The notes beneath the pieces were generated by a model. The model was not told the origin of the DNA and searched no databases. It was given only the letters and a program-made list of their open reading frames with translations. Positions 1-64,000 of a DNA stretch of 64,000 nucleotides are shown piece after piece. The stretch is from Branchiostoma floridae. Taxonomy: Eukaryota > Chordata > Leptocardii > Amphioxiformes > Branchiostomatidae. Every line of letters starts with the position of its first letter. The first letter of the stretch is position 1. The stretch is from positions 12,973,430 through 13,037,429 of the forward strand of contig NC_049980.1 in assembly GCF_000003815.2 (NCBI RefSeq), in the 5' to 3' direction. Made by a program: the position numbers and the translations under genes.

Positions 1-1793
1 AGGTTCCAGCAGGTCTCCTGCGTGCTTCAGTGTTGGATAGAGGGCTTCCGTCCCTGTCATGTCAGAGGCACTGTAGTGGGTAGGACAGCCCCACTGCCCA
101 GCACACACAAAGGTTGTGTTGGTGTTCCCAGTCACAGGCATGTGGTGGGGCCACCCAATAGCAGGGGGATGATGTCATCTTTTGGAGGATGCCTCCAGCC
201 AAATTTGGCTGTTCAAAAGTCATGTGACTGAAAGGGAGAACCCACTTCATTTGAAAAGAGGGGTGTACATAAAAGTGAAAGTACAAGCACATGTACCTGC
301 ATGTACTGGCACCTTGCATAAATGTTGTGAGGTTGGCTACAAAATGCTATATGTCAGGGGTTGACTGGCTAAAATTTTGTTTGTATTACTTTCAAAGGGT
401 AACATTTCAAGATATATTTAGAAATAATGGACTTGGGTTTTTAAGTTCTTTCCTGAAGTGTTCACCTAATGGGCAGAATGATTTTACTGTATCTATGCAA
501 GATATTTGTCCTTGATGTAAACAAACTGCACAAGGTCCAATATAATCTGAATAATTTCCAGTATGATGGCAATATCCCAAGCAGCTGATAATGCTCTATC
601 TTGAGATTGATTTTACTGATCCTAAGGCCACACCAATTTTATTTGTTGTTTCTCGAATTTTTTCAGAAAAAAAATTGGTTTGGTCGGTGGAAAAAAAACT
701 TTTGCAAAAAGCCGGGGATAGGAGAGATTGAGGGGCTTGTTCAAGTTACACAACAGAAATGACAACATTTCAACATCTATATATAATAGGGGATCCCCGG
801 TAGAAAAGTTCAAAGTTTGAAGAAAAATGATAAATGTACCGTCCAAAATAGGCACGTACAGCTACTGAAATTTGAGGCCCATAGTTAATTTGAGAAAGGA
901 GAGTCAGTGAAATTTTGTCAACAAGAGGTGTGGCCATCAATTTGAAAAGTCATTTGTTTGTTTTTTCAAATCGGAAAAAATAGGGTTGGGACATAGGAGA
1001 AGCAACAAATAGAATTGGCGTGGCCTAAAGTAAAGGAACATTTAAAAACATCAATTGACTGGTTTATTTTAAAAGGTGTACAGTAGCAGCATGCATCAAC
1101 ATCCTCTTGACAGCCAACAAATTAAACCTTTTAGATAAAGTGCATTAATCATTTCAAAAGATAAATAGGTCTATTCAAGTTGATAAATGGTGTATTGTAC
1201 ATGTAGTTGTGAACCTCGATATGCCTGCTGCTGATAAGGTTACAGATGTGCTTACAAAGGGACTTTGTGACCTTGAGTTATTTGTCTAGTAAGGAACAGG
1301 AGAGTCACATGTACACCTTCAGCATACTTTGAGCAGCCACATTGAATTAAACTGAACTATATTGTGATGAGTCAGACAGCAAAAAGTTGATCGGCCATTA
1401 AGTCTGCATGCTTTAGGTTACATGATTAATGATAAGCCTGGTGCTCTCTATAGCAATTTTTGAAAATGGTTGATGTTCATAGATCCCATGCCCCGGCCAT
1501 CCTTTGTGATGGATAGATTTTCAGATGAAAATTGTGCTTGGTCTCTAAGTATCAATTTCTGCATTTGGCTACCCTCTGGCAATAGACAAATGCAACCAAA
1601 GCTCTGTTAGGATTGTGCACATTTTACAGTGGAAATATTAGTACATGTACCTGGTACCACATGTACATGTATATCACAGGTGTTGTTCCTTTAGGAACAC
1701 TATCAGCCATGCCATTCAGATTGAATGGATTTGGTAGTTGTCCATGTTGCAACATGTGAAGAATTAACGTCAGTTTGTTTGTTCTCCCCACAG
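1..1793. other. Upstream GNL2 sequence (probably intron)
   Basis: No coding exon recognised. The GNL2 exon at 1794 opens in phase 0 after a good polypyrimidine acceptor, so this stretch is most simply the preceding intron. The exon with the G4 motif was looked for and not found. It contains a MITE-like element (622-1027) and several ACATGTAC-type palindromes. Confidence 0.6.
622..1027. mobile_element. MITE-like element with ~33-bp terminal inverted repeats
   Basis: The left end starts TAAGGCCACACCAATTTTAT at about 623, and the right end (about 995-1027) is its inverse with a few changes (reads AATTGGCGTGGCCTAA on the + strand). The interior of about 340 bp has no transposase ORF. It is a non-autonomous DNA transposon by structure; superfamily not assigned and target-site duplication not clear. 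Confidence 0.6.
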
Positions 1794-4700
1794 CAAAGAT
1801 GGGTGTCCATTCTGTCAGCAGAGTTCCCAACCCTGGCCATGCATGCAAGTGTTACCAACCCATTTGGTAAGGGGGCACTTATCCAGCTACTCAGGCAGTT
1901 CGGAAAGGTGTGTAGCCCTGATCTTTCAACTTATTGGATTATTATTTTTAGATATCTTTAACGTAATAGATGCTTACTGTTAATGCATTTATGGGATTTG
2001 ATTTCATGGTAGCGGAAAAAAGGACTTTTCGCTGTGGTTTTAAGTTTGCGGTAGCTCCATGCACTGTAGCCTAGGCCTGTTAATGCTATATAAAAATGTT
2101 CGGGGTGGTTTTAACCGCGAACATTAAACCACCGTGAAAGTTTCTGCATTTACAGTTTTTTAAATGGTGTAGTATCATATATGAATATTAAACATGATTA
2201 TAAATGCATGTTGATACCGTATGATCATATTGCTAACAATGCCAAAACTTGAAGTACATGTAGACCTGATCAGTAGATTAGACTAGCACATGTGAGAATT
2301 GGACTACCTTTAAATTTTTAATGTATATATTCATTTAACTCCATCTTTAGTAGAAATACTAGTAGAGGCAATCTGGACTCCAGATGTTAGTAACACTCAT
2401 CAGCATGTATTATTAGTCTAGGATTTGTTTTCCTAGACTTAGAATATCATTTCCTACAGATTGATGAATTGTCTGTATGTAATAATAAAATGGTTGCCAA
2501 AATGTTTTTTTCTGTTCTCATTTTTTTTCTTTCTGTTCTCATTTTCCAGCTGCATCAAGACAAGAAACAGATAAGTGTTGGTCTGATTGGCTACCCAAAT
2601 GTGGGGAAGAGTTCCATCATCAACACACTGCGTGGGAAGAAGGTGTGCAATGTGGCACCCATAGCTGGGGAGACCAAGGTAAGCAGATCTGAACAGTTCA
2701 GTTCCACTCCTTACTAGGCTGTCATGTGTTGGACTAATGCTTCTGACAGTCATAGTACAGGTAATAAATATAGAATACAACACGGTGTATCAGTATCATC
2801 CACAGTACCATCATGACCATAGGGGGGATGGAACTGTGGATTATGCAGAATATTCTTGTATTCCTTTATTGTCATACCCACCAACACAGTGCACCAGAAG
2901 TTGAGAAAATTCCTCAAACACAAACACAAGAAGATCAATACTTTAATAATTCTAGTGTCTAAATCTAATAGTTTTTCAAATTTTTCAACAATGTTGCAAA
3001 TGGCATTCACAAAAGATGTTCAAAGTATATTACAGGCTTGATATTAAATTCATGGTATGTAATTATAACAATGAAACATTAGCACATTTCTGCTTTGTAC
3101 AGTGTTACATATTTTTATCAGAGCTTGTGTTGATACTTTTTATGACATTTAATTTGATTTCCCATGTTCCCAGGTGTGGCAGTACATCACCCTGATGAAG
3201 CGTATCTATCTGATTGACTGCCCAGGAGTGGTGTACCCATCTGAGACTGAGACAGAGACAGAGTTGGTGCTCAAGGGAGTGGTAACTAGATTAGCTTGCT
3301 TCTTACTTAGGAATATGCAAAGTTGTCTACCAATACGTCCTTGTAAACAAACTCAATTACTACTGAATTAGCGACAAGAACACCCTTTCATAGTTACCCT
3401 TGGTTTCTTTTTGGTAATTCTTTTTACCAGTAGTTTCTANNNNNNNNNNNNNNNNNNNNNNNNNNNNNNNNNNNNNNNNNNNNNNNNNNNNNNNNNNNNN
3501 NNNNNNNNNNNNNNNNNNNNNNNNNNNNNNNNNNNNNNNCTATAGATTCAGACTATGTAGTAGACCTTTGTTGTCTTTGAAATAAAGAGATGAAAGAAAG
3601 TAACTGCCAACATACTGTGAATTCATTCATTTTTGTGTGGACTTAATTCTGTAGAAGAAGGGATAGGAAGGATTTTGAAGTCACTCACTCACTCACTCAG
3701 CTCCGCTTGCTCCGAAGAGGAGCGTAGCGCCTCTGCATACCGATCTCCAGGTTGATCTGTCTCTGGTTGCCTCCCAGGCTGCGGCGATGGAAAGGCCGGC
3801 AGTCTGCTGTAGGTCGTTGGCCAGTTGGTCGAGCCAGGTGCGTCTAGGTCGTCCTCTGAGGCGGGACCAGGTAGTGGGGTTTGGTTCTCTCAGCAGGACG
3901 ACAGGTTCGGGAGGTGGTTCTGCCCGGGCAAGGTGGCCAAAGAGGCGGAGCCGGGCAGAGCGGATCTTATGGGAAAGTGGTGGCTGATTGGTGATGCTAC
4001 GTAGGGTTGTATTTGAGACATGGTCATACCATCTGATCCCTAGGATCCTGCGTTGGCATTTTGAGTCAAAGGCATCCAGGCGTTGTTCCTGGGTGCCTGT
4101 TAGTGTCCAAGTCTCAGCGCTGTACGTAAGAATAGAAAGCACAAGGCTGTTGTTGGTTTTGAAGTGCTTGTGCTTTATATTTGCAGTTTACTGGAAACAT
4201 TTCAAGACTTCCCATTAAAGTTTTCCATTCAGTCAGCATATATCTTTGTCCTCTTAACTTGTTTTGTCTTCTTTTCTCAGGTCAGGGTGGAAAACGTGAA
4301 ATTACCAGAATACCACATCCCTGCAGTGTTAGAGAGAGTCAAGGAGGAGTACTTGACCAAGACTTACAAGCTGCCTGCCTGGGATGGAGCTACAGACTTC
4401 TTGGAGAACATGGCGAAAAGAACAGGGAAACTCCTAAAGGTTTGAGTGCCTATTATAAGAACTCTTTCCACCAATAGGTTTACATAATAATGCCCCTGTC
4501 ACACAGCAGGAAAAAGGCTCAAGTTTGCAAGTTCTAAAGAACACATTTGGTAGGAATAGTAATATAATTGGTATTCACTACAGCTCGATATTTAGGGATC
4601 GTCCAACCTTTGCAGGTCCTGATCCCAATTTGTATGTCTGCCAATAAATGGTTAGTAGTTTGGTCTTGCAACATCTTGAAAATTCAGATACAAAGTAATT

Positions 4701-7700
4701 GAAGGTTTCACTCTTAATGAGCCTTAGTACAGGATTCTACATAACTTACATGTATAACATACTTCTCTACCTTCCACTGCAGGGTGGTGAGCCTGATGTA
4801 AGTACTGTCGCCAAGATGGTGCTGAATGACTTCCAGCGGGGCCGCCTGCCATACTTTGTAAAACCACCAGGGGCTGATTTGGACATACAGGTATGGTTCA
4901 TCAACAGTTGCCGGGAGCCCCCTTGTGACAGGGATGGGAAATGCAATCCTCCACAAGTTTTTCCACTGCATTCGAATTACAGATATTGGTTAAGCATGTT
5001 TTGTCATTTTGATAAATTTGTAACATGGCATGTGCCAAAACTGCTAAAGAGAATTTGTTAACTGAAAGGACATTAGGCATCTGGCAGTTTGCTATCAAGC
5101 CACAGTGTTAATGTATGTGCAAGCATGTCTCCCCCTTAGCAAGACATAGAAAAACAGATGATAAACTGGATAGTGAGTGAGTGTAGTCTAATATTGGTTT
5201 TATATCACACCATTAGAAACCATCCAAGGCGACGGAAAGCTCGAGCCAACCACTCATCAAGTTTGTTCCTGCTGCTGGGGAGACTGAGGACAGCACCTGT
5301 GTGACCACATCAGAACCTGAAACCTCCACAGAAACAGAGCAGGAAGCTGTGCCCACCTCTCCACAGGGAGAAACAGGGAGCCTGACCAACAAGGAGAAAC
5401 GGTTACAGATGAAGATAGCCAGGCAAGAGAAGCTGGAGAGGAGGCAGCCTAGGGTAGCCCAGGACTTGAGTAAGATCATAGTGGGGCTGGACTTCTCAGG
5501 TGATGATGTACAACCGCTGGGGCCGCAGTCTCCTGGCGTGGTCAGCACCATGTCCGGCTACAGCGCAGATCAGAGTTACGTGTCGGAAGATGATCTCGGG
5601 AGAGATGATGGGGATGAAGAAGAAGAAGAAGAAGATCTGCAGCCAGGGGAGGAAGATATCCAATCAGATGCTAGCAGTGAAAGTGATGATACAGGAGTCA
5701 GTAATGAAGAGGAAAATACAAACAGGGAAGAGGTACAGAAGAATGAAAGGTCCTCACAGCTAGCAGATAGTGAAAAAGTAAAAGCAGCAGAAAAAGAGAT
5801 GGGAGAAAAAGCAGTAGAGCGAGATGAGTTTGAGGCAACAGCTGAGGGTAGTGAGCCAATAGATCCTTGCAAGAGGCAAAAGAACAAACCATTGAGTACC
5901 ACTAGCTCTCAGGCAAAGAAAGGAAAGGTTAAAGACAGGGAGAGCCTGGACAGTCAGTATGTATTGAAAAATCCCGTAAGTAAAAAGGTTAGAAAGGCCA
6001 TGAAGAGAAAGCTCACACAGATGTCAACATCAGGAAAATGGGTAGCCTCTACAGTCTCTGAGGCCAGTGCCTCCACCCCTGTAGCATCTACCAGCAGCTG
6101 GAATGTACAGTCTACACCTGGTCCTGTGGAAAGTGGCAGCATGAAAAGTGATAAAGTTGTTTCTTCTCCAACTGGGAAAATGCCTTCATCTGAGACAGAG
6201 CTTCTGCAGGCGTCAGGTGAGATGATATAAGCTAATGAGCCTGTCATAGTTCCAACTGCACAATTAAGGTCGCATAACACAGTATTTATGGGCAACCCCC
6301 GTGGACAAAAGTAGATCGGGCACAAAATAGGGCGTCGCAGTTTTTGAAAAGCCATAGAATTTTTTCTGTGCACGTCAGCGAGTCGGAAACTGTGGTGAAT
6401 AGTAGAGGGATACGTAAGTTTTGAGGCTGTATGAGTTAGGTTACGATGTATGTTTGGCTGGGTAGAATTTCGCGCACGAATCCGGTTCCCGCTACTTCCG
6501 TGTGTCGGCTGCAGTATGGTGACCTCCGCTGGGGGTCATTTCAAAGTGTTCTTTCAGGGAAAACGAGCAGACAAACTTAACCTCATTTTCACATATTTTG
6601 TGGATTGTACCCTGATATATTTTTTTAGTCGTCGAACCACCTTACTTTGGGGTCCTTAACCATGTAAATCCCCATAGGCGAAAAACTGTGTTCTGCTACC
6701 TTAAAGAATCAACTTTATCTAAAAGTTCAGGGTGATGCATTGTGGGTAATATGTCAAAGGTCAGAGGCTTTGAGATGTAATAGACCCACAGCACATGTCC
6801 ATTGAACCATAAATATGTTCATTTGTTTTACATTTTACTGACAGTGTACATCTTGGTTTGAATGAAGTGTAATAAAGAAAAAATTACAAGATACAGGATA
6901 TTTGTGACAAGCCATCATGTTGTCGATGTTAGACTTTACATTGTACCTCTACCCTGAATATTGTTGTGCTCTAGGTATATTGGCATTGTTTCCTTGAAAA
7001 GTATTTCTTCCTCCTTCTTTTTATCCCCAGATGATTATGCTGTGAAGGTGAACCCTCATGTTTTGTGTGTGGAGGCCACCCCTTCCCCGAGCAAGAAGTC
7101 CAAGATGACAGAGAACTTGGGAGATCTGGAGCATGAGCAAAGTGAGAAGAAGAAAAAGTTAACAGCAAAGCAGGTAAGAGGACATACATGTACTGCCTGT
7201 TCTAAATTTAAGATTCTAACAGATGTACAATGTAGAATTGTTAAGACCCCCTTCCCCGGCATGAACTAAGTGACTGTAGAGCAACTGAAATTGGATTTGT
7301 ATGACCCTTGATTCTATGATAGGATTATGATGGGAAAATATGATTTGGAAGACAGCAAAACATACTTAACTTAAAAAAGATTTGTTGTTATCTATGAAAG
7401 TTGTCGAGCAAAGTGTCATATGTTAATTTGGTCACAGTTTGGATGCAACTTCTAGTTGAAAGGGGCTGGAACAAACAATAATGCATACAGCATGTATCAT
7501 GAGCAAAATTGTTCTGAAAGTTCTAGGATGAGATGAAATGTAGTTTATATCGTTTAGTAATGGTTACCAAAAAAGTCATGCACATGCATGTGATAATGGT
7601 GCTGTGTTGGCAGCTTTTGGTGTGTGCTAGCTACATTGTAGTTAATATGTAGGTGTGCGCATTGAAATACAGAATCTGATGTACTTGTCAGTGACAGTTA

Positions 7701-7872
7701 TGATCTCACCTTACCTTTACCACCATATTCTTTGTCCCACTTCTAGAGACGGAGTCTGGAGCGAGCTCAGAAGACAAAGAAAGTTGGAGCCCACTACTAC
7801 CAAGAGGTTAATGTAAAGAACAAAAATAGAAACAAAAAGAGGGACATCAATGTCAAGAAGGGCAGAAAGTGA
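1794..7872 (+). CDS. GNL2: Nucleolar GTP-binding protein 2 (GNL2/NOG2), 5' part outside window
   Basis: Circularly permuted GTPase of the YlqF/Nog2 family, which in other eukaryotes helps nucleolar pre-60S particles mature. Eight exons read in phase with GT-AG borders: 1794-1907, 2550-2678, 3174-3281, 4281-4439, 4783-4890, 5217-6216, 7031-7173, 7747-7872 (TGA 7870-7872), giving about 628 residues. G1 is GYPNVGKSS (exon 2), the switch region reads APIAGETK, and G3 is DCPG (exon 3). In this permuted fold G4 (NKxD) precedes G1 and must lie in exons left of the window. Exon 4 to exon 5 carries the conserved stretch ending GKLLK-GGEPD. The 1000-nt exon is low complexity, with an acidic run (DEEEEEEDL) and Lys/Glu-rich coiled segments. 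The last exon has the family's basic tail ([20 protein letters not shown]). Intron 3 (3282-4280) contains a gap and a retrotransposon. Identity is firm; exon borders are by eye. Confidence 0.93.
1975..2156. mobile_element. Short MITE, CTGTAAATGC family, copy 1
   Basis: Starts TACTGTTAATGCATTTA and ends CTGCATTTACAGT, an inverted pair. The interior holds inverted GCGGT/ACCGC blocks. It is a diverged relative of the larger element at 12092-12700, which shares the ends and the TTCGCGGT interior. It lies in the GNL2 intron after the exon at 1794-1907. Confidence 0.6.
3440..3539. other. Assembly gap (100 N)
   Basis: Exactly 100 N inside GNL2 intron 3, a conventional placeholder of unknown true length. 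The flanking exons join in frame, so no coding loss is implied. Confidence 0.99.
3681..4196 (-). mobile_element. 5'-truncated non-LTR retrotransposon (RTE-like), 3' end
   Basis: The minus strand encodes about 150 residues typical of the region after the reverse transcriptase in RTE/Jockey-type ORF2 proteins: [20 protein letters not shown], then a [14 protein letters not shown] motif, [10 protein letters not shown] and [15 protein letters not shown]. The frame stays open upstream of the first Met to about 4196 (reads [16 protein letters not shown]), so the copy is truncated at its 5' end. It ends in a tetranucleotide tail, (TGAG)n on the minus strand at 3681-3700, and the stop codon (3693-3695) is formed by the tail itself, as expected for RTE-type elements with almost no 3' UTR. 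It is inserted antisense in GNL2 intron 3. Clade is a tentative call. Confidence 0.75.
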
Positions 7873-7919
7873 GATTGAGACATTTACTTTGTCAGAAAAG
7901 GCTAAATGTGTTTTACTTC

Positions 7920-8847
7920 TACGAGGGTGAGTCAGAAAGTAATGCAAGTGGTTTCATAACAGACTCGTTTTTTGATCGAATGAGTTGAAATTTGGCACAA
8001 AGGTAGAGGCATATGTCCTCTTGATATTAAAATATCTAAATTTGTTGTTCATTATTTTATGAGTGACTGTGCTGATTTGAAGATGACCACACCCTTGGAA
8101 TCCCGTCATAAGAAAAATGAGGTCCAATTAACGTACAATTAACAATTTCTCTAAACCAATTTTTGCTACAGTAGGAGACTGAGCTTGCACATGTAATGAG
8201 CTGCATTTCTCTATAAGCCACATGTTTGTTTTCAACTTTAAAATGCGATCAGTTTTTCTTTTTTCGTTGCTGGTGTAGAGTGAGGTATAAGCGGTTGTCA
8301 AGGTCATGCGATTTGCGGTGTGTTTATTAAAAGTTTCTGTAGCCTACTTTTCCATTAACTAGGAAGAATAAAACTTAGCACACTTCTTGAAGTTTAAACA
8401 GTTAATGACTGTGTAAAGTTTCGTTTCTTTTGGTTAATGGAAAAGTAGCCTTTTAACCAACAACTCACGAATTGTGTATAAATCAAACTTGCTCTATATT
8501 ACAACTTACTCCATCCTAGCAGCTGTAAATGAGGAACCATTAGGAGATCAGAAATGAAAATTGGCATACAACCTATAGAGACATTTGTTATCATACATGT
8601 ATTATTTCAACCTCTTACAGTAATTTTCAATGGGTCAGATTTAGAGGAACTGATCGTCTGACAAGCATATAATGGTAAGGTGAACTTGAAATCAACTCAT
8701 TTGCTCATAAAATGATAAAGACCAAATTTACAATTTTCAATGTCGAGAAGACATATGCTTCTACATTTGTGCCAAATTTCAACCCAATCGATTGAAAAAT
8801 GAATCTGTTATTAAACCACTTGCATTACTTTCTGACTCACCCTCGTA
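7920..8847. mobile_element. Long-TIR MITE (mariner-like), TA target duplication
   Basis: The ends are inverted copies starting CGAGGGTGAGTCAGAAAGTA, flanked by TA at 7920-7921 and 8846-8847. Similarity between the two arms continues imperfectly for about 170 bp. A second inverted pair lies inside (GGTTAATGGAAAAGTAGCC near 8432 against its inverse near 8343), so the whole element is fold-back. No transposase ORF. A TA duplication and these ends fit a non-autonomous Tc1/mariner element. It begins 48 bp after the GNL2 stop codon. Confidence 0.8.
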
Positions 8848-9028
8848 TATTCTGTCCTACATGATTGTATGATAACTCATGACATTACTTTAGGAGAAAT
8901 ATAGGAGAAATGCAACTTGCAGTGATACATTTTGTTTTAATCATGCAGAGTATCAAGATTGATGATACAAAAGCTGAACATGAAATTAGTTCTAACGGCT
9001 TCCATATTTTGTACTCAATCAATGCTAT

Positions 9029-9119
9029 AATACAGTCAAACCTGTCTTAAATCTAATGGACTGACAAAACGGGAATCGCAATGGCCAGGTTGTCGTTATG
9101 CAAAGGTTTGACTGTATTA
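9029..9119. mobile_element. Small inverted-repeat element (pogo/Tigger-like ends)
   Basis: Left end ATACAGTCAAACCTGT and right end AAGGTTTGACTGTAT are inverse copies about 60 bp apart. CAGTCAAACCTGT-type ends with TA flanks are common in pogo-like MITEs; this assignment is from memory and tentative. Confidence 0.5.
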
Positions 9120-9279
9120 GATGTATTAATTTCCATCTTTGACTATTGAGCAGTAATGGATGCATGCACATGTACAGATCAATTATTGAACTATTATGAT
9201 TTATTTCCATTTTGTTAATTGATATAATTCTTTTGGTTACATTATTGTCTAATGTATAATTTTTACACGTCTATTCAAT

Positions 9280-9400
9280 CTTGTGACTTTGGAGGAAGAC
9301 TTTGTATAAGCCACGAGGCTTTTTTCTTCCCCCCTGCACGTACTTTCTTCCTTTAACTTGTTTTATGTTAACTTTTTAAAGATTGTGCAAAATAAATAAA
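9280..9400 (+). mobile_element. Retrotransposon 3'-tail remnant with AATAAA
   Basis: The block has the order TAAGCC..GAGGCTTTTTTC, CCCCCTGCAC, then TGCAAA and AATAAATAAA at 9391-9400. A diverged version of the same order occurs at 34240-34375, which suggests a shared LINE or SINE tail. The AATAAA could also serve as a distal GNL2 poly(A) signal. Confidence 0.35.
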
Positions 9401-10099
9401 GTCAAAAGTAGTCATATTTTGTTGTTAACTCCTTGATAAAATGTGAAATATCCACATTGTACTAAGCAGAAATAGATGTATTTAGAGAAATTAATACATT
9501 GTACATGTACTTAAGAAAAAAAAAGATCATTGAGGTATATCAATTGCATTTGGTAATCTGAATACATTAGCAAGATATGTAATATTGCTATCAGAATAAA
9601 CTCATATTTCTTTGTATTTTAGTACAGCTATATGAAAATGCAGCTTTATGTAAAATCTGGCCTATGTTTAAGTTTCTTAGCTGTTTCTGTTAATTTGTCC
9701 TCCTCAATCCTACATTGTATATGGAAATTGTTTTGACTACCTTTTAATTTATGTCCTTTCTGCCCTATTGTAAGAACTGAAACTAATTTTTGAATGAGTG
9801 CACTTAGTTTTTGTGCAAAGTTATGTATGTAAAGGTACTATTATACAGTGTCACTGATATACAGTATATACATATAGTTTTACTTGACATTTAATTGTCA
9901 GAAAAAGTAGCACCGGTATTAAAATTTCCTTTGTTGAATTACATTCTTACAATTTTGAAGTTAAAAAATTTTGTTTTCAAGCCTGATAGGCAGTAATATT
10001 TGTAATTAGTCTTTGCTGACTTGATGTTTCAAAGTAAGATAAAATTTCTCCTAAAACTCTATCAACTAGTAAGATTTGACAGCTCCAGACAGCTTACTC
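9401..10099. other. AT-rich intergenic stretch between convergent genes
   Basis: Lies between the 3' end of GNL2 (+) and the 3' end of the LRR gene (-). No ORF, RNA gene or clear repeat recognised. Confidence 0.5.
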
Positions 10100-11774
10100 T
10101 CAGCGACAAATAAATTCATTCGGTGGCACCTGCTCAAGTTTCATTCCTGCTAGCCGTTTTGGCTGGGAGCACCTCATCTTTTCTTTACCGGTCACGCGCA
10201 CTTTCTCGTCTCCTGCCAAAAACTCTGTCAGCCACTTCAGATCACAATCACACGACCATGGGTTGTCCTCCATAGAGACCAACCGGAGATACCCCCCGCT
10301 TAAAGTGGACTTGTCCAAACTTGTTAGGTTGCACCTGTCCATGCTGAGCATTTTTAACTTTGGCACGTACAGCAGGGCGTCCTTCTGAATTTTCCTCAGC
10401 CGTTGATTCCCAGACAGCGACAAAAATTGCAAATTTGGCACGTTCAAGAAGAATGTCCTGCTGATCGTGACTAACCCAGGAATAGCACCAATGTGGAGAA
10501 GTTTCAGTTCCTCCAAACCTTCGAATGACTGTGGCGTTAGCATTCTGACAGGGTTTCCACTGAAGTACAGGTTTTCCAGCCATGTAACTCGCTTAACTGC
10601 CATCGGTACGTCACGGAAGCGATTAAAACTTAAACTTATGCTCTTCAAGTTCTTGTTATACCGAAAGATGTCCTCAGGCAAGTCCCGTAACTTGTTCATG
10701 TCCATCGAGATGCCCCACAACTTCTGCGAACCGTATATCAGATCTCTATCCACCCTTCTGATGCCCATGTCAAACATTTCAATGTACTCCACATTATACA
10801 GATACGCGAACAGGCCACGTGGAACTGTTTTGTGTGGCATCCTCCCATACAGACGTAGCATACGCAGTGTATTAATATGTAAAGCTGATGAATGAAGAGG
10901 AGTCCTAGGATTATCGTACTTCATAACAAGGCTCTGTAGGTTCCGCAGGTAGTAGAATGCGTCTAGTTCCACTTCATAGATCCGATTTCCTGCCAGGTCC
11001 AGGTACTTGAGCCGGCTGAGATGCTGAAACATGGAGCGTGAGATGACACCGAAGTGGTTGTTAGCCAGGTAGAGTTTGACCAGGTTGTACAGACCGAGGA
11101 AGGAGAACTGGGTGATCCCACCCTCCGTCAGCATGTTCTTGTTCAGGTTGAGTTCCTCCAACCTGTCCATCTTACTGAAGACAAAGTCTGGAACACTCTG
11201 TCGAGAAAATGACAGCGTTTGAAATGTAGATCAACTGTGCACTAAAATACACTGTTCACTATCAAAAACCGAATATCACCTGAATACCAGTTTGACAATA
11301 GCAGGGCATGTTAACTGTCACAAATGGAGTGGTCAACCCAAAACCTAAAAAAATCAATTTGCTTCAATGTCATATTGCCACTGTACTTTTATTCAAGTGT
11401 TGGAACAACTTTGGAACTGGGCCATACATTTCCAATTCTGCAAGTCTCCAGTTACACCATTTTTCTCTGGTGGTCTGGTAACAAACTTTGACACATCGAA
11501 GACAATGATACTACAAGCAAACCGAAAACAATACCTCCATGAAGATAAAAGCACAATAAGTTACCTTGATCATATTGTTGCTGTAGTCAAGTTGTTTTAT
11601 GCTTTGAGGTAGGTGCGGTGAAATTTCCCTGATGTTTTTCCGTCGACAGCTAACGTGAGGGAGAAACTTGTAACACAGGCAGCGAGGTGGACACCTAAGG
11701 GGTCTTGCCTTGTCCTGACATAGCACGGCGGAGACGAACAGGAGCACCATCCATAGCCTCGTTCCCATTTTCAT
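10100..11774 (-). CDS. Secreted leucine-rich-repeat protein (LRRNT-LRR-LRRCT)
   Basis: Two exons on the minus strand: 11774-11565 (70 codons, phase-0 donor) and 11197-10100 (TGA at 10102-10100), 435 residues. Residues 1-20 (MKMGTRLWMVLLFVSAVLCQ) form a signal peptide. An LRRNT cap follows with Cys pattern C-x3-C-x-C-x8-C (CPPRCLCYKFLPHVSC). About 13 repeats come next, for example MDRLEELNLNKNML, LKYLDLAGNRIYEV and LQFLSLSGNQRLRKI. It ends with an LRRCT cap (NPWSCDCDLKWLTEF, then MRCS and FICR). The protein stops directly after the last cap Cys, and no membrane segment or GPI-type tail is visible, so I infer it is secreted. Two Met codons lie at 11774 and 11768; either leaves the signal peptide. 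Lancelets carry very many LRR proteins, so no orthologue is named. Confidence 0.88.
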
Positions 11775-12091
11775 ATCTAGGCTTCAGTAAAGGTAAATAA
11801 CCGTTAAAAGTGGTTTAAAAGGTATCTGTATGCATATCGATGGCTTCTTTTATTCCATACATCTATAAAACTAGAACTCGAAGACCTCATACATCCATGA
11901 AATTTTGACTTTCTTTTTCATCCATTATTGTAAATTTATGGCTACTTCTGTTTATAGATTTTCCTGTATTCCCGGACGGGACTTTTCAGGCTAAGGCTAG
12001 CGCACCAACTTTGGACCCAGGCCAAACCAGCTCTCTCATCATACAAGTCTCGAGTTGACCATATTTAGCCTAACGCCATGCCACTCTGCAA
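11775..12091. other. 5' flank of the LRR gene
   Basis: Sequence upstream of the minus-strand LRR start codon, expected to hold its promoter and 5' UTR. No convincing core element was recognised. Confidence 0.35.
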
Positions 12092-12700
12092 TACTGTAAA
12101 TGCATTTTATTTCGCGGGGATTTAATTTCGCGGTAGCGGCAAAATGGACATTTCGCGGTGGATTTAATTTCGCGGTAGCGCCATCCCGCGAAATTCAATA
12201 CATTTTCAGCACTGCACTATAGTCGCGAACTGCCGTGTAAAACCCGGGCCCGGCGCCTCTACAAACCGCCAGTCGGAAAACACTTGCTGGTTACCCGGTA
12301 AGGGTCCTATACAGACGGATAGAACAGTTTCCATGCTTTTGACTTGTTCTTGCGTGAGCAACTGTTACTGATCTAATCGTATCTACCCTGTCAATACGTA
12401 ATAGTATACAGTAGTACGACCTTTGTATCATGGTGAACATACTGTACAGTACTGTAATACAGTTGGTCGTATGAAAAAACTACATGTGTGTCGTCAGTCA
12501 AGACTTCACCGTAGTAAGTATGTCAAACATTTCATTATACAGTGACAAAGACAGTAGTAGTATGTACATGGAGCGGAAAAGGGGCACCTTAGGCGGCGCC
12601 AGCAGACGAAATATTCGCGGTGGATTTAATTTCGCGGTGAAGCGGCCGCCGCGAAAACCGCGAATATTAATCCACCGCGAATATTTCTGCATTTACAGTA
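12092..12700. mobile_element. MITE, CTGTAAATGC family, copy 2 (609 bp)
   Basis: Starts TACTGTAAATGCATTTTA and ends CTGCATTTACAGTA (12687-12700), inverse of each other. Next to both ends lie TTCGCGG-rich blocks. Near the right end, AATATTCGCGGTGGATTTAA (about 12609) pairs with its inverse up to 12685 and would form a strong hairpin. No transposase ORF. Related to the short copy at 1975-2156. Confidence 0.7.
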
Positions 12701-15700
12701 TTTGAACACTGCGAACACACACTAGTACTTGGACAAACAAATACACGGAAGTTTAAACGCAGGAAAGTTAGGTGCCGATGTTCCTTCAGACTCCGACACT
12801 TATACTGTGCAAGAAAGTGAATCAAACGAGATGGGCAAAAACACAACAAGATGCCTAAATTTCCAACTGACGTACGTTGTAACAAGAATTGAAGCGAAAA
12901 TGGTATACCAGCAAACAAGACTTTTACTTCTGTATTCAAAAAGCACAGATAACTAAAAAGTGACACTAGTTAGTATTATCGAGGCTACCACACTGCTGTC
13001 ACTTCTAAGCTACAATCAATGCTACATGTACTAACCACACTTTTACTGTTACTCTTGTACACTCAAGAAAAATGGGAACGGATTTTTTTTGTGTGGCTGC
13101 GTGTTTTCGGCGAAATCAGGCAAAATTAATGCGCATTTGGATGTCATCCGTAAGATTTTCTTTTATCATTGCTGTGTTCTAACTCTTGTTTTGTCGGGCA
13201 CACAGCCTTCAGCAGTAGCTGTAGCTGTATGAAGACAGACAGACTTTCATCTGGCATGACTTTCCTTACTTACACACAGTCACCAGCGGCCGAAGGAGCA
13301 AGGGCGCGCGGCGGGGGTGACGAACCGTATCAAATCTAGCCGTACTCAATCATCAGCCATTATATTACCTGGCATGTCAACAACAGTGATGTTACACGGC
13401 ATCAAGTACAGTCATTCGTCACAATCGGGATTTAGAGGGAGCTGTAAGAAATCCCGGCCACTACTACCCCCAACCCAACCTCTGCTTGGAGAACACTAAT
13501 ACCACATTCTCGGTTATGGGTCTCTAGATATCTGTGACACGGACACTCTGAGTCGGCTGATACTCTAAATAATATCCGAATAGTATCCGAATAGGTAAGG
13601 CAAGGTTTTGAAATGAGCTTTATTCTTACATCCGCTTGGACATTAAAAAGTCAACCCGAATTTAGTTTTGATCGCATTCGATTCTTTGACACGCCCCTTG
13701 CACTGTAAGTTTCTCAAATACGTTACCGTATTTTTGCCATAGTATGGCTTTTCAAGGATACACTCAAAACGTATTTCATTCAGATGAAATATAATTCTGT
13801 ATTTAGAAAAAAAGTCAATTTATAAATTTTCTAACACCTGATACAGTCTTAAAGCCTGCAGGGGTGAACATGTGCCCTCACCTAGCCGGACCAGGGTAGT
13901 AAGAAATCGTCTTCAGTCAAGTCCTCTTGACCTCGACATTTTTGTCTTTGACCGAGTGACCTTAACTGTCCTTCCTGCGGTCGATGGTCATCCTCTGCTT
14001 GTAAATTTTGAAAAGGCCCCCTTTCCACTAGACGGCGATGGCTGAGCGATCGTACAGCGACCGAAATTGGATGTGTGCCGGTAACTCATAATTGAAATAC
14101 ATAATGGAAGATATAAAAGTATGATTTAAAAGACAGCAAAACACGCAAAACTTACATGTACACCCTTTTCTATGAAATATGATATGTCAAATATTTAGTC
14201 TCTAAGCGGCCGTAGCCTCTAGTGTACGTTTTGTGGGTGTAATAGTCTGTCAGACATGTTTATAGAATTGTAGATGCAGACAAGAGTCAAAGCGGAACAA
14301 AGTTAGCTAATCACGTACCTTTTTTGACAACAGGTTGACTTGAAAGTTGATACAGCAATTCTACTTTAATGGGTTTGTCACCAAGACAAATCTGACTGAG
14401 CCGTCTGAAAACTGTTAATACGCTACTCCTTTGCTAGCAGTGCCACCCGCAAGCCAGTCTAGCTCTGACTCTGTGTTGATCCGTCTTTCGTCGCCGTACT
14501 AAAACAGCGGATACAGCGGATGTTTAAAGTCTCAAGCCACTATAGAGCCGTCGTCGGCTCACGCGCCCGACTGACCCTACTACAAATGTAACTACAAGAA
14601 CAGATCTAAGGTGAAGAAACTGAAAACACAGGGGACACGGACCGTTTGAAGCTTGGGCTTAGTTTATTTTCCATACAGGAGAGTTTGAATAGCATAAATT
14701 GTACTGGACATTCCGACTGGGGTGTATAGCTGCGGGCGGATTGAGTTTCTTACATGGCGGTCTCACGGCGAGAAGGTAAGGAGAGACTAAGCCTTGTGCC
14801 AAGTCCAATGTCTACTGCAGGACTCGAGCTAATGGAGAGGGGATGTTCAAAGAAATCAGTAAAACCAAACTTGAAGAGTAACAAATCCTCACTTATGTAT
14901 AGTAGATAGCCGCTAGGAGGCCCCTAATTCAATCGTTTGTTTCTTTTTGCCAACACATACCAAAGTACCAAAGTACCAAATATCATAAATATTCATTCGC
15001 GACTTCTTTAGTTATGCTCGACGTCCATAGACATATATACATTAAGTATGAGGTAGGTTTTGCCATTTTAAGCTTGTGCAACTAGATTTTCCGGTTCAAC
15101 GTCCGTTGTGGACTATTATCATACGTAAAACATCAGGTACATCTTGACATGCATAGTTACCATATGTTACGTCAGTGTATCTGCAGGTACCCTGGCAATT
15201 TTCCTTCAACATCAAGGATTCCAAACATTTCATTTCTACATCTACAATTCACCAAGCAAACTCACAAAACAGCTCCGTTTTGGACGTCAGCCACGCTAAT
15301 GGCCTTGACTTACTGCTTTAAACAGACACACCTGTGGGATTGCGCCAGACATTGCGAGTGTAGCAACCCTAGCTCGAGAAATGACCCAAAGCCGCACTCA
15401 CGTGCACTTGTGAACCATTCATTGTTACCGCGGTCTGTACGTGATGTGTGGTGTTACATCTTGAACCATTGAGAGAGCGTCACTTTTTCAGCAAACCCAA
15501 ATCATGATTTAGTTAATTTGACATGTTCAGTTCATATATGGTACATTAGTCGCCTTTCCTTCGACTGGCAATAGTTTTCGTTCTGCATGCGTCTCTAGCA
15601 CGACCGGGTGTAGGAAATATAACGTTAACATATAGTGATGATCTGTAAGATTGTTATTCAGAAAAATTTGATTGACAACTGTCAAAAGCATTGCGAATTG

Positions 15701-18060
15701 TATACAGCTCAAACTAGAACACCGTACCTGCTTAGTCCGCGACATTGACATTGTCTGGTAGCCACTACTGCCACGTGGCACTTTTGACGACTATTTTTAG
15801 GTTTAAGAAATAGTTGCAAAAGCATGAAGGTCGAAATCTTACCTTTGGTGTAATCGACTATAGGATGTACGTCTTCTTCGGAACTGGAAAAGGCAATGTT
15901 CTCGCACTGGGTTCCGAGACTCTATTTGAATAGCGATAGTGAGTGATTAATTATGTGTTGAGCGGGCGGCTATGAGACGACAGACGGAAGTCGCTACAAG
16001 AACGCCTCTGCACCTTTAATACCGACGGTTTCTTAGCAACCATATGAAAAATAGTCACGGCACGATTCTCAGGCATGTCGATGTCTCCCAGACCTTTTTA
16101 TGGTGACCTCAAAAATCTTTTGCCCTTAGGAAGCCCACTCGTAGTAAGTTTCCCCCGGAATGCCAAATGCCTTGTCCCAGATACAGAAGGACACCCAGGT
16201 CCAGGTTTCTGTTGGCACAGTTTCCAATGGGATCCAGATTGAAGACTCGGTCAGTCGGCGGTTGGTTCATGAGTGTTGCCAATAGGGGAGGAGTAAGTGT
16301 AAAGGGTGAGATCATATTTACACAGTGTGTAAATGGCACGCGCCTCCTACTGCGGTCTAACGTGCTTAATCTTGAAGTTTAAAGCACGTAAGAGGAGACG
16401 TGATGGAAAGCCCCATGAACTTGTACAGTTCAGAACAAATCATTTACCATTCACGGTGTCAGCTGGGTATAGAGTACAGACTGTCTTCACAGCAGCAACT
16501 GTATTCATTGCAATTTACGGTGTTTTCTACATCAACCTTTGGTGTATATTACTTAACTAATTTTGAATATCAGACATATTTGATTATGTCAATTTTTCAG
16601 AATTTACTTGAACGCGCGTGCTATTTTGCGAATATTGTCTGCCATGTACATAGGCCTTTACATGTATATGTGTCAAAAACTCATCACAGAGACTAATCCA
16701 GCTCAAATTGGCTAGTCTGTAGCTAGCTTGTGTTTATACAATCTCTCGCTGGTTGGGGTTAATGACCCATTCCCCGAGAGGGTTTACCTTTTATTTGCAG
16801 ACATCTGTTTGCTGTCCGCCCTGACCTTACCGCTCATGCTGAGAGAGAGAGAACTTCGATTATTCAAATCGATACGGCAGACACAAGTTCGAAATGTTGA
16901 AACGACGACACTCACTGAAGCTACCCACTAAACTACGACAAATGACAAAATAGTAATTCGTTGACCAGAATTAAATCATACGGTTACGCATATACGTCAA
17001 TGTCCGACGTGACTAGCCCCATCATGGCAGTAGAAATAAGTTTCTAATTTTCATATGCCCGGCACGGTACACATAGAAAACAAACATTTAAAGGGTGCCA
17101 ACGTTTCAAAGCCTTTAGGCAGAAAATGTGAAGCCTGAAATATTTGTACTTGTTTAAATGAATATGCTTGTTTGTCGTACATTGAGACGAACAGTCACAC
17201 CAGCACTACGAAGGTACGTAGGTACCAGGAGGCAAATACATGTATTCTGAATACCGGTCTAGCTAAACTTCTTATGCGTTTTAGTCAAACGTCAGAATGT
17301 TGAGTTTAACATGGATATGGGAAATAAATAACATAAAAGGAGTAACTTAGAACGCGAATAGGACATCCTACAGTCAAATTGGGTCATCAGGTCACGAATC
17401 GGCCACGCGACCAGGTGTTATCATGTACACGTAGCTATATATAGTATATCGGGTCCATCGTGAGCTCCCAGTACATGTATCTCGATGGTATGTTGCCCGC
17501 CCTCCCCTTTTATTTGCGCACCGTCGGGCAACTTTTTTACGGGGTTAGAGGACTCTATGTTCTCAATATTAATGGCTCACGATCCTGACTGTCCATCGCT
17601 TTAACTTTCACCAATGATATTATTAGTGGTTTGACCAATGAAAGATTGGCAGCATGTCCGTCAAACTTTTTCACTTTATTTGCGCTTTGTTGTCGTTTGA
17701 CTAGACCGGTACCCACGGTAGATAACTGGCGGTGCAGCATGGATACCCGGCTATACACATGATGTATATATATAGTCTCCGGCCAGCAGAAAACCACAGC
17801 ACAGCATGGCACGGGTTCTTTCTTGGCAAGGATGTTCGCTGTCTGAGTCACCGTGTTTGGAAGACTGACCTTTAAACAAAGCGAACCATCCACGTCGGTG
17901 GTACCATTGGACCAAGGCGATGACCTTCGGACACGTCAGTCACCTGTGTACCCGCAGCCCACTGTTTTCAAAATAGACTCGGCCAAGTGGTCACCAGATG
18001 CCCTTAACGTATGGGTGACGACACGTGTTACAGTGGAGTTCAAGCACCACTAAACCGACC
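12701..18060. other. Gene-free stretch
   Basis: About 5.4 kb without an ORF that resembles a known protein or shows a plausible exon chain. Open frames here are 60-110 codons, scattered on both strands and without domain signatures. GC content varies, with a GC-richer patch near 13280-13320. Confidence 0.5.
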
Positions 18061-18069
18061 ATGCTAAAC

Positions 18070-18165
18070 GGCTCTGAGCCTTTTGACGGAGTGGTTTGCG
18101 TTGCTGGGTTTGTGATCTGGCGGCCCGGGTTCAAATCACTTATAGCTGTGCCATCCGTCATTTGC
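18070..18165 (+). mobile_element. Possible tRNA-derived SINE head
   Basis: GACGGAGTGGTTTGCGTTGC is followed about 30 bp later by CCCGGGTTCAAATCAC, which resembles the A-box and B-box (GGTTCAAAT) order of tRNA-derived SINEs. A full cloverleaf was not found, so a functional tRNA gene is not claimed. Confidence 0.4.
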
Positions 18166-18169
18166 AGGG

Positions 18170-18270
18170 AACCTCGCTCACGACTATTTCCAACTATATA
18201 AGAAGCCTATGGATGGTCTAGAGAAGGTTGAGACTGGAGCGTTTGACAACCTACATTTTCTGATTGTTAA
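18170..18270 (+). pseudogene. Possible LRR-coding fragment
   Basis: A short frame from 18209 reads LEKVETGAFDNLHFL, which matches part of the vertebrate-type LRR consensus (L-x-x-I-x-x-GAF-x-NL-x-x-L). It is isolated, with no neighbouring repeats in frame and no clear splice sites. It may be a remnant of an LRR gene or chance. Confidence 0.25.
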
Positions 18271-20187
18271 AGCTCCTGTTTATCATTATTTGTATGTTAT
18301 TGTTTGTCACTTGCAATTAGCTCTCGGGCAAGAATTTGTAATAAAACTTATTATTAAAAGGTGCGTGTTGAATGAAAAGTACACTCTTCCACCATGTTTT
18401 CTTCTTGTCACATAATTCTTCTCGTTTCCTCAAAATATATCCACACGACTCCTTTCTGAGCTCAACAACCCATCTAGTTTTTGTCATCGCCAACGCCAGC
18501 TTATCAATGTTTAGAAACATCATATGATACACTTGGGCAGGGATTCGTCCCTCTATCTTTCGTGTAAGTTTTCTTTACCACTTCCGCATAGGTACTACGT
18601 TTGTAAATGCCTGTAATGTTGATAAATGTATCCGGGAAAGTTTTAAACAATCATTCGTAGCGCCAAAAGAAATACATTGAAACCCGGTAAGCAAAGAGGA
18701 ATTGGAAAGAAAACAAAAGTTCGGAAACCCTAAATCTTGGAGAAGAAATAGCCTTTCCCCTGTCAAGTTGTCTCGGTTTGGAAGTGAATCAACTATTTGA
18801 ACACCACCGCTCCCTGTGAGCACAGACTCGCCCTGCAGGTCACTGACCTTGACCCAGTTGGTGAAGATGAGCTGCGGTTTCGTCTAGAAGACTTCCGAAC
18901 TAATGGAATAAGACACGGGCTTGTCCTTTAGAAGTCTCTCTGACACGACGTTTGAGAATTAAGTGTAATAAATCACTGCCTTTCTGTCAGCATCAATGAC
19001 ACAATGTATGCATTCAGAAGCCCTGCAACATAGGGGGGGTTTACGGCTGGCTAAACTAGTTTTCTTTATTTATAATAGGTTGTCAACTTCAAATATCATT
19101 CATCATAATTTGATTTAAGAATCAAGAAGCAACAAGAGACCGAAGATCTCGTTGCTTTCTGAAACATTTTTTGCTTGAATTTTGTTTTATTCATTATAGT
19201 GATCTCGTTTATTTTTGTGCATTTCCCAAGATGGCTCTCAGAAGACATGCAGATAGTGTGAAATTGAGGACAGGAAATACGATAACCTATTCTGGGACCT
19301 TAGACCCAACATCCTGTGTCTCCTGTGTGTGTAGCATGCGAAGACAAGACGCCCTATGGTATTCAAATAACTACAAACACACAAAGAAACAAAGACACGC
19401 AGCAAAAAGAAAACAAGGATCCATACAAGGATGCAACAAACAGGTTGCTACAAAACATTTCTTTCAACACCAAGGCAACAAATTTACTGAAAAACTATTG
19501 CACTTTCCTCAAATCTATCACAAGACAAAGTAATGTGTTTCTGCAAACTCATGTAGTCAAAATTATCTTAAGTATCCATATGGGCCCTGAAAATACTTGG
19601 AATCACCCCTGAATCTTTTGAAGTAATATCTTCAACACGTTCCCTGAATATACGTCGTTACTGTGACAGACCATAGAGAGGGTGCCAGTAGAATTTCTTG
19701 TGCCAAGATATAGCATTTTTTAAAGGTGACTGGAGTGGTTTCTAAGGGATATCACCATGTGTTGACTGTGGGGAGTTACTAGACGTGACAAAACTGGTGG
19801 AATGGATCCAGAACAGTAACATAGAGAGAAGGATCACTCCTTCTTGACATGCCCCTGTGTGCCCAGACACCCACAAAAATGTGACCCTATTAATATTTCT
19901 TGTTGTTAGTTTTGGCATTGTCATACAGCCAAGGCTATATTTATCTGCACAATTTATTGAAAGTGATCAGAGTATGAAACCAAACTTTACAAGAAACCAG
20001 TGGCATGCATCCAACTTTATTCTAATTTCTTATTCTATTTAAATCGATTAATCAATCAATAGATATTAACATTACTATCATTTCGTTACTATCATTGTTC
20101 CGCTTGAATAAAATATTCTCTTGAAGAAAGCATCAACCAACATCCTCTAGACATCCAGATCTCCAAAAAGGTACTGACATTTGAAAC
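18271..20187. other. Gene-free stretch downstream of UTP23
   Basis: No supported gene. Open frames at 18575-18823 (-) and 19171-19612 (+) lack recognisable motifs. A minus-strand AATAAA (TTTATT on + at 20016-20021) lies about 270 bp past the UTP23 stop and is a candidate poly(A) signal. Confidence 0.4.
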
Positions 20188-20271
20188 AACTTACAAAAGG
20201 TATGCTGATTGGGAAATGGTCAGACGTTTCAGCTGGTATCTAACCTTCATCAACGTAACTTACAAAAGGTA
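20188..20271 (-). mobile_element. 54-bp insertion with 15-bp target-site duplication, Penelope-like terminal sequence
   Basis: The 15-mer AACTTACAAAAGGTA occurs at 20188-20202 and again at 20257-20271, framing a 54-bp insert. On the minus strand the insert contains TTGATGAAGGTTAGATACC followed by AGCTGAAACGTC, close to the CTGATGA...GAAAC-GTC core of minimal hammerhead ribozymes carried by Penelope-like elements. The precise direct repeat supports an insertion; the Penelope/hammerhead reading is tentative. Confidence 0.5.
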
Positions 20272-20287
20272 AAATAAGATTATACAG

Positions 20288-22782
20288 CTATTGTGTAACA
20301 CTTGAAGATTGTTTTGTTCCCTTTCTTCTTCTTTTCCTCTTCTTTTGCCCTACAGCTGGTTCATTCTTCTGACTGCCAGTGTCTGATGTTTTCTGTTTCT
20401 TGGGTTTGCAAGACAGAGGGTTGGGGGCTTTTGGTCTTTTTCTCTTCTTCTTCTGTTGCACTGTTGGCTCATCTTTCATGGCTTTCAACACTGATGCTTC
20501 ATGCTCTGATAAACCAATCTGTAAGGAAAAAAGAGTTAGTAAATCACTAATCACAGTACCTTACAAGTGTCCATATTACTCTTTGATAAACCAATTTCTG
20601 ATGGCAAAGTTCTCAATCAGGGCTGTCTCCAGCCTTTATTTTTTCAGACTGCCATTTAATTGTTCCAGTAAAGTACTTATTGTTTGAGGAAATATAATAT
20701 TTTGCTCTTAAATCTGATATTCTAAGGTGATGACAATAAATATTCATCACTTTTATGTCATGTAGTTCAGATATCTTTTTAATGGGTGGGGTGAAATTTC
20801 TGTCTGGCCAAACAAGCAAATTTCCATCTCGGGATGGAGGGATGGGTCCTGGACATGGCCATGGTTTCAATGCTCTGTATTTGTCTACATTACAAGTAAC
20901 AAAGTAAAAGAGAATGTCAGTGGCTTAAAATGAAATAAATGTTCGTACTTTGCATTAATTGCCACTAGTTTGCTAAAAATTAACTTATATCTAGGATGAA
21001 TCTAAAGACATTAATTTTTTAAAACAAATTTGAAAGGCTATAAACATACAATTGTAATAAAAAAAAGATGTCATTGCTTTGCTATATGTCAATGAACACA
21101 CCTTGGTATCCTGTAACCCTTCAGCTTTAGCCACTGATCTAGCCGATGGTCTGTCCAGTACTGGTGTTGCTTTGTTAAGGTATAGCAATGGTACAGCAGG
21201 GATGTTCTTAAGTTTCTGTGTCAGCAATGGGTCCTGGTGATAGGAATAGGAAACATATATGAATGGAATGTATGTAGAATATGTCTATTGTTGAAGCAGA
21301 AAAAGTACATTGAAAAGCAGAGGCTGACACTGCTATGTGGATATGAATCAATCAGGAGGTAATACAATGTATGAAATAGAAATAGAGAGCTAGGAAACCA
21401 CAACAATTTTCCCTCCAAATATCTGATTGGAGATTAAAGGAAAGCTACACTTACATTTGAAAACAATACTAAATGTACCACAAAGTCAAGGTCTCACTCG
21501 TTTTACATAAGTCCATCATATTTCAGGGCTCTCTTATCGTTTGAAACTAGCCCTGTGCTAATGGCTATTCAACTGACTGATTGAAATTTGTGATGTCAGG
21601 AAACATTGTCCCAATCAGGTCTGATATATTTCCTTGAAATGAATTTCAAGCCCAGTTTAATGTGAGTCAGTTTCTTGTGGAATTCATTCGGAGTATGACA
21701 TTAAAAAAAAAGACATGAAAAGACTACCAAGATTATCAAATTGCATGTACATGCAATTGGGAACAGAACTCCACTGTTCAATACATGTAGAATACAGTAA
21801 CCATCTGTAACAATAGTGGTAACATCACACAAGTTTTACTGAGTAGATCTCTAGGTGTATAACATCTACAAACCTGGGTTGCAACAAAGTAGTGATGTTC
21901 ATTGTGTGGCTTTATAAGACCCAGCAGACAGTCAGCTGCAGGCAGTGGTGCTCCCTTGTGGCCACACTTTCTGGGTTTGAACCGCTTTGCAACAAGGAAA
22001 GCTCCGTACATCAGCGGTCCGAAGGCCTCCAGCTCAGCCTGGACACAGGAGGTGGTCAGCAGCTGGACATTACCCTCTAGGTACTTGGGAAGCTGTTCTT
22101 TTATGTCAACCTATGCGAGAAGTAATATATGAACCATCAACATCAAGTGGTCAAGAGGAGGGAGAGAGAGAGGATATTCTGTGTGTGTGAGGTGATATTA
22201 TGAAGCCAACCATTCTGAATTTGTTGTAGTGGGGACCCCATTATGAAGGTCTGCATGTGTGTGTGTGTGTGTGTGTGTGGGGGGGGGGTTCTTCCTGGAT
22301 TTTAAAGGGCTGGCAATGCTAAACAGTAACTTGATGTGCAATTATGCTTCAATTACACAATGATTTACAGCCAGTATTTAACAGTTAGAGAGGGCTATCG
22401 ATGACTAACAGTGATTCAAAACAGCTTTCTAGATCTATGCTTCACAGATAAAGACATGCAGTCCCTCTTTTGTCAAATATTTCAGTTTCAGACAAATTTA
22501 AAGTAAAACATTCATTTTTTTTTTATCTATGTAGTCATTCTCCGATCTTCAGCATTAGCAGCTGTCCTTAAGGGCGCTGACGTGGATCGCTGAAGTGGTT
22601 GTTGATACTTGTCTTAAACTTATGTCTGTTAAACTTATCTAAGGAACTCATTGTACCTTGAACTGCAGAGCTGCCTTGCAGAAGGTTCCATCTATCAGGA
22701 CCTGGTATGGCTCGTAGTAACTGAAGTTGTTCTTGTAAAAACTGAGGACGTGACGAACATTCTTCTGTCTCTTTACCTTCAT
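20288..22782 (-). CDS. UTP23: rRNA-processing protein UTP23
   Basis: PIN-domain-like factor of the small-subunit processome, which in other eukaryotes acts with snR30/U17 in 18S rRNA maturation in the nucleolus. Four minus-strand exons in phase: 22782-22657, 22110-21874, 21233-21102, 20518-20288 (TAG), 241 residues; the human protein is about 249. Exon 1 encodes MKVKRQKNVRHVLSFYKNNF and the YEPYQVLIDGTFC motif with the first acidic residue of the PIN fold. Exon 2 carries LTTSCVQAELEAFG and HHYFVATQ. Exon 3 gives IPAVPLLYLNKATPVLDRPS. Exon 4 ends with the family's basic tail, including APNPLSCKPKKQK and KKRKRRRK. The zinc-finger region reads RFKPRKCGH, where the human has KCQVRNCPH, so the first Cys seems replaced. 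It is head to head with EIF3H. Confidence 0.93.
22240..22290. repeat. (TG)n microsatellite followed by poly-G
   Basis: About 14 TG units (22252-22279) run directly into a run of nine G in intron 1 of UTP23. Confidence 0.9.
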
Positions 22783-24064
22783 GACCTATAAATACTGAAA
22801 ATCAAAGGAAGAAGTAAACATTTGACAGTTAGTCAGTATCTAATGTTATATGGATAATGGATGTTAGCAGACTATGTAGTGAATAGGCACTATGTAGTAT
22901 CAGGCTGGCAGTATGTGTCTAAAATTATCAATATTTTGATCAGCATTGTTACTTTAATTTACCTTTATTCGGGGGGGGGGGGGGTGACCTATATCTGCTT
23001 TACCTAAATTAGTAAATACAGGATATTTAGGGATATCACATACTCTAGAAGGACGGTGGATTCAAATTGCTTTTTTTTTTCAATATAATACAGTTTGAGA
23101 CCACTGTCAGTCGTCTTGTATCCGAAATACCCTGGTGTTAAATGCAATGGATAAAGGTTACCCCACGAATAAAGGTGAACTAGCGTTAACGCTATTCCCC
23201 AAGCTGAGGTTATAAGCCCAGCCCAGGGAGTCACACACAGTCATAGAGGTCAGAACGCATGTGCGGCGACAGGAATTCTAGGTAATATGGAGTGTCTTGA
23301 AATTGAAAAACAGTATTTGTCTCAACCATTGTTCCGATCTGCATAACAAGGTCCAGAGGGTTTTGTTTTCAATTTCAGGGCCTTTCCCTTTGAATTCAAG
23401 TCGTCGCACATGCGTTCTGATCTCTGTGAAAGGACTTATACAAAATGTAGTTAGGCTCCAGCTTGCATCAAATGTTTTTTTTTTACTTGTTTTGTCGACC
23501 TATCTGTCCCTGGAGACTGACTGATAATTTAGGGAACTGCCATATGTTGACATGCTGCAACTGGCAAGTTTGCTTTATGTTTATCAACATTTTTGTGGGA
23601 GGGGGGCAGTAGAAAACACCTTCCGACAGTTGAAAACTTTGCCAACCAAAAGTACTATAACTACTAAATAACGATACCTACATATGCGCCCTTCAATGGG
23701 GAGTCAGGCAAGTGTTTCTGAACACTATACGCCAAAGGAAAAATTCCAAGGAGAACAAAAACACACATGCAAGAAATTATTTCACAAGCATACCTAGTGT
23801 GTTGCACGTGTGTTGGATCCTCGTCAGAAATACAGTCAGTAAATCCGCGCGATAAAGATTCGCATCAATTACTTACCACAATATGTTTCATAAAAAATTA
23901 AAGTCAATTAATGTGACTAATAATATTATAAAACAAATAAATCTATATTTTTTGGCTTAGAAATCATTTTTTTCTTAGTGAAAATCTTGTTGCATGTTGA
24001 GATTCGATGTGATCCGAATAAGAAACTCGCTATAGGAAACCCAGGAGGCAAGTGTGTGTCTAAG
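22783..24064. promoter_or_regulatory. Shared bidirectional promoter region of UTP23 and EIF3H
   Basis: Lies between the divergent start codons of UTP23 (22782, -) and EIF3H (24065, +). No other gene is seen inside. It holds a G run (22972-22984) and a long inverted repeat (23245-23425). Transcription start sites cannot be placed from sequence alone; that one promoter serves both genes is inferred from the arrangement. Confidence 0.55.
23245..23425. repeat. Inverted repeat carrying mirrored ACGCATGTGCG sites
   Basis: Left arm AGAGGTCAGAACGCATGTGC and right arm GCACATGCGTTCTGATCTCT are inverse copies with one mismatch, and pairing resumes further in at TTGAAATTGAAAA against TTTTCAATTTCA. It is a fold-back element of about 180 bp. 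The arms place two NRF1-like GCATGTGCG sites in mirror orientation in the UTP23/EIF3H intergenic region. Confidence 0.6.
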
Positions 24065-24073
24065 ATGGCGGTG
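24059..24073 (+). promoter_or_regulatory. TISU/YY1-like start context of EIF3H
   Basis: TAAGATGGCGGTGG around the start codon fits the SAASATGGCGGC consensus (translation initiator of short 5' UTRs, overlapping a YY1 site) at most positions. Such contexts are typical of housekeeping translation and ribosome genes. It supports ATG 24065 as the start. Confidence 0.5.
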
Positions 24074-27000
24074 GCGGGAGAGCAAGTGAAACTCGTGCAA
24101 ATTGACGGCTTGGTAAGGGCTGGATTCCCCTTATATACTGTTTGTTTTACTTTGATGATAATACTTTATACATTGGGAAACTTTTAGGATCTAATTTTGA
24201 TCTATAATTCATGGAATTAAGTGTGGTTTCCGATGCTTGAGGAAGCCCCCCTCCCACATCACTCCATATGCCACATGTGGTCCATATCGTTTTAGTCAGA
24301 AACATATATTTTAGGTGATCATGAACGTATTATCCGTATTCCCGCCAGCGGTTGTTAACCCTCGCCATAGAGGTTATGTTTCCCTGTGGTTGTGTGCTTG
24401 GTTGTGCGTTTGTGAACAGCAGAACTTGTGAAGCTGTAGATGGATCATAATGATATTATAGGATTATAGGTGCTAGCAAAATGAGGAGAAATACATGATT
24501 ATGATCGCCCTTGTGACTTTCCATATGGTGCGACAGCAAGTCTACGAAAACCTCGCCTTCCGCACTGGTGTTCCAGTGCTGATTCAATTGTCTAAACGGT
24601 CTCAGCACTGGTTTTCCAATTGCTGAAATTCTTTCAGCACTTGTTTTCCAGTGCTGATAGGCCTTGTTCCAGTGCTGAAACTCGCTCAGCACTGGTTTTC
24701 CAGTGCTGAATTTCTTTCAGCACTCGTTTTCTAGTGCTGAACTGCCGTCAGCACTTGGTTACCAGTGCTGAAATCCAGGGACAGCGGGGCCGGGCCAGGT
24801 CAAATGTCATTCAGCACTGGTTAGTGCTGAAATCGCGGTCAGCACTGTAACCGAGTGCTGATATACAAAAACCTCACCTTCAGCACTGGATTTACCAGTG
24901 CTCGGGGACACTTCAGCACTGGAAAACGAGTGCTGACGTCTTTTCAGCACTGGAACGATGTTCAAACCAGTGCTGACGTCTTTCCAGCACTGGAATCTCC
25001 CAGTGTTGAGAGCGGCACTAGACGTAAATTCGAAGGTTCAATTGAAGGTAGACGGATATGTACATGTATTAACCTATTGTCCATGTATTGTCCATGTAAA
25101 GAAAGCGTCACGCCCATCGATCGCAAGTATTTTCCATTATCCCCCGGAGGTAATCGACAAATGTACACTGTGCCCACTGTTATAGAGCAGAATATAATCT
25201 TACAATAGGTGATATTTATAATCCCGGTAATCTTTTAGTAGAGCAAAAGACATATCGTAATTCCAATTACTGTAACGGTATATCTCAGAGTCTCCTCACT
25301 CTCAGCACTCGGTTTTCAGTGTCGAAAACTTGTCAGCACTTGGTTTCCAGTGCTGAAAGATCAGCATCACGCTTTCTCAAGTGCTCAAGGCTACATATCC
25401 ACATCTGAAATTGATACTCCACACATGAATACTCGCAGATTAACAATCAGTATTGAAGATCCATAGCTCATTGACTCGGGAGAAAGTATCATAGGTCTGT
25501 CCCCTANNNNNNNNNNNNNNNNNNNNNNNNNNNNNNNNNNNNNNNNNNNNNNNNNNNNNNNNNNNNNNNNNNNNNNNNNNNNNNNNNNNNNNNNNNNNNN
25601 NNNNNNGTGAATGTTCAGTCAGCAGCGTGATCACCAGTGCTGAAGCAGACTCTTACAGTGTTGAGAGGCTGTCAGCACTGGAGAAACAGTGTTGACGAAC
25701 ATTCAGCACTGGAAATCCAGTGCTGAAAAAGGAGGGTGAGGTTTTCGTAGTTTTGCGGTGCTACAGAAGGACATCTGAATTTGATATTCTAGACATGATT
25801 ACTCTGATATTGGCAATGACTTTCAAAGGTAGATAGCACTTTGGCTCGTGAAGAAGTAGCATAGGGCTGTCCCCTACCATATTTTTTGGAACTGCAGGGG
25901 CTAATTTGTAAGCCTGTGTACCATCAGATTTCTACCAGGGCTCCTTACGCTAACAGCGAGTGTAAGGAGCCCAGGTAGAAATTGGATGGTACACAGGCTA
26001 TAATTTTGTTGAGACTTTGAAAATTGAAGTGAATGCCTGAGACTCCTCTGTTGCCACAGGTTGTGCTGAAGATCATTAAACACTGTGAGGAGGAGGGAGC
26101 GGTAGGAGACCTGGTACAGGGGGTGCTGCTGGGACTGGTGGTGGATGACAAGCTAGAGATCACCAACTGTTTCCCCTTCCCTCGACGCTCGGATGAGGAC
26201 TTTGATGAAGGTACAGTATGTACATATATATGTGTTCTGTGTATACGTATAAGCTAGCTCAGGGTTTGAAGTTTGTGATTCATCGTGGGTAATATGTCCT
26301 GTGGCATATATCATATCGTAGTTCATTGGTTAGTGACCCTACCACTGCCCCAAGAGGTTGGCAGTTTCTTTGGCTTTGCTTCCTGCAATGGTGAAATTTT
26401 CACAATGTATATTGACATTTTCACTGAAAATGTAGGATTGCGGGTGTATCGTGTATGGGTTTAGCTATAGTTGGTGAATCATCGCATGAAGAATTACATG
26501 TAGATTTTTCAGTGCCACTCATGTATTGTAAATATCATATAAGGTAATTTACTTTTTTTATATAACTACACACTGACTGTCATGCGCAAAGAGTACAATT
26601 GAATGAAAATGAAGCGAACTTCTAATACATCTGAGGCACAAAATTAATGTAAGTTATATTACGTATAACGTGATGTAATCCACAGTTCAGTACCAGATGG
26701 AGATGATGAGGAGCCTGAGGCATGTGAACATCGACCATCTACACGTCGGCTGGTACCAGTCCACAGTACATGGAGCCTTCCTGAACAGGGCTCTACTGGA
26801 CTCTCAGTTCAACTACCAACATGCTATAGAGGAGTCCGTGGTTCTGGTCTATGGTAGGCAGTATTGAAATCTTCAAAGTTATACTGTGTACTCAGTACTA
26901 GTTTCATTGACAGTAAACTTAAATGCTGACTGAGTGTGTGTTGTCCATAATCACTGTAAAGATAGCTATTCCTTCTTTCACATTGATCATGATGTAATAG

Positions 27001-30000
27001 TTTAAACGTTATAAGGTACCAATTATTGCAACTGTTGTCTTCAAGTTGGACCTCCCTGCTCCCTAACCTTGTAACCCATTACAAATTTGGTGGCCAAAAG
27101 CTTTTTTTATCAGAGACAAGGCTATGATTATAGGTTTTGAGTTAAATCAAAGAATTTCAAAATTGTATGACAAGTACATTTGGAATTCATATTTCTGCAT
27201 ATCCTGTTGATTGTTTTTGAACATTTTGCTAAAATATACTTAGGATGTATGTATAGAAGCTCTATGCCCATGAGATAGGTATTGCTTTCTTGTACACCAT
27301 GTAGTGATTTTCTGTTGCAGACCCACAGAGGACTGCAGGAGGCTCCCTATGTTTACGAGCATTTCGTCTGTCACCCATGGCCATGGAGGCATACAAGGAA
27401 GGGGAGTTCACATCAGAGAGGTAAAGGATATATTCTTGTTTTTCCTTGCTAGTATAGCAATCTATTTGGGTGAAATATCAACAGTTCTTATAGATATGAC
27501 ATATATGACTTATGATAGTGCCAATCTACTCTTGCCACCCATACCACCATGGCCACCCAGAAGTCGCTTTTATATCCTTGCATACACATCCAGAACCATT
27601 TTATAGGTTGTTTTGTTTGTACAACAAGGATGTGTACATTGGAGATGCACAGTTCTATATTCTGGTGTTGACGAACACTAATAGCATGAAAGTGGTTTTT
27701 GCTGGGAGTGGCTAAGTGCACTTGAGTAATTGTTGTAAGATAGGATTGTGTGTGTAGTTTTTAATGGCAACAAAATGTGCTCGACATAGAATGATATCAA
27801 TAAATTTTCATTAAGAATGCTTCAACCAAAGACAGGTACTTTCACATTAGCCACAATAGAAACAAACTCCCAAATGAGACCTTAGCTCACTGTTATCCAG
27901 CTTCAAGCTCTAGTTCCTTTTTGATGTGTAATTATTTTCTGAATATCTCTGCTTGGTTTGTAAATGTAATACAGTGTCATAACTCTGTAATACCTACCTT
28001 ACATACAGCTTCAAAAAGCATGGCCTGGGCTATGAGAACTTGTTTGAGGAGATCTCAGTGGTCATCAAGAACTCTAACCTGATCAACGTGCTGTGCTGTG
28101 AGCTGATAGAGAAGGCACCCAGGACACAGGAGAGTGACTTCCTCAGTCTAGCTGCCAGGTCAGTCATTCTGTACCAGGGTTGTAGCCAGCACCTGTCCTT
28201 CAGTCCTTTGAAGGAATTTTGCAGCTGGGGACTGAAGAAAGTTTTACCCATTCCGTCCCCTGGGACAGACAAAAATTGATATGTAAAGATATAAAAAAAA
28301 AACTGAAACCCATGTGTTCTTCACCAAAACAGATGCCATTGAACAGCTTAGTCTACAAGCAAATCAAATGCAGGAAATAGTGTTTCAGAGGGTCTTGATT
28401 TAAAAATTTTATGGGACCCAGACCCTAGAAATGACGCACAACGTTACGCCATGCCTTCGGTGCTCGATAGGATTCCCACTCAAAATCAAGGGGACTGAAA
28501 ATGATTTCAGGCTGGATACAACCCTGTTCTGTACACACCTGTGCACTTGTACTGCAGGATAATGAAATACATATGAAAAACTATAGTATATCCCTAGGTT
28601 CCAGCCTGACTGAGAACTGTACCTACTAATGGCTATTTCTCTTTAAGTCTTACTCAACCGAGAAAAACAATTTCTTTGTAAAACGCATAAGTTTAGAAAT
28701 TTTGTGCCCTTAAGAAAAAGATAGAGCAAAAATTCCAATCAGGTATTCAAATATTGACATTGTTACATGCTGCACACATACAATTATTCTGTTGGATCCT
28801 ATGTGATATAAGTACAAATGTGGAAAGCCAAAATAGCACGATGAAGTGCACAGCCAAGCTATGACATATATGCAAAGCTATGACATATATTCAAAGCTAT
28901 GACATATATTCATTATTTGGCACCTGACATCTGCACCTTTATTTTAGCCTGAATCAAGGTGCAGTACTGAGCCAAAAGTTTCATTAAAGCCATGACTTGA
29001 GTATAAACTATGATGTTTTCTTTTGTACAGTGGTTCTCTGAGCAGACAACTGCACTGCCTGATGGACTGTGTAGATGATCTGAACCAGGAGACAACCAAG
29101 TTCAACAACTATCAGCGCAACCTGGCCAAACAGGCTCAAGCCAAGAACCAGTATTTGCAGAAAAGGGTTAGTATGCTCTCTTTGCTACTACAAGGATTTT
29201 ACCGGATTTTTGCACATTTGGTGTACATGTTGTCTTCAGTATGATACACCCAAAATCTTTGCATGTCTGAGCCATTTTAGAATTCTGTGAAGATGGGTAT
29301 TCTTTGCAACCACTACTAAAAGTGCAATCTTTTCCCATTCCTTTATGAATTCTAATACAATGCCCAGTGTAGTAGTATAGAATTGAATGCCCACAATGAA
29401 ATTCATTTTTACCAACGTTATCTGGAACAAGATGATATAACATGTCAAGAGTAGGTTTGTCTTGTCATAGCAAGAACAGTGGTATTACTGTACATGCTTA
29501 AGTTGTAATTTCTAGCTATAAAGTTGATAGATTCTACTGACATGGTAACTAACTATTACTGTCTTCTACACCCATCACAGCAACTTGAGAATGCTGCGCG
29601 ACAGGCGAAGGGAGAGCCTCCATTACCCGAGGAAGACGTCACTAAGATCTTCAAACCCATCGCCCCTCCACCCCGACTGGACGCACTCCTGCTGTCAGGA
29701 CAGTTGGCAAGTTACTGCAAGCAGGTATGCTCATGAATCTTAGTTTTATAAAGATTTTATTATCTATTTCCATACACAATGTCTTCCTTCTCGAGTTGAA
29801 ATGATCTTAAGCATTTATAAGGTGACCTGAATAGAAATGGGACATCAGACATTCATTTGATTGATTCTTGGTTTCTCTAAACTGTGGCAAGTTTATGAAG
29901 TTTTGACATGTGAATCAAGGAAACACATACAGTGTATTTGATCTTTATTATTTCCATGTCTTTTGGCAAATGTGTATTACATGAGATCAGTGTTGTTTCC

Positions 30001-30339
30001 CTACTTTTCTCAACCTTAAACTTTGTGTATGGCAACAAGTCAGCTTCATTAAGCACAAGAAATTCTAATCATATCAGGAATGAAAGCGCTATGCTTCCTT
30101 GATAAGTCCAACTTTGTCTAGACAGTATTTTATCACGATCAGTAACCGTTACCTCTGGTATTTAAGGGTCTCCATTATAATGCATATACCTTTTAGCTGC
30201 TTTCTCATGTTTGTGATTTTTGTATTCTTTTTTTGTTTAGATCACTGACTATGCGGCTCATAGTTTTGGCAAAGTCTTCATGGCCAAGGCTCTACAGGAG
30301 GATACCCAGGGCAGTGCAGCACAGCCTCCGTCACTGTGA
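24065..30339 (+). CDS. EIF3H: Eukaryotic translation initiation factor 3 subunit H
   Basis: MPN-domain subunit of eIF3, which binds the 40S ribosome in the cytoplasm. Eight exons in phase: 24065-24112, 26060-26210, 26686-26853, 27321-27420, 28009-28158, 29031-29166, 29581-29724, 30241-30339 (TGA), 331 residues; the human protein is about 352 with a longer N-terminus. The first exon gives [16 protein letters not shown]. The MPN domain follows ([43 protein letters not shown]), and it lacks the catalytic JAMM zinc site, as expected for this subunit. Exon 5 has [11 protein letters not shown]. The C-terminal half is helical and ends [16 protein letters not shown], then [13 protein letters not shown]. 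Intron 1 is 1.9 kb and contains a palindrome array, a gap and a hairpin element. Confidence 0.95.
24527..25765. repeat. Array of CAGCACTG/CAGTGCTG palindromes with inverted outer ends
   Basis: Roughly 16 units, each a small dyad such as TCAGCACTGG-n5-CAGTGCTGA with variable 2-12 bp loops, separated by 8-30 bp of unrelated spacer. They are dense at 24565-25015, sparser to 25370, and dense again at 25620-25725. The outer boundaries are inverse copies: CTACGAAAACCTC at about 24541 and GAGGTTTTCGTAG at about 25739, and a near copy AAAACCTCACC occurs internally near 24869. This gives hairpins nested in a larger palindrome, in EIF3H intron 1. No transposase ORF. Family unknown to me. Confidence 0.75.
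25390..25877. repeat. Diverged direct repeat (~116 bp) on either side of the gap
   Basis: 25390-25506 (CTACATATCCACATCTGAAA ... GGTCTGTCCCCTA) and 25762-25877 (CTACAGAAGGACATCTGAAT ... GGGCTGTCCCCTA) align along their length with many substitutions. The assembly gap begins exactly where the first copy ends. Confidence 0.7.
25507..25606. other. Assembly gap (100 N)
   Basis: Exactly 100 N in EIF3H intron 1, inside the palindrome-array region. Repetitive fold-back sequence is a plausible cause of the break. Confidence 0.99.
25910..26000. mobile_element. Hairpin MITE (~90 bp)
   Basis: AGCCTGTGTACCATC at the left pairs with GATGGTACACAGGCT at the right, and pairing continues through TTTCTACC and GGCTCCTTAC to a loop of about 7 nt. 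The stem is about 40 bp with few mismatches. It lies 60 bp upstream of EIF3H exon 2. Confidence 0.75.
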
Positions 30340-32301
30340 TATAATACCAGGCAGCAGTATATCCTCTCTTACAACACATCCTACACCTACACAGAATTCA
30401 AAATCTTTCCAACACAAGAAAAGTCTGTTCAGAAGGGATATATTTCAAAGCTTCTCTTTAGGATTCTTTTTCGCTAGTCTGAGCAACTGTTGAGCAACCA
30501 AAACTAGACTTGTGTGATCCTTGACGTTATAATTAGAATATAAAGCAGGATGCAAGAATCTGATTTAAAAGACAACAAAACACAAAACATTTAAGTTCTC
30601 CCTGTGTGAAGTTCATTGGTTGCCTGACAGTTGCAGCCTCTACTGGAAAGGGTGTGTAGTAATCTGTTCTACCATCATAACAGGAAATAAAGTACTAACC
30701 TTTGTCACAGTCTACATTTTCATGATATCTCCAAGAGTACAAGAATACACACATCTGAGACTTCACCTTGAAACCAGAACAAGGTGTTATGGATCAGTAC
30801 TTTTAAGCCTACACCTTTGATTGAACTGGGCTATATTAATAACAGGAATCATAGAATAATGTACTGGTTGAATCTGAAGTACAACCCAAGTAATAAAATT
30901 GTGAACATACCAGTTGTGATGTTGTTTCCTAAGTGTATTTATTCCTGGGAATTTACTTTACTTTGAATTAAGATGTCCATAACTACTTTGGATGTCCTGC
31001 TAGAGGCTATATTTATTAATTTCCAAGCACATCTTCCGATGGCAAGATAGTAGCTGAATGGTCTCATGGCCCTAGGACCATCTTGGTTAGAAGTCATGAT
31101 TTTGCCACCAGAAGATCTGCTTGGAGTTGGAGATCTACAGTCAGTTCACTGTCTTTTCATACTACGTGCACATTTGTCCTAGTGTCGTTTCATAACACCA
31201 CTAATTAAATGTTACATCTTTGTCAGCTCCTTTTGGCCACATCTGTGGGCCATTTCCCTTTGCCATACATGACACACACAGGTAGTACACACACACACAC
31301 AAGTCAGATAGGACAATGGAGGTCCTGTGTTCGAGGGAGCCACATCTCGAGCACATTAACGAACCAGCCATACTTATCTGTTATCGAAAAGAGTAGGGTC
31401 CTTCCTGGATTAAATAAATCTGTTCAGATTCACATGTACAAACCAGGTGAGTAGCACCATGAGTCGGTTTAACATGAATGCAATACAAACAAGGTTTATT
31501 TATTCCCCTTTCCAATGATACTTTAATAGTTTATTATGAAAGGTTGAGCATGGGTTGTGATTAGGTAACGTACCAACATATGATTTACATTGTAGAAGGT
31601 ATATAGTACGCTCTACTAGTGTACAACTTATGAATGTAGAATCATTTTAAAGTGTTGTAAACAATTGATAAGGTAGTAATAGAAATATAGGTTAATTTTC
31701 TGATTCAGAACTTTATACATCACAGATATACAAGTCATGTAGACGGTATATAGTTCAATGGGACATTAGGGATGGGCAGATATTAGTCACTTTGCTACAG
31801 GCTTCCCGACCTACTTGCTTCATATGTTTGTAATGAATTTACATATCAAAGGAGGCTAATTGACATGATTTATCTGAGTGTCCTTTTATCGGCCTTTCAA
31901 CTCTCTAAAAAGGGATGAAAGAAAGTGAAAAGTTGTAGTGTCCTGTGTGAACAAAGTACGATACTCGTTAAGGAGGTAAGGACTCTCAGCACACTTTTCA
32001 AGGTAAATAAAAACAAACACATAGTGTTCAATTATAGTAGTTTATTTCATGCACTGTTGCCCAGCTTGACACATGCCTCACACAGAACAACGTCCATTGG
32101 TTACAATGCCCTCCTGCCTAGAGCACACCCCACGGCTGTAGGACAGGCACCACCTAGCCCTTACCTCCCCTAGTCATCCACTGGATGTACAGTCATTTTT
32201 GTGTCCTCCCAACCACTTACAACGTTTAAACTATGAGTAAGGCGATCATTTCATAGTTTGAGCGTTATAATATAGTGGGAGAGTGCAGGGCACCATCAGC
32301 G
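30340..32301. other. EIF3H 3' UTR and spacer to the VWA/SEA gene
   Basis: Candidate poly(A) signals AATAAA at about 30686 and 30888 follow the EIF3H stop. A short CA-rich run lies near 31290. No gene is supported. The last part should contain the promoter of the VWA/SEA gene that starts at 32302. Confidence 0.45.
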
Positions 32302-32425
32302 ATGGCTGCAGCACGTTTGAAGTGCGTTTCGGTGTGGCTTTCATGGATTATTCTGCTGTCAGTTTTGGAGGCGGCAGTTGGACTGCGCGTTGCCGAGGTG
32401 CACTGGGACTTGGGCGATGATTTTG
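32302..32425 (+). other. Signal-peptide exon of the VWA/SEA gene
   Basis: 41 codons plus one base. A hydrophobic core (SVWLSWIILLSVLEAAVG) follows Met-Ala-Ala-Ala-Arg, then LRVAEVHWDLGDDF. Donor GTAAGT, phase 1. A second start is unlikely because the next in-frame exon has no Met. Confidence 0.8.
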
Positions 32426-35400
32426 GTAAGTGTTACTAAGTCTATTCTATATCTGTACATACATTAACGCCGTTAAAGTGATCATCCTATAATGAATGTG
32501 CCACATTTTCGTAACCTACTGAAATCAACATTGACAATACAACACCGTGCTATACTTGAACCATTACAGTATATGGATCCAACAACTAAGCGATCCCAGC
32601 AGGAAATATATATCATTTGGATCACGAATTTTCTTTGACTTGCAAATTCACAAAGAAACGGTGCGTTTCTTTTTCAAACGTTTTGGTTGTATTTGTAGTT
32701 TATTTGTACAATGGTTTTCCCGAGTATTTTGATTATAAGCGTTCGTTGTAAAATACACGTACACGTGCATTTGGTACTATATAATAGTACATGTAACGTT
32801 TCTAGAATACTCCTAAGACCTTACTCACTCTGTACAAAGCTTAGACCACGGGTTATTTCGAGAAATACTGTGATATGTTTATACTTTTCAGCTCAACACA
32901 AAATTTTGTCTGGCTTCGCAGTTTTGTCGTGAATCTTGTCGGCATGCTTCAATCTCATGGTCTAATATTGATTCCATTTGATTGAAATTCATTCGGCGGG
33001 AATAATGAGCTTTTCTTTAACATCCTTGTGGTGTCTGCTTTTTGTCTCCATGCACTGGCATTTTCCCACCCCATGTATCTCGATTTAACATTTGCGCGCT
33101 CAACACACACGACGATTTGTCTATGTATAAAGTGAGGGCGCGGTCACAGGTCGTGCGATCGTCGTACGATTTGATAGGAATTTCAAGCAGGCCGTGACAG
33201 AACCAACCACTGACATGGATCCAAAACAGCATTTTGTGTACCAAGACAGTTGAACTTTGCAGGAGTCATTTTTGCCTTCCAAAATTGCCCGAAGTTAGCG
33301 TTGGTACGACGATCGCACGGCCAATGTGACCACGCCCTATGGCACCTGTGTCTTTTTCAGCTGTATGTATTATACAAGGGAAATACCTAATGCTTCATCT
33401 CTAAACAGATGTTGGTCGAAGCTATTACTTGTTACGTTTTCCTATCTGTTGTTTTCTCCTATAAGGTTGTCACAGAAACGTGCAGCTTGGAAACATAACG
33501 ATTTAGCCCCCCACGACATCTGCTTGGAGACTACTTAAAATGTTTTCAACATCATGCGCGTTTTGCCCCATTGGTTGTTAAGAACATACCATTTGCCCAG
33601 TTTGAACTGTTCAGTCAGGTGAAAATACCAGGCACTAATCGTTTCTGGCGTGACCCTTTCTCCACACACTTAATTACGCTGTGGAGCCGGTTCCACCGAC
33701 ACAGCAGCACCATAATTACGTTCTAACAGATGTAACCACACAGAAGATAAAACGCTATTTCCCAGTACATGTATTACCACCAAAATATAACCATATGGCC
33801 ATGCACACTAACAGTACGGTGGTAGTTGGAGCTTTGATGTACAGACCCAAACTGTACTACTATATTTTGATTTGGAATGTCAGGTGTTGCAAAGTCTTTA
33901 ACCTCTGGCCTTTGGTGTCTGTAAAAGGCGTTGCAGCCTTAGCTTGGAGCTAGGGAGTAACTAGGGTAAGGGATAACCCATTGTTTCCAGCAGGTGTCGG
34001 TTTGAAATTAAGGCTGACAGAGAGCTTACTCACGGATTGAGTAATTGCGTTAGAAATGACAGACGCCCATTCGTACTACCCCATTATTGCACATACATGT
34101 ATCTGTTCGCAGTATACTAGTAGATATTGATTTGATACTTTATTGATTTCACTGATCGTACATCTTTTGCATTATTATGACATGTGCCAGTTCTTTCTTT
34201 GTTAATTATGATTTCATTGATCATACATTTTGTATAAGCATAGAGGAGGAGGGCACAGCATAAACCGTTAAGTTTTTTTTCCCTCCTCCTGCACCTGTTT
34301 TATATTTTATTCTCTTCTGTATCTATTATCATTTTGTATGTGCAAACTGAATAAACAAACAAACAAACAAAAGATAGATGTGAAAGCCTGTATTATATAG
34401 CTCATGGAGAGCAGACGCTATGTACACCTTGACACAACGTAAATGTTCATTGAAGAGAATACGTCAAACGAATACTTTAAACCCCAAGACACAAATCTTG
34501 AATCCCCCCTTTCATGAAGTTTGTCCCATAAACGAGATTATACTAGATCTTTCTAAAGGGGCATTCCACTCCAGAAACGGGTATTTCAATTCCTCAGAGA
34601 ATAAATAGTTATACCTAAATCAAGTTTGTTTGGCTAAATTTACCATAAGTTGAAGTCTTAATACAGGGCAAACTTTGTAGAGAATGAGTTCTTGAATTCC
34701 CCCGAGGACCTTTCAATTGTGCACTGGTGGGAAATGAGTAGAACAGGTACCGGTTAATTGGTACTGGTATAATTTTCGTGATACTAGGATGTTTTAGGAT
34801 TAATTTTTAGTAGGCTTAATATGTGTGCACAAACATCATGAGAATTGTCAGCCAACGCTTTTCAAATATTATTTGTGGGTTATTCTGTAGTAGTTTTCCA
34901 TGTATAAGTTTTATGTAGTCATTTTAGATAGAAACGCGCCAAAATCTTTGTTGCTCAAGTCTCTCTGGTTTTCAAAGATTTTGTGTACCCTTCTAAATGC
35001 CTGATAATCACTCGGCGCTTGTCGTTAGCTTAGTAGCGAGAAATCGTGCCCGACGTCGGTCATACAAGCAGTTTGGGCGTTAACGTTGCCATTTTAATTT
35101 GACCTACTTTCACCGTCTTATTCTAAAGTACCCAAATCTCTGTGTCCCAAGATGGGATAGTCTTCAAACTTTTTTTGTATCTCCTTGAATACTGATAGTC
35201 ACAAAGCTTCGTAAAGCTTATCCTGACTATAGCTCCCGTTAGCGAGAAAGTGTGACGGAAGTCGGCTATGAAAGCAAAATCATATACGGCACAGTACATT
35301 ATAAGTGGGTCTGTATGGGGGTACCTGGATCTAGAAAGCAGTATTGCCAAAAGGATAGATGTAATTTAGCCAAAAGTCGGGTGAATTTGTATCCCGAAAA

Positions 35401-38400
35401 ATATCATCTATCAGAAAATAACGCTCGCGTCTGGAGTGGAATGCCCCTTAAGCTTACTACCCTCAGCGATACATTGTGCCCGACGTCGGTCATACAAGTA
35501 GTTGGCCTACTCTCAACTCTGTCCAAAGTAAAAGTGACCAAAGTGAAAGTTACTAAAGTGACTTTTTTTATATTCACTTTTGGAATAGTCTGGGGTGCGC
35601 GATGGTTGAAATATGCTGTATTTGCTCGCAAATGGTCATGTCTAGTCTTAATAATATTTTCCTTTAGCCGCTGATATCCCGGACTTCATCTTACCGAGCG
35701 GAGTGAGAGTTCGGTTTAAGAGGAACGTCGCTGCCCCGACAGTCGCACCAACTGAAGCTCCTACAACGATCCCGGGATGCTCCAACAGTTCCAGGTATGT
35801 CAAGTAGAGTAGGTCCTTGATTACAAGTTGTGTTGTTGATCGTCTTATTACCTTAGGCTTAGAGGTGGATTTTAAGCTTTCGTCAGGCTGGAGTTTAGAA
35901 GGCGGGGGATTATTTTTGCCGTGTTTCATTCCTACATGATCCTTCTTATCATTTTTTATTTTGTAGCAATACTTTGCTTACACCTAAGATGAAAGAACCT
36001 TTACAACGCATAGTGTGGTACAATTTGATATAGTGAGAAACTTAAATTAAGCCCCTGTCACATATTCAGTATCTTTCCACCACTTTGCTCCCGACCACTC
36101 TACAACCAAGGTGGGTTTTTGGTTCGAAGTAACCTACTTCACCCTCCATTAGCTTCACTTCAATCCTAGATCCCCCGATCGCATTTGATCATGAAGAATA
36201 TACCTTTCCCGATTTTGATAGTCCAAAATTCACAGTCGGCAGCTAGTGCATTATTAAGCAACCTCATCATCGACTGAAGGTCGGGAGTGCCATGGTAGGA
36301 AAGATACGTGTGGCAGGGGCATAACATTCTAAGCGGCTGTCGTTCCCTTCTTTCAAAGGGTCCAGCAGCTAAAGATCGGAGTGAGGCTGAATCTCACTCG
36401 CTCCTCCATCGAGGAAGCACGAAGAGTGTTCCTCAACGCCACACGAGTCGGGCGGCTGGGCTCGCTGAGAGTTCAGAATGGATCCGGGTCCTGGGACCAG
36501 TGTCCGTACCGCTCTCCCAACAACTTCTCCGGCTCAGAGAATCAGCGGATTCGAGTCGGCGTCCGGCTAAGTCTGGCTACCTCTGCGGTCGGGGAGGCGC
36601 AGAGTGTATTCCAGAACGGCGTAGTGGCGGGAAGATTGGGATCACTCAACGTGGTGCCAGGGTCTGGGTACTGGGACCAGTGCGTGAGCCATTCTCTGAC
36701 GACGCCATCATCTGGGTCGAGCATTCAGCGGATCCGGGTCGGTGTTCATCTGAACATGACTCGCTCAGCTCACGAAGAAGCACGGGAGTTGTTCCTCAAC
36801 AAGACCAAGGAGGGACGCCTGCGCTCTCTGCGTGTGGTGCCACGATCCGGGTACTGGAACCAATGCGGGAATGTCTCCATCATTCCCGATAAACCAACAC
36901 AAAGACAGCGTATACAAATGGTGGTGAAGTTGACAATGAACGAAACGGCGATCGACGAGGCACAGAAGTTGTTCTTGAATATGACGGGTGCAGGAAGGCT
37001 TGGCTCGCTGACTGTAGTGCCGGGATCAGGGTACTGGGATCAGTGTCCGGCTCGTGTACTCACACCGACTCCCGAACCACTCGGAAGGGTATGTTCCAGA
37101 GTTTTAGTTAGATTTTAAGTGGTAGATGCTTTTATCTGTAACAACTACTAGTATATCAAAACAGAATATGCCACTGTGTCAACAGAACCTTTTGTCCTTA
37201 ACATGTTTCGATGTTGTTGTTTTTTGCTACAACCAGAAAGAAATGATTTCCACGATAGTACATACATAGCTACATACTGAATTCGAATGATATTCCTCTT
37301 ATTACATGTTGTACGATTCTGCATGGTTGTAGAATGTTGCAGCTTTTTCTTAGTCGTGTAGCATCCTCCGTAAACGATGAACCAACTTTTCCATTATAGG
37401 TAAACTTTCAACAAATCATGATTTATGTAAAAGTGAAAAATATTCATTGACAATAACTTATTAACAACCATAAGGGAGAACAGCATACATGTACTAACAA
37501 AGGAATTTCGTACATGTAGATGTGTACATTTGCGTTGATTTATAACTCTTACTACCAAGTGCACAAAGTGGTATTTGACAGATTTTTGGAATGTTCTCTG
37601 CTGTTTACAGGTTCTGTTCGGCGTCGAGCTCTCTGTGCCGGTGTTTGCCATGAACGCGACCCGCCAGGTGTTCCAAGATCACATGGAGAACAACGGGACG
37701 CTGGGAGGTCTGACGGTGGCGTCCGACACGGCGGTGTTTGGTACGCACAACGAACTGGGTGGTATTCATATGCCACCTTGATGGTCATTTGACGTTGCAT
37801 TTGCGCCACCTTACGTGGTATACTTGAACAGACATTTACAATTGTGAGGGATTCCGAGCCAACTGTTGGTTATACCCCCCTCACATTAGACGAAAATCGA
37901 TCGGACGACGGGTCTGCGAGCTCTAAATTACGAGGGGGCATGACCCTGACGGGAACGGGGGAACTCTGCCATTTCTTCATCGGCATCAGGGTCATGCCTC
38001 CTCGTAATGATGGTCATTTGACGTTGTATTTACGCCACCTTGCGTGATATATTTGAATAACCATTTACACGTGTGAGGGATTCCGAGCCAACTGTTGGTT
38101 ATGGAAAGTCCATGCAAACTAAGTAGTATGGCACTCATGCTAAGGGATGTCTACCATGGCGGGACTTTCAAATTGTGTATCTTATCTTTTACCACATTGT
38201 CCTATAAAAAGTCCGACACTAGGGAATGGAGTTTTATTTTCCAATGGACTCAAGATACCTTTCTCTCACGATGATGATCTAAACGTTGACAGATCGACGG
38301 ACAAAACTAAGCCACATTGGAAAATTTTCGTTCAAGCAATTTTTCGTGTATCAAAATGTATCCAAATATGATACATTGATGATATCCATTTACAGGTGCC

Positions 38401-41400
38401 TTCCGGATGTACACCTCATTTATCCTGGAGCAGAGGTATAACAACACGCTGGACGACCTTACGTCATCGGAGTCTAGAACTCTCATTGGTCGCGTGGAAT
38501 CTGCGGTAAGAACGCCAGTTTTTCTTCAATATACATCCGCCCTTCCCTTCCTTCAGGCACAGGTGATTTATCTACGAAGAGTTTAATCTAGTATCCTTAT
38601 AAAAAAAATGTAATGGGGTGATATCGGTATGGCATTGTCTTTAATCAGAGATGATTACATTCTACTTGTATCTATACAGGTCAGGCTGGCGCTTACCCGT
38701 GTTACCGGAGTTCAGTCAGTTGAGTTCTACGATTTCAGACGAAGGTAAGACGCCCTAATATCTGTCTGTATCTACATAGCCGTTATAACCGCCCTTCGGC
38801 GTAACGCACCACCTTGTAGAAGAACTTTTACAAATCAAGTTAACACCGCCAAACTTGGTAAAATGTGCCTGTAAAATGTGCATGTATATTGGTGACGTAT
38901 ACATGTTCAACATGTATTCCTTCTTCCCAAAGTTCCGGAGAGAAGAAACCAGTCAGTATCGTGAGGCTAACCCTCGGTGCCAACTCCGTCACCTCTGCTG
39001 AGCAGGCCATCTGTTCGTGTGTGCGCACGGGTGAGATCGGGAGTCTCACCGTGGACTCTGGGCACTGCACCTTCGAGGCCGTCCGTGAGTATTTGTTCAT
39101 ATTATTTTCATATCGTTTATATTTCGGAGTTCAAAGTTGTAGATTGAAGCTTTCCAGATTTGATCCTGTCATGAATATTATCTTATCACTAGGTATCTCA
39201 CCAAACACTAACCTTGTATCACATTTCTTTACCACATTTACAGTTCACTATTAATGTCGACATGTCTTTGTGTACATCTCCGCGTTTTATATGACTGATT
39301 GACGGCGGGGTGACATTCATGGAAGGCTGTCATACCATTTGATTTCAATAAAGTTTCGAGCAGGCTGTGACAGAACCAACCGTTCACAAGGATCTAACAC
39401 TGCCTTTTCTGTAATAAGCTGAACTCCGTACGACATAGTATCACTATCTTAATAATGCCCTTAGTTTCCTATCGTGCGATGATCATACGACGAATGTGAC
39501 CTTTGTTTGTTACTTCGTTCATCTAATAGTAACATATATTGTAATCAACATTTTCCATAGAGCCCTGTACTATGTACAAACTTAGATAAATGTACAATTA
39601 CAGATTTACACACAGTGAATAACTAGCGGTAACATTTCTTTACAATGCTCTCCTAGCACCAACGTGTCGAAACGCGGTGGACCTGGTGTTCCTGGTAGAG
39701 TCGTCCGACGCCGTTGGTCAGGACGGCTTCCCCTGGGTCCAGCGCTTCATCACGTCAGTGTTGGGCGCCCTGACGATCGGACCAGACTTCTTCCAGATAG
39801 GGGTGTATCAGTTCAGCAATGTCGTCCGTCAGATCGTACCTCTTGGTGCTTTCTCCAAAAGGTACGTGATTTTTTTTTATACATAACGCGATAAACACTA
39901 TGTAATCCTCCTATTTCTATACCAGTCTACCAATCATCATCCCCAAAAGAAGATGCTGTGAACTTACGTGGTTATAGAGTTAAAGGCAAAGTGCATTCTA
40001 TACGTCAGTCAAATTGTTGTTGTTTTTTCCGTGTAAGTGGCTGAAAGTAACGATGACTGCTCTGAACATAAACGTGGAAGCCAATGAGCTTTTATCAGAA
40101 GCAATGTAGAAGTGTGGAAGGATCCACAAAACTGTCATTTTAGTTTACGATTGATGTTTACAACGTGTTTGTGACCGCAAATTGTCTCCACATTACAGTG
40201 CTGACATACAGAGGCAAGTTAGGTCCATGGCTCTGCTCGGAGGCGAACCCCAACTGACATCCAGCATGGTTTACGTCCTACAGCACGGGTTCCGGGTAAA
40301 CTCAAGACAGGGTACTCCTAAGGTATTTTCCGTTATCAAGTGGTTGGTGTATAGTTCTGTCCTTTGTTTACTCAGATTAGATAGTGGCAAGGTGGTCGTG
40401 TGTGACTTGTGGTAAGGGTTATTGACCAAGAGTTCTGAATTCATAGCAAGCCTTTATACCCATTTTCTCACTCGACTCAGGTGAAAATGTGTACCTAACT
40501 TCCTTTAACTTTTGGGGTGTCCTTTTCGGAGGTCCCACCACAATTAAGAACCAAGCTTGCTTCTAGATTCGCCCTTCTAAACGTATGATCATATATATGC
40601 CGTCTGTGTCGACAGCATTCTTACTCATTCGCTACTCCATTACTGTAGGTTCTTGTGCTTGTGGTGAGCGACAATTCCACCACCAGCGGACTCGACATGG
40701 TGGCTCAACATGCTGCTCAGAACGGCGTTGTGGTGTTCGGGGTTGGGGCAGGAGCAGGCCCATTGCGGGGGCAGCTGGAGACATTGGTCGGCTCCACCAC
40801 CGCCGTCAGCGTCGCTACGAGCTTCACGAGCCTGAAGCAAACAGAAAAGGGCGTCGTCAATAGTCTCTGCAACGGTACAGTGATTTGCTTTGCTAGGTGT
40901 TACTACATTCCCCAAACAGAGAGTGCTTTCTACTACATAAAAAGATATATCGATATATTGATTTTATTGATGATTATTATATATGTATAATTATAAGTAA
41001 ATAAGGCTTTGATATGTTGATTTTCAATATTCGCAAAATAGATACATGTTGTCAACCATATAAAAAGATGTGAAACGCATAAATCCAAACCCGATATGTG
41101 GTTAATTCGTCGTTCGATAAGATGAGTGCACTGCGTAAAATTGTAATTCTCCGACAGACGTTTTAGACTGGAAAGTCGTTAGCATATTGACCACACTCAC
41201 ACTACAATCACTGGTTGGAATTCCTTACGTAAAACTGAACACACACTTATTACGTAGGCACTTGAGTCTGTGAAGATAGGTTGAAGAATTATAACTTTTT
41301 GTGTTTTACAATACATTTTCATGTTTTCAAAACAGTTGGTCAGTTCCTGTACGGCACGGTTGTCATCAGAAGACGATTCAACGAGACTCTGCGAGATCCA

Positions 41401-44400
41401 ACTTCCCAGGAGTTTCTTAACCTTACTGCACAGGTTAAAGAAGGGGTGAGTAGAGAAACAGAAAGCTCCTTGGTCTGGCGTGGTTGAAGGACATGTCTGG
41501 CGTCGACCGACGAAGCAAGCTTAAGGAAGCATGGTGTCAGGCTCAGATGATAATCATTTTTGATATTACGTCCAAATGCCCTACTTTGCATATACTAACA
41601 TTCGGCTTGTTTAATCTTTTTTACGGGGTAATATATATTGTATTCTCGTTTTCCAGCTGTCTGACATATTTGTCGGAGGAAACTGCTTGCAACGGATTGT
41701 CGTAGCAGAATTCCGCGGAGCTGGGTAAGAACGCATTTTCTTATTTTTTCCCCAATTCTAGATGTTAACGTAATCAGATTTCAAATCAAATATCTGTAGT
41801 AAAATTGACGGATAAACATTGTGTTATACGTATATTTTGCCATGTTGAAGTTGGAACGTTTCCTTTTCATACATAGCAATGCTATGGAGACCCAAGTGAC
41901 TTTCCAAGTCGTTTTCGAGAACACGCCGTCCTGCCAGGACAACATCATAATCACATTTAACTCAACTGTGTCCCGAGGAAGGATTGGCACACTTGTAGTA
42001 GATCCGGCATCAGCTGTATTGGGTACAGGAGGTAAGTGAAACAAAGATCTCTCCTGAAAATGTTATGTTTTAAAAGTAATTATTAGAATTGAGGTTCACC
42101 CAATAGAACAGCTTTGACGTTTAGGAACATTTGTACAGAAAAAAGTTGCGAAGACCTGAAGCAGGTTTTTTCTAGGTGCTTAAGAACTGTCACATGGGAA
42201 ACAGTTCTGGCCTTGGTACTGAACAACAGTCACACAGTGAAGCAGTTCTTAAATACTCACAAGGTAACATGGTTTTGTCCCAGGTGCCGAAGGACATTCA
42301 TACAATGAGATGGTTCTCTCCTTGGTTCTGATAAATATGAATACTGTATTGGTTCTGATAAATATGAATACTGTATTGGTTCTGATAAATATTTTCTTTC
42401 TGCTGAACAGTATTTACACTGTGAAAAAATTCTATGCTTTGTGCTGAACAACATCTACATAATACAAGAAACTTTTCCTGGCACTGAGCATAAATCACAC
42501 GGTAAAACTGTTCTGTTCCTGGTGCAACATTCACACAACAATTGCTTTCGATCTACTGAACATCATTTACACAAGGAAACAGTTCTGTCCCTGGTGCTTA
42601 ACATCATTTACACAATGAAACGGTTCTGTCCTTGGTGCTGAACATCATTTGCACAATGAAACAGTTCTGTCCTTGGTGCTGAACAACATTTACACAATGA
42701 AACAGTTCTGTCCTTGGTGCTGAACATCATTTACACAAGGAAGCAGTTCTGTCCTTGGTGCTGAACATCATTTACACAAGGAAGCAGTTCTGTCCTTGGT
42801 GCTGAACATCATTTACACAAGGAAGCAGTTCTGTCCTTGGTGCTGACCAACATTTTCACAATGACACAGTTCTGTCCTTGGTGCTGAACAACATTCACAC
42901 AATGAAACAGTTCTGTCCTTGGTGCTGAACATCATTTACACAAGGAAGCAGTTCTGTCCTTGGTGCTGAACATCATTTACACAATGAAACAGTTCTGTCC
43001 TTGGTGCTGAACATCATTTACACAATGAAACAGTTCTGTCCTTGGTACTGAACATCATTTACACAAGGAAGCAGTTCTGTCCTTGGTGCTGAACATCATT
43101 TACACAAGGAAGCAGTTCTGTCCTTGGTGCTGAACATCATTTACACAAGGAAGCAGTTCTGTCCTTGGTGCTGAACATCATTCACACAGTGAAGCAGTTC
43201 TGTCCTTGGTGCTGAACATCATTTACACAAGAAAGCAGTTCTGTCCTTGGTGCTGAACATCATTTACACAAGGAAGCAGTTCTGTCCTTGGTGCTGAACA
43301 TCATTCACACAGTGAAACAGTTCTGTCTTTGGTGCTGAACATCATTTACACAAGGAAGCAGTTCTGTCCTTGGTGCTGAACATCATTTACACAAGGAAGC
43401 AGTTCTGTCCTTGGTGCTGAACATCATTCACACAGTGAAGCAGTTCTGTCCTTGGTGCTGAACATCATTTACACAAGAAAGCAGTTCTGTCCTTGGTGCT
43501 GAACATCATTTACACAAGGAAGCAGTTCTGTCCTTGGTGCTGAACATCATTCACACAGTGAAACAGTTCTGTCCTTGGTGCTGAACATCATTTACACAAG
43601 GAAGCAGTTCTGTCCTTGGTGCTGAACATCATTTACACAATGAAACAGTTCTGTCCTTGGTGCTGAACATCATTTACACAAGGAAGCAGTTCTGTCCTTG
43701 GTGCTGAACATCATTTACACAAGGAAGCAGTTCTGTCCTTGGTGCTGAACATCATTCACACAGTGAAACAGTTCTGTCCTTGGTGCTGAACATCATTTTC
43801 ACAATGAAACAGTTCTGTCCTTGGTGCTGAACAACATTCACACAAGGAAACAGTTCTGTCCTTGGTGCTGAACATCATTTACACACACAACATTCACACA
43901 ATGAACCAGTTCTGCCCTTTGTGCCGAACAACACTTAATTGTCTGTTCCTTAGTCCTTATTCACACAATTAGTGCTGGCGCTAGATAGATACATGGTGGA
44001 AAAGAGTTTTAATGGATCCAGGATAGAACCAAGTCAGCCGCGAAATACGTCGTAAAATTGTTTTCAATTAGCACTGGGGGTAATGTATGTAGAAATGGAA
44101 CAGACAAGATTGAGAGAAAACCTTAAAGCCCGTTTTACTACAGTGATTGACATGAACATTTATTGTTTCAGGAGGTGTGACTGCTTATGTTACTTTCACC
44201 ATCACAAGTCAGTGCTTCATCCCATCTCTGTTAGACATCTTATCCACTGAGTACCGTCAGTTCAAAATCCAACTAGAGGTGCAGGTAAGGATATGTTCAG
44301 AAACGTCATCATTTCTTCTTTGAAGATTCTAAGATCCCCTGTTCCTACTTCTACACATTTCAAACTGTGGTTGATTGCGTGTATGAATACAATGCGAATA

Positions 44401-47400
44401 TGTATTAATTTTAATTCACTTTTTGTTTGTCACGGTACAGCTGCTCAATGTGTTTTCAAACGTGGAAGGTATTCGGTCGGTCCAGGTTCAGGAAATATCA
44501 TCTGGGTGAGTTGTTTGTACTTTGTACAACGTCCTTATATATGCGCTTTTAGCATAGACAGGCCATTCTTACATTTAGTAAATCGTTGTTGTTCATTCCC
44601 TGTACTTTAAATCATTTCTGTCTATTGACTGTGACCTGGTCTATTTTTACAGGCCTTCTGAGTGTTCGATCAGTGTGGTCATTCGGTTGATGTTGAAAGC
44701 AACGGATTTTCAGAGGTCACAGCAAGTCTTCTTGCAAACTGTGTCCGGTGGAAGCCTTGGCCTCTTCACAATTGACCAGAGTACAGTCTTCTTCGGCCGC
44801 ACAGGTAACGTTGGTGACTGCAATTATGGTTATCATTGATTTGATTTGTTTTACTTGAATTTACTAACAACATACTAAACAACTATGTTTGCTGTCCTAC
44901 CCAGTAGATATTTGGTAAACAATTTGTTAAAGGGAGATGATTTGCATTTACAGTATAATACAAATTGTTATAGTATGGATAACTAAAACTTGTAACACTC
45001 TTCTGTATTATTCACGACAACAGAGCCAGTGTGCAGAGCGAAGCTAGACATCGTCTTCGTCTTGGACGGCTCGGACCATGTAGGCCAGGCTAACTTTGAC
45101 CGTGTCAAGGCTTGGGTCAAGGCTGTCGTCAGCGGCTTCACCATCGGCGTCAACACAACAATGGTGGGTGTGCTGCAGTACAGCTCGCAACCGCGTGTTG
45201 AGTTCTCCCTTGGGGCTTTCCGCGATCTGCAGGACCTGCTCCAGGCCATAGACGGCGTCCCGTACATGGCTGGAGGAGCCAACGTCGGCCAGGCGCTGCA
45301 CACTGTCAGGACTAGCCCCCTCCTACTTGGCAATGGCACTCGTCCGGACGCTCGGAAGGTTGTTATCCTGGTCTCCGGCGGGCCATCGAGTGATGACGTC
45401 ATACAGCCTGCCCTGCAGCTGCAGCAGACAGGTGCTGTCGTGTATGCTGCAGGTGTCGACAGACATGACGTCAGTGAGCTGGGAAACATCGCCAGCTCGG
45501 CACAAACGGCGGCATCTGTCGGCAACTTTGCTGCCTTGGACGATCTAAGGACATCGCTGCTGTCGTCAGTCTGCACAGGTTAAACACGGCAACACTTTTT
45601 TTAATTTCACTACATGGTTCCATTATATAGTTCAATCAATACTCCTCTAGCGAGCCTAATTGCTGTATATGTGCTTTATTTGTGATTGTTATTGTATTTG
45701 TATTTATCAATTATTTTCAGTCTCTGATGCTGATGTTAGCAATTTTCTCTATGTCCTGTACATTCTTTTGTTGATCAATCTAGAAACAACACGTATTGCC
45801 AAAACTTATGAGGAATATGTTATGATGCTGGGATCTAACGTTATGTGATGGCAATATGAATGACCTAGCCAAGGTTTTCACAGAGAACCTTGGACCAAAC
45901 TTATTCTGACTGAAATTGCTAGTTTGACTAGATGTGCAATCGGTAGTAAAGCCATGCCACGGTGTAGTTAGTGTACACTACTTATCCGCACATGATTGGT
46001 TGATACCTTAGCCTGATAAATGAATTCTATGATATTACTTTCTCCCAACATGTACAGCAATGACTCAAATGTTCTATCATTTTCGCAGTGCCTGCTCCTC
46101 TGGTGGCCTATGTGTCAGTAGATGTACAGTTCACCGGAGAACTTGGGAACCCGAATTCAGCGGCATATTCCATCTTAGTGACGCAGATTAGAACAGAGGT
46201 AAGTATTTTTTATCACCAATTGTCAGACCAAAATATTGAAATAAACGTACGTTTTGTTCTTTACCTCACCTCAACTAACATTTATCTGTTTTTGTTTCTT
46301 CCCTAGCTTTTGTTCCTGTTCAGAGATATTGTGGGACTGCAGGGCATTGCTATCACAAGTTTGCAACAAGAGTAAGCACTCAGACATACATCATCATTAC
46401 ACTATAATAGCTGTCCTCAAACAGTTGTTCATGTACTATGTTTTTTTTTATCATGGGGAGTCAGGAAGTCAAATTGAAATTGAAAGCTTACATCAAATTC
46501 TTATATTACTCTGTTTTAGACATAGCTGAAATCCAAAGATCACAAATGGTAGCAGTAGCGGGCAAATGAGACCAACTTGCTTATCATTTCCAGTGTATTG
46601 TTCTTTGTTTTACGAACGTTCAGTATAGAATGTTGTCACACTGATCATGACAAGCTAACATGGAGAGAGATTTATACTCTCTTATTATTCTTAGGCAGCA
46701 TAACTTTCTGACTGAGGCGTAAACATGCATGCGCAATTGCTTCTTTGTTTCTCCAGTGTCAGAAACACCACGCGGGTGTACCTGAACTTGATCGTCGCCC
46801 CTTACATCTCCATGGCCGTCGAACAGCGCTTTCGGACTGTAGTGAACACTGGCAGGATAGGCACTTTGGTCGTCATTCCGGGTTCACTCTTCGTATTGAG
46901 AGAAGGTGAGAAACAACTAAACCGAATTTCATTTAACATCTTTCAGTAAGTAAATGTTGACAAATGTGGAAATGTTTTAGTGTGCAGCGACTAATATATA
47001 TGCTATTGCCAATACTGTTCATTCGTTGTTTTGAATTTTATTCAACTGCCCTACATTAGACAATACGAATAAATGTACAATTGACAGAGAAGACTTGTGT
47101 TGTGGTCATCAAAATTCTATCGACGTAAATCATAAGTGTTGTTAACTTTGATTTTGTTGGTAGAAGTCAGGATCATCTGTCACTCATATGAACTACTCTT
47201 TGTATTACAGGAACCACGGCAGCACCGCCAACGACGCCACAAATAAAACCCATAAGATGTCAGAATGCTGTGGACCTGGTGTTTCTGTTGGATTCATCAA
47301 ACGCTGTCGGTCAGGGCGGATTGCCCTGGATTAAGAACTTCATGACTTCAGTCCTGGAGGCACTGAAAATCGGACAGGACCACTTCCAGATAGGGGTATA

Positions 47401-50400
47401 CCAATTCAGCGACAGTGTCCGCCAATTGATAGCCCTTGGAGCGTACACGAATAGGTAAGAAATAGGTCAACTAAAATAGATCTAGAGACTGTGTAATTAC
47501 ACAAATATAGGAGAATTTGCACACACACACACACACACAAACAAGTTAAATCTGTGCAGATATATAGTTTTATTGCACAACAATTGTACGGGGTACAAAG
47601 TACAGATATAAAATACAGACGTAAGATCTATGAGGTATTGTCTGTTTTCTAGTGATGCTGTTTGTGCTGCTTTAGATTGTTCCCAAAATTACTACGCAAT
47701 ACGTAAGGTGAAGATATTGCTGGGTAATGCTCAATCCACTGTGTCTGCGTATGCAATTTATATGCTTTGTCATGACACGTACCCTTACCATTGTTTCTCA
47801 GCACGGATATGATACAACTGGTTAATGAGACATCACTAATCGGTGGACAAGCAAGTCTAGAACGTAGTCTGATTTACGTTCTTAGAAACGGATTCAGATT
47901 CAACTCAAGACCAGGAAATGTAAAGGTACGTATTTAGTGTTGATAGTTGCGGATAGTACATACAGTGGCTGGTTTCGATATTTTGTATACATGTGATAAA
48001 ATTTAAGAAAAAGATACAAAGTCTTCTGGTAATCAATGTAAATTGTTACCTGCCAAACAAGTTTTATAATCTTCTCTCAAACGATGTGTGTTTTCTTTTT
48101 TAAACGTGCCACATTGCCTCGCATGTAGGTTGTGGTTGTATTGACCAGTGGTCAGCACAACGCGGATTCTGCCGGACTTCTAGCCCAGCAAGCCAGCCAA
48201 TATGGCGTGGTGACCTTTGTGATCGGAGTTGGCCCAACAGCTCAGCAAGGCCAACTGGAGAGAATCACGGGTTCCAGCGGCGCAGTGACCGTTGTTAACA
48301 GTTTTTCAAACCTACCTCAGCTGGACAGAGCTATTGTCAGCAGCCTTTGCAATGGTAACTTGATGTTTCATTGAAGTCTTTTTTCATATGCTTACGTATG
48401 TTGTAATAAGTATTTCTGTAAATGCGAATTTTAGTGATGTTTAGGAATGATGCAAGGTTGAGACACAGAGGAAGTTACGTCTATTCCTTGTTTATATTTT
48501 CAGTCGGTAGACTTCTGAACGGCAGGTTTGTCATCAGAACACCGTTTAACGGAACATTGAGGAACACCAGTTCTCATTACTTCCAAACTCTCGCAGCACA
48601 GGTCCACGAAGGGGTGAGTATGAGCAGTAAATAAAATTAGAGACTTGTTTTAGAGTTAGGAACTTAAAGTAATTTGAATTTAAAGGGAAACTCTGAATTA
48701 CTATACATAACACTATCAACTTGAATATATATATTTTGTTGTCATACAGATTACTGGAATATTGAATCGTGACTGTGTTCAACGAATAGTTGTAACAGAG
48801 TTTCGCGGATCTGGGTGAGTTATAGATAGGTTTAGTCCTATTTATTCTGTACTCTATTGTGTTATAAAAAAACTTTGCAATTACAAAAGCGGCATTACGA
48901 TTGGAACCGTCTCATTCTATACCCGTTATTTGATTTACAGGATGGGACGTGACACTGAAGTGTCATTCCAAATCCTTGGTGACAACACAACACTCTGTCT
49001 CGAGACCCTTGTAGGAAATTTCACCTCCTCAGTGTCCACGGGACGCATTGGGACACTTGTAGTCAATGCGAGCTCAGGGGAACTCGGTTTTGAAGGTAAG
49101 GCAATATCTCGTTTGGATTTTTGATGATAACGCCAATCATAGATATCTAATCAGATGTAAAGATCTGTCTCAATTCTTCATGTTTGACGCCTGTTTGTGC
49201 AACTTTTGTACTCTTTTCTAACTGTTCGTGTACCAATGCTGCAATGGCGTAAAACACTAAAATGAGTCTATTCTTACATCTGCTTGAAATTGGCAATGAC
49301 TTTGCAGCTCTCATGTTGTTTTTTTCTACAACGTTTTTTCCACAGAGGGGGTCACGGCGTATGCGTCATTCACCATCACCAGTCAGTGTTTCACAGCTGC
49401 CCTCCTGGATCCCACATCACCCGAACATCAGGAGCTCAGAGTCCAGTTGGAGGTCGCAGTAAGTACACGTTTTAGAATGGCCTTAAATTCACATTACGAA
49501 AATTTCAGTCTTCTTTGATTTCATACGCTTTGATAGATATTCACATCGACAGTAATACTAGTATTGGCGGATTTATATACGTAGTCTGTTGCTATGGATA
49601 ATGAGTGAGTACGTTAATACCCTGAATCTGAGTCTGGAATTTGGAATGAAACCGTAAGGCATTTGTGTATTCCATGGAATCAGCCCTGAGTGGGAGGGTT
49701 TATACGCTGGACCTTATTAGTATGTTGTGTCGTCAAGAATTTTACAACGTTGACATGCTGTATTTTTCAACACATTGTCATTACCATGCCTTTCAGATAA
49801 GCACCATCTTTTCCAATGTACCTGGAATCCAGTCTATCCAGATTCAAGACATATCAAATGGGTATGTGAACTTATTTTCTTCAACCTTAACGATTCACCG
49901 TTCACAGGATTGTCTGTTACATTTAGGTTTAAGACAGGGCATGAATTTCATTCACAATTATAGCACTAACGTTACACATTTATATAACACTGCAGTTTTG
50001 TGGTCCACTGCTATTAGTTTTGTGTCCTAAAGAAAAAGCTTGATGTCGTGTTCTGTTTTCATTTTAAGGCTTACTACTTGTTCGATCGTTGTCCACCTTC
50101 GCTTGCTACTAAGTGCTGATGAGTTTGACAGATCCCAGCAAATCTTCCTGCAAGCTGTTCAAGGACAGAGCTTCGGGTCATTCACCGTAGACTCCAGTAC
50201 AGTCTTCTTCGGCACCACAGGTATAGAATTGATAAATCAATTATTCATGATATCAGAGGTTTTAGGGACTCTGAATTGTATTGATAACAGATGGCTCTTC
50301 TGGTGCACTTTGTTTGCACTGCATCTTTCTAACAGGAAGAGTTGTATTTTATTTTCATCGTGTGACCGAATTTTGTTCAGGCAAAATGGTTAATGAAGTT

Positions 50401-53400
50401 CAAGATACGTTTCTCATGTATGTTCTTATTTTTCGCATTTGTCCTTCCGTTGACGTCTACTCTTCGTCCGTAGCTTTGCCAATACAACAGCGACACTTGT
50501 TTAAAAGCTATGGTGTAATAATTAGAATATTAGATCAATAGATGTACCTTGTCTCGGAAAGTATGTGTTGCTATTATACATTTGCTCAAGTCACCCATCT
50601 TCATTAATTACAGAACCAGTATGCAGAGCACCTCTGGACATAGTCTTCGTCTTGGACGGGTCAAACAGCGTGGGTCCGACCAACTTTGAACGCATCAAGA
50701 CATGGGTCAAAGCAGTCGTCGGTGACTTCGCCATAGGCAACAACAACACACAAGTAGGTCTGCTACAGTACGGTACCCGTCCGCGGCTGGAATTTTCCCT
50801 GGATGTCTTTAGTAGTCAACAGGAAGTTCGTGATGGTATTGATGGAGTGACGTACCTAGGGGGCGTAACTAACATAGGGGAGGCACTGCGAGCACTCAAC
50901 TCAGTCGGATTTGCGGAAAATAATGGGGCTCGACCGGCGGCAACCAAAGTGGCCATCGTGGTAACAGCAGGAACATCTAGTGATGGCGTTGCGTCGGCTG
51001 CTCGAGATGTCAAAGGGGGTGGTGTACTAGTCTACGCCATCGGTGTGGGAGAGTACGACTCAAGCGAACTACAAGAGATTGCTACCTCAAGTCGCAGCAT
51101 TGCAACTCTGGACAGCTTCCTTGGATTAAACGACTTGAGGACCTCCCTGTTAGCGTCTTCGTGCGCAGGTACTATTCCCACATCTATAAATCAAATCATA
51201 ATTCATTCATGTTGAAATGGTACATACAGAGGAGAAATATCACTTTGAAGCATTCAATGTGTTACTGCCATACTGGCAATGAGCTACTCGTAAAGTGGAA
51301 GCAAATTTGTGTGTGTAAAATGATACATCTTGGTAATTCACGGATAGAAGCCACTTTCTAATATTTCTTTTGTAGAATCTGCTTGGTAAGACACTTTCTA
51401 TCATTTGTAGAATTTCATTCGTGAAACAAATCAATTAACAGCAGTAGTATTATTGATGTCTGTCAATGTGATTTGTTATGCTTTATGCAGGCTAAATCTA
51501 ACCCCTTACTTTACACTCTTTCAGTTCCCGACACCTTGGTTCTATATTTTACAACAGATGTGGAATTCAGCGAACAATTGCGAAACCCAAGATCTTCTGC
51601 CTTTGTGACTTTAGTCACACAAATAAACACCGAGGTAGTGTAATGTTCTATCAAGTACATCAGTATGTTCTTTCTCTAATCGTCTGTACTTCCAAGATGA
51701 TTTACCGCTGAATACGCAGCTTACAGATTTTCAATCCGCCACATGGTTAAGGATGATATTGACTAAGTGAAACGATTAAGGCTCGGTCTTGTATAATGTA
51801 TAAGAATATGACCAACGTCTCTGACATTCGCTCTACCCTTCTATACCCAGTAAGAATACGAAACCATTTTCGGCCGCTGTTGCTGTTTAGACTATTGTAT
51901 CGTCGTACTACAATGACGTGCCTACTATTTTTTTTCAGCTCCGCGTGCTGTTCACAGACATCGCTGGGTTTTATGGCGCTGTTGTTGCCGGTTTCAGTTC
52001 TGGGTAAGCCTCTCAAAAGATTTAAGAAATAATTGAAGATTAATAAGAAATGACAAAGAAGTTATAGTAACTATTGATATATGTATTGGTATATTTGCAA
52101 TTGCCTGCAAATGGTATCTATTGTAGTTGACATTACTTTATTGCTTTATGCAGAAAAATGAAAAAGACATGAAAATAACTGACGATTGACTTCTAACTTT
52201 TAGGTCGAACAACAAGGTACAAGTGTATCTCAAAGTGTCAGTGGCTTCGTACATCAGTGTGACACTTCAGCTACGACTGGAGACTACTGTAAATACGGGG
52301 AGTATCGGTAGCTTGTTCGTCATTACTGGATCATCGGGAGTCCTGCGGGAAGGTAATCGTGATATTCGTACTTCAAATGTCCCCCGAATAACTAATTATG
52401 CTAATTAGAAACTAATTTGACTTGAAACTTCTAAATATTTTTATGCATTGATTTTTTATGCATTGATTTTTTATTACAGACATACCGGCGACAGCGGTCA
52501 GTCTGGTAGTGCGGGAACGGTGCAGTGGAGACCTTTATGATCCTAAGTCTCCAGTGTACACGGGTTTTGTCATGCGCGTCGAGTCAGCGGTAAGTACCGA
52601 CTTCTTGTCGAGTGATTTTGAGTATCATATGACCATTATGTTCTATGATTATTGATGGTTAGTACGTTGATGTTTTAAGACGAAGTGCAGGGTAACGTTA
52701 CATATGTGTCGATTTTTCGATAATGTTTCGAGTCATAAACGGTTGGAATGTCTTTTTCCGTATGTTAGATACTATCCATTCTTGGACACATCCCTGGGCT
52801 ACTGTCGGTTCAAGTAACTCATGTTGGCTGTGTGTAAGTATAGTTTATGTCCTTTTTTTGTGAATTTCAGAAAAATTGATTATAACGTTTAATAATAATC
52901 TTTATTGCAAACTCATGCACGAAGGCTAGTTGCACAAATACATGTATGAAAGATTATAATCGTATTTTAGAGAGAAGAGGGCGACAGAATGCATTCCTTT
53001 GCTATTATCGTTATCTATGTTTTAGGGGATTGAACATCAGAATCACCGTCAACGTAGTTCTAGTTTCATCATCCTCAAATACCCTTGTGGCTAATTTATC
53101 CGCGGCTGTGGAATCAGGCAGAGTGGGTAACCTGACTGTTGACCCATCCTCACTTCTCTTCGGCAAAGCGGGTAGGTGGCAAAAATTATGATAACGGCGA
53201 GCTCGAGGTCACATCTTTACGATTTTGATATCGTCAAAGGTTCCTGCAGGCTGTGATAGAACCAATACCCGACAAGTGTTTTAGTCAGCCTTGTATGCAA
53301 TAAGGAATGAATTTTGTACGAGTCGACATATGCAAATACGAGTCGACATATGCAAATACGAGTCGACATATGCAAATACGAGTCGACATATGCAAAACTG

Positions 53401-56400
53401 ACACAAATTGCCATTATTTTGTTAGCGTACAATGATCGGATGATGAGTGTGACCGGGCCGTCCCGGGTGATGCGACATTCAAAGCGTTATTCACAATAGA
53501 AATTAGAAGAAAATATCGAAATAGAAATGCGTTAAAACATATTTCCGTTCTTGCACAGTATGTAACAGCATCTATGAACCTGACAACAATATCACCACTT
53601 GTCCTTGTTGATCAAGGGTTATATAGTATACTAGTTTTTTGCTGCCCCTACGGCCGGTGAGGCTATGGGACCAGTGAGGTGAGTGAGGTGAGAGTTTTTA
53701 GATGTCTAATACATGGGTCTTTTTTACAGCACTACTCTGCGGTAATTCGTTGGATATCATCTATCTTGTCGACGGTTCCGGAAGCGTTGGAGCGAACAAC
53801 TTTGAGAAAGTCAAACTATTCATCAAGAAGGCTGTTTCGGGATTTGTTATCGGTCCCGCTGCTACACAAGTTGGGGTCATACAATACAGCAGTAAAATCA
53901 GGCAAGAATTTTCAATGAATTCTTTCCAAACGGTTAGCGGTTTACTGGGAGCAATTGATGCCATGGAATACATGCAAGGTGGCACACTGACGGGACGAGC
54001 TATCCGTTACGCCAGCAAGTATGGCTTCTCAGTATTCGACGGAGCTCGTCGAGGAGTTCCCAAGGTGCTGGTTGTTGTGACGGATGGAGTCTCGTCAGAC
54101 GAAGTAGCTATTCCGGCTTTGGAAGCACAGCGACAAGGCATTTTTGTGTACGCCATTGGTGTTTCTAACTACGACGCAGAACAACTGCAGAAAATTGCCA
54201 GTACGAACGAGTCCTCGGCTATGGTGGACAACTTCAACCTCTTGGACAGCGTGAGGAACACATTGCTGACGAGCGTGTGTGATGGTGAGATTTATAATCC
54301 ATGCCTTAAGGGTCATTTCCACTTTTCTCATGTCTTTAATGTTTTTGAGATAAAGAATTAGATATACATGTATATATGCACAGGAAGTCTACTAAAATTG
54401 TTTTGTTTTTTCAGTGACACCTCCTGTCTATGCATCTGTGATATTGAACACCCAGTTCACGACAGCGCTCCGAAACCCAGGATCTGCTGAGTATACCAAT
54501 CTCTCTGTCAGAGTAAAGACGGAGGTAAGCAGATTGTTGTATTGATGGAATAAAATGTTCACCACTCAAGATATCGTTTGACTGATCAGAGGCTAAAAAT
54601 GGCCTACTAAAACCTGACTGTTTTGTCCACAGGTTTCACGGTTGTTCCTTTCCATCGTTGGATTTCGAAGTGTGTCTGTTGTTGACTACCAAGCAGCGTG
54701 AGTAGCAAATCATATGTTGACTCGTAAATATATCTTGAAGCAACGATACTAAGGTTTGCTTGACAAGAAGAGGCGCATCTATTTCTTAAACATCTGTTTT
54801 ATCTGTAACCGTGATCTGTATTTTTTTCTACAATGTTGTAGGGCTGGCAATCGAGTGAAAGTTGTGTTGGTAGTGTTTGTTTCCGAGTTCGCAGTAACCA
54901 GCACGAATCAAACGTTCATCAGCATAACTCACACAGGGAGTATAGGATCGATTTCTGTCGATGCATCATCAGCTTTCGTTGTTGGAGAGGGTAAGACGAT
55001 GTTGCCTTTTTTAGCATTAGCATTATTATTTAAAACAGAGCTATTCGTAAATATAATATGACTGTAATAACGTGGTTAATAAAATTTTTTTACAAAGTGT
55101 ACAAATAATCATGATTAACATGTTGCGGCGATGAATATATTGGACTTAACTATTATATAGAGTGTCAATAGTTTCAGGTCATTTTCTGCTCTCAATGGGT
55201 GGATTTGATTAGACTGGGCAAAATGAAAACCAAACATGTAAAGCTTAACTAAAGCCCATCATGCCTTATCTATTTATTTATTTGTTTGCATCAGGCCCAT
55301 GGCCCATAGAAGCAGACACAGTACAGAGATTAAAAAAACTACACTTACAAAGAGTTAACTATTATTTATTTACTTAAAGCATATGGCGCTACTGTTTCTG
55401 GTACAACGTTAACGTTGTTTATATTTGCCCAGAAACCGTACCAGTTGTGGTGAGTCTTGTTGTGAGGGACCTTTGCAACGCCGATCTACTCAACCCAGAT
55501 TCTGCAACGTACAGGGCATTCGTCACTCAAGTAGAGAGCGCGGTAGGGTTAAGTTTTATTAGTGTTTCTTTGCCTGCTTTCAGTGTACTTTTACCATCTT
55601 GAACCCTTCTTTTTAAACGATTACTGTAACGTGTCATTTCAGGTATTGTCAATTCTAGGAAACATTCCAGCAGTGCTTTCCGTAAGAGTAACCGGAATCC
55701 GTTGCTCGTAAGTATATGCCGTATCTATATGAATTTGACCAAGATGCAATGGCTTAGGTGTGCAGTCGGTATGTCGTGAGGTCAAACACGGCCGGTTCAG
55801 ACCAAATGGACTTTCAAAATGGTACTGCTTTCTCTGCTTAACACTCGGTACCTATGAGAAAGAGTTGGTCACGCTTATTCATAGGGAGCAGGACTCCTAC
55901 CGTGGCTCCCTGTGTGGCCAGAAGGCCAGAGAGATGGGCACCCCACTCACACCGAAGGCGTGGGGAAGACTAACAATGAATTTCGGTTTATACATTGCTT
56001 TAATTTGTAACCTTCCAACGTTGGCGTCATGATAGTTGCCAGTTGGCGGCAATAGTTTACACTAGCGTCATGGTTAAATCACTTATTCATTGCTTACTCT
56101 TACGTTCATGTTTTCCCAATGATAGGGGACTTAACGTCCAGGTGACTATCAGTGTGACCGTTACCTCAACGTCTTCCAATCTCCTGATCACTACTGTGTC
56201 TACGGCTGTACGACAAGGAAGCATCGGGAACTTGACTGTCAATGCGGACTCCTTTTTGTCGGGGATGGCAGGTAAGAGGACCATTTTGCTATCTTAAACC
56301 ACATAGAAAACAAACCAAGAAATACCATATTAACTGATGATACAGAACTTAAGCAACCGCACATTAAGTTGTCATTCAAACAGAGCTGACGTCAGTGGAC

Positions 56401-59400
56401 AAGTTATATATTCTTTTTATTATCTTTGACAAAAGTACCGTCTTTTCTTTAGCTCTGGTGTGCCAGAATCCGCTGGACATCATTTTTCTAATTGACGGAT
56501 CCGGAAGCGTCGGTGCATCCAACTTTGAAAAGGTCAAGCAGTTGATGCAAAAGACTATTACAGGGTTTGACATCGGTCCCAACACAACCCAAGTCGGGGT
56601 CATCCAATACAGCTCGACAGTCAGACAGGAATTTTCCATGAACACCTTCCACACAAATGAAGCTGTGTCGACAGTAATAGATGAGATAGGATACATCCGA
56701 GGCGGCACGCTGACAGGAAAAGCTATTCGATATGTGAGTAGATATGGCTTTGCAGAGAGAGATGGAGCTCGTCCTGGAGTACCCAAAGTTCTCATCGTCG
56801 TGACGGATGGTGTCTCATCTGACGCAGTAAAACAGTCGGCGTTAGAGGCGCAGCAGAAAGGAATTTTCGTGTTCGCGATAGGTGTTGCCGGCTACGATAT
56901 GGCCCAACTGGAACAGATTGCAAGCAGCAATAGGTCTCTGGCTGTGGTGGACAACTTCAATCTCTTGGACAGCTTGAGGAACTCGCTTCTAACGGGAGTT
57001 TGTGATGGTAAGATTTCATAGTAATTTGTTTAACTCTAGATCAGTGAACTTTTGCTCCAATATAAAACGTTGTCAATGTTTGATGACTCTTTGTCCAAAT
57101 CAATGTGAAGATGACAGTGTATCCCTTTACTATTTTCACTTAGTTCCATCGCCTGTGGTCATAAGTCTCACACTGACCATCCAGTATTCCACAACAATGA
57201 GGAACCAAACCTCTATTGAGTTTGGCAGTATTTCTACAAGCCTTGCAACCGAGGTGAGCCCCAGTTTCTGACTAGTTTGAGTAAAGTCTAACTAAGACCG
57301 TCAAGCTTCATCGTGCACATGTTGGCAATTTGACTACTCTCGATTAGCCCTCTTACAGTACCATGTCGTTTCATTTTACAGTTATCTCGGATCTTCGTCG
57401 ATATTCCGGGATTTCAAGGCTTGACCATTGTGGGTCTGCAACCAACGTAAGTATATGTATATAAATGTAAATGGCGGCGCAATTCAGCTACTGCTGCTAT
57501 GCCGTGTATCTGTAAATAAAACTTGTCAAAACTTGTCAAACTGAGTGCTTAGATGCCATCTTTTAGTTAAACTTCAAAGAAAATCTTTCAAAATTAATTT
57601 CAATCTTGTTTAGTCCTAAGAATACGTCAACAAGCGTCATCGGATGTATGTCATTTGAAGTCATGCCGTAACTATTACTGTGACAAACATAATCTTCCTT
57701 TTTCTCACCTTTAGACCCACGAATCAGGTGAAGGCGACCATTACTGTGTTTGTGGCGCAATTTTCAACAACCACGATGAAAGTAACATTCATCAGTGCCG
57801 TGCAAACTGGGAGCTTGGGGTCAATATCAGTGAATACGTCTTCTGCACTCGTCATCGAACAAGGTAGGCAGATATAATTTGCCATCAAGTATAAATTTGA
57901 ATTTATTTAAGATAAGAGGATTTTTCATCAATCAGTGACTGTATGAAAGGTAAGTACACGTACCTCCAAATTTTCGATGGCTATCAGTCCATCTTGATCA
58001 CGGAGTGACCTATTTCTCGCGAGAGTTAGGAGACATACAGTCACTGATGAAAAATCCTATTAACTGTGAACATACGTGACTAATGAATCTCTTCAACGAA
58101 TTTATTTAAACTGGAAAATGTTATCAAGAATGAAGAGACGTAAATCAAGTGACAGCCATGTATCTTTTTCTTTTTTGATATGTGCTTAAGCTAATTACAC
58201 TGAAGGCACCAGCACAGGGGGGTTGGGTATATCTATTTAACGGTAGGTCCGATCGCAATTACTAGTAGAAAACAGCTCAGGCTTCAGGCTCCTCAGTCGG
58301 CAGAGGGACCGCTCTCTGCTGTGATACCGTGGACACTGCTGGGGAACAGTGGTCCTATTTATGACGAGTTGTGTCGATCATCTTATTAATTTTTACACCA
58401 CAGATGCCACGCAGTTGTTAGTAAGCTTTGTCATCACGGATCCGTGCAACGCCGATTTTCTCAACTCAGACTCTGCAGCGTACATGCAATTCGTCATTCG
58501 AGTGGAGAATGCGGTAAGCTTATTTGGCGTGCATTTGAAAGGATAATACCTTTATCGACAAGAAAGTCATCAATTTAAGAAAAAAGACTAGTATAGGTAT
58601 GACTCTTAAACTAAGACTGCAATATTCTATATTTCACAGTTAATGTCTTATACCGTTTTGTAGACTTAGTGGCTCTTCGTTTTTGTGCCTAAAATGTGTT
58701 GCATTCGTTTAAAGTGAATGTCATATTGCTGAAACATTCTGCTTTACAATATTCAGCTGCTTTCGATTCTTGGAAATATACCGGGAATACTGTCTGTGAA
58801 AGTGACCAGCATCAGTTGCTCGTAAGTAGAATCCTTTGTCACTATGTATTAATCTCCAAGCAGATCCTACGGTGCCATTAGATCACGATGATAAGATAGT
58901 ATCAAAGCTACCCAAGGAGTATAGCTGGCCAAAGGGAGTAAATTATAAAACGGGCACCGCATACACACTCCTAGGTCGGCTTGACTCCTCTTCCAGCATT
59001 TGATGCTATCTTATGCTACCGTAGGATCTGCTTAGAGATTAAGTATGTGTAACATTTGTCGTTGTCTTTATGATACAAATTAAGCAACCAGATTTCTTAT
59101 TTCCCTGTCTTTGGAACCTAAAATAAGAGAAATGACGTTCTTTTTTATGGTGCAATCTGAATTTCTCTTTCAGTGGGCTTTACATCAGAGTGACTATTAG
59201 TTTAGGAGTCGTATCAGCGTCCTCTGGTGGACTTGTCACGGCAATCTCTACAGATGTATCATCAGGAAGTGTAGGTGACCTGACTGTCGATCCAACTTCG
59301 TTCATTTCAGGGGAAGAAGGTCAGTAGACGATGATCAACTGTATTTTTGTGTGCAGAAACATAGCGACAGTTTAGAAAGAGTCAAAGTTATTTCAAATTT

Positions 59401-62400
59401 AGCGTAAGTTTCATGTTGTCTATTGACATTGAAAGTAGGAACCAAAGATTTAACGTACATAGCTCAAGAACTTGTCACCATATCGCTGTAAGCTCGCCTG
59501 TTGTGTGTAATTAGAGAGCAATAATGGAATGGAATTTCATAACAATATCATATCATTCAATTTACAGCGCTGGTGTGTCGAACTCCTCTGGACATCATTT
59601 TATTGCTAGATGGGTCTGGAAGTGTAGGGGCCTACAACTTCGAGAAAGTGAAACAGTTTTCTCAAAAGCTCGTCGAGACCTTTGACATCGGTCCATCTGC
59701 AACGCAAATAGGGGTTATCCAATACAGCACGCGTGTGAGACAGGAATTCTCCATGAACAGCTTCCAAAGCAAAGAAACTTTGTCCAATGCAGTCGACGAT
59801 ATTGCATACATGCGAGGCGGTACACTGACTGGAAGGGCTATCAGGTATGTGAGCAGGTACGGCTTTGCAAGATCGGATGGAGCTCGTCCGGGAGTAGCAA
59901 AAGTGCTTATTGTCGTCACAGATGGCATTTCGTATGACGGAGTGGCAACACCAGCATATAAAGCAAGACAGAAGGGAATCCTTGTCTACGCTATTGGTGT
60001 GTCAGGCTACGACCTGACGCAGCTCGAGCAGATCGCCAGCAATAACAGGACCTTGGCTGTGGTGGACAACTTCAACCTGCTGGATAGTCTGAGGAACACA
60101 CTTTTGACTGGAGTTTGCGATGGTAAATATGTTTTTGCATTTTTGTCAGGTTTTGGGGTCGAGAAATTGATTTTTTGTAAAGACGCAGGCCTTACACACT
60201 TATTTATCTTATCATTTACAGCCGTGCCACCAGTCTTTGTGTGTGTAACATTGACTACCCAGTTCTCCATACAACTGAGAAACCCTGACTCGAGCGAATT
60301 CTCCAGCATCACCAGTGCTCTCATTGCAGAGGTAGGGAAATGTTTGTTGCCATTATTGGAATTAAAGCATGTATACATACCTCAATTTCATCATATCACC
60401 TTGACTTTTGTCTGAATAAAATCATGGCTTTACCGGTAAATCGTCACAGGAATAAATAAAGCGTTTGATCATGAATAACACATTGAACCTTTTGTGCAGG
60501 TATCCCAACTATTTACCTCCATCGTGGGATTCCAAGGAGCAACTGTGGTTGGTTACCAACCTGCGTAAGTAGACCTCTTCAAGATCTTCTTCATTAAAGC
60601 TTATACATGTATCATTGTATACCTGACCGTGTAGTTATTTATCTTCAGAAGCTCTGAATGAAATAAGCTGGTGTTTATCCGGCTCCTTTTTTTTTTTTGG
60701 AGTCGACATACACAGTTGCCGTAATATTTCTTCCAACTTACTGTATTTCGTCGTTTGTTGATATACCATTACCAAATCAAAATAGAATTGAATGCTTTGC
60801 TGATAGGATCTCTTTCATAGAAAACAAATGTGTAATGATTTGCTATCATTTCAGCCCTGACAATCAAGTAAAAGTATCAATTGCTGTCTTTGTTGCTGAG
60901 TTTGCTGCTACTACTATGAAGCAAACATTTGTTGTTGCTGTAAGCACTGGCAACTTGGGGTCTATATCGGTGAATGCAAGCTCCGCCGTCATTGTTCAAC
61001 AAGGTAAGGATTGATTTATTAAAGATGATTATCACTTCTTATCCTTGCGTTTGTTGTGCTGCTCTTTGCAACGTTAATTTCAATAACTTTTTTCCACTGG
61101 TCGTCATATTATAAAAGAGGCTACGTTGGTGAAAAGAGCCATGTTGTTGTGTAGTTGGTCAAGATCTTTCCTTCATGAAACCGACATTAGTCACAATTTT
61201 TACTCTGCTCTGTCTTCCTTTCACCAGAAACGAATTCAACCATAGTAAGTCTGGTAGTTCAAAGGAATTGCAGTGCAGATCTACTCAACCCGGAGTCAGC
61301 GATGTACATTGCCCTGGTCGCTCAAATTGAATCTGCGGTGAGATCATATGACGAATTTATTGATGACTAGGCATATAAAAAGTGTTGTTTAGAGCTGAAG
61401 ACACTTTTTCCATGTCGACGCTAAAATCTCTCAGGAGTTTCCTTTTGCTTTATGTAGTATTGCTAGCAATTCACACACAAGGAAACACTAGTTACATGCA
61501 TGATTGTGTTCCATATTAATTGATAACATTTTCTCGTGGGTTTTGTTTGGTGATTTTGAATTGTTGGCAAGATTTTAGACATCTATATCATTTTCAGGCA
61601 GCTTAACATACTTGATGCCTTGTGACTAATAAGCCCTTTAATTGATCATTTTTAGGTGCTGTCTATTCTTCAAAACNNNNNNNNNNNNNNNNNNNNNNNN
61701 NNNNNNNNNNNNNNNNNNNNNNNNNNNNNNNNNNNNNNNNNNNNNNNNNNNNNNNNNNNNNNNNNNNNNNNNNNNNATTTCTGTTGACTTCAGACCGAGG
61801 CCTAGTCCAACCTTTGCATTTAGCACCAGTGCACTGCGACACATTGCTGTATAATTATCGGACGTTGACAACCTTTTTTTTTTTTCTCTCCAGTGGGCTT
61901 TACATCAGAGTAACCATTACTGTAGTGGTGGTGTCCACGTCCTCTAGTTCACTAGTGACGACAGTCTCTACAGCGGTATCATCAGGGAATGTGGGAGGCC
62001 TGACTGTCGATCCAACTTCATTCATTTCAGGAGACGAAGGTCCGTAGATCATATTCAGGATTATTGTAATGTCTCTCTGTCTAAATAGATTAATGCAGAC
62101 GTATTTTCTAAAAGTGCAAGAGTTTCATAATCGTTGCAAGTTATTGTGGCCTAACATTATAGCATTTTGTTTTCTCCATATGTACTCAGGAACCGTTCAA
62201 TATCCTTGTGAAGTCGTCCGTTGGGTGTATATAGTGGAAATAAACACTGAAATAGCAGATGTGACCAGTTAACAATTATATATTTTTTTTACAGCTTTAG
62301 TGTGTCGAACACCTCTGGACATCATTTTGCTGTTGGATGGATCAGGAAGCGTAGGGGCCTACAACTTTGAGAAAGTGAAACAGTTTTCTCAAAAGCTCGT

Positions 62401-64000
62401 CGAGACCTTTGACATCGGTCCATCTGCAACGCAAATAGGGGTTATCCAATACAGCACGCGTGTGAGACAGGAATTCTCCATGAACAGCTTCCAAAGCAAA
62501 GAAGCTTTGTCCAATGCAATCGACGATATTGCATACATGCGAGGCGGTACACTGACTGGAAGGGCTATCAGGTATGTGAGCAGGTACGGCTTTGCAAGAT
62601 CGGATGGAGCTCGTCCGGGAGTAGCAAAAGTGCTTATTGTCGTCACAGATGGCATTTCGTATGACGGAGTGGCAACACCAGCATATAAAGCAAGACAGAA
62701 GGGAATCCTTGTCTACGCTATTGGTGTGTCAGGCTACGACCTGACGCAGCTCGAGCAGATCGCCAGCAATAACAGGACCTTGGCTGTGGTGGACAACTTC
62801 AACCTGCTAGATAGTCTGAGGAACACACTTTTGACTGGAGTTTGTGATGGTAAATATGTTTTTGCATTTTTGTCAGGTTTTGGGGTCGAGAAATTGATTT
62901 TTTGTAAAGACGCAGGCCTTACACACTTATTCATCTTGTCATTTTCAGCCGTGCCGCCAGTCTTTGTGTGTGTAACATTGACTACCCAGTTCTCCATACA
63001 ACTGAGAAACCCTGACTCGAGCGAATTCTCCAGCATCACCAGTGCTCTCATTGCAGAGGTTGGGAAATGTTTCTTGCCATTGGAATTAAAGCATGTATAC
63101 ATACCTCAATTTCATCATATCACCTTGACTTTTGTCTGAATAAAATCATCGCTTTACCGGTAAATCGTCACAGGAATAAATAAAGCGTTTGATCATGAAT
63201 AACACATTGAACCTTTTGTGCAGGTATCCCAACTATTTACCTCCATCGTGGGATTCCAAGGAGCAACTGTGGTTGGTTACCAACCTGCGTAAGTAGACCT
63301 CTTCAAGATCATCTTCATGAAAGCTTATACATGTATCATTGTACACCTGACCGTGTATTATAGTCTCTTATTATATTATTCAGACCTTCAGAAGCTTTGA
63401 ATGAAATAAGCTGGTGTTTATCCGGCTCCTTTTTTTAGGAGTCGACATACACAGTTGCCGTAATATTTCTTCCAAATTATTATATTTCGTCGTTTGTTAA
63501 TATACCATTACCAAATCAAAATAGAATTGAATGCTTTGCTGATATGATCTTTTTCATAGAAAACAAGCGTGTATGGTTTTCTATCATTTCAGCCCTGACA
63601 ATCAAGTAAAAGTATCAATTGCTGTCTTTGTTGCTGAGTTTGCTGCTACTACCATGAAGCAAACATTTGTTGTTGCTGTAAGCACTGGCAACTTGGGATC
63701 TATATCGGTGAATGCAAGCTCCGCCGTCATTGTTCAACAAGGTAAGGATTTATTTATTAAAGATGATTATCACTTCTTATCCTTGCGTTTGTTGTGCTGC
63801 TCTTTGCAACGTTAATTTCAATAACTTTTTTTCCACTGGTCGTCATATTATAAAAGAGGCTACGTTGGTGAAAAGAGCCATGTTGTTGTGTAGTGGGTCA
63901 AGATCTCTCCTTCATGAAACCGACATCAGTCACAATTTTTACTCTGCTCTGTCTTCCTTTCACCAGAAACGAATTCAACCATAGTAAGTCTGGTAGTTCA
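32302..64000 (+). CDS. Giant secreted multi-VWA / SEA-like modular protein (3' end outside window)
   Basis: One chain of about 60 exons in consistent phase, about 3,500 residues in the window and continuing beyond it. Start ATG 32302 opens a signal peptide (LSWIILLSVLEAAVG). Order: linker; five half-modules (36359-37740); SEA1; VWA1; SEA2; SEA3; VWA2; SEA4; VWA3; SEA5; SEA6; VWA4; SEA7; SEA8; VWA5; SEA9; SEA10; VWA6; SEA11; SEA12; VWA7; SEA13; SEA14; VWA8; SEA15; SEA16 (cut). VWA domains resemble the collagen VI/matrilin type (LDIIFLIDGSGSVGASNFEK, TQVGVIQYSS) and are closed by Cys at both ends. The SEA-like assignment rests on pattern only (F..xL.NP.S..Y then V..G.IG.L.V..SS). No membrane segment is seen. 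No family with this architecture is known to me. That it is one gene is inferred from unbroken phase and repeat logic. Confidence 0.82.
33135..33338. mobile_element. MITE with GGGCGYGGTCACA ends, copy 1
   Basis: Left end AGGGCGCGGTCACA then CGTGCGATCGTCGTAC; right end GTACGACGATCGCACG then TGTGACCACGCCCT. These are inverse ends of about 38 bp with small gaps. The middle contains CAGGCCGTGACAGAACCAAC, also present in two diverged relatives at about 39300-39510 and 53200-53465. All three lie in introns of the VWA/SEA gene. Confidence 0.7.
34240..34375 (+). mobile_element. Retrotransposon 3' tail ending in (AAAC)n
   Basis: TTAAGTTTTTTTTCCCTCCT, CCTGCACCTG, then TGCAAACTGAATAAAC and four to five AAAC units (to 34372). 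The order matches the block at 9280-9400. Probably a LINE/SINE 3' end; upstream limit unknown. Confidence 0.45.
34555..35450. mobile_element. Possible DNA element with inverted AAGGGGCATTCCACTCCAGA ends
   Basis: AAAGGGGCATTCCACTCCAG at 34555 and its inverse CTGGAGTGGAATGCCCCTTA at 35431-35450 are about 850 bp apart in intron 1 of the VWA/SEA gene. No transposase ORF is visible. The inverted ends are clear; that they bound one element is inferred. Confidence 0.4.
35668..35794 (+). other. Linker exon of the VWA/SEA gene
   Basis: Encodes ADIPDFILPSGVRVRFKRN followed by a Thr/Pro/Ala-rich stretch (APTVAPTEAPTTIPGCSNSS). RFKR is a possible furin-type processing site. The stretch is a likely O-glycosylated spacer with one Cys (both inferred). 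Enters in phase 1 and leaves in phase 2. Confidence 0.65.
36359..37740 (+). other. Five tandem half-modules (SEA-like C-terminal half)
   Basis: A 730-nt exon (36359-37088) encodes four copies of about 60 residues, each with a core like QRIRVGVRLSLATSAVGEAQ, then GRLGSL and a GSGYWDQC signature. A fifth, diverged copy without that Cys is on the exon 37611-37740 (ELSVPVFAMNATRQVFQDHM). They match only the third exon of the later SEA-like modules; no matching first or second exon lies between copies. The DNA repeats at about 180 bp. Confidence 0.7.
37780..38102. repeat. Direct repeat pair flanking a hairpin
   Basis: GATGGTCATTTGACGTTGCA (about 37780) through GATTCCGAGCCAACTGTTGG recurs at about 38007-38102, about 228 bp further on. 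Between them an inverted pair (ATTACGAGGGGGCATGACCC at about 37928 and its near inverse ending CTCCTCGTAAT at about 38008) could form a stem of about 24 bp. Intronic. Confidence 0.65.
38396..39084 (+). other. SEA-like module 1
   Basis: Exons 38396-38505 (110 nt), 38680-38744 (65), 38933-39084 (152). First part RYNNTLDDLTSSESRTLIGR, middle VRLALTRVTGVQSVEFYD, last part ending GEIGSLTVDSGHCTFEAV. The first complete three-exon module. The third exon carries three Cys (CSC and HC), more than later modules. Confidence 0.65.
39300..39510. mobile_element. MITE of the GGTCACA family, copy 2 (diverged)
   Basis: Contains GAGCAGGCTGTGACAGAACC and, near the right side, ATCGTGCGATGATCATACGA then ATGTGACC. 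These align with the centre and right end of the element at 33135-33338; the left end is eroded (GGGGTGACATTC). Confidence 0.5.
39657..40874 (+). other. VWA domain 1 (three exons, no MIDAS)
   Basis: Exons 39657-39861 (205 nt), 40199-40322 (124), 40649-40874 (226), total 555. Opens CRNAVDLVFLVESSDAVG and ends VVNSLCN. The metal-site DxSxS is ESSDA, and the Thr loop reads GGEPQLTSS, so metal binding is unlikely. The strand-4 motif VLVLVVSDNS keeps its Asp. Confidence 0.82.
41336..42031 (+). other. SEA-like module 2
   Basis: Exons 41336-41445 (110), 41657-41724 (68, one codon longer than usual), 41877-42031 (155). First part RFNETLRDPTSQEFLNLT; middle GGNCLQRIVVAEFRGAG; last part GRIGTLVVDPASAVLG. 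One Cys in the middle exon and one in the last, the same placement as module 5. Confidence 0.6.
42157..43935. repeat. 41-bp minisatellite, ~43 copies, with 246-bp higher-order repeat
   Basis: Unit GAAGCAGTTCTGTCCTTGGT followed by GCTGAACATCATTTACACAAG (41 bp). It is diverged at the left end (42157-42520), homogeneous from about 42580, and fades after 43880. Variants (TTCACACAGTGAA, ACAAGAAAG) recur six units apart, for example TTCACACAGT at 43181 and 43427. Sits in the intron between exons 41877-42031 and 44172-44284. The 41-bp period is not a multiple of three, so it is not a coding repeat. Confidence 0.95.
44172..44804 (+). other. SEA-like module 3
   Basis: Exons 44172-44284 (113), 44441-44505 (65), 44653-44804 (152). 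First part TSQCFIPSLLDILSTEYRQF; middle LLNVFSNVEGIRSVQVQEIS; last part GGSLGLFTIDQSTVFFG. Cys in the first and last exons, as in module 6. Confidence 0.6.
45024..45578 (+). other. VWA domain 2 (single exon, degenerate MIDAS)
   Basis: One 555-nt exon, phase 1 to 1. Opens CRAKLDIVFVLDGSDHVG, then FTIGVNTTMVGVLQYSS, and ends LSSVCTG. DxSxS is DGSDH, the Thr loop is GGANVGQ, and the third site reads LVSGGPSS in place of the usual TDG, so all three metal sites are altered. Confidence 0.85.
46089..46905 (+). other. SEA-like module 4
   Basis: Exons 46089-46198 (110), 46307-46371 (65), 46757-46905 (149). First part FTGELGNPNSAAYSILVTQI; middle LLFLFRDIVGLQGIAITSLQ; last part GRIGTLVVIPGSLFVLRE. No Cys. 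Its closest relative by exon lengths and ending (LRE) is module 7. Confidence 0.6.
47211..48354 (+). other. VWA domain 3 (three exons, degenerate MIDAS)
   Basis: Exons 47211-47454 (244), 47802-47925 (124), 48129-48354 (226). The first is the 205-nt exon of VWA1 plus 39 nt, adding a Thr/Pro linker (TTAAPPTTPQIKP). DxSxS is DSSNA, and the third site is LTSGQ. Intron positions and phases equal those of VWA1. Confidence 0.82.
47521..47539. repeat. (CA)n microsatellite
   Basis: About nine CA units in the first intron of VWA3. Confidence 0.85.
48504..49095 (+). other. SEA-like module 5
   Basis: Exons 48504-48613 (110), 48750-48814 (65), 48941-49095 (155). First part PFNGTLRNTSSHYFQTLAAQ; middle NRDCVQRIVVTEFRGSG; last part GRIGTLVVNASSGELGFE. 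Counterpart of module 2 in the second super-repeat. Confidence 0.6.
49346..50220 (+). other. SEA-like module 6
   Basis: Exons 49346-49458 (113), 49797-49861 (65), 50069-50220 (152). First part TSQCFTAALLDPTSPEHQEL; middle ISTIFSNVPGIQSIQIQDIS; last part FGSFTVDSSTVFFG. Counterpart of module 3. Confidence 0.6.
50614..51168 (+). other. VWA domain 4 (single exon, partial MIDAS)
   Basis: 555-nt exon. Opens CRAPLDIVFVLDGSNSVG and ends LASSCAG. DxSxS (DGSNS) and the Thr loop (GGVTNIGEAL) are intact, but the third-site Asp is lost (VVTAGTSSDG). Intermediate between the degenerate N-terminal and intact C-terminal copies. Confidence 0.86.
51525..52352 (+). other. SEA-like module 7
   Basis: Exons 51525-51634 (110), 51939-52003 (65), 52204-52352 (149). 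First part FSEQLRNPRSSAFVTLVTQI; middle LRVLFTDIAGFYGAVVAGFS; last part GSIGSLFVITGSSGVLRE. No Cys. Confidence 0.6.
52480..53171 (+). other. SEA-like module 8
   Basis: Exons 52480-52589 (110), 52769-52833 (65), 53026-53171 (146). First part RCSGDLYDPKSPVYTGFV; middle ILSILGHIPGLLSVQVTHVG then Cys; last part GRVGNLTVDPSSLLFG. First of the two-Cys subtype with a 146-nt last exon that alternates with the Cys-free subtype from here on. Confidence 0.62.
53200..53465. mobile_element. MITE of the GGTCACA family, copy 3, with 20-bp tandem insert
   Basis: AGGTCACATC (left) and GAGTGTGACCGGGC (right) frame a centre with CAGGCTGTGATAGAACCAAT, as in the copy at 33135. Inside, TACGAGTCGACATATGCAAA is repeated four times perfectly at 53317-53396. 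Confidence 0.6.
53317..53396. repeat. 20-bp perfect tandem repeat, four copies
   Basis: TACGAGTCGACATATGCAAA at 53317, 53337, 53357 and 53377 with no mismatch, in the intron before VWA5. Confidence 0.97.
53730..54284 (+). other. VWA domain 5 (single exon, intact MIDAS)
   Basis: 555-nt exon. Opens CGNSLDIIYLVDGSGSVG, then FVIGPAATQVGVIQYSS, and ends LTSVCDG. DGSGS, GGTLTGRAIRY and VVTDGVSSD supply all three metal-site elements. Confidence 0.9.
54415..54990 (+). other. SEA-like module 9
   Basis: Exons 54415-54524 (110), 54633-54697 (65), 54842-54990 (149). First part FTTALRNPGSAEYTNLSVRV; middle VSRLFLSIVGFRSVSVVDYQ; last part GSIGSISVDASSAFVVGE. Cys-free subtype. Confidence 0.6.
55245..55370. 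mobile_element. Possible retroelement fragment
   Basis: TATTTATTTATTTGTTTGCA, then CAGGCCCATGGCCCATAG and an A-rich run (55330-55342). Looks like a short interspersed repeat in antisense orientation; not assigned to a family. Confidence 0.3.
55433..56271 (+). other. SEA-like module 10
   Basis: Exons 55433-55542 (110), 55643-55707 (65), 56126-56271 (146). First part LCNADLLNPDSATYRAFV; middle VLSILGNIPAVLSVRVTGIR then CS; last part GSIGNLTVNADSFLSG. Two-Cys subtype. Confidence 0.62.
55745..55965 (+). mobile_element. Possible SINE
   Basis: TTAGGTGTGCAGTCGGTATG then GAGGTCAAACACGGCCGGTT resembles a degraded tRNA-type A/B-box order. It is followed by a unique body up to about 55965. Intronic. 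Weak support. Confidence 0.25.
56453..57007 (+). other. VWA domain 6 (single exon, intact MIDAS)
   Basis: 555-nt exon. Opens CQNPLDIIFLIDGSGSVG, then FDIGPNTTQVGVIQYSS, and ends LTGVCDG. Metal-site elements DGSGS, GGTLTGKAIRY and VVTDGVSSD are all present. Confidence 0.9.
57144..57863 (+). other. SEA-like module 11
   Basis: Exons 57144-57253 (110), 57382-57446 (65), 57715-57863 (149). First part YSTTMRNQTSIEFGSISTSL; middle LSRIFVDIPGFQGLTIVGLQ; last part GSLGSISVNTSSALVIEQ. Cys-free subtype. Confidence 0.6.
57917..58058. mobile_element. MITE-like element, inverted AGGATTTTTCATCA ends
   Basis: AGGATTTTTCATCAATCAGT then GACTGTATG at the left; CATACAGTCACTGATGAAAA then ATCCT at the right. Inverse ends of about 27 bp, total about 142 bp, intronic. 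Confidence 0.65.
58404..59319 (+). other. SEA-like module 12
   Basis: Exons 58404-58513 (110), 58757-58821 (65), 59174-59319 (146). First part PCNADFLNSDSAAYMQFV; middle LLSILGNIPGILSVKVTSIS then CS; last part GSVGDLTVDPTSFISGEE. Two-Cys subtype, very close to module 14 in the last exon. Confidence 0.62.
58849..59042. mobile_element. MITE with TTAA-flanked inverted ends
   Basis: TTAATCTCCAAGCAGATCCT then ACGG at the left; CCGTAGGATCTGCTTAGAGA then TTAA at the right, 194 bp in total. The TTAA at both ends could be a piggyBac-type target duplication or simply the TIR ends. Lies in the intron of module 12. Confidence 0.7.
59568..60122 (+). other. VWA domain 7 (single exon, intact MIDAS)
   Basis: 555-nt exon. 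Opens CRTPLDIILLLDGSGSVG, then FDIGPSATQIGVIQYST, and ends LTGVCDG. All metal-site elements present (DGSGS, GGTLTGRAIRY, VVTDGISYD). Nearly identical to VWA8 apart from its first 60 bp or so. Confidence 0.9.
60222..61003 (+). other. SEA-like module 13
   Basis: Exons 60222-60331 (110), 60500-60564 (65), 60855-61003 (149). First part FSIQLRNPDSSEFSSITSAL; middle VSQLFTSIVGFQGATVVGYQ; last part GNLGSISVNASSAVIVQQ. The preceding intron is only 99 bp and has no stop in the reading frame. Confidence 0.6.
61228..62039 (+). other. SEA-like module 14 (interrupted by gap)
   Basis: Exons 61228-61337 (110), one starting at 61656 (VLSILQN visible, then gap; expected 65 nt), and 61894-62039 (146). First part NCSADLLNPESAMYIALV; last part GNVGGLTVDPTSFISGDE. 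The donor of the last exon reads GTCCGT, a weak but possible GT site. Confidence 0.58.
61677..61776. other. Assembly gap (100 N)
   Basis: Removes most of the middle exon of SEA-like module 14. It lies between two nearly identical repeat units, where assemblies commonly break or collapse. Confidence 0.99.
62295..62849 (+). other. VWA domain 8 (single exon, intact MIDAS)
   Basis: 555-nt exon. Same residues as VWA7 at all metal-site positions. From about 62360 onward it is almost base-for-base equal to VWA7 (59633 onward), while the first 60 bp or so differ at many silent sites. Confidence 0.9.
62949..63741 (+). other. SEA-like module 15
   Basis: Exons 62949-63058 (110), 63224-63288 (65), 63593-63741 (149). 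Protein sequence equals module 13, and the introns between them also match closely. Confidence 0.6.
63967..64000 (+). other. SEA-like module 16, start only
   Basis: First 34 nt of a first-type exon after CACCAG, identical to the start of module 14 (61228). It shows that the VWA-SEA-SEA series continues past the window. Confidence 0.6.

Follow-up and report, generated by a model that had tools for sequence, protein, structure and literature searches.

What kind of protein carries a long series of VWA domains interleaved with a second, three-exon module, and where does such a protein end? This question is raised by a stretch of 64,000 nucleotides of the Branchiostoma floridae genome (C2:12973430-13037429, NC_049980.1; hereafter, the window), taken from an assembly of 513,431,437 bases in 431 contigs. 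In the original prediction, eight VWA domains alternated with sixteen modules of about 108 residues, described as SEA-like by pattern only, and the series had no end in sight. Here, coordinates above 64000 are window numbering extended along C2, and addition of 12973429 converts them to positions on C2.

Gene model of the window

Exon candidates were all the open AG-to-GT intervals in the right phase, and these were scored with profiles of the VWA exon and of the three module exons (m1, m2 and m3). For VWA1, VWA3 and the N-terminus the exons were chosen manually, and a phase was forced on the last exon of M14. The splice model of positions 32302-64000 joined 60 exons into a single open frame of 3,467 residues with no stop codons, to which a single placeholder is added for the absent middle exon of M14. 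All 60 donors were GT and all 59 internal acceptors were AG. The VWA exons, or three-exon sets, had phases 1-1, and the module exons had phases 1-0, 0-2 and 2-1; therefore, every domain is a symmetrical 1-1 unit. This consistency is partly by construction, because the candidates were enumerated under the AG/GT and phase rules.

The frame contains a hydrophobic leader, five half-SEA repeats and the predicted eight VWA domains, six of them encoded by one 555-nt exon each and two by three exons each. The sixteen modules were likewise found to begin in the window, with 106-110 residues in the model; fourteen are complete, M14 has no middle exon, with a 100-N assembly gap (61677-61776) at its place, and M16 leaves the window. 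The alternation was borne out in part: the order is mostly VWA-SEA-SEA, and a single SEA separates VWA2 from VWA3. The five tandem half-SEA repeats preceding the first full SEA were absent from the original prediction. The parts of the model are as follows.

32302..32425, +: exon 1, ATG and hydrophobic leader (likely signal peptide), ending in phase 1; from sequence and splice phase
35668..35794, +: exon 2, linker with RVRFKR motif; motif by eye
36359..37088, +: four half-SEA repeats in tandem within one exon; profile match to SEA third exon
37611..37740, +: exon with fifth half-SEA repeat; similarity by eye
38396..39084, +: SEA M1, exons 38396-38505, 38680-38744 and 38933-39084; no Pfam SEA match
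39657..40874, +: VWA1, exons 39657-39861, 40199-40322 and 40649-40874, metal site degenerate; Pfam VWA 3.8e-29
41336..42031, +: SEA M2; Pfam SEA 2.3e-5, below cut-off
44172..44804, +: SEA M3; Pfam SEA 7e-4, below cut-off
45024..45578, +: VWA2, one exon, metal site degenerate; Pfam VWA, exon profile
46089..46905, +: SEA M4, sole SEA between VWA2 and VWA3; Pfam SEA 0.0019, below cut-off
47211..48354, +: VWA3, exons 47211-47454, 47802-47925 and 48129-48354, metal site degenerate; Pfam VWA 8.3e-33
48504..49095, +: SEA M5 (tree partner M2); Pfam SEA 0.015, below cut-off
49346..50220, +: SEA M6 (tree partner M3); Pfam SEA 4.6e-7, over cut-off
50614..51168, +: VWA4, Ala in place of the last metal-site Asp; exon profile, genome scan
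51525..52352, +: SEA M7, position 1 (tree partner M4); Pfam SEA 7.5e-5, below cut-off
52480..53171, +: SEA M8, position 2; no Pfam SEA match
53730..54284, +: VWA5, metal-site residues intact; Pfam VWA, exon profile
54415..54990, +: SEA M9, position 1; Pfam SEA 5e-6, over cut-off
55433..56271, +: SEA M10, position 2; Pfam SEA 0.032, below cut-off
56453..57007, +: VWA6, metal-site residues intact; exon profile, genome scan
57144..57863, +: SEA M11, position 1; Pfam SEA 3.1e-5, below cut-off
58404..59319, +: SEA M12, position 2; no Pfam SEA match
59568..60122, +: VWA7, metal-site residues intact, opens the apparently homogenised run; Pfam VWA, exon profile
60222..61003, +: SEA M13, position 1; Pfam SEA 0.0016, below cut-off
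61228..62039, +: SEA M14, middle exon missing, 100-N gap; splice model
62295..62849, +: VWA8, metal-site residues intact; exon profile, genome scan
62949..63741, +: SEA M15, protein identical to M13; splice model
63967..64000, +: start of SEA M16, first exon ending at 64076 in extended numbering; exon search

Within the array, m1 scored 52-66 bits and m3 48-73 bits. In ten base-order shuffles of positions 32302-64000 the maxima were 7.5 (m1), 11.6 (m2) and 6.1 bits (m3), and the VWA profile had no match. Bases 1-32300 gave no profile match above 8 bits (10 for VWA), and the reverse strand gave two matches, of 8.6 and 8.9 bits. The middle exons of M1, M2 and M5 scored 5.9, 2.7 and 3.1 bits in the profile scan, which is background, and were accepted on place, length and phase. 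The exon profiles were trained on the array itself, and the independent test was the comparison with Pfam and PDB. The RVRFKR motif of exon 2 (35668..35794), noted by eye, resembles a furin site.

Other elements were noted in the window. A 41-bp minisatellite of about 32 copies with 93% matches occupies 42556-43885, in the intron between M2 and M3, and four exact copies of a 20-bp unit lie at 53317-53396, in the intron before VWA5. Upstream, the plus strand carries GTPase exons at 2394-6230 (MMR_HSR1 1.8e-10 in one piece), adjoined by an acidic, lysine-rich frame suggestive of nucleolar GTP-binding protein 2. The minus strand has a 376-aa open frame with leucine-rich repeats at 10103-11230 (Pfam LRR_8 1.5e-32), and another at 3693-4187 which, by eye, we take to resemble the end of a LINE-type reverse transcriptase.

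Identity of the domains

The assignment to the VWA family was upheld: Pfam VWA (PF00092) was over the cut-off in all five window VWAs that were run (E 3.8e-29 to 2.1e-50), and VWA4, VWA6 and VWA8 were over it in the genome scan. The VWA MIDAS motif consists of five metal-site residues, D-x-S-x-S, T and D. Among the 19 of 23 VWAs of the whole series that could be aligned, the other four being split or gap-damaged, 14 kept all five residues; they are incomplete in the first four and the last VWA (39657, 45024, 47211, 50614 and 113007). When VWA6 was compared with solved chains by whole-chain score, collagen VI alpha-3 was best, with seven matched stretches, followed by proximal thread matrix protein 1, a secreted mussel protein (5.7e-32). 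Judged by these whole-chain matches, the array VWAs are of the matrix type. A search of NCBIfam with VWA6 returned four weak matches, every one of them below the cut-off.

For the other module, 13 distinct copies were run singly against Pfam SEA (PF01390), leaving out M15, which is identical to M13, and the incomplete M14 and M16. Ten were matched, the best being M6 (4.6e-7). M6 and M9 were over the cut-off of 26.4 bits (30.4 and 27.0 bits), eight modules were below it (14.8-24.9 bits), and M1, M8 and M12 had no match, so the HMM search that placed VWA over its cut-off did so for SEA in 2 of 13 modules. A joint profile of the 13 modules was then compared with PDB, where it found the SEA domains of ADGRF1 (2.5e-9, first half only) and TMPRSS11D (1.1e-4, nearly the whole module); the MUC1 SEA domain was weak (0.03), and bacterial PII proteins appeared, one at 0.0014, ahead of MUC1. 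PII proteins and SEA domains share a ferredoxin-like fold. Because of the Pfam matches and of the solved SEA domains found by the joint profile, SEA is the best identification of the modules on sequence grounds, firmer for the set than for each member, and what had been SEA-like by pattern only can be raised to SEA.

The 730-nt exon at 36359..37088 holds four tandem units of about 47 aa, each ending in WDQC or WNQC. Compared by hhalign with the three exons of the SEA modules, it matched the third, with a probability of 95.8, and had no match to the first two. These repeats thus look like SEA second halves without first halves, and pairs of them possibly make one ferredoxin-like unit. AlphaFold2 predicted a strand-helix pattern twice in a half-SEA pair, with a pLDDT of 62.7 in the best model and 40-45 in the other four. 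Foldseek with the best model found no matches at E up to 0.001; in its non-significant list a ferredoxin-like protein was on top and PII-like proteins recurred. NCBIfam had no match for the half-SEA exon.

A tree of 14 modules grouped together M4, M7, M9, M11, M13 and M15, the SEA modules directly after a VWA, and set apart from them M8, M10 and M12, which are second SEAs; M2 paired with M5 and M3 with M6. Together with the three-exon split common to VWA1 and VWA3, the tree suggests that an N-terminal block VWA-SEA-SEA-VWA-SEA was duplicated, and that the VWA-SEA-SEA unit was multiplied later. Nonsynonymous change has been held back in pairs of both domains: dN/dS by NG86 was 0.168, 0.070, 0.167 and 0.045 in four VWA pairs and 0.27, 0.27, 0.20 and 0.32 in four SEA pairs, and YN00 gave 0.22-0.59 in five SEA pairs, with the maximum for M9-M11. 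The NG86 ratio was undefined, with synonymous sites saturated, for VWA5-7, VWA4-5, VWA1-3 and M11-13.

The array beyond the window

The same exon search followed the VWA-SEA series through the next 70 kb. It continued for about 50 kb past the window, as the lack of any end in sight had led one to expect, and was then succeeded by EGF, SEA, threonine-rich and transmembrane exons. The series has a total of 23 VWAs, split and gap-damaged ones included, and 45 SEA first exons scored over threshold, including one at 117.2k, past the array. With five VWA positions entered by hand, two SEA first exons were present in 20 of the 22 intervals between VWAs, and a single one in VWA2-VWA3 and in 108.5k-113.0k.

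Tandem gene clusters are common, and a second array was found on C12, so the locus could be several shorter tandem VWA-SEA genes read by the model as one. Yet the VWA-SEA-SEA order is kept in all those 20 intervals, and inspection of the array, in a model with imposed internal phases, brought no first or last exon to notice. We regard such a cluster as quite improbable and retain a single series. The C12 array (C12:14815001-14915000) had 22 single-exon VWAs called in 100 kb, two of them apparently gap-damaged. Like the array on C2, it has SEA-like first exons between many VWAs, but their scores are low and the units measure about 2.3 kb. With the patterns used, these 100 kb contained no EGF-Ca, SEA cleavage pattern or threonine-rich exon of the array type, and the one Thr/Ser-rich frame (98.1k) was a low-complexity serine-rich stretch. 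In a VWA cluster on C16, 10 VWA exons were called in 70 kb, with no SEA-like exon of at least 12 bits. Further VWA loci lie on C17, C9, C1 and C192.

Between 59.6k and 87.8k, 2,286 bases of the reference unit at 62295 matched nine further units and part of a tenth. With the reference counted, the near-identical run has ten units and a partial eleventh, introns included. Long pieces were 96.1-99.4% identical to the unit at 62295, and two short pieces beside gaps (96 and 125 columns) were 92.7 and 93.6% identical. Runs of N interrupt several of the units, and an insertion of about 0.9 kb is present in one. Since this divergence is close to the polymorphism of B. floridae, quoted as about 4% in PMC8994340, the central units appear to have been homogenised or to be of very recent origin. 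The assembly has seven runs of N between 61.7k and 110.6k, and gaps adjoin the VWAs at 70.6k and 87.8k, both of which are broken; therefore, the assembled unit count may differ from the true number.

The last two units of the window are nearly identical, and they could be an assembly artefact in which two haplotypes were laid end to end. The 100-N gap between these first two units of the run and the six further runs of N are compatible with this, as are the differences of 0.6-3.9% in most long pieces, which two haplotypes would also show at the polymorphism quoted in PMC8994340. A plain allelic copy, however, does not explain why the third SEA exon region before VWA7 and that before VWA8 are only 79% alike over 182 nt, when mismatches number 0-7 per 100 columns once past about 59640. 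Moreover, there are about ten near-identical units, not two, about eight of them following the pair in the window. The artefact was thus mostly rejected for these two units and is held to be improbable; it bears only on the copy count, and not on the existence of the array.

The 3' end of the locus

Beyond the central run, the plus strand leads from the last VWA to a stop codon through the following parts. The C-terminal exons were hand-picked by pattern and codon score, and their borders are uncertain.

113.0k (113007), +: last VWA; metal site incomplete
113.7-114.6k, +: SEA; first and third exons, middle exon absent from the model
115678-116294, +: exon opening like a SEA third exon, then unnamed domain; by eye
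116.9k, +: EGF; Pfam EGF
117.2-117.7k, +: SEA with FRPGSVVA; Pfam SEA over cut-off
117.9k, +: EGF; Pfam EGF
118.3-122.4k, +: threonine-rich exons; composition, tandem unit
124654-125106, +: second copy of the unnamed domain; by eye
125.76k, +: EGF; Pfam EGF
126.1-126.9k, +: SEA-like exon pair with FRNGSLYG; no Pfam match
128.55k, +: EGF; Pfam EGF
129032 or 129065 to 129162, +: transmembrane exon; hydropathy
stop near 134345, +: two tail exons to the stop; phase

Pfam calcium-type EGF was matched in four of four pieces (E 6e-11 to 1.5e-8). The spliced SEA at 117k was over the Pfam SEA cut-off (4.1e-11, 43.4 bits; 8.5e-5 for its second exon alone), and the SEA-like pair at 126.1-126.9k had no Pfam match, either as pieces or spliced. 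The three threonine-rich exons, of 93, 284 and 289 aa, contain 31-33% Thr and a tandem unit of 84 nt; their N-glycosylation sequons number 8, 35 and 31, respectively. The transmembrane exon has a mean hydropathy of 2.79 over 20 residues. The unnamed domain, of 150-200 aa, was recognised by eye from a similar C-x-x-Y-(S/T)-H-x-C motif in its two copies (115678-116294 and 124654-125106), and neither had a Pfam match over the cut-off. Phases chain from the last EGF via the transmembrane exon and tail to the stop; upstream of that EGF they are compatible where exons were found, the chain there being incomplete. A PWWP-like frame lies at 131565-131729, in the presumed intron between the transmembrane and tail exons (Pfam E 0.0026, below cut-off); this frame could be part of a different gene or speak for a border between genes.

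In SEA domains that cleave themselves, the motif G-S[VIL] stands before the third strand. One narrow pattern of it, run on open frames of at least 30 aa, found two places, at 117.55k and 126.77k, and none in the array, where motifs split by introns would be missed by such a pattern.

The array could also be a secreted matrix protein like collagen VI alpha-3 or a matrilin, with the EGF, SEA, threonine-rich and transmembrane exons belonging to a neighbouring gene; the closest solved chains of VWA6, collagen VI alpha-3 followed by the secreted mussel thread protein, are in line with this. The series is interrupted by a stretch of about 6.5 kb in which no modules were recognised (97.9-104.3k) and by a gap of 1.6 kb (109.0-110.6k), and a border between genes could lie in either. 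The chain of exons also has parts missing near 114-116k, where the exon at 115678 has no SEA first or second exon in the model. Nevertheless, VWA and SEA exons resume in unchanged phases after both breaks, the last VWA exon ends about 3.4 kb before the first EGF exon, and the opening stretch of the exon at 115678 resembles, by eye, the third exon of a SEA, in matching phase. Nor did inspection of the ORF lists bring to notice any collagen repeat or coiled-coil end. We therefore consider two genes unlikely, and the reading preferred below is that of one gene running from the leader to the tail.

Comparison with known proteins

Matrilins are matrix proteins with several VWAs, and collagen VI alpha-3, the top solved chain for VWA6, has a long row of matrix-type VWAs, as the lancelet locus does. 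Unlike these, the lancelet protein has pairs of SEA domains between its VWAs and an apparent transmembrane end. MUC16 is a giant membrane mucin with a tandem SEA array interleaved with mucin repeats; the lancelet protein shares the many SEA domains of a giant membrane mucin, but interleaves them with VWA. The ADGRF1 SEA domain was the best solved match to the module profile, and no GPCR part was noticed in the lancelet gene.

In mucins of the MUC3/MUC12/MUC13/MUC17 type the membrane-side order is EGF-SEA-EGF-TM. As modelled, the lancelet locus shares with this type the leader, tandem repeats rich in threonine, a short tail and, apparently, EGF and SEA close to a single transmembrane helix. It differs from it in having about 9,000 residues of VWA and SEA before a comparatively short repeat region, and from transmembrane mucins in that the SEA-like pair adjacent to the membrane has no Pfam match. 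Transmembrane mucins are defined (PMC9080433, PMC3056801) by a leader, Thr/Ser repeats in tandem, SEA and EGF domains, and a tail behind one transmembrane helix; the definition given there does not include VWA, which is present in the lancelet protein. The original prediction knew of no named family with this series, and a full-text literature search, with most subscription papers outside its scope, likewise found no published VWA-SEA series. An automatic gene model for the lancelet locus may well exist.

A proposed adhesion protein

Taken together, we think it rather probable that the locus is one gene of about 102 kb, extending from C2:13005731 to about 13107774 on the plus strand, for a giant single-pass adhesion protein of the transmembrane-mucin type, with roughly 11,000 residues by arithmetic from domain counts. 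The order is a leader, half-SEA repeats, one SEA, and 23 VWAs mostly separated by two SEAs; then the unnamed domain, EGF, SEA, EGF, threonine-rich repeats, the unnamed domain again, EGF, the SEA-like pair, EGF, the transmembrane helix and the tail. These domains and their order are seen in the sequence, and from them we infer a single transcript and a surface location. The role in a mucus layer or in adhesion suggested in the original prediction fits the EGF, SEA, threonine-rich and transmembrane exons that the sequence holds beyond the window.

In the mechanism that we infer, the protein would stand on an epithelial surface as a giant filament of the transmembrane-mucin type. Each VWA with an intact metal site would use a divalent ion to bind a ligand, possibly matrix, mucus or a neighbour. 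In this way the near-identical run would provide a highly multivalent grip, and the paired SEA domains of the array would act as spacers. Near the membrane, FRPGSVVA and FRNGSLYG may be places of self-cleavage that leave a non-covalent link, and this putative link would let go under force, as in membrane mucins. The SEA domain of MUC17 is cleaved during synthesis and is a mechanosensor, according to PMC12172626. Unequal exchange would keep the central units alike and vary their number.

A more specific picture can be put forward tentatively, as possible rather than probable: a cephalochordate adhesive membrane mucin built of near-identical VWA-SEA-SEA units, whose number presumably varies between individuals. 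Copy number would set the length of the filament and the number of its metal-dependent grips, MIDAS-degenerate VWAs would cap both ends of the active run, and the half-SEA repeats would cap the tip.

The domains are known, and their arrangement appears to be new. Membrane mucins protect epithelia by glycan-rich repeats, and here the ectodomain would consist mostly of folded adhesion domains on a mucin-like anchor. If it is one protein, it joins the toolkits of the matrix-type VWA proteins and of the membrane mucins in an animal close to vertebrates, and its apparently homogenised array offers a case for how coding tandem repeats of multi-exon units stay alike and may vary in number.
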